21,211 nt of DNA from a virus. Under the pieces are notes generated by a model that saw nothing but the letters and a program-made list of their open reading frames with translations, searched no databases and had not been told where the DNA came from. A program made the position numbers and the translations under genes. Below are positions 1-21,211 of this stretch, in pieces; position 1 is the first letter of the stretch, and each line of letters starts with the position of its first letter. The stretch is taken from the IMG/VR virus record IMGVR_UViG_3300020183_000544, positions 1-21,211 of that record; one strand, 5' to 3'.

Positions 1-90
1 CTTGGCCTGAGACAAGGTTTTGGTGACCGCCATGAGAAAACTGTCTTCAAAGGCGGCGTTGTCGGTGTCAAAGGTAATGGTAACTTTCAT
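1..90 (-). CDS. small conserved phage protein, N-terminal part (runs off left edge)
   Basis: The reading frame starts at ATG (complement of 88-90) and stays open to the left edge, giving 30 residues beginning MKVTITFDTDNAAFEDSF. Similar short openings (a beta strand, then DTDNAAFED) are familiar to me from small uncharacterised phage proteins, but I cannot assign a function. The start is supported by a promoter ending 9 nt upstream (100..127) with no Shine-Dalgarno sequence between, so the transcript is probably leaderless or nearly so. The rest of the gene lies outside the window. That it is a real gene is fairly likely; its role is unknown. Confidence 0.6.
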   Translation of the reverse strand, partial: MKVTITFDTDNAAFEDSFLMAVTKTLSQAK

Positions 91-99
91 CGTGGGAAT

Positions 100-127
100 A
101 ATCTACCAGAGCCAGCCAGAAAGTCAA
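100..127 (-). promoter_or_regulatory. sigma-70-type promoter with ATG 9 nt after the -10
   Basis: On the minus strand, TTGACT (122-127), a 16-nt spacer and TAGATT (100-105) are followed after 9 nt by the ATG at 90. A run of seven A lies just upstream of the -35 (AAAAAAAGCTG then TTGACT). It is one of five promoters of this design in the left 2.1 kb. Confidence 0.6.
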
Positions 128-136
128 CAGCTTTTT

Positions 137-382
137 TTAGCCCAGCACCAGAAAGTTACGGCGGCCAAGCTCAGCCACTTCGTTCAATGCTTCGGCATTC
201 CATTCATCATTGAATTGAAGGGCTTGCCAACGAATGGTCTTGGCCACAGCTTCCAGAGTAGTGTGCACCGGCTTGAAGGAGTTGAGTCCGTAACCATAAA
301 GTGTGCTGTCGTCCACGTTGGACAAATCACGGTTGAAGTCTTTGGCGATGGCGAAAGCGGCCTGGAATTGTTGAAGTGTCAT
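137..382 (-). CDS. conserved hypothetical protein, 81 aa
   Basis: Encodes 81 residues starting MTLQQFQAAFAIAKDF, with the motifs DDSTLYGYGL, a KPVHTTL segment, RWQALQFNDEW and a basic GRRNFLVLG ending. There is no signal peptide or membrane segment; it looks like a small soluble mostly helical protein. I have the impression that proteins of this pattern occur in phages and plasmids, but I know no function for them. It has its own promoter (392..419), with ATG 9 nt past the -10, and its first codons (ATG ACA CTT CAA CAA) are CA-rich. The next gene downstream (1..90) has its own promoter, so this one is probably monocistronic. Confidence 0.65.
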   Translation of the reverse strand: MTLQQFQAAFAIAKDFNRDLSNVDDSTLYGYGLNSFKPVHTTLEAVAKTIRWQALQFNDEWNAEALNEVAELGRRNFLVLG

Positions 383-391
383 CTTGGAAAG

Positions 392-419
392 ATCCTACAC
401 CATCCCTTCAGAACCTCAA
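392..419 (-). promoter_or_regulatory. sigma-70-type promoter with ATG 9 nt after the -10
   Basis: TTGAGG (414-419), a 16-nt spacer and TAGGAT (392-397) on the minus strand, then 9 nt to the ATG at 382. The -35 box abuts the 115-bp repeat (422-536), whose end supplies an A6 tract like an UP element. The same arrangement recurs at 1331..1359. Confidence 0.6.
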
Positions 420-421
420 GC

Positions 422-536
422 ACTTTTTTCGGAACAAGTTTCATGCCAATCGCAGGAAAAATCGCACTTGGCACGGCACTTGCTAGCGCGAAGCCGCCGA
501 CCGTCGTTGTAACTCGTTGATGCTGAAGGGGTTACA
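422..536. repeat. 115-bp dispersed repeat, copy A
   Basis: Identical at every base to 1362..1476, 940 bp away. Each copy sits directly upstream of the -35 box of a minus-strand promoter. It contains, in plus-strand order, the A/T tract next to the promoter, a minus-strand TTGGCATGAAA motif (plus 439-449), a plus-strand sigma-54-like site (468..484), a GC-rich block, and a 28-nt imperfect palindrome (509..536) with 11-nt arms around a 6-nt centre. There is no credible coding potential. Perfect identity means recent duplication or active homogenisation. Confidence 0.9.
468..484 (+). promoter_or_regulatory. sigma-54 (RpoN) promoter-like site in repeat copy A
   Basis: TGGCACGGCACTTGCT (469-484) fits the -24/-12 consensus TGGCACR-N4-TTGCW at all constrained positions, with GG at 470-471 and GC at 482-483, exactly 12 nt apart. 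It points rightward, but the genes to the right lie on the other strand, so any transcript would be antisense to 556..762 or a small RNA. It may be fortuitous, or may serve as a protein-binding site. Confidence 0.4.
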
Positions 537-555
537 ATTGCACTTTCTTATTTAA

Positions 556-762
556 CTAATCATTCCGCACTTTCTCAAGTTTGGAGTATTCAATATCATT
601 TATGACAACTTCAATTTGCTTGATTTTCTCTCTTACCGCGTCAGCGTACATATTCTTCTTGTTCTCTACATAAAGCTCTTCGAGAAGTCCGAGAAATTGC
701 TGTGCATCACCAAGAATGCAACGAAGAGTCATGACAGTTTCAATGGACATTTTGTATTTCAT
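556..762 (-). CDS. hypothetical helical protein, 68 aa
   Basis: Encodes 68 residues starting MKYKMSIETVMTLRC, mostly amphipathic helix with many Glu and Lys (for example EELYVENKKNMYADAV) and a charged C-terminus. It looks like a small soluble alpha-hairpin or coiled-coil protein of unknown function. The start is uncertain. The frame extends upstream to a Met at 810, but that would overlap the preceding gene; Met at 762 leaves a 31-nt gap, and a third Met is at 750. No Shine-Dalgarno sequence is visible at any of them. It has no promoter of the local type, so it is probably the second gene of a two-gene unit with 794..1111. Confidence 0.55.
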   Translation of the reverse strand: MKYKMSIETVMTLRCILGDAQQFLGLLEELYVENKKNMYADAVREKIKQIEVVINDIEYSKLEKVRND

Positions 763-793
763 ATGTTGATAAGATATTAAGTTGAAAAAGAAA

Positions 794-1111
794 TTAGAAA
801 TTGACCACAATTGAGATTGTGAAGTTGGTTGGAGTGAAGTAAGATCGCTTCTTCGCGACCCACATCCGATGTTCCGCCTTGCGGATCTTCCGCAGTTGAC
901 GGCGACGGATCGCCTCTTCCTTGCGGTGACGGGTGAGTTGGGCGGAGAGTTCCCGACCCCACTGGTCGAGCTGCTCGTAAGACAGTTCGCTCCAGATCGG
1001 ACGAGGGCGTCGGCCCCAGATTTCCTTCTCGCCGTCGCTGATGAAGTCGATCAGCTGGTCGCGCGTGGGAACGAAGGTGGTGTTGGTGTTGTTGTTCATC
1101 GTGTTGTTCAT
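794..1111 (-). CDS. basic hypothetical protein with Asn/Thr N-terminal tag, 105 aa
   Basis: Encodes 105 residues. The first dozen (MNNTMNNNTNTT) are an Asn/Thr low-complexity leader almost the same as in two neighbouring unrelated genes. The body then begins FVPTRDQLIDFISDGEKEI, followed by an aromatic PIWSELSYEQLDQW block and a long Arg/Lys-rich helix (residues about 60-90, RHRKEEAIRRRQLRKIRK) that could contact nucleic acid. The function is not recognised. The promoter (1119..1146) and first codons lie in the 82-bp repeat, and the ATG is 7 nt beyond the -10, so the mRNA should start at or next to the AUG. The gene is GC-rich compared with the phage structural genes. Confidence 0.65.
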   Translation of the reverse strand: MNNTMNNNTNTTFVPTRDQLIDFISDGEKEIWGRRPRPIWSELSYEQLDQWGRELSAQLTRHRKEEAIRRRQLRKIRKAEHRMWVAKKRSYFTPTNFTISIVVNF

Positions 1112-1168
1112 GTGTAAGAAGGTATCAGGTTTTCGGCGGAAGTCAAGAACTTCTGCGTAGATTTTTCA
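1087..1168. repeat. 82-bp dispersed repeat, copy A (promoter plus start codon module)
   Basis: Identical at every base to 2043..2124, 956 bp away. On the minus strand it runs from upstream sequence through -35, -10, ATG and the codons for MNNTMNNN, after which the two coding sequences are unrelated. The outer end overlaps the stop codon (1166-1168) of the 51-aa gene. A third, shorter version covering only the codons starts at 1321. Confidence 0.9.
1119..1146 (-). promoter_or_regulatory. sigma-70-type promoter, predicted leaderless start
   Basis: TTGACT (1141-1146), 16-nt spacer, TACCTT (1119-1124) preceded by TGA, then only 7 nt to the ATG at 1111. A transcription start 6-8 nt after the -10 would fall on the AUG. 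It lies inside the 82-bp repeat. Confidence 0.6.
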
Positions 1169-1321
1169 GTCGAGATCCGCCGTCGTTCCGTCGCTGTAGA
1201 TCGCAACGCTGAACGTGCGCCCGTTGGCGCGGGTGATGGTCTTGATGCGGACGAGCCTGCGAGAGGCGCGGCGCGCGGTGGAGTTGGTGTTCGTGTTGTT
1301 GTTGTTCATCGTGTTGTTCAT
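1166..1321 (-). CDS. basic small protein with Asn/Thr N-terminal tag, 51 aa
   Basis: A 51-residue frame starts at the complement of 1319-1321 and ends with TGA at 1166-1168. It begins MNNTMNNNNTNTNSTARRA and continues with an Arg-rich segment (ARRASRRLVRIKTITR) and a beta-type tail (GRTFSVAIYSDGTTADLD) like a small strand-turn-strand fold. No family is recognised. Three things support it as real: the same N-terminal codons as 794..1111 and 1789..2067, a well-placed promoter (1331..1359), and a stop that falls exactly where the next promoter repeat begins. Longer frames in other phases across this interval are shadows. Confidence 0.6.
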   Translation of the reverse strand: MNNTMNNNNTNTNSTARRASRRLVRIKTITRANGRTFSVAIYSDGTTADLD

Positions 1322-1330
1322 CTTGGGTAA

Positions 1331-1359
1331 ACCCTATCATGGACGCGGGAAAAACTCAA
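1331..1359 (-). promoter_or_regulatory. sigma-70-type promoter with ATG 9 nt after the -10
   Basis: TTGAGT (1354-1359), 17-nt spacer, TAGGGT (1331-1336) preceded by TGA, and 9 nt to the ATG at 1321. The -35 abuts repeat copy B (1362..1476), which supplies the upstream A tract (AAAAAAGTTG before TTGAGT). Confidence 0.55.
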
Positions 1360-1361
1360 CA

Positions 1362-1476
1362 ACTTTTTTCGGAACAAGTTTCATGCCAATCGCAGGAAAA
1401 ATCGCACTTGGCACGGCACTTGCTAGCGCGAAGCCGCCGACCGTCGTTGTAACTCGTTGATGCTGAAGGGGTTACA
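1362..1476. repeat. 115-bp dispersed repeat, copy B
   Basis: Same 115 bases as 422..536. The left end abuts the -35 box of the promoter at 1331..1359. The right end stops at the conserved palindrome (1449..1476). It is followed by about 27 bp of C-rich sequence and then a third, diverged palindrome (1504..1531). Confidence 0.9.
1408..1424 (+). promoter_or_regulatory. sigma-54 promoter-like site in repeat copy B
   Basis: Same 16-base match to the -24/-12 consensus as at 468..484 (GG at 1410-1411, GC at 1422-1423). It points toward 1430 and beyond, antisense to the 1548..2067 operon. Confidence 0.4.
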
Positions 1477-1503
1477 CCGCCGCGCTCCCCCCAACCCCCC
1501 AGC

Positions 1504-1531
1504 GTAACTCCTTGCACACCAAGAGTTTACA
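1504..1531. repeat. diverged third copy of the 28-nt palindromic element
   Basis: GTAACTCCTTG, six bases, AAGAGTTTACA. Compared with the elements at 509..536 and 1449..1476 (arms GTAACTCGTTG and AAGGGGTTACA), 19 of 22 arm bases match while all six central bases differ. Past the element, the sequence AATTGCACTTT follows here as it does after 536. Conserved inverted arms around a variable centre suit a protein-binding or strand-exchange site, but no recombinase is in the window. Confidence 0.6.
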
Positions 1532-1547
1532 ATTGCACTTTATTTGC

Positions 1548-1649
1548 TCAATTCTTGTACAGTATCTTCATGACATACACTGCGACAATTGACGCACAGA
1601 TGATAAAGATATCAACGCTTGCAATGTTAATTTCAAAACTCATGTCCAT
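1548..1649 (-). CDS. 33-aa single-pass membrane peptide
   Basis: A 33-residue frame starts MDMSFEINIASVDIFIICA and continues SIVAVYVMKILYKN before TGA at 1548-1550. Residues about 8-28 form one hydrophobic helix, with acidic residues before it and Lys after it, as in an inner-membrane micropeptide (holin-like, toxin-like or regulatory; no family can be assigned). It starts 17 nt after the stop of another 33-residue membrane peptide and is last in the unit driven from 2075..2102. The leader before the ATG is rich in A and C (ACAACACAAATAAACAA) with no Shine-Dalgarno. Well below usual gene-calling limits. Confidence 0.5.
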   Translation of the reverse strand: MDMSFEINIASVDIFIICASIVAVYVMKILYKN

Positions 1650-1666
1650 TTGTTTATTTGTGTTGT

Positions 1667-1768
1667 TTAGTTAAGAGCAGAAACAAAGTATCCGAGAATG
1701 ATAATGACAAAACTAACTGAGAGAATCAAAGAAGCCGCGAACATTAAAAGAAGAGAGAGTTTGTTCAT
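1667..1768 (-). CDS. 33-aa hydrophobic membrane peptide
   Basis: A 33-residue frame starts MNKLSLLLMFAASLILSVS and ends FVIIILGYFVSALN, followed by TAA (1667-1669). Almost the whole length is hydrophobic, with one Lys near the N-terminus: a single transmembrane helix or an uncleaved signal anchor. It lies 20 nt after the 92-aa gene, and the intervening leader is a nearly pure CA repeat (ACATACAACACACAACACAC). Two same-length membrane peptides in tandem suggest a two-component membrane-acting pair, but this is inference. Function unknown. Confidence 0.5.
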   Translation of the reverse strand: MNKLSLLLMFAASLILSVSFVIIILGYFVSALN

Positions 1769-1788
1769 GTGTGTTGTGTGTTGTATGT

Positions 1789-2067
1789 TTATCCAATTGA
1801 GATAATCTCAAAGCGATCCCATTGTCCCTTGTTGGACTCAGGAATCAGACTACCGCGAAGGAAGTCAAGGATCGGATGATCTGACAGAACCATTCCGTCA
1901 ATCCTTACTGTGTTGAGACTAGCGTTACGGTCGTAGCCGATACGCTTGACGTATCCGTTGAAGATCTCACCGGGCTTGTATCCGCCCCAGTACTTGGTGA
2001 GGCGAAGAGTGATGTTGCAAACCTTGTTCGTGTTGTTCGTGTTGTTGTTGTTCATCGTGTTGTTCAT
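1789..2067 (-). CDS. hypothetical protein with Asn/Thr N-terminal tag, 92 aa
   Basis: Encodes 92 residues: the shared leader MNNTMNNNNTNNTN, then a compact beta-rich body with KVCNITLRLTKYWGG, PGEIFNGYVKRIGYD, a DHPILDFLRG helix and the ending DRFEIISIG. The fold resembles a small barrel (SH3- or OB-like), but no family is recognised. Promoter and first codons lie in the 82-bp repeat (2043..2124), giving a predicted leaderless mRNA. It heads a three-gene unit with the 33-aa membrane peptides at 1667..1768 and 1548..1649. Confidence 0.65.
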   Translation of the reverse strand: MNNTMNNNNTNNTNKVCNITLRLTKYWGGYKPGEIFNGYVKRIGYDRNASLNTVRIDGMVLSDHPILDFLRGSLIPESNKGQWDRFEIISIG

Positions 2068-2124
2068 GTGTAAGAAGGTATCAGGTTTTCGGCGGAAGTC
2101 AAGAACTTCTGCGTAGATTTTTCA
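2043..2124. repeat. 82-bp dispersed repeat, copy B (promoter plus start codon module)
   Basis: Same 82 bases as 1087..1168, covering the promoter, start codon and the shared Asn/Thr codons of the 92-aa gene. The flanks are unrelated on both sides, so the duplicated unit has sharp edges. Confidence 0.9.
2075..2102 (-). promoter_or_regulatory. sigma-70-type promoter, predicted leaderless start
   Basis: TTGACT (2097-2102), 16-nt spacer, TACCTT (2075-2080), then 7 nt to the ATG at 2067; identical to the promoter at 1119..1146. About 50 nt further upstream is a minus-strand TGGCATGAAAAATGCT (2152-2167), with GG and GC spaced as in sigma-54 sites, echoing the TTGGCATGAAA motif of the 115-bp repeats. 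Confidence 0.55.
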
Positions 2125-2408
2125 TTTTTCTTCTGTCCAAAGCGACAGCACAGCATTTTTCATGCCAAACCTGTCCCCCTACCCATTTTTCAAAAAATTT
2201 CTTGACTTTTTACTTGGAATATGGGGGGAGGGGGTTCACATCATTCTCCCCAATTCAATTAAACTATCTTTATTTAACTCAATCCAACTATATATATATT
2301 CTTCCTTCTCTATCTATCTATACCTATAAAAAACAAACAAAAGTCGAAGGGGGGCTACCCATTTTTGGAAAAATATAGATAAAAACTGTTTTGAATATCT
2401 CTTCGGGG
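2125..2408. other. gene-free AT-rich stretch with G/C tracts
   Basis: No credible gene is seen on either strand. It contains a duplicated CTACCCATTTTT (2179-2190 and 2355-2366) and long G or C runs. C5TACCC at about 2175-2184 could pair with the last ten bases of the G-tract near 2225-2236 around a loop of roughly 45 nt. There are also an A/T palindrome-like patch (TTTTTCAAAAAA) and pyrimidine-rich tetranucleotide runs (TCTATCTATCTA near 2310-2320). It lies downstream of the endonuclease VII gene and upstream of the 92-aa gene on the same strand, so it may hold a terminator and distal regulatory sites. Confidence 0.5.
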
Positions 2409-2765
2409 CTAAAAATCCGGGGGACTATTTTGCATATTTCCGCTTTGTAGATATACCAATGCTCTTTTTAATATTTCTATATCGTCATTGAATTTTCCCA
2501 ATCCTAAATTGCAACTATTACATATATATCCACGAAAAGAGCTTGAAAAATGACAATGATCCAATATCCAATTCTCTGTATAATTGTTGCAAATAGGACA
2601 ATTTCCGGGATTTGGCGGAGGGTTCTGGGACCGTAACTCTTTCCTGATGCTCGAAAGTGCTTGTGAGCAGGTTTTACAGGTGTTTTTGCGTCCGTTTTCG
2701 GCGCTGGAAAACGTTGGATATTCTTCTATATTTTTATATATTCCACAATTTCGGCATTTTTTAAT
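2409..2765 (-). CDS. endonuclease VII-like resolvase with apparent ATT start
   Basis: A Holliday-junction resolvase or debranching nuclease of the T4 gp49 (recombination endonuclease VII) type, which cuts branched DNA before and during packaging. The frame translates to 118 residues if the ATT at 2763-2765 is the start (read as M-KKCRNCGIYKN). It has an N-terminal four-Cys zinc ribbon (C4, C7, C30, C33), then CPIC at 56-59, the HNH/beta-beta-alpha-metal core LDHCH at 68-72, RGYICNSCNLGLG at 78-90, and a helical tail ending in TAG. The order and length match the family. No in-frame ATG precedes the first zinc Cys; the frame is closed upstream by TAA at 2793-2795. Family members usually begin MKKC, so ATT as start (or a mutated ATG) is the natural reading. 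Divergent from the PhoH-like gene. Confidence 0.75.
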   Translation of the reverse strand: MKKCRNCGIYKNIEEYPTFSSAENGRKNTCKTCSQALSSIRKELRSQNPPPNPGNCPICNNYTENWILDHCHFSSSFRGYICNSCNLGLGKFNDDIEILKRALVYLQSGNMQNSPPDF

Positions 2766-2776
2766 ATTATTATTCT

Positions 2777-2801
2777 GTGTAATAATATAATATTATATCT
2801 A
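2777..2801 (+). promoter_or_regulatory. GTGTAA motif, probable promoter of the 2802-8446 operon
   Basis: GTGTAATAATATAATATTAT begins at 2777, 25 nt before the PhoH-like start. It shares GTGTAA plus an A/T run with the sites at 8450, 11485, 17099 and 18584 but lies farther from its ATG. No -35 box is evident. It lies within the 36-bp divergent gap between the endonuclease VII and PhoH-like genes. Confidence 0.5.
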
Positions 2802-3521
2802 ATGAAAGATAAAAAGAAAGATAAATCACCCAAAGTCCCACAACGTGATAAAATCAAAGACTCTCTCAGTATAAAAGAATTAAATTGGACGGCGCGGCAA
2901 AAAGAGTTCATTACGCTCGCAACAGATAAAAATACGCGCATCATATTTGTGAACGGCCCAGCGGGAACGAGCAAATCAATCATTTCAACTTATGTATCAT
3001 TATTATTATTGAATGAAAAGAAAATTAGCGATATAATATATATAAGGTCAGCTGTTGAAAGTAGCGACAGCAAAATAGGTTATTTACCGGGTGATGTAGA
3101 GGACAAATTGCATTTTTATAATTTGCCCTTCTTGGAGAAACTGGATGAACTCCTGCCAAATGCAGAAGTGGACAAGCTGCAAAAAGATGAGCGAGTCGTA
3201 ACTCATCCTATCAATTATGCGCGAGGAATGAGTTGGGCGGCTAAATCAATCATTTTTGATGAAGCGCAAAATAGCACGGCAAAAGAAATTATCACAATCC
3301 TAACACGTCTTGGCGAATTTAGTCGTTGTTTCATCTTGGCTGATCCTATGCAAACTGATTTGTCGTCGAATAAGAGCGGAGGTTTTGGAAAATTATATGA
3401 TTTATTCTCTGACGAGGAAAGCAAGGAAAACGGTATATATACTTTCTCTTTCACAGAGGAAGATATCGTACGTTCGAAGATAGTCAAATTTATTGTTAAT
3501 AAACTTAAAAAATTAAAATAA
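2802..3521 (+). CDS. PhoH-like P-loop ATPase
   Basis: Cytoplasmic ATPase of the PhoH family, related to superfamily 1 helicases and common in phages; its role in infection is unsettled (RNA metabolism and phosphate stress have been proposed). The 239-residue protein has a Walker A loop GPAGTSKS (52-59), the PhoH-type GYLPG (93-97), Walker B IIFDEAQ (150-156), a DPMQTD motif (181-186) and the closing FTEEDIVRSKIVKFIV. This is essentially the ATPase domain alone, with a Lys-rich N-terminal extension and no KH or PIN domain. It is first in a six-gene overlapping operon leading to the large terminase. The start is preceded by A/T-rich sequence without a Shine-Dalgarno. Confidence 0.9.
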   Translation: MKDKKKDKSPKVPQRDKIKDSLSIKELNWTARQKEFITLATDKNTRIIFVNGPAGTSKSIISTYVSLLLLNEKKISDIIYIRSAVESSDSKIGYLPGDVEDKLHFYNLPFLEKLDELLPNAEVDKLQKDERVVTHPINYARGMSWAAKSIIFDEAQNSTAKEIITILTRLGEFSRCFILADPMQTDLSSNKSGGFGKLYDLFSDEESKENGIYTFSFTEEDIVRSKIVKFIVNKLKKLK

Positions 3522-3528
3522 TAAAATT

Positions 3529-3927
3529 ATGAAAATATACTGCCAAAAATGTGGCACACCTCATAGTGCGATAGAAAAGCCGAATTTCTGCACGAAATGT
3601 GGTAATCCTTTCAATTCGAGGATGGCGGCGGCGTCAGCGCCAACACGTCCAGCTTCGCCTCGATTCGTTCGTCCTCAAAAAATTCAAAACGATTCTGTTT
3701 ATACAGAAGTTGACGAAGATAATTATGAAACAGAAATAAATACTGAACTGGCTTTCAGTACATCAAAGCTAGATGTTGAAATTGAAAAAGATGATATTAA
3801 ACCTTTAAAAATTGAAAATGTCATGGGTACAGTGAATCCCAATGATATTAAAATCGAAAAGTTCGAAGGATCTGCAAATTATTCTGCTGAAGATTTCAAG
3901 AGAGAGGCGGGTTCATTAAGAACTTAA
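3529..3927 (+). CDS. zinc-ribbon protein, 132 aa
   Basis: The N-terminal 28 residues form a zinc ribbon (C5-x2-C8, C21-x2-C24, in the pattern YCQKCGTP and FCTKCGNPF). A flexible Ala/Pro-rich linker and an acidic low-complexity tail follow, with repeated IEK/DIK segments (about 85-120). The tail probably stays disordered and mediates protein contacts. It starts 7 nt after the PhoH-like gene, and its stop overlaps the sigma-factor start (TAATG at 3925-3929), so it may be a partner of either. Function not known; the zinc ribbon is clear. Confidence 0.75.
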   Translation: MKIYCQKCGTPHSAIEKPNFCTKCGNPFNSRMAAASAPTRPASPRFVRPQKIQNDSVYTEVDEDNYETEINTELAFSTSKLDVEIEKDDIKPLKIENVMGTVNPNDIKIEKFEGSANYSAEDFKREAGSLRT

Positions 3928-4619
3928 TGAAACGCGAAGATAAAAATAAACCTTCTTTCGAAAGTAGTATTGATTTAATTAATGTCGAAATAAACAAGAG
4001 AAGGGGAAAGTGGAATCTGTCCAGTCTAAGCTGGATAGATTTTGATGATGTTGCTCAGATTATTCGTATACATATTTTTAAGAAATGGCATTTATATAAT
4101 TATAAAAAGCCTCTTGCGCCTTGGGTGAACAGAATCATATCAAATCAAATGAAGAATTTGATACGAAACAACTATTTGAATTTTATAAAACCCTGCGCCC
4201 AATGTCCTGAAGCTGAAAATGAAGATGGTTGCAAGAAATTTGGCAAACAATGCTCCGCTTGTCCATTGTACAAAGATTGGGAAAAGAATAAAAAACATGC
4301 TTACAATTTAAATATGCCTGTGTCTTTTGATAGCTTGGAAAATTCACCAGCAATAAGTTATACAGATAATATTGATGTTGATAAATTTAAATCTGACTTA
4401 GATATAAAGATGCGCAGAATGTTAAGACCCTTAGAGTGGAAACTATACGAAATGTTGTATATAAAGAAGATGTCTGAGAAACAAGCTGCGCGAAAAATGG
4501 GTTATCGCAGTTCAGAAAAGAATAGAAATCCCGGCTATAAACAAATAAAAAACATGCAGAAATCAATTATAGCCAAAATCAAAGAGGGAATTGTAAATGG
4601 TTCAATCGAAGTTTATTAA
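3927..4619 (+). CDS. phage sigma-70-family factor with cysteine cluster
   Basis: Probable RNA polymerase sigma factor for phage promoters. Residues about 37-82 resemble sigma region 2 (IDFDDVAQIIRIHIFKKW, then PLAPWVNRIISNQMKNLIRN). Residues about 160-220 resemble region 4 (MLRPLEWKLYEMLYIKKMSEKQ, then AARKMGY and a helix). Between them is an unusual insertion with five cysteines (C90, C93, C102, C109, C112, in CAQC, GC and CSAC) that may bind zinc or an iron-sulphur cluster. The protein has 230 residues. It lies in the packaging operon and overlaps the zinc-ribbon gene by one base. It is a natural candidate to recognise the GTGTAA motif before this and the structural operons, as T4 gp55 does for late promoters; that link is inference. 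Confidence 0.75.
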   Translation: MKREDKNKPSFESSIDLINVEINKRRGKWNLSSLSWIDFDDVAQIIRIHIFKKWHLYNYKKPLAPWVNRIISNQMKNLIRNNYLNFIKPCAQCPEAENEDGCKKFGKQCSACPLYKDWEKNKKHAYNLNMPVSFDSLENSPAISYTDNIDVDKFKSDLDIKMRRMLRPLEWKLYEMLYIKKMSEKQAARKMGYRSSEKNRNPGYKQIKNMQKSIIAKIKEGIVNGSIEVY

Positions 4620-4621
4620 TT

Positions 4622-5698
4622 ATGCTTACTGAAGAACAACAAAATTTAATCGTAAATGAATGGAACAATCGTCCTGACGATCCACCTTCTCTTCTCGAAT
4701 TAATTAAATTAGTTTATCCTGATCAACCAGAATTAGACGGTCGTTGTAAAGAGGGTAAATATATTCAAGCGTTTCTCGCAAAAAGAAGTTTGAAAGCAAG
4801 AGGCGCGCATGAATACAAAACAAAAAAAGCGCCCGATTTATCAGAAGAGAACAAGCAGTTTATTCTCAATAACGCCAAAACAATGAAAGCATTAGAAATT
4901 GCGCGTGTTATTTTCGATAATCCAACTCTTTCGAATTTAAATAACGAAACAAGAATTGTCGCTAAATTTATATCTGATAATATTCTTCCTCAAGACGTTT
5001 ATAAAGAAGAAGATATTCCTGAAGAAGATTATGTGTCGCCTCGTACATTGGACAAGGCGATGAATAAAGTAAATAAATATATTTACGATATTAATCTAAA
5101 AAGAGAAACTTTGAATTCACGGCAGAAAAAAGATTTAGAATGTCTATTGAAGTATATCAATACATATCGCTTTTTGCATCAGATCAATTCTTATGAATCA
5201 AATATTGATAGAGATTTATTTGAAAGTAGTTTTATCAGATATACTTATGATAAAAATGATTTAACAGAAGAAGAAGTTGATCAATATATTATTCTTTCAT
5301 CTGAAGTTGTTATCGCGTCGAATATTCAAAGAAGAGTAGAAAAGCTACAGAGAATTCTTGAAGATGCAACGGATAATGACGTTAGAGTTTCAATGGCTCT
5401 TGTTGAATCAATAAATACTGCTCAAAGTGAATACAATCAATGCGTCGGAAGACAACAAAAATTAGTTAATGATTTAAAAACTAAACGTTCTGATAGATTG
5501 GGTAATCAAATCAAGCAAAATGCCAGTATAATAAATTTGATACAAGCTTGGAAAGAAGAAGAAAGTAGACAAAAAATGATTAAGCTAGCAGAACTCCGAA
5601 AGAAAACGCTCGAAGACGAAACCGTCAAGATGGAAGAAATGGATCAGTTGAAGTGTCGTATTTTGGGTATTTCGAGAGAGGAAATATTGAATGGTTAA
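4622..5698 (+). CDS. probable terminase small subunit-like DNA-binding protein
   Basis: A 358-residue, almost wholly helical protein. The N-terminal region has two helix-turn-helix-like segments (about 1-60 with LTEEQQNLIVNEW and SLLELIKLVYPD; about 73-120 with DLSEENKQFILNNA and TMKALEIARVIFD). The middle is charged and helical, and the C-terminal half is a long coiled coil (about 225-345). DNA-binding modules plus a coiled-coil oligomerisation region, placed just upstream of the nuclease and large terminase, fit a small terminase that recognises packaging sites. It is longer than most small terminases, and I see no diagnostic motif. It starts 2 nt after the sigma gene and overlaps the next gene by 8 nt (ATGGTTAA). 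Confidence 0.5.
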   Translation: MLTEEQQNLIVNEWNNRPDDPPSLLELIKLVYPDQPELDGRCKEGKYIQAFLAKRSLKARGAHEYKTKKAPDLSEENKQFILNNAKTMKALEIARVIFDNPTLSNLNNETRIVAKFISDNILPQDVYKEEDIPEEDYVSPRTLDKAMNKVNKYIYDINLKRETLNSRQKKDLECLLKYINTYRFLHQINSYESNIDRDLFESSFIRYTYDKNDLTEEEVDQYIILSSEVVIASNIQRRVEKLQRILEDATDNDVRVSMALVESINTAQSEYNQCVGRQQKLVNDLKTKRSDRLGNQIKQNASIINLIQAWKEEESRQKMIKLAELRKKTLEDETVKMEEMDQLKCRILGISREEILNG

Positions 5699-6623
5699 CA
5701 ACTGCAAAATTTGCAGCCGACCTTTTGAAGGAGAAAAACAATTACACGCTCACCTAAAGTCTCACAGAATAACTTTAGGAAATTATTATCAACAATATTA
5801 TCCTCGTCAGGATTTATTGACGGGTGAATTTATTGAATTTAAAAATAAAGAGCAGTATTTCGAAAGTGATTTCAATAATAAAATCAATTTCAAGAAATGG
5901 GCGAAAAATTCTGATCCTAAAATCGTTGGCGAATACTGTAAAAAATTATTGATCAAACGAAAAGAAAAGAAGAAAAGTATTTATCCTTTTTCTCAAGTAG
6001 AATTAAAATCGGCGGGTTTGCCTAGTATCAATTTCTTAGAATCTGTTATTGGAGATTATTATAAGTTCTGTGGAGAGAATGGTTTCGAGCAGAAATTTTT
6101 TAATATAAATAATTTGCATACAGAAAATAATCTTTCGAATAACTTTTCTATCTGCATCGACACAAGAGAACAACTTCCATTGGATTTCACTACCCCAATC
6201 GAGGTAAAGAAATTAAATTTCGGCGATTACTGCTACGAGAATCAAGAAATCTCTGGCAAATGTTATGTCGAAAGAAAGTCGCTTAAAGATTTTATCGGAA
6301 CTTTGGCCGCAGGATATGATCGTTTTTGTCGTGAAATCGAACGCGCCGCAGAAGATGATAGTTCTATTATTGTTTTAGTAGAAAGCGATTTACAAACTTC
6401 TTTGCGTTTTAATTATCTACCTTATATCAATCGAAATACAAAAGTCAATCCTGATTTTATTTTTCATAAAGTCCGAGCATTGATGAACATGTATAAAAAT
6501 GTTCAGTTTTTATTTGTTGAAGGAAGAAAAGAATGTACAAGAGTTATAGAAAAAATATTTGCTAATAAAGATATAGCTAAAAACTATGATCTTCAACTAT
6601 TATATGATAGTTCTAAATTATGA
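5691..6623 (+). CDS. C2H2 zinc finger plus ERCC4 (XPF/Mus81-type) nuclease
   Basis: A 310-residue protein with two recognisable parts. Residues 5-25 form a classical zinc finger (C5-x2-C8-x12-H21-x3-H25). Residues about 153-290 form an ERCC4 nuclease domain: IDTREQLPLDF (156-166), NFGDYC (176-181), VERKSLKDF (193-201), then GYDRFCREIERA and IIVLVES. This is the GD-(x)n-ERK-x3-D active-site signature of structure-specific nucleases of the XPF/Mus81 fold. Such enzymes cut branched or flap DNA. Its place between the probable small and the large terminase, overlapping both, suggests a role in resolving or trimming DNA during packaging. With endonuclease VII, the window encodes two junction-type nucleases. 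Confidence 0.85.
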   Translation: MVNNCKICSRPFEGEKQLHAHLKSHRITLGNYYQQYYPRQDLLTGEFIEFKNKEQYFESDFNNKINFKKWAKNSDPKIVGEYCKKLLIKRKEKKKSIYPFSQVELKSAGLPSINFLESVIGDYYKFCGENGFEQKFFNINNLHTENNLSNNFSICIDTREQLPLDFTTPIEVKKLNFGDYCYENQEISGKCYVERKSLKDFIGTLAAGYDRFCREIERAAEDDSSIIVLVESDLQTSLRFNYLPYINRNTKVNPDFIFHKVRALMNMYKNVQFLFVEGRKECTRVIEKIFANKDIAKNYDLQLLYDSSKL

Positions 6624-8446
6624 TTTATTGTCCTGACAAATATAAAGGTAGTTTCGAAGACTTGAATAAAGAATATAAGATGCTGAAAGGAGAATTGGAT
6701 GATAAAGAAGCAAGAATTACTTTAGCAAAATTTTTAAGAAATAATGTTGGCTTTACGGCTGAATTAGTTTCTGGAATTAAATTAGCGCCTTATCAAGAAA
6801 TGACTTTGAAAGGCATAATGAATCGTAATTTTAGCATGTGCGTTTGGGGTCGTGGTTGTGGTAAAAGTTTTATCGGAAGTGTATTCTGTTTTTTGCAATG
6901 CATCTTTGAGCCGAATACTAAAATTCTTATTGCTGGTCCGACTTTTAGAACGGCACGTTTTATTTTTAATTATTTAGAAAAGATTGTTGACTCAAAAGGC
7001 GGCGAGCTGTTGCAACAAGCTTTTGGCGCGAAGGCCAAGCGTAATGATCAATATGAATGGCAGATAAACGGTGGATCCATTACTGCCATCCCTCTAAATG
7101 GAGAGAAGATCCGTGGTTTTCGCGCCAATATTTTAGTTCTGGACGAGTTCCTTCTTCTATCTGAAGATATTATCAAAAATGTATTAATGCCATTCCTTGT
7201 TGCTCCTCAAAACATGAAAGAAAGAATGGAAATCAGAGAGTTAGAAGATAAATTGATTAAAGAAGGAGTCATGACTGAAGCAGAAAGAATGGTATTTCCT
7301 AATACTTCTAAAATGATTGCTCTTTCTTCAGCTTCTTTTACATTTGAAAATTTGTATAAAACTTATAAAGAATGGAATGATAAAATCTATTCAAATGATG
7401 TTGGCGATGCTAAATATTTTATTTCTCAAATGAGTTATGAATCATTGCCCGCTCATATGATTGATAATACAGTTATTGAAGAAGCGCAAAATGGCGGCAC
7501 ATCTCATAGTTCGTTTTTAAGAGAATATTGCGCGCAATTTACAGATGGCAGTGATGGTTATTTCAGCGCAAAAAAGATGCACGAATGCACGATTCCTGAT
7601 GGAGAAGAGCCAACAACTCTTATCAAAGGAAAAAGTAATACTAAATATATTTTAGCTATTGACCCTAGCTTTTCTAATAGTCCAAGTTCTGACTTTTTTG
7701 CAATGTCTGTTTTTGAGTTGGACGAAGAGTCTAAACAAGGAACTCTTGTTCACGGTTATGCTGTCGCTGGCGGCAATCTCAAATCACATATAAATTATTT
7801 ATACTATTTAATAACAAGTTTTAATATTGTCATGATATGCATCGATAATGCTGGATATCAATTTATTGATAGCGCGAAAGAAAGTGATTTATTTAAAAAA
7901 GCTGGTATTAATATTTCATTCTTTGAAGCTGATACAACTTTAGAAGGAAATGATTATATACAAATGACGAGAAAAGCGGCGCGAGATTACAATAAAGAAA
8001 AAGGCGCTATTTGTTTCAAACAAAATTTTACAACTGATTTTATTAGAAAAGCGAATAATTATTTACAAGCCTGTATCGATCATAAAAAGGTTTGGTTTGC
8101 TTCTCGTACATCTGCGAATAATCAAGCTTTCGACAGAGAAAGTTCTTATGGCGTTAATTTAGATATGGTTAGTCATGAATCTATTTTAGATTTCATAGAA
8201 TTCCAAGATAATATTATATATCAGACGAAAAAGCAATGCGCTCTTATCGAAGTTAGATCTTCAGCTAAAGGCGTTCAAACTTTTGATCTACCTCAACATC
8301 TGAAGCGGGACAACAGTCCTAACCGAGCACGAAGAGATAATTATACAACTTTTATGTTAGGAAACTGGGCTACAAAGTTCTATTTCGAACTTCAAACAGC
8401 TAATAATATAAAAGAAGTATATACTTTTTCGCCAAGAATGATATAA
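6620..8446 (+). CDS. terL: terminase large subunit (packaging ATPase-nuclease)
   Basis: The motor that pumps DNA into the prohead and cuts the concatemer. The 608 residues show a terminase-style Walker A WGRGCGKS (76-83), Walker B ILVLDEF (171-177) with catalytic Glu 176, a coupling motif ALSSAS (234-239), and a RNase H-like nuclease domain with acidic residues in LAIDPSF (D348) and ICIDNAG (D409). A third acidic residue is probably in the NLDMVSHESILDF region. The length is normal for a large terminase. It is the last gene of the 2802-8446 operon, overlapping the ERCC4 nuclease by 4 nt (ATGA). It is followed after 3 nt by a GTGTAA motif, so the next operon has its own promoter. Confidence 0.93.
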   Translation: MIYCPDKYKGSFEDLNKEYKMLKGELDDKEARITLAKFLRNNVGFTAELVSGIKLAPYQEMTLKGIMNRNFSMCVWGRGCGKSFIGSVFCFLQCIFEPNTKILIAGPTFRTARFIFNYLEKIVDSKGGELLQQAFGAKAKRNDQYEWQINGGSITAIPLNGEKIRGFRANILVLDEFLLLSEDIIKNVLMPFLVAPQNMKERMEIRELEDKLIKEGVMTEAERMVFPNTSKMIALSSASFTFENLYKTYKEWNDKIYSNDVGDAKYFISQMSYESLPAHMIDNTVIEEAQNGGTSHSSFLREYCAQFTDGSDGYFSAKKMHECTIPDGEEPTTLIKGKSNTKYILAIDPSFSNSPSSDFFAMSVFELDEESKQGTLVHGYAVAGGNLKSHINYLYYLITSFNIVMICIDNAGYQFIDSAKESDLFKKAGINISFFEADTTLEGNDYIQMTRKAARDYNKEKGAICFKQNFTTDFIRKANNYLQACIDHKKVWFASRTSANNQAFDRESSYGVNLDMVSHESILDFIEFQDNIIYQTKKQCALIEVRSSAKGVQTFDLPQHLKRDNSPNRARRDNYTTFMLGNWATKFYFELQTANNIKEVYTFSPRMI

Positions 8447-8449
8447 AAA

Positions 8450-8464
8450 GTGTAAATAATAAAA
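8450..8464 (+). promoter_or_regulatory. GTGTAA motif before 8465
   Basis: GTGTAAATAATAAAA directly abuts the ATG; the G of GTGTAA is 15 nt from the start. If TGTAAA acts as a -10 element, transcription would begin near the ATG. No -35 box is visible, as in T4-type late promoters. Confidence 0.5.
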
Positions 8465-9631
8465 ATGCCGCAAAGTTTATTAGGTTTAAAGCAGATTAAG
8501 TCAGGAGAAATTGGAGATTATATAACAGGAGCTTTAGGAGTTTCTTCTACAGGCTCAACTGTATATACTTCCAAACCTTATATATTTAGTGATACCTTAG
8601 CAGTGAGTGGTGATGTAGAATTTAAAAATGATTTTGTTACTCAAGAAAATGCAAAAGTTAAGTCTGGGTTATTAGTATCTGGAAATTTTACAGGAATTGG
8701 GACTTCTACTTTTAATGGTCTAGTAAGATTTAATAGTTCTAGTTCTTTTAGCGGAAATTCATTTTTTGAAAGTGGAGTTACGATTTCTGGATTATTAAAG
8801 GTCACGGGAGTTAGTCAATTTGATTCTGGGGTAACATTTAATAATACGGTTACTTTTAACGATCCTATAAGTTTCAGTGACGGCCTCTATGTTACGGCAG
8901 GTTCTTCTAATTTTAGTGGAAATTCTAATTTAGTTGGAAACGTAATTAATATCGGAACGGGCGGAGCTAGTCCTTCTACTTCTTACTATTTAGGAAGTAA
9001 CAGATTTTCTGGAGATTCTTTTTTTACTGGAAACGCTACTTTTAGAGGTTCTAATATTTTTTCAGGAGCAGCCACCTTTAATAGCGGAGTAACTTTTAAT
9101 AGTGGAAATATTATTTTTAGCGGAACGGGTCAGGCTTTTGCGACAAAAACTAATTTCTCAGGAGATGTTCGTTTTTTCGCTAACGTAACAGGTTCGAATG
9201 TACAAGTTACTTCTTCGTTAGGAATCGGTACTAGTGCTACGTTTACTAATAATTCTCCATCATACTTTTTTGATGATATTTATGTTTCTGGAGCTGGAGC
9301 AAGTTTGACTTTAAGAGGAAATTCTCCATTTAATTTATTAGATAGTGATGTTGTTCATTTGAGCGGTATTTATGATTTTAGTGAATCTACTTTTAATTTA
9401 AACAGCGGATCAATATTTGAATTTAAAGCAAATTCTACTTCTAATCTAAATACAAATGCCACCTTCAGTATAAAAAGCGGTTCAAAAACAAATATTCAAA
9501 GTGGATTCGCTACTCAAAATTTCGGATCGGTTCCAGCGACGGGAACAGTTCCGGGAGGTCAACTATATCTACAGAAAATTGAAATAAGTGGTGTAACATA
9601 TTATGTCTTAGCGATGAGACAGTGGGCATAA
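8465..9631 (+). CDS. beta-repeat fibrous structural protein, paralogue 1
   Basis: A 388-residue Ser/Gly/Asn/Phe-rich protein. The first 25 residues (MPQSLLGLKQIKSGEIG then DYITGALG) are shared with 17113..18582. Residues about 45-260 carry short degenerate repeats of the type F-x-SGVTF-x-SG (for example FFESGVTISG, FDSGVTFNN, FNSGVTFNSG), expected to form a stacked beta-helix or fibrous trimer. A globular tail ends YYVLAMRQWA. It is likely a virion fibre, whisker or head-associated spike; the shared N-terminus would be the attachment segment. The position between large terminase and portal is unusual for a fibre. It is co-transcribed with the portal gene, which starts 1 nt after its stop. Confidence 0.65.
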   Translation: MPQSLLGLKQIKSGEIGDYITGALGVSSTGSTVYTSKPYIFSDTLAVSGDVEFKNDFVTQENAKVKSGLLVSGNFTGIGTSTFNGLVRFNSSSSFSGNSFFESGVTISGLLKVTGVSQFDSGVTFNNTVTFNDPISFSDGLYVTAGSSNFSGNSNLVGNVINIGTGGASPSTSYYLGSNRFSGDSFFTGNATFRGSNIFSGAATFNSGVTFNSGNIIFSGTGQAFATKTNFSGDVRFFANVTGSNVQVTSSLGIGTSATFTNNSPSYFFDDIYVSGAGASLTLRGNSPFNLLDSDVVHLSGIYDFSESTFNLNSGSIFEFKANSTSNLNTNATFSIKSGSKTNIQSGFATQNFGSVPATGTVPGGQLYLQKIEISGVTYYVLAMRQWA

Positions 9632-9632
9632 A

Positions 9633-11471
9633 ATGAAATCTAAATCCAAATTAATCGAAACACAGCCTTTGATGGTTGCGACCGCTTCTGAAACTTCGAC
9701 AAGAAGAAACAAAGCCGCAAACATCGAAAGAACTGATAAGTATAAGAATATTGATGATGGATTAATTCCATTTAGATATACTCGTACAAATTATGCGGAT
9801 AGAAGTACGATTGATATAAAAGACGCGACAATTTTATGTCAAAAAGCTTATTATAATTTTGCTCAATTTAGAAACGTCATTGACTTAATGACAGAATTTT
9901 CTGTTAGTAATATTTATTTTCAAGGCGGAACTAAAAAGGCGCGCGATTTTTTCGAAGCTTTATTTAATAAAATAAATCTTTGGAGTTGTCAAGATCGTTT
10001 TTTTAGAGAATTTTATCGCTCAGGAAATGTTTTTGTTTATCGTTTCGATGGAGAACTGACAGAGGAAGACACAAATAGACTGGCTCAAATTTTAGGGCGC
10101 GGCCCATTAAATTTGGATAACATTAGAATCCCTGTTCGTTATATTATTTTAAATCCTGTTGATGTTCAATTCTCAGCAGGAACATCATATCTAACTGGCA
10201 AATATTATAAAGTTTTAAGTGAATATGAATTGAGTAAATTGCGCGTTATTACTACCGAAGAAGATCAGCAAATCTTCGATAGTTTAGATGAGCAAACTCA
10301 AAACATGATAAAGAACTCTAAAGTAGGTTCATTAAGAATTCAATTAAATCCAGAAAGATTCAAAGCTGTATTTTATAAAAAACAAGATTACGAGCCTTTC
10401 TCTGTTCCAATGGGTTATCCAGTTTTAGAAGATATTAATTTTAAAGCTGAATTAAAGAAGATGGATATGGCTATTGCTCGTACAATGCAACAAGCCATTT
10501 TACTTGTCACAATGGGCACTGAGCCTGATAAAGGCGGTATCAATCAAAGGAATTTGGAGTCGATGCAAAAGTTATTTGAAAATGAATCGGTAGGGCGCGT
10601 TCTTATTGCTGACTATACAACAAAAGCTGAATTTATTATTCCTCAGATTAGCGAGCTTCTTGACTCTAGAAAATATGATGTTGTTAATAATGACATCAAT
10701 TTAGGATTGAATAATATTCTAGTCGGTGGCGAAAAATTTGCAAATCAAGAAGCTAAAATTGATGTATTTTTAGCTCGATTGAATCAAGGCCGTCAAGCTT
10801 TTGTTAATGATTTCTTATTGCCAGAAATAAAAAGAATTTCTAAAGCTCTTGGTTTCAGAGGTTTTCCAATGCCTTATTTTGAAGAAGTTAATCTTAAGGA
10901 TAATACAACTCAGAATCGTGTTTATACACGTTTACTTGAACTTGGAGTTCTTACTCCTGAAGAAACTCTTAAAGCTATTGAAACTGGAGTTCTTCCTGAT
11001 ATGGAAGCTTCTGTTGAATCTCAAAGAGTTACAAAAGAACTTCGTGATCAAGGATATTATAATCCCATTGTCGGCGGTTCTAAGCCAGCGCCTGAATCTG
11101 CTGGTAGACCAACAGGAACAACAAGTATTCCAAAACAAATCAAAGCAACTGAAGATAATTTATCTTACAGTTTCATGAAAGTTAAAGATAACTTTATCAA
11201 GTTCCAAGAATTACAAGGTTCTGTTGAGACGTTTTTGAAAAAGAAACATAATAAGAAAAAATTAAACGATAATCAAAAAACTGTAGCCGAAGAAATTGCT
11301 AAAATTATCATTGCAAATGAAAAAGTAGAAAATTGGGGGGAAAATGTTGAAAAATACTGTAATAATCCTATAGACCAAAATCACGAACAAGTTAAACAAA
11401 TTAATGAGATTGCTATTAAACATGAAATTGATCCTTTTATGGCGTCAATTTTATTTAATAGTAAAGTTTAA
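9633..11471 (+). CDS. portal protein
   Basis: Ring-forming vertex protein through which DNA enters and leaves the head. The 612 residues follow the portal pattern: an N-terminal region leading to FRNVIDLMTEFSVSNIYF, a clip/wing region with RYIILNPVDVQFSAG and SYLTGKYYKVLS, a helical core with KKMDMAIARTMQQAILLV and INQRNLESMQKLF, then DVVNNDINLGLNNILVGG, followed by a long charged C-terminal region that may hold additional helical segments. Length and position after the large terminase agree. No single motif is diagnostic, but the overall pattern and context are strong. The start abuts the previous gene and has no separate promoter motif. Confidence 0.85.
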   Translation: MKSKSKLIETQPLMVATASETSTRRNKAANIERTDKYKNIDDGLIPFRYTRTNYADRSTIDIKDATILCQKAYYNFAQFRNVIDLMTEFSVSNIYFQGGTKKARDFFEALFNKINLWSCQDRFFREFYRSGNVFVYRFDGELTEEDTNRLAQILGRGPLNLDNIRIPVRYIILNPVDVQFSAGTSYLTGKYYKVLSEYELSKLRVITTEEDQQIFDSLDEQTQNMIKNSKVGSLRIQLNPERFKAVFYKKQDYEPFSVPMGYPVLEDINFKAELKKMDMAIARTMQQAILLVTMGTEPDKGGINQRNLESMQKLFENESVGRVLIADYTTKAEFIIPQISELLDSRKYDVVNNDINLGLNNILVGGEKFANQEAKIDVFLARLNQGRQAFVNDFLLPEIKRISKALGFRGFPMPYFEEVNLKDNTTQNRVYTRLLELGVLTPEETLKAIETGVLPDMEASVESQRVTKELRDQGYYNPIVGGSKPAPESAGRPTGTTSIPKQIKATEDNLSYSFMKVKDNFIKFQELQGSVETFLKKKHNKKKLNDNQKTVAEEIAKIIIANEKVENWGENVEKYCNNPIDQNHEQVKQINEIAIKHEIDPFMASILFNSKV

Positions 11472-11484
11472 TTTTTTAAATAAC

Positions 11485-11499
11485 GTGTAATAATATTAA
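11485..11499 (+). promoter_or_regulatory. GTGTAA motif before 11500
   Basis: GTGTAATAATATTAA abuts the ATG; the G is 15 nt from the start. It lies in a 28-bp gap after the portal gene and appears to head the 11500-14832 unit. Confidence 0.5.
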
Positions 11500-12168
11500 A
11501 TGAACTTTGACTCTAATAAAAATTTACTAGAAATAGAATACCAAAAACAGGAAATTCAAAAACCTGTTGAAGATTTAGCTATTTCTGGAGAGTCACTTAT
11601 TGTACCGAAGCTAGAAAAATTAGACGTAGAGATCGAGGCAAAGAGACCCGGACCCAAAAGTTCAGCACAAACTCCCGCTAAACCTTCGGAAAAAAGAAAA
11701 GGTTCTTCTAAAAATAAAGCTGGATCTGCTGGTCAAGATGGCGCAGCCATTACTTTTTCTAATAAAGTTGTTGAAGCTCTTAAAAATAAAGTAAAAGAAC
11801 ATAATGGTAAATATTCTAAAAAAGTTACTTTAGGACAATTGAAGAAAGTTTATCGTCGTGGTGCTGGCGCTTTTAGTTCTTCGCATCGTCCCGGAAAAAC
11901 AAGAGGACAATGGGCAATGGCGCGTGTAAATATGTTTTTAAGAATGATGTCAGGAAAATCTGTAAAAGATGCTTATAGAAAAGCTGATTCAGATGTCGCC
12001 CGCGCAACTGCATTAATTGATATCTCTGATTCTTGGGAAATAGAAGATATTGATTTCAATCAAGCGGATATAGATATTAACCAATTTGATCTAAATTATA
12101 ATTTCTCAGATATAGAAGATCTTTATTTAGATGATGAAGAAACAAATCATTTCTGGTATGAATTATAA
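11500..12168 (+). CDS. conserved head-module protein (DUF5824-like)
   Basis: 222 residues. An N-terminal acidic segment is followed by a Lys/Pro/Ser-rich linker (about 47-75). The conserved core begins KYSKKVTLGQLKKVYRRGAG and continues AFSSSHRPGKTRGQWAMARV then NMFLRMM (about 104-150), with a very acidic tail (EDIDFNQADIDINQFDLN). The core resembles the domain I know as DUF5824, frequent in phage head-maturation regions and sometimes fused to proteases or portals. Function is unknown; a structural or assembly role is inferred from its place between portal and protease. The family name is from memory and was not searched. Confidence 0.6.
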   Translation: MNFDSNKNLLEIEYQKQEIQKPVEDLAISGESLIVPKLEKLDVEIEAKRPGPKSSAQTPAKPSEKRKGSSKNKAGSAGQDGAAITFSNKVVEALKNKVKEHNGKYSKKVTLGQLKKVYRRGAGAFSSSHRPGKTRGQWAMARVNMFLRMMSGKSVKDAYRKADSDVARATALIDISDSWEIEDIDFNQADIDINQFDLNYNFSDIEDLYLDDEETNHFWYEL

Positions 12169-13018
12169 CACTAAATTAGAATTAGATTTTTCTGACAAAA
12201 TTTCCTTAGCCGCAAAGGAAAAGAAAACTCTTAATAAACCATTTAGAACTCCTAATGGTCCTAAGAAATTTTCTGCTTACGTAAAGAATGATAAAGGAAA
12301 TATTGTTAAAGTAAATTTCGGCGATCCTAATATGGAAATCAAGCGCGACGATCCAAATCGTCGTAAGAATTTCCGCGCTCGTCATCAGTGTGATACAAAT
12401 CCCGGACCAAAATGGAAAGCTCGTTACTGGTCTTGTCGTATGTGGGAATCAAAGAAATCTGTTACAGATTATACGAAAGGTTCAGTAGATTCTTTCGAAA
12501 CAGATTGGGATGGAGAAACTTTATGGGATCAAGAAGAACTATTAAAATTTTGGCCTGATTTAGCAAAAGCTCAAGAAGAAGTCGATACCGAAGAAAGTGA
12601 GATGGAAGATTATAAGAACGAGTATTTAGAAATGTCTATAGGTTCTTTAAATTCTATTAAAACTCATGCTGAAAATATTATTAACGCTTTGAGTGATGAA
12701 AAAATTAAAGAAAACCTAACCGAACCATTTTTACAAGGTAAAATTGCTATTACCGAAGATTATATGGTTATGATTCATAATTATGTTATGTTTGCTAGTG
12801 AAGAAGAAGAAATGTCTTCTGAAGCTGTCGAGAAATTGAAAAATAAAAAGTTTGATGCTGAAAAAATGCAACCTTCTACTCTAGATAAAAAAGTTCTTAA
12901 TGAGTTAGAAAAAATTAGCAAAAAAATAGCGCCGCCCGAAGAAGGCCACGGAGAAAAAGACGGAGAATCAGAAGATAAGCAAGAATATCGAAAAAGAGCC
13001 GAATTATTCAAAGGCTAA
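12158..13018 (+). CDS. conserved head-module protein with FRARHxC motif
   Basis: Residues about 30-90 hold a strongly patterned segment: KKFSAYVKNDKGNIVKVNFG, DPNMEIKRDDPNRRKNF, RARHQCD, then PGPKWKARYWSCRMW. The two Cys and one His could bind metal. This motif is familiar from uncharacterised proteins or domains in phage head operons. The C-terminal half is helical and charged, ending near REYKKRAELF-like sequence (residues EYRKRAELFKG). I prefer the Met at 12158 (11-nt overlap with the preceding gene) to the one at 12131, which would add nine residues; neither has a Shine-Dalgarno. Probably a head-assembly or completion factor; the exact role is unknown. Confidence 0.65.
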   Translation: MNYNTKLELDFSDKISLAAKEKKTLNKPFRTPNGPKKFSAYVKNDKGNIVKVNFGDPNMEIKRDDPNRRKNFRARHQCDTNPGPKWKARYWSCRMWESKKSVTDYTKGSVDSFETDWDGETLWDQEELLKFWPDLAKAQEEVDTEESEMEDYKNEYLEMSIGSLNSIKTHAENIINALSDEKIKENLTEPFLQGKIAITEDYMVMIHNYVMFASEEEEMSSEAVEKLKNKKFDAEKMQPSTLDKKVLNELEKISKKIAPPEEGHGEKDGESEDKQEYRKRAELFKG

Positions 13019-13064
13019 TTTATATGAATATTATCGCAAAAATTTTAGAGTTTCAAAATCAATT

Positions 13065-13355
13065 ATGAACGATATCACAGTAATCGATTTTAGCGAAGCT
13101 TATCAAAAAAGTTTCAAAGGAAAGAAACGCAGCGAACTCAAAGATTCTGACTTTCTTTTTCCTAAAGAGAGAAGTTTTCCTATTGTAAGTCCCCAAGATA
13201 TTCCTGACGCGATCAGCAATTTCGGACGTTACAGTGGAACAATGACTTATGACGCTTTTCTCCAAAAGCTTTATCAATTTGCAAAGAAAAAGGGCGCAGA
13301 ATTTGTCGCCGCTTTTCCTAAAAAAACCAAACAAAAATTAGGTATCAAGGATTAA
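13065..13355 (+). CDS. small DUF6582-like protein, 96 aa
   Basis: The core reads LKDSDFLFPKERSFPIVSPQ, then DIPDAISNFGRYSG and FLQKLYQFAKKKG (about 25-82). This matches the pattern D-x-x-FxxPExRxFPI-x-D-x-x-H/D-x-x-N/DA-x-x-R that I associate with DUF6582 and related short phage domains, often fused to prohead proteases or portals. Here it is a free-standing protein immediately before the protease-scaffold gene (1-nt gap). No catalytic residues are evident. The basic C-terminus (KKTKQKLG) may contact nucleic acid. The function is unknown; the family link is from memory. Confidence 0.6.
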   Translation: MNDITVIDFSEAYQKSFKGKKRSELKDSDFLFPKERSFPIVSPQDIPDAISNFGRYSGTMTYDAFLQKLYQFAKKKGAEFVAAFPKKTKQKLGIKD

Positions 13356-13356
13356 T

Positions 13357-14832
13357 ATGAATTTAAAATTCCCATTCCAAACTATTTTCAGTTCAGAAAT
13401 TAAAACTCTTCACTCTGAAGATTTTGATTTAAATTTAGCTTTGGCTAGTTTAGATAAAATTGGTCAATTTGTTCCTGACGTAGATGTCAACGAGCAAGTC
13501 GATCTTCTTCCTATTGCTTTTAACGCTTGTGTCGCTAACAGAGTGAATAGGAATGGAGACGTTTTAGATACTCAAACAGCCGTTGCTATTTATAAAAATT
13601 TTATTAACAAACCTATCAATATTGAACATAATAGAGATAAGGTAATAGGCGCAATATTAAAAGCTGGATTTAGTGAATTTGGCACTGATCTTCCTTTAAC
13701 AGAAGAAGAAGTTTCTAAATTAGACGGTCCATTTAATATTACATTAGGCGGCGTTTTATGGAAAGTAGTTAGTCCTAGAGTTTCTAGATTAGTAGAAAAT
13801 TCTTCTGATCCTTCTAGCGAAGATTATTTATCTATTTCTGCTTCTTGGGAATTAGGATTCTCAAATTATAATCTCGTTGTTCTTGATGATAACGAAAAGA
13901 ATATTTCAACAGCTGAGATTATTTCAGATCCCGAACAAATCGAAAAATATAAGGGATATTTAAGGGCTTTTGGTGGCAGCGGAATGATGGACAATGGTAA
14001 GAAAGTTTACCGTAAAATTGTCGATAAAGTTGTTCCTCTCGGAGTCGGATTAACTGAAACTCCTGCCGCTGATGTCAAAGGAATTTTAGTTTCTAAACCA
14101 GAATCTGAAAAAGAATTAGAAGATACTAAAGCTAATGAAAAAAATCTAATTTCACAAAATAATAAAAAAACTGTATTAAAAGAAAATATGAAGATTCAAA
14201 ATATATCTGATATTACTGATGAGAGTTTGAAGCAAGTAACTGCTTCAGCTGTCACTGATTTCATCGCTGAAGAAATCAAGAAGGCTTCTGAGGTATTTGA
14301 GGCTGATAAAGCTTCTGCCCAAGATCAAGCCAAGGCTACTGCCGAAAAATTCGAAGCGATTTCAAAAGATTACGAAACTCTTAAGGCTGAGTATGAGAAG
14401 ATCTCTACTACTTTAGCTGAACTTCAGAAAGAAAATGAAGTCAGAGCCAAGCAAGAGCTTTTCAATTCTAGAATGGCTGCATTTGACACAGAATTCGATC
14501 TTTCCGCTGAAGAGCGCGAAGTTATCGCTTCTGACATTGCAGAAATGAACGACGACGCCTTCGCTGCTTATAAGAATAAAGTAGCAGTATTCATGAAGAA
14601 TAAAAAGAAGGGTGAAAAGAAGGAAGAGAAAGGAATGGAGGAATCAAAGGACAAGGGCGCAGTATACGCTTCTGTCTCTGAACCCGAATTCAAGGAAGTT
14701 ATCGAATCCGCTGTTGATAACGCTTCTGTCGAGAAGAATGATCTTCCTAATTCTAGTACAGCTTCCGAAGGCTCTATCTTTGAGAAATACAAGAAAGCTT
14801 TCGATACTGAAGGTTTTATAGTTAAACTATAA
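13357..14832 (+). CDS. prohead protease fused to scaffold
   Basis: 491 residues in two parts. Residues about 1-250 look like a head-maturation serine protease: INIEHNRDKVIGAILKAGF, with candidate catalytic His 91, and EDYLSISASWELGF, with candidate Ser 159 or 161, followed by VPLGVGLTETPAA. Such enzymes cleave scaffold and capsid proteins inside the prohead. Residues about 278-440 are Ala/Glu/Lys-rich coiled coil (for example EKFEAISKDYETLKAEYEKI) typical of scaffolding proteins, with a Lys-rich block and a short tail (EKYKKAFDTEGFIVKL). This resembles protease-scaffold fusions of the lambda C/Nu3 type. Codon use shifts at the junction: AT-ending codons before it, more AAG, GAG, ATC and GCC after it, as in the capsid genes. 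Confidence 0.8.
   Translation: MNLKFPFQTIFSSEIKTLHSEDFDLNLALASLDKIGQFVPDVDVNEQVDLLPIAFNACVANRVNRNGDVLDTQTAVAIYKNFINKPINIEHNRDKVIGAILKAGFSEFGTDLPLTEEEVSKLDGPFNITLGGVLWKVVSPRVSRLVENSSDPSSEDYLSISASWELGFSNYNLVVLDDNEKNISTAEIISDPEQIEKYKGYLRAFGGSGMMDNGKKVYRKIVDKVVPLGVGLTETPAADVKGILVSKPESEKELEDTKANEKNLISQNNKKTVLKENMKIQNISDITDESLKQVTASAVTDFIAEEIKKASEVFEADKASAQDQAKATAEKFEAISKDYETLKAEYEKISTTLAELQKENEVRAKQELFNSRMAAFDTEFDLSAEEREVIASDIAEMNDDAFAAYKNKVAVFMKNKKKGEKKEEKGMEESKDKGAVYASVSEPEFKEVIESAVDNASVEKNDLPNSSTASEGSIFEKYKKAFDTEGFIVKL
14188..14832 (+). other. possible nested scaffold product from an internal start
   Basis: An in-frame ATG at 14188 (residue 278) begins MKIQNISDITDESLKQVTA, precisely where the protease part ends and the coiled coil starts. 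It is preceded by an A-rich stretch (AAAGAAAAT) like other starts here. A 214-residue free scaffold would be made in excess over the protease, as for lambda Nu3. The stronger codon bias of this half supports separate high-level expression. Confidence 0.4.
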
Positions 14833-14857
14833 TAAAAAATAAATAACAACAATAAAT

Positions 14858-14862
14858 AAGGA
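14858..14862 (+). promoter_or_regulatory. Shine-Dalgarno AAGGA of the decoration-like gene
   Basis: AAGGA ends 6 nt before the ATG at 14869. Nearly every other gene here lacks such a sequence, so this marks a gene set up for high translation. Confidence 0.6.
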
Positions 14863-14868
14863 AATAAT

Positions 14869-15441
14869 ATGGCATTACTTAGACCATTTAGACAAGTTAA
14901 CGAACATAATATTATTAATTTGTTCGGATATAGTGTCGCTGACACTTCAACCGCAACCATTGCTCTCAAAGGCAAGGTAGTCAAGATCGAATCAGGCTGG
15001 AAGGCTACTGATGACCTCGTTATCGCTTCTGATATCGGTGGTTCTTTCGGTAATGTAACTTCACCTCGTTTCAATTCTCCTGCTACAGTCACCCTTTGCG
15101 GTCAGACTGATACTCCAATTGGTATCCTTCTCATGGATGTCAAGAATCTCGACGAGAATGGTGAAGCTCTCAAGTTCAATCCTCGTAAAGCTGCTGAACT
15201 CGGCGCTGTAATTCCCGGTCAGACAGTTCCTATCGCTACCCAAGGACTCTTCCTTCTCAGCGGTATCGTTGGAACCACAAGCGCTGGTCTTAAGCTTCAC
15301 ACAGCTGGAACTGGCGAAATCGCTACTGGTACAGTTAGCGGAGCCAAGCAAATCGGTATTTGCTTAGGCGCTGCTGATACTGAAGGCAGCACCCTCGCAT
15401 TGTTAAACTTCTCTTCATTCCTTGAGACTTCTGTAGCCTAA
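14869..15441 (+). CDS. probable capsid decoration or head-stabilising protein
   Basis: 190 residues, Gly/Ala/Thr-rich and predicted to be mainly beta: MALLRPFRQVNEHNIINLF, ALKGKVVKIESGW, TVTLCGQTDTPIGILLMDV, a VPIATQGLFLLSGIV strand, and the ending TLALLNFSSFLETSVA. There is no signal peptide. Size, fold, position immediately upstream of the capsid gene, a clear Shine-Dalgarno and codon use like the capsid gene (many C-ending codons) point to an abundant virion protein, most likely decoration. It lacks a motif diagnostic of a named family, so this role is inferred. The 36-bp gap after the scaffold gene contains A/T-rich sequence but no GTGTAA. Confidence 0.65.
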   Translation: MALLRPFRQVNEHNIINLFGYSVADTSTATIALKGKVVKIESGWKATDDLVIASDIGGSFGNVTSPRFNSPATVTLCGQTDTPIGILLMDVKNLDENGEALKFNPRKAAELGAVIPGQTVPIATQGLFLLSGIVGTTSAGLKLHTAGTGEIATGTVSGAKQIGICLGAADTEGSTLALLNFSSFLETSVA

Positions 15442-15466
15442 TTTACAGAGTATTAAGAATTAACAC

Positions 15467-15472
15467 AAAGGA
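15467..15472 (+). promoter_or_regulatory. Shine-Dalgarno AAAGGA of the major capsid gene
   Basis: AAAGGA ends 9 nt before the ATG at 15482, in a 40-nt leader. With the site at 14858 it is one of the few good Shine-Dalgarno sequences in the window. Confidence 0.6.
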
Positions 15473-15481
15473 TAAATAAAC

Positions 15482-16603
15482 ATGAAAATTACACTTAAGA
15501 ATACTCCTGAACAAGTTGAATTGATCAAGGCTATGGGTTCTCGTAACGCCATCGTCGCCAGAGAAGCTCAAGAAGCTTTCGCTGCATTTCTTGGTCCTGT
15601 TATTCAAAAGGTTCTCTACAAGGCCGGTACTGCCAGCACAGTTTATGTTGATGCTGAGTACGACGAAGATGACGCTCCTTCATATCCTCTCGACCTTTAT
15701 TACAATGAAGGTTCTGGTTATGTAACCGTTTGGAGCCAGAATACAGCTGGTGGTCTTCCTACCTCTGAAGTTACTGGTGGCGGCGAAGTCAAGTTCCAAA
15801 CCTACCGTTTGGACAGCGCTGTTAGCTTCCTCAAGCGTTACGCTCGTCGTTCACGCTTGGACGTAGTTAGCAAGGCTGTTGAGCGTATGACAAACGAAGT
15901 TCTTGTTAAGCAAGAGCGCAATGCTTGGGCCGTTCTCTTGAAGGCTCTCGCCACTGCTTCCACCACTCCTAAAGGTGGCTCTGCTCTCAAGCACGTAATC
16001 ACCAGCGCCGGAACTACTTTCGGCCTCACTGACTTAAACGCTCTCATGACCCGCATGAAGAGAATCAACTCTGACTTCGATGGTGGTACAGCCGCTGCTC
16101 CCTATAGCAAGGGCGTTACTGATCTCTATGTTTCTCCTGAAGTCATGCAGACCATTAGAGGTTTCTCATTCACTCCTCTCAGCTCTGGAGCTTCTGCTCC
16201 TCAGTTACCTGAAGGAGTTCGCGAAGAGATCTATCGCGCTGCTGGCGCTGGATCAATCTTCGGTGTTAACATCACTGAACTCCTCGAACTCGGAGTTGGT
16301 AAGAAGTACAATACTCTCTTCGATTCTTTCTTAGGTTCTGGAGACAATCTCGGAAACGTTGCTGGCAATGCAGACTTTGATGGTTCTGCTGACCAGATTA
16401 TTATCGGTATCGATAACAGCAAGGGTGCCTTCATCCGTCCTGTTGCTCGTCAAGCCGAGAGCGGTGGTACATTCACTGCTCTTCCTGATGACCAGTTCAA
16501 CAACAATCGTGTTGACAAAGCTGGTTTCTACGGCTTCATCGAGGAAGGTCGCATGTGCTTAGACGCCCGCGCTATCGTTGGTATCTCTTTGGTTAACGCC
16601 TAA
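15482..16603 (+). CDS. major capsid protein (HK97-like fold)
   Basis: Main head shell protein, 373 residues. An N-terminal helical segment (about 1-45, including AREAQEAFAAFLGPVIQKVL) may be trimmed or act as an N-arm. Then come VYVDAEYDEDDAPSYPLDLY, an E-loop-like Gly-rich stretch with GEVKFQTYRLDSAVSFLKRY, a spine helix RLDVVSKAVERMTNEVLVKQ, and the A/P-domain parts LNALMTRMKRINSDF and VTDLYVSPEVMQTIRGF. It ends GRMCLDARAIVGISLVNA. Strong codon bias, a Shine-Dalgarno sequence, the position after protease-scaffold and decoration genes, and the terminator that follows all fit the most abundant virion protein. Confidence 0.88.
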   Translation: MKITLKNTPEQVELIKAMGSRNAIVAREAQEAFAAFLGPVIQKVLYKAGTASTVYVDAEYDEDDAPSYPLDLYYNEGSGYVTVWSQNTAGGLPTSEVTGGGEVKFQTYRLDSAVSFLKRYARRSRLDVVSKAVERMTNEVLVKQERNAWAVLLKALATASTTPKGGSALKHVITSAGTTFGLTDLNALMTRMKRINSDFDGGTAAAPYSKGVTDLYVSPEVMQTIRGFSFTPLSSGASAPQLPEGVREEIYRAAGAGSIFGVNITELLELGVGKKYNTLFDSFLGSGDNLGNVAGNADFDGSADQIIIGIDNSKGAFIRPVARQAESGGTFTALPDDQFNNNRVDKAGFYGFIEEGRMCLDARAIVGISLVNA

Positions 16604-16620
16604 TTAAATTAACTCAACAG

Positions 16621-16652
16621 TCGGGGGGGAGAAATCCCTCCCGATTTTTTTT
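16621..16652 (+). terminator. rho-independent terminator after the capsid gene
   Basis: A 10-bp stem (16621-16630 with 16635-16644; one G-T pair) closes a GAAA tetraloop and is followed by eight T (16645-16652). It lies 17 bp after the capsid stop codon and closes the head operon. Confidence 0.92.
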
Positions 16653-16686
16653 ATTTATATATCTAATTTTTTTATAATAAAATAGT

Positions 16687-17037
16687 ATGGCTAAGAAAAC
16701 TAAAAAATTAGAAGATCTATCTCAGACTCACGCTATGGAGGAAAAATTTGTACCAACTACTTTGGACCAAATTTGGGGGGACGAAGGATTGTCGAAATAT
16801 AACACAATGGATGAACAAGTTTATATTGATCGATTGAATGAAATGAATAAAACTGACCTTTGGAGTCATGCTTCGAAGGTCGGTTTAGTTCCAATTGATA
16901 ATACATCTCTTCTTCGTAAGACTTTGATTGCAGAATTTAAGAAACATGTTAATATGTATAGAAAATCTTTAGCGCCACAAGAAACTCCTAAAAGACTTTC
17001 AAAAGAAGCTTTGAAAATTCTTTCTGAAGGACGATAA
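16687..17037 (+). CDS. small conserved protein with SAP-like helical motif, 116 aa
   Basis: A basic, mainly helical protein. Residues about 43-92 (YIDRLNEMNKTDLWSHASKV, then GLVPIDNTSLLRKTLIAEF and KKHVNMYRK) form a helix-extension-helix with Leu and Lys spacing like SAP or Rho N-terminal motifs, which often bind nucleic acid. The flanks are charged and probably disordered. It sits alone between two terminators, directly downstream of the capsid gene, where phages often keep head-completion proteins. An A/T-rich leader precedes the start (TATAATAAAATAGT) without GTGTAA or Shine-Dalgarno. Function is unknown. Confidence 0.65.
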   Translation: MAKKTKKLEDLSQTHAMEEKFVPTTLDQIWGDEGLSKYNTMDEQVYIDRLNEMNKTDLWSHASKVGLVPIDNTSLLRKTLIAEFKKHVNMYRKSLAPQETPKRLSKEALKILSEGR

Positions 17038-17061
17038 TATAAATAGGAAAAAATTTATTCG

Positions 17062-17089
17062 AAAGGCTATCTTAGGATAGCCTTTTTTT
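17062..17089 (+). terminator. rho-independent terminator before the fibre region
   Basis: Perfect 10-bp stem (AAAGGCTATC at 17062-17071 with GATAGCCTTT at 17076-17085), TTAG loop, and a T run through 17089. It ends 9 nt before the next GTGTAA motif. Confidence 0.92.
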
Positions 17090-17098
17090 GTATATAAA

Positions 17099-17112
17099 GT
17101 GTAATTTAATTT
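17099..17112 (+). promoter_or_regulatory. GTGTAA motif before 17113
   Basis: GTGTAATTTAATTT abuts the ATG; the G is 14 nt from the start. It lies immediately after a terminator, as expected for a fresh promoter. Confidence 0.55.
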
Positions 17113-18582
17113 ATGCCGCAGAGTTTAATAGGTCTTAAACAAATTCGTTCTGGAGAATTAGGAAGTTATATAACTGGAGCTTTAGGCTTTGGAATAACTG
17201 GCTCTGATTCTGTATCTATTTATAAAGATTTATTTGTTACGGGAAAAGCGACTTTCAGCGGCGAAGTTAATTTTAAATCTGATTCTTTTTTTAATCAGGA
17301 AGCTTTTTTTAATTCTGGAATTAATGTTTCTGGTGATATAACTGGGCGTAATAATTTAATTGTTAATAATAATTTAACTGTTTCTGGAATTGGTACATTT
17401 GATAAAAATGTTTTTTTCGAAAGCGGTGTTGCTATCACAGGAGCTTTAAGAACTGAAGGTACAGTTACATTTAATGATCCCATTACTGTAAATGATACTT
17501 CTACTTTTAATAGTGGAGTAACAATCAATTCTACTTTAACTATTGGAGTGGGAACTTCAACTTTTAATAGTAATGTAAATATTTTAGGGTCTGTTAATAC
17601 GATTGGCGCAGGTGGCGGTTCTCCTTCTACAAATTATTATCCCGGAACGAATATTTTTAGCGGAACAAATAATTTTACTGGAGATATAAATTCTAGGGGC
17701 ACGAATAATTTTTATAACAATAATATTTTTAATAGCGGCGTTAATTTTAATAGTGGTACGGTTACTTTTAGTGGTTTAAAGCAAGATTTTTTAACAGAAA
17801 CAAATTTATCAGGTTATACAAAAATTTTAAGAACTGGAGAAGTCGAGAATTTATTAATCACTAATAATCTATCAGTAGATAATTCATCCACTGCTGTTTT
17901 TTCTGGAACTTCAACTTTTAATAATAGCGTAACATATTCAGGAAATTTTTCGAATTCTTATGTAAATGGAGCTTATCAAAACTTATATCCAACTTCTCAT
18001 ATAGATTTTCAAAGTGGAGCTTATTCTAATTTTGAAAATAATTCTTATTTAGGATTAAAGACAGGAGCTTCAATTATTCTAAGCGGTTCTCAATATAATA
18101 AAGGCTCATCAAGTACTTATTTTGAATCTGGATCTCGTTTATATTTTAATTTAGGATCTACTGCTACTGGTACTTTATATTTACAAAGCGGAAGTAAGAT
18201 TGGTATCGGAACTTCTCTTCCTACTTATGCAATTGATGTAAAAAATTATGATGTTAGTGTCAGTGGAACAGGATATTTTCTCGATCTTAGAATTAGTGGA
18301 TATGAACCAATTACTGAATATAGATTCAATGCAAAATCATATTCATTAGTTTCTGGAGATACTTATAAAACAATTACTTATAATGCTGTTAGCGGAACTC
18401 CAATAATAAATCCAAATATAAGATGCACAGGAACTGCGGCGCAAATTGGCGACTCTGATTTATTAGCCGCAATGATTTCTGGAGTGCCAACAACAACAAG
18501 CGCGACAATATTATTTTCAGCAGAAATTCCAATCAGTAATAGATATTTACTTGATGTAATTATCGCGTCACCAACCTTTTAA
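17113..18582 (+). CDS. beta-repeat fibrous structural protein, paralogue 2
   Basis: A 489-residue paralogue of 8465..9631. It has the same N-terminal segment (MPQSLIGLKQIRSGELG then SYITGALG), the same type of repeats (FFESGVAITG, FNSGVTINS, FNSGVNFNSG, about residues 40-250), and a shared landmark, IGAGGGSPSTNYY versus IGTGGASPSTSYY. The C-terminal third differs: it adds QSGSKIGIGTSLPTYAIDVK and a globular end with LDVIIASPTF. Expected to be a trimeric beta-helical fibre or whisker whose distal end has been exchanged. It lies between the capsid region and the long fibre gene, with its own GTGTAA motif. Confidence 0.7.
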   Translation: MPQSLIGLKQIRSGELGSYITGALGFGITGSDSVSIYKDLFVTGKATFSGEVNFKSDSFFNQEAFFNSGINVSGDITGRNNLIVNNNLTVSGIGTFDKNVFFESGVAITGALRTEGTVTFNDPITVNDTSTFNSGVTINSTLTIGVGTSTFNSNVNILGSVNTIGAGGGSPSTNYYPGTNIFSGTNNFTGDINSRGTNNFYNNNIFNSGVNFNSGTVTFSGLKQDFLTETNLSGYTKILRTGEVENLLITNNLSVDNSSTAVFSGTSTFNNSVTYSGNFSNSYVNGAYQNLYPTSHIDFQSGAYSNFENNSYLGLKTGASIILSGSQYNKGSSSTYFESGSRLYFNLGSTATGTLYLQSGSKIGIGTSLPTYAIDVKNYDVSVSGTGYFLDLRISGYEPITEYRFNAKSYSLVSGDTYKTITYNAVSGTPIINPNIRCTGTAAQIGDSDLLAAMISGVPTTTSATILFSAEIPISNRYLLDVIIASPTF

Positions 18583-18583
18583 A

Positions 18584-18598
18584 GTGTAATATAATAAA
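18584..18598 (+). promoter_or_regulatory. GTGTAA motif before 18599
   Basis: GTGTAATATAATAAA abuts the ATG; the G is 15 nt from the start. It starts 1 nt after the stop codon of the preceding gene. Confidence 0.55.
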
Positions 18599-21211
18599 AT
18601 GGCTATAGGAACATCACAAGCATTTAGGGCGCAAAATTTAAGGCTCCTTGGAAATTTTTACGATAAAACTAATAGTATTGGCAACGTTGGTTATCGATTA
18701 AATTCAACAGGAGACGGAACTAAGTGGCTTGCTGATACAAATCAATCTTCTGGTATTTTAACTGGCGGCGTATTAAGCGCAACAATAGGCGGAACAACAT
18801 TTAATGTCACTGCTGGAACTGGGCAAATCGTTACAAACTCTCTTGTAGGCGGAGAAGTCGTTGCAACTTACACAAAAGTTTCTTGGAATGCTCAAAATAG
18901 TGTCGCTTTAACTTATCGCACATCTCATCAATTCAGTTATATTTATATTGATGAAAATGGCGCATTACAACAACAAAATTCTTCTTTTACTGACGCAGAA
19001 TATAGAAATAAAATTATTTTAGGCGTCATTTGTCATATTAATTTATCGACAATTAATTTAGTTACTAACAGACAAAATATTGCTTATGGAGATTCTCATA
19101 GAATATATGAATTAGTAAGTTCATTTGGTCCAATTAAAAGAAGTGGTTTGGCTGTCAGTGCATATTCTACAAATTTAAGAATAACAAGAGCGGCGGGCAC
19201 AGTTTTTTCTCTTGGATGTAATTATGCATCTGATCAATTCGACGCAGACTCTCCTAGTATCTCAGCAGCAAATCCAGCTTTGCTCTGTAGAGTTTATCAG
19301 AATGGCAGCGGCGGCTTTATTTTTGATGTAAATTCTGGAAGTTATTATACAGATATTGATCCTACTAAATATGATAATGGCAGCGGCACTTTGCAAACAG
19401 TAAATAATAATCAGTGGAGTATTCAAAGATTATATTTCTTTCCAAATAATCCCACTGATGTTATAACTTATTATGGGCGCGCAATTTATAATAGTTATAG
19501 TGATGCTGTAGCAGCTTTATCAACAGAATCTTTTTCTGAGGCAACAATTACTGCTGAAAATGCGGTATTTTTAGGTTATTTAGTTGTAAGAGGCGGAGCG
19601 ACAAATTTAAGCACAAGTGCTGATGGTGTATTTTTTCAATCGGGCGTTTTTAGAAATATCGGATCTGGATCTGGTGGTGGAGGTGGCGCAGGAGTTATTA
19701 ATTTAGACGACTTAAGTGACGTATCAATTTCTTCTCCTTCTGATAGTCAATTTTTAATATATGATAATAGTACTTCTCTTTGGAAAAATGCTACATTATC
19801 AGCAACTTCTCCAATAACTTTCTCAGGAGTTGGAACTAGTTTAACATTATCAGTTAGTAATAATGCAATTAATTTTAATAAAATTCAGCAAATCGCAACA
19901 TCAAGAGTATTAGGAAGAATAAATTCTGGAACAGGAGATATAGAACAATTAACAGGCGCAAATATTGCAACTATTATTGGATCAAATACAATAACAAATG
20001 CTACTAATGCTGATAATTTAACTGGAGGTGTCGCAGGAGCGATTCCGTATCAATCAGGAATAGGAACAACTGCATTTACTGCGGCGGGAACTAATGGTCA
20101 AGTATTACTTTCAGGAGGAATAGGTTCTCCTACTTGGACAAATCAAAGTACATTAAATGTAAATTCTGCCGCAACATTAACAACTACTCGTACTTTGTGG
20201 GGTCAAAACTTTAACGGTTCCGCAAACGTTACTGGAAGTTTAACAAGCGTTGGTGATATCACAGGTTCGAGCGCGATTACGATAACAGCTGGTGGCACTA
20301 ATCAAAGCGTCACTATTACTCCGAGCGGAACGGGATATACATTGCTGAATGGTAACGTCGGTATTGGCACAACAGCGCCAACAAATACTCTTGATGTAAA
20401 CGGAACGACAAGAGTCCGTAGCATTTCCGCTTCTGGTTCAGCAGGCACAATTTTCTTAACAACAGATGCTAACGGAGTCATAGTTTCGAGAACTGCTACT
20501 CAAGTTCGTAGCGATATCGGCGCAGGAACTGGTAATGGAACAGTAACAAGCATCACAGCTGGTGATGGTCTTTCTGGCGGCACAATCACTTCAAGTGGAA
20601 CAATCGCTGTTGATTCCACAGTCGTCAGAACGAGTGGAAATCAGACTATTGGTGGAACGAAAACATTTACTGCTGAAACGTATCTTGCGACAAACAGCGG
20701 TAATGTTGGTATCGGAACAACAATTCCAGCTACAGCTTTGCAAATCGGCCAGTTAACTCCAACATCTGCAACTGCTGGTTTACAATTTGGTGATGATACA
20801 GGAACTCGAATCTATCGATCAGCTTCTGGCACGTTGACGATGGGCGGAACATTTGTCGCGACTACTTTCAGTGGTTCGGGCGCTTCGCTAACAAATCTTC
20901 CTGCTGGTCAACTTAGCGGAACAATACCTTCAGCGGTTCTCGGTAATTCTACGGTTTACATCGGAACGACTGCGATTCTTTTGAATCGCGCAAGCGCTTC
21001 TCAATCATTGACTGGAATTACGAGTATCGATGGCAGCGCTGCAACATTAACAACTACTCGTACTTTGTGGGGTCAAAACTTTAACGGTTCCGCTAATGTT
21101 TCTGGAAGTTTGACAAGCGTTGGTGATATCACAGGTTCGAGCGCGATTACGATAACAGCTGGTGGCACTAATCAAAGCGTCACTATTACTCCGAGCGGAA
21201 CGGGATATACA
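18599..21211 (+). CDS. long tail-fibre protein, N-terminal 871 residues (runs off right edge)
   Basis: Open for 871 codons from MAIGTSQAFRAQNLRLLGN to the window end. An N-terminal beta-rich region (about 1-350) includes YGDSHRIYELVSSFGPIKRSG. A Gly-rich linker (GSGSGGGGGAG, about 355-365) leads to LDDLSDVSISSPSDSQFLIY, a segment common in phage fibres. Then comes a long shaft of Gly/Ser/Thr repeats. GNVGIGTTAPTNTLDVNGTT (from 585) and GNVGIGTTIP (from 701) are characteristic of fibres that end in an intramolecular chaperone (peptidase S74) domain, which would lie outside the window. Receptor binding is the likely role. Residues 525-581 and 815-871 are near-identical, and codon use is more GC-rich from about 20160 on, suggesting the shaft is modular. 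Confidence 0.8.
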   Translation, partial: MAIGTSQAFRAQNLRLLGNFYDKTNSIGNVGYRLNSTGDGTKWLADTNQSSGILTGGVLSATIGGTTFNVTAGTGQIVTNSLVGGEVVATYTKVSWNAQNSVALTYRTSHQFSYIYIDENGALQQQNSSFTDAEYRNKIILGVICHINLSTINLVTNRQNIAYGDSHRIYELVSSFGPIKRSGLAVSAYSTNLRITRAAGTVFSLGCNYASDQFDADSPSISAANPALLCRVYQNGSGGFIFDVNSGSYYTDIDPTKYDNGSGTLQTVNNNQWSIQRLYFFPNNPTDVITYYGRAIYNSYSDAVAALSTESFSEATITAENAVFLGYLVVRGGATNLSTSADGVFFQSGVFRNIGSGSGGGGGAGVINLDDLSDVSISSPSDSQFLIYDNSTSLWKNATLSATSPITFSGVGTSLTLSVSNNAINFNKIQQIATSRVLGRINSGTGDIEQLTGANIATIIGSNTITNATNADNLTGGVAGAIPYQSGIGTTAFTAAGTNGQVLLSGGIGSPTWTNQSTLNVNSAATLTTTRTLWGQNFNGSANVTGSLTSVGDITGSSAITITAGGTNQSVTITPSGTGYTLLNGNVGIGTTAPTNTLDVNGTTRVRSISASGSAGTIFLTTDANGVIVSRTATQVRSDIGAGTGNGTVTSITAGDGLSGGTITSSGTIAVDSTVVRTSGNQTIGGTKTFTAETYLATNSGNVGIGTTIPATALQIGQLTPTSATAGLQFGDDTGTRIYRSASGTLTMGGTFVATTFSGSGASLTNLPAGQLSGTIPSAVLGNSTVYIGTTAILLNRASASQSLTGITSIDGSAATLTTTRTLWGQNFNGSANVSGSLTSVGDITGSSAITITAGGTNQSVTITPSGTGYT
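20171..20341 (+). repeat. 171-bp direct repeat in the fibre shaft, copy 1
   Basis: Matches 21041..21211 at 167 of 171 bases. The copies are 870 bp apart (exactly 290 codons), so both are read in the same frame. It encodes a shaft segment beginning ATLTTTRTLWGQNFNGSANV. Confidence 0.92.
21041..21211 (+). repeat. 171-bp direct repeat in the fibre shaft, copy 2 (cut by window end)
   Basis: Four substitutions relative to 20171..20341. The match is still perfect at the last base of the window, so the repeat is longer than seen here. It may be the start of a second 870-bp unit. Confidence 0.92.

Follow-up and report, generated by a model that had tools for sequence, protein, structure and literature searches.

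Late promoters of phages recruit dedicated factors to short DNA elements in several described systems. T4 late promoters use gp55, gp33 and gp45 and carry the consensus TATAAATA (PMC2988020). The middle/late promoters of phiEco32, served by gp36, have the element tAATGTAtA, with transcription starting 6-8 bp 3' of it (PMC8948821, PMC4331800), and the gp47-dependent late promoters of phage 7-11 read GTAAtg-16-aCTA (PMC8948821). In phiKZ and AR9, late promoters are short elements at the transcription start, TATG in phiKZ with its G as the first nucleotide, and phage transcripts are described as often leaderless (PMC5312081). GTGTAA as a phage late promoter was not found among the open-access papers listed, the nearest case being one 7-11 candidate that shares the letters by chance.

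Here we describe GTGTAA followed by an A/T run in a 21,211-nt stretch of viral DNA (the window) and in related phage genomes. The element is very probably a phage-specific, -10-only promoter, recognized by a phage sigma factor on the host core polymerase and yielding leaderless or short-leader mRNAs. It would act as a -10-type element for virion genes and other phage genes after the early stage, with early genes left to ordinary TTGAC/TATAAT host-type promoters that appear likewise positioned for leaderless mRNAs.

GTGTAA sites in the window

All five sites listed in the preliminary description are present on the plus strand, each followed by an A/T-only run, at the distances from the ATG given there (Table 1). 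It placed them in short intergenic gaps, which is correct for four (16-75 nt), with the site at 2777 lying in the last part of a gap of 734 nt. One site does directly follow a terminator-like hairpin and another, at 18584, a stop codon (18580-18582). The gene at 18599 matches phrog_16641, a tail fibre family. The likely capsid gene has no GTGTAA site of its own, and its expression would rely on read-through within the operon.

Table 1. Promoter-like elements and associated features of the window
Feature	Position	Strand	Remarks
Host-type early promoter, TTGACT ... GATACC	1112..1152	-	predicted to drive gene 794-1111; placed for leaderless mRNA
The same early promoter, second copy (repeat D3)	2068..2108	-	predicted to drive gene 1789-2067
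GTGTAA + A/T run	2777..2790	+	25 nt 5' of PhoH ATG (2802)
Operon under the 2777 site		+	PhoH - zinc ribbon - sigma A - terminase; site at operon head
Sigma A, phage sigma factor, candidate GTGTAA reader	3927..4619	+	sigma2 + four-cysteine insert + sigma4-like domain
GTGTAA + A/T run	8450..8464	+	15 nt 5' of fibre-like gene ATG (8465); directly 3' of terminase stop
GTGTAA + A/T run	11485..11499	+	15 nt 5' of ATG 11500
Operon under the 11485 site	11500-16603	+	contains likely capsid gene
Terminator-like hairpin	17061-17086	+	just 5' of the 17099 site
GTGTAA + A/T run	17099..17112	+	14 nt 5' of ATG 17113
GTGTAA + A/T run	18584..18598	+	15 nt 5' of ATG 18599, tail-fibre-like gene

The bare hexamer is mildly over-represented, with 13 copies against 7.5 expected, a count reached by one of 100 shuffles, and is weak evidence by itself. 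Upstream placement lies far above shuffled sequence: six of the 17 plus-strand genes have GTGTAA within 45 nt upstream (five without the copy inside gene 8465-9631), compared with 0.23 on average and never more than 3 when upstream regions were shuffled in 2,000 trials. Taken at the far-upstream rate, the five sites have a binomial p of ~1e-8. The signal is therefore one of position and not of the hexamer alone, as first proposed. The intragenic copies cited in that proposal include one at 9591; the second lies at 11924, and the position 11934 given earlier was wrong.

Enrichment and architecture in related genomes

The enrichment analysis proposed in the preliminary description was carried out on whole genomes and relatives and bore the pattern out. 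Across ten related phage genomes, each at least 130 kb (1,812 genes in total), GTGTAA occurs at -45 to -10 of 188 genes, compared with 15 in a control window placed far upstream and similar in length. Among all 4,096 hexamers upstream of genes it ranks first in enrichment (112 near versus 4 far, 862 upstream regions), and it is directional, pointing toward the gene in 127 cases and reversed in two. Operon heads carry it far more often than inner operon genes (171/1,042 versus 17/770, p = 3e-26), and divergent gene pairs have one copy per gene. Its position is also conserved: of 76 relatives, 70 have GTGTAA just 3' of the terminase gene and the remaining six retain GTGTA; GTGTA[A/T] directly precedes PhoH in seven of the ten large relatives; and GTGTAA precedes the portal gene in nine of ten, with one inserted gene intervening in the tenth. 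The GTGTAA observation is thereby confirmed, with much more strength than the window by itself could give it.

The absence of a -35 box and the presence of the A/T run, both described from the window, hold in the relatives, where a search 5' of GTGTAA found no -35 element. GTGTA is near-invariant, and T occupies the sixth -10 position in 47% of sites against a 30% background. The distance to the ATG has a one-sided edge, with 41 sites at -14 and one at -13 in the ten large genomes, and a tail out to about 45 nt. Shine-Dalgarno-like sequences accompany one of 85 close sites versus 37 of 80 distant ones (p = 3e-13).

The same genomes contain a second promoter class, whose TTGAC element shows a matching edge (42 at -34 versus one at -33) and heads DnaB, ligase and small genes. 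The two classes are mutually exclusive, no gene start in the ten large genomes having both, and neighbouring genes share a class in 287 of 372 cases versus 191 expected. Apart from CTTGC variants of the early promoter, no third class that might serve a second sigma factor was found. TGTGAA in genomes G003-G006 was not adopted as a separate promoter, since the word accompanies the early TTGAC region.

Because both classes end in sharp edges, at -14 and -34, and Shine-Dalgarno sequences are missing from the close sites, we infer that sites with the G 14-15 nt 5' of the ATG give leaderless mRNAs starting on the A of the ATG. Transcription would begin ~14 nt 3' of the first G, in keeping with the start at about the ATG suggested initially; sites 18-45 nt away would give mRNAs with short leaders, many of them containing a Shine-Dalgarno sequence. 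The label "late" follows from the genes served (portal, the PhoH-terminase operon, the scaffold region) and is possibly too narrow: three genomes also have GTGTAA ahead of the ribonucleotide reductase small subunit, so middle genes may belong to the class as well.

Candidate readers and competing explanations

The most likely reader of the element is a sigma factor encoded by the phage, not one of the host. Phage sigma factors are present in every large genome tested, and such a factor would bring the host RNA polymerase core to GTGTAA. While its overall reading is supported, the preliminary description missed both the sigma factor encoded inside the window and the TTGAC class with its equivalent leaderless edge.

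The domain layout of this protein, sigma A, was drawn from an alignment of 31 relatives and a predicted fold. The sigma2 domain passes the Pfam PF04542 cut-off in the window (26.5 bits) and in each of the seven records scanned, and the four-cysteine insert probably binds zinc. Residues 153-224 of the model (pLDDT 72.8, pTM 0.38) match SigD sigma4 with Z 9.2 and rmsd 1.7 over 62 residues, and the adjoining matches are sigma factors; the Foldseek E exceeds 0.001. By sequence, the sigma4 domain has no match, and a sigma A profile searched against solved structures returned nothing useful. T4 gp55 and gp36 do not appear among the structural matches listed for the sigma A model, which does not exclude them, and profile comparison of sigma A and sigma B with one gp55 and one gp36 sequence, a weak test with single sequences, detected no relation. 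The coexistence of a sigma4-like domain with a promoter that has no -35 element is unexpected and raises the testable question of why such a sigma uses it.

The reader would be either sigma A, whose operon lies under the same promoter, or sigma B, a protein of ~200 aa that is nearly as good a candidate. That sigma B or another phage sigma reads the promoter in place of the window's sigma A is a real, if lesser, possibility: made early from host-type promoters, sigma B would turn on the GTGTAA genes, including the sigma A operon, leaving sigma A another role or the reinforcement of the loop. The sigma B operon has an upstream TTGAC promoter in three of ten genomes and no GTGTAA, which fits this order of events, as does the GTGTAA at the head of the sigma A operon. 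Sigma B is also as universal as sigma A, and occurrence does not separate them, since each of the ten genomes of 130 kb or more encodes both; contigs lacking sigma A (78-121 kb) are probably fragments. The DNA-reading helix points toward sigma A, being nearly constant there (81% mean identity) versus 60% in sigma B while the element is invariant, but this argument is weak because the sigma A and sigma B sets are unequal in size and diversity.

Recognition by the host main sigma factor as an extended -10, with no phage sigma needed, is improbable. The TG beside TA and the A/T-rich downstream sequence resemble such an element, but the pattern TGnTAnnnT is not matched: TG directly adjoins TA, and the final T is weak next to a near-invariant GTGTA. 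Moreover, the host-type TTGAC/TATAAT promoters of these genomes make up a class of their own, exclusive of GTGTAA, and the GTGTAA element stays the same in phages from many metagenomes. A translation signal, suggested by the peak 14-15 nt 5' of the ATG, is scarcely to be expected given the one-sided edge with its tail to about 45 nt, the Shine-Dalgarno sequences that separate distant sites from the ATG, the concentration at operon heads as opposed to inner genes, and the single copy per divergent gene. Finally, TTACAC...GTGTAA dyads such as TTACACTATTATAGTGTAA do exist, but a regulator's operator is very unlikely and was rejected, since they fall almost only between divergent genes at spacings of 1 to 24 nt, as back-to-back promoters would, and most GTGTAA sites are single and directional.

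Distribution and comparison with known systems

A GTGTAA promoter read by a phage sigma apparently marks virion-gene transcription starts in a large, widespread, uncultured phage group, often at the first codon. Sigma A occurs on more than 580 contigs from many metagenomes. At the sensitivity used, a search of 50,697 named phage records yielded no sigma relative, and no capsid relative was found among named phages; the terminase reaches only 21-28% against named phages among the matches listed, and was not found in GTDB genomes. Sigma relatives occur on four binned contigs (Flavobacteriales, Halobacteriovorax, Flavobacteriaceae), three of which also carry GTGTAA-type sites; these are probably phage contigs inside the bins, and hence no host is claimed. 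The two promoter classes provide a transcription map from sequence alone for this lineage, allow early and later genes to be predicted on fragments as well, and suggest hosts that translate leaderless mRNAs well.

Among bipartite and multisubunit systems, phage 7-11 likewise employs a phage sigma with region 4 for late genes, but its promoters are bipartite where a single element is found here. phiKZ and AR9 share the short element at the transcription start and the leaderless transcripts proposed here, but use their own multisubunit polymerases; none was seen among the families listed for 64 proteins of relative G009 (in one of the scans, 25 of 28 families), nor was a sliding clamp among the matches listed for those 64 proteins.

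The closest motif precedent, overlooked earlier, is the phiEco32 element tAATGTAtA. gp36 is a phage sigma working with host core on a single TGTA-core element without a -35, an arrangement that the reader proposed here would share; its start 6-8 bp downstream fits the distance suggested by the edge (PMC8948821), and phiEco32 also has host sigma70 early promoters. The consensus differs, GTGTAA here and AATGTATA there, as does the leaderless placement, and gp36 is described without region 4, whereas the sigma A model includes a sigma4-like domain.

The resemblance to T4 late promoters noted at the outset held in the relatives: both have a -10-type element without -35 conservation, A/T-rich downstream sequence and virion genes as targets, with a phage sigma on host core proposed here. 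TGTAAATA is one base from TATAAATA, yet the element here is GTGTAA followed by A/T, and T4 upstream regions analysed as a control yield TATAAATA and no GTGTAA. T4 sites lie 22-36 nt 5' of the ATG, giving leadered mRNAs, as opposed to 14-15 nt here, and the T4 sigma is split where sigma A joins sigma2 and a sigma4-like domain on one chain. We tentatively propose, at somewhat short of even confidence, that throughout a very large uncultured group a single-chain sigma, made up of sigma2, a four-cysteine insert and sigma4, recognizes a -10-only promoter from which leaderless mRNAs arise. If so, it would be the kind of fused late sigma that the T4 review notes as missing (PMC2988020), here needing no -35 element and serving phages with leaderless translation of early and late genes.

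GTGTAA upstream of genes in the window and its relatives

All five GTGTAA sites of the preliminary description lie where it placed them, four at 14–15 nt and the fifth at 25 nt before an ATG; one intragenic copy is at 11924 rather than the 11934 given there. The window's 17 plus-strand genes have five upstream sites, far above chance expectation (shuffled mean, 0.23). The motif test it had proposed on relatives, here retrieved via the terminase and the sigma factor, bore the enrichment out: GTGTAA is the most enriched of all hexamers upstream of 862 genes on 11 contigs, occurring at −45 to −10 in 112 genes versus 4 at −100 to −55, and across ten genomes that each measure 130 kb or more it precedes 188 of 1,812 genes, compared with 15 for a similarly long window farther upstream. 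Within co-directional gaps, the word points toward the gene 127 times and is reversed twice, and it serves 171 of 1,042 genes with an upstream gap or divergent neighbor versus 17 of 770 tightly packed genes.

Downstream of the terminase stop codon, 70 of 76 relatives retain GTGTAA and every one of the 76 retains GTGTA, though the next gene and the spacing to its ATG both vary. The portal is directly preceded by GTGTAA in nine of the ten large genomes; in the tenth, the motif lies upstream of one inserted gene before the portal, the same arrangement as in the window. Divergent gene pairs often carry two copies, one per gene, 1–24 nt apart. In the extreme pair, TTACACTGTGTAA, the copies are one nucleotide apart, so simultaneous binding of two polymerases would hardly be possible.

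The window, kept as a virus record, is a 21.2-kb tailed-phage genome fragment with no close relative found among named phages; its terminase reaches 21–28% identity at most among the matches listed, and its capsid protein and sigma factor (sigma A) found no match there. The two fibre-like genes encode a nearly identical N-terminal peptide, MPQSL.GLKQI.SGE, and the first occupies a position between terminase and portal that is empty in most relatives. The tail-fibre-like gene contains a direct repeat of 174 nt (97%; 20168–20341 and 21038–21211). A strong terminator-like hairpin (16619–16646) is present 3' of the capsid gene, and the following gene, at 16687, lacks both GTGTAA and TTGAC immediately before its start.

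Features of the window and back-to-back GTGTAA promoters of divergent genes in related contigs (L handles)
Feature	Position	Strand	Remark
TTGAC promoter, two copies	1112-1152 and 2068-2108	-	near left end
PhoH	2802	+	
Small zinc-ribbon-like protein		+	between PhoH and sigma A
Sigma factor (sigma A)	3927-4619	+	
Protein of unknown function, then ERCC4-type nuclease		+	between sigma A and terminase
Large terminase	6620	+	
First fibre-like protein	8465-9631	+	own GTGTAA site
Likely portal	9633	+	named from position and size
Several unknown genes		+	between portal and cement protein
Cement protein	14869	+	weakly recognised
Capsid protein	15482	+	weakly recognised
Second fibre-like protein	17113-18582	+	own GTGTAA site
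Tail-fibre-like protein		+	continues past window end
Back-to-back GTGTAA promoters	L200:2751-2800, L091:16635-16704, L212:2955-2999, L403:13172-13242		

Predicted start site and transcript leaders

No conserved −35 element was found upstream of GTGTAA among the relatives' sites, in line with the earlier claim for the window. The GTGTAA-ATG distances have a one-sided edge: −14 is occupied by 41 sites and −13 by a single one, with others trailing off toward about −45. TTGAC followed by a −10, the host-type early promoter class of the same genomes (G001, G008–G010, G013, G016, G017 and G025–G027), has its edge at −34 (42 sites, with one at −33). Under standard sigma70 spacing, TTGAC at −34 places the start at the ATG; a start ~14 nt beyond the G of GTGTAA would reconcile the two edges. 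Alignment on the phiEco32 tAATGTAtA register predicts a start 13–15 nt after the G, in agreement with the edge. An identically processed T4 region yielded TATAAATA between −22 and −36 but not GTGTAA, indicating that the edge is not an artefact of the gene caller. The sequence evidence supports GTGTAA as a promoter with a predicted start ~14 nt downstream of its G, and with it the promoter interpretation proposed earlier.

A Shine-Dalgarno-like sequence accompanies 1 of 85 sites close to the ATG versus 37 of 80 distant sites (p = 3e-13), a split suggesting that close sites would yield leaderless mRNAs and distant sites short leaders. Given the hard TTGAC edge 34 nt before the ATG, early mRNAs would be leaderless too, pointing to a host that translates such mRNAs well.

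Promoter classes and candidate sigma factors

The 194 TTGAC and 188 GTGTAA promoters counted share no gene start, and neighboring promoters are of the same class in 287 of 372 cases, versus 191 expected and a maximum of 218 in 1,000 shuffles. TTGAC heads genes for DnaB helicase, DNA ligase, IMP dehydrogenase, an ArdC-like protein and RNA ligase, along with many small genes. GTGTAA heads the PhoH operon, the portal gene and further genes of the virion region, in keeping with the earlier label "late", but in three genomes also the small ribonucleotide reductase subunit, for which that label may be too narrow; the class could include middle as well as late genes. The window holds both classes, TTGAC on the minus and GTGTAA on the plus strand. 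Its left, early-type part contains near-identical repeats (98–99%) of 125 nt (412–536/1352–1476) and 85 nt (1084–1168/2040–2124), the latter containing a TTGACT promoter plus the initial codons of a gene on the minus strand.

Each of the ten genomes of 130 kb or more, the set used for the TTGAC edge, encodes both sigma A and a second conserved sigma factor, sigma B (~200 aa; L305–L384). Some large genomes encode a third, RpoD-like sigma C (273–280 aa; G001 and G002/G008), and G002 has an additional, different sigma of ~203 aa. Sigma A comprises a sigma2 domain (Pfam), invariant cysteines at 90, 93, 102 and 112, and, at the C-terminus, a domain with a predicted fold like that of sigma4 domains (SigD, Z 9.2, rmsd 1.7 over 62 residues), Z values of such size not being decisive for small helical domains; nearly all structure matches listed for this domain are sigma factors. 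Model quality is moderate (pLDDT 72.8, pTM 0.38), and Foldseek returned no match at E ≤ 0.001.

Sigma A, whose operon has GTGTAA at its head in most genomes, is somewhat favored by how well its DNA-reading helix is conserved and is our tentative choice as the reader. Timing leans toward sigma B, whose operon in three of the ten genomes lies downstream of a host-type promoter and in none has GTGTAA; sigma B is nearly as probable a reader as sigma A. That both sigmas, another factor or neither reads GTGTAA is unlikely.

Comparison with known promoter systems

The claimed likeness to T4 late promoters, which have a −10 element only and A/T-rich downstream sequence (PMC2988020), holds for both traits. 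The motif is closer to the phiEco32 gp36 promoter element, tAATGTAtA, with a start 6–8 bp downstream (PMC8948821). The GTGTAA system is filed under neither type, because its consensus differs from both, a weak single-sequence test detected no relation of the phage sigmas to gp55 or gp36, and sigma A has a predicted sigma4-like domain, unlike gp36, whose lack of region 4 has been proposed as the reason for the missing −35 element. In phage 7-11, a phage sigma that does possess region 4 goes with bipartite promoters (PMC8948821), whereas GTGTAA has no −35 element. A T4 review raised the question of why a fused late sigma is absent (PMC2988020); either sigma A or sigma B would be a candidate for one, though not the first two-domain phage sigma.
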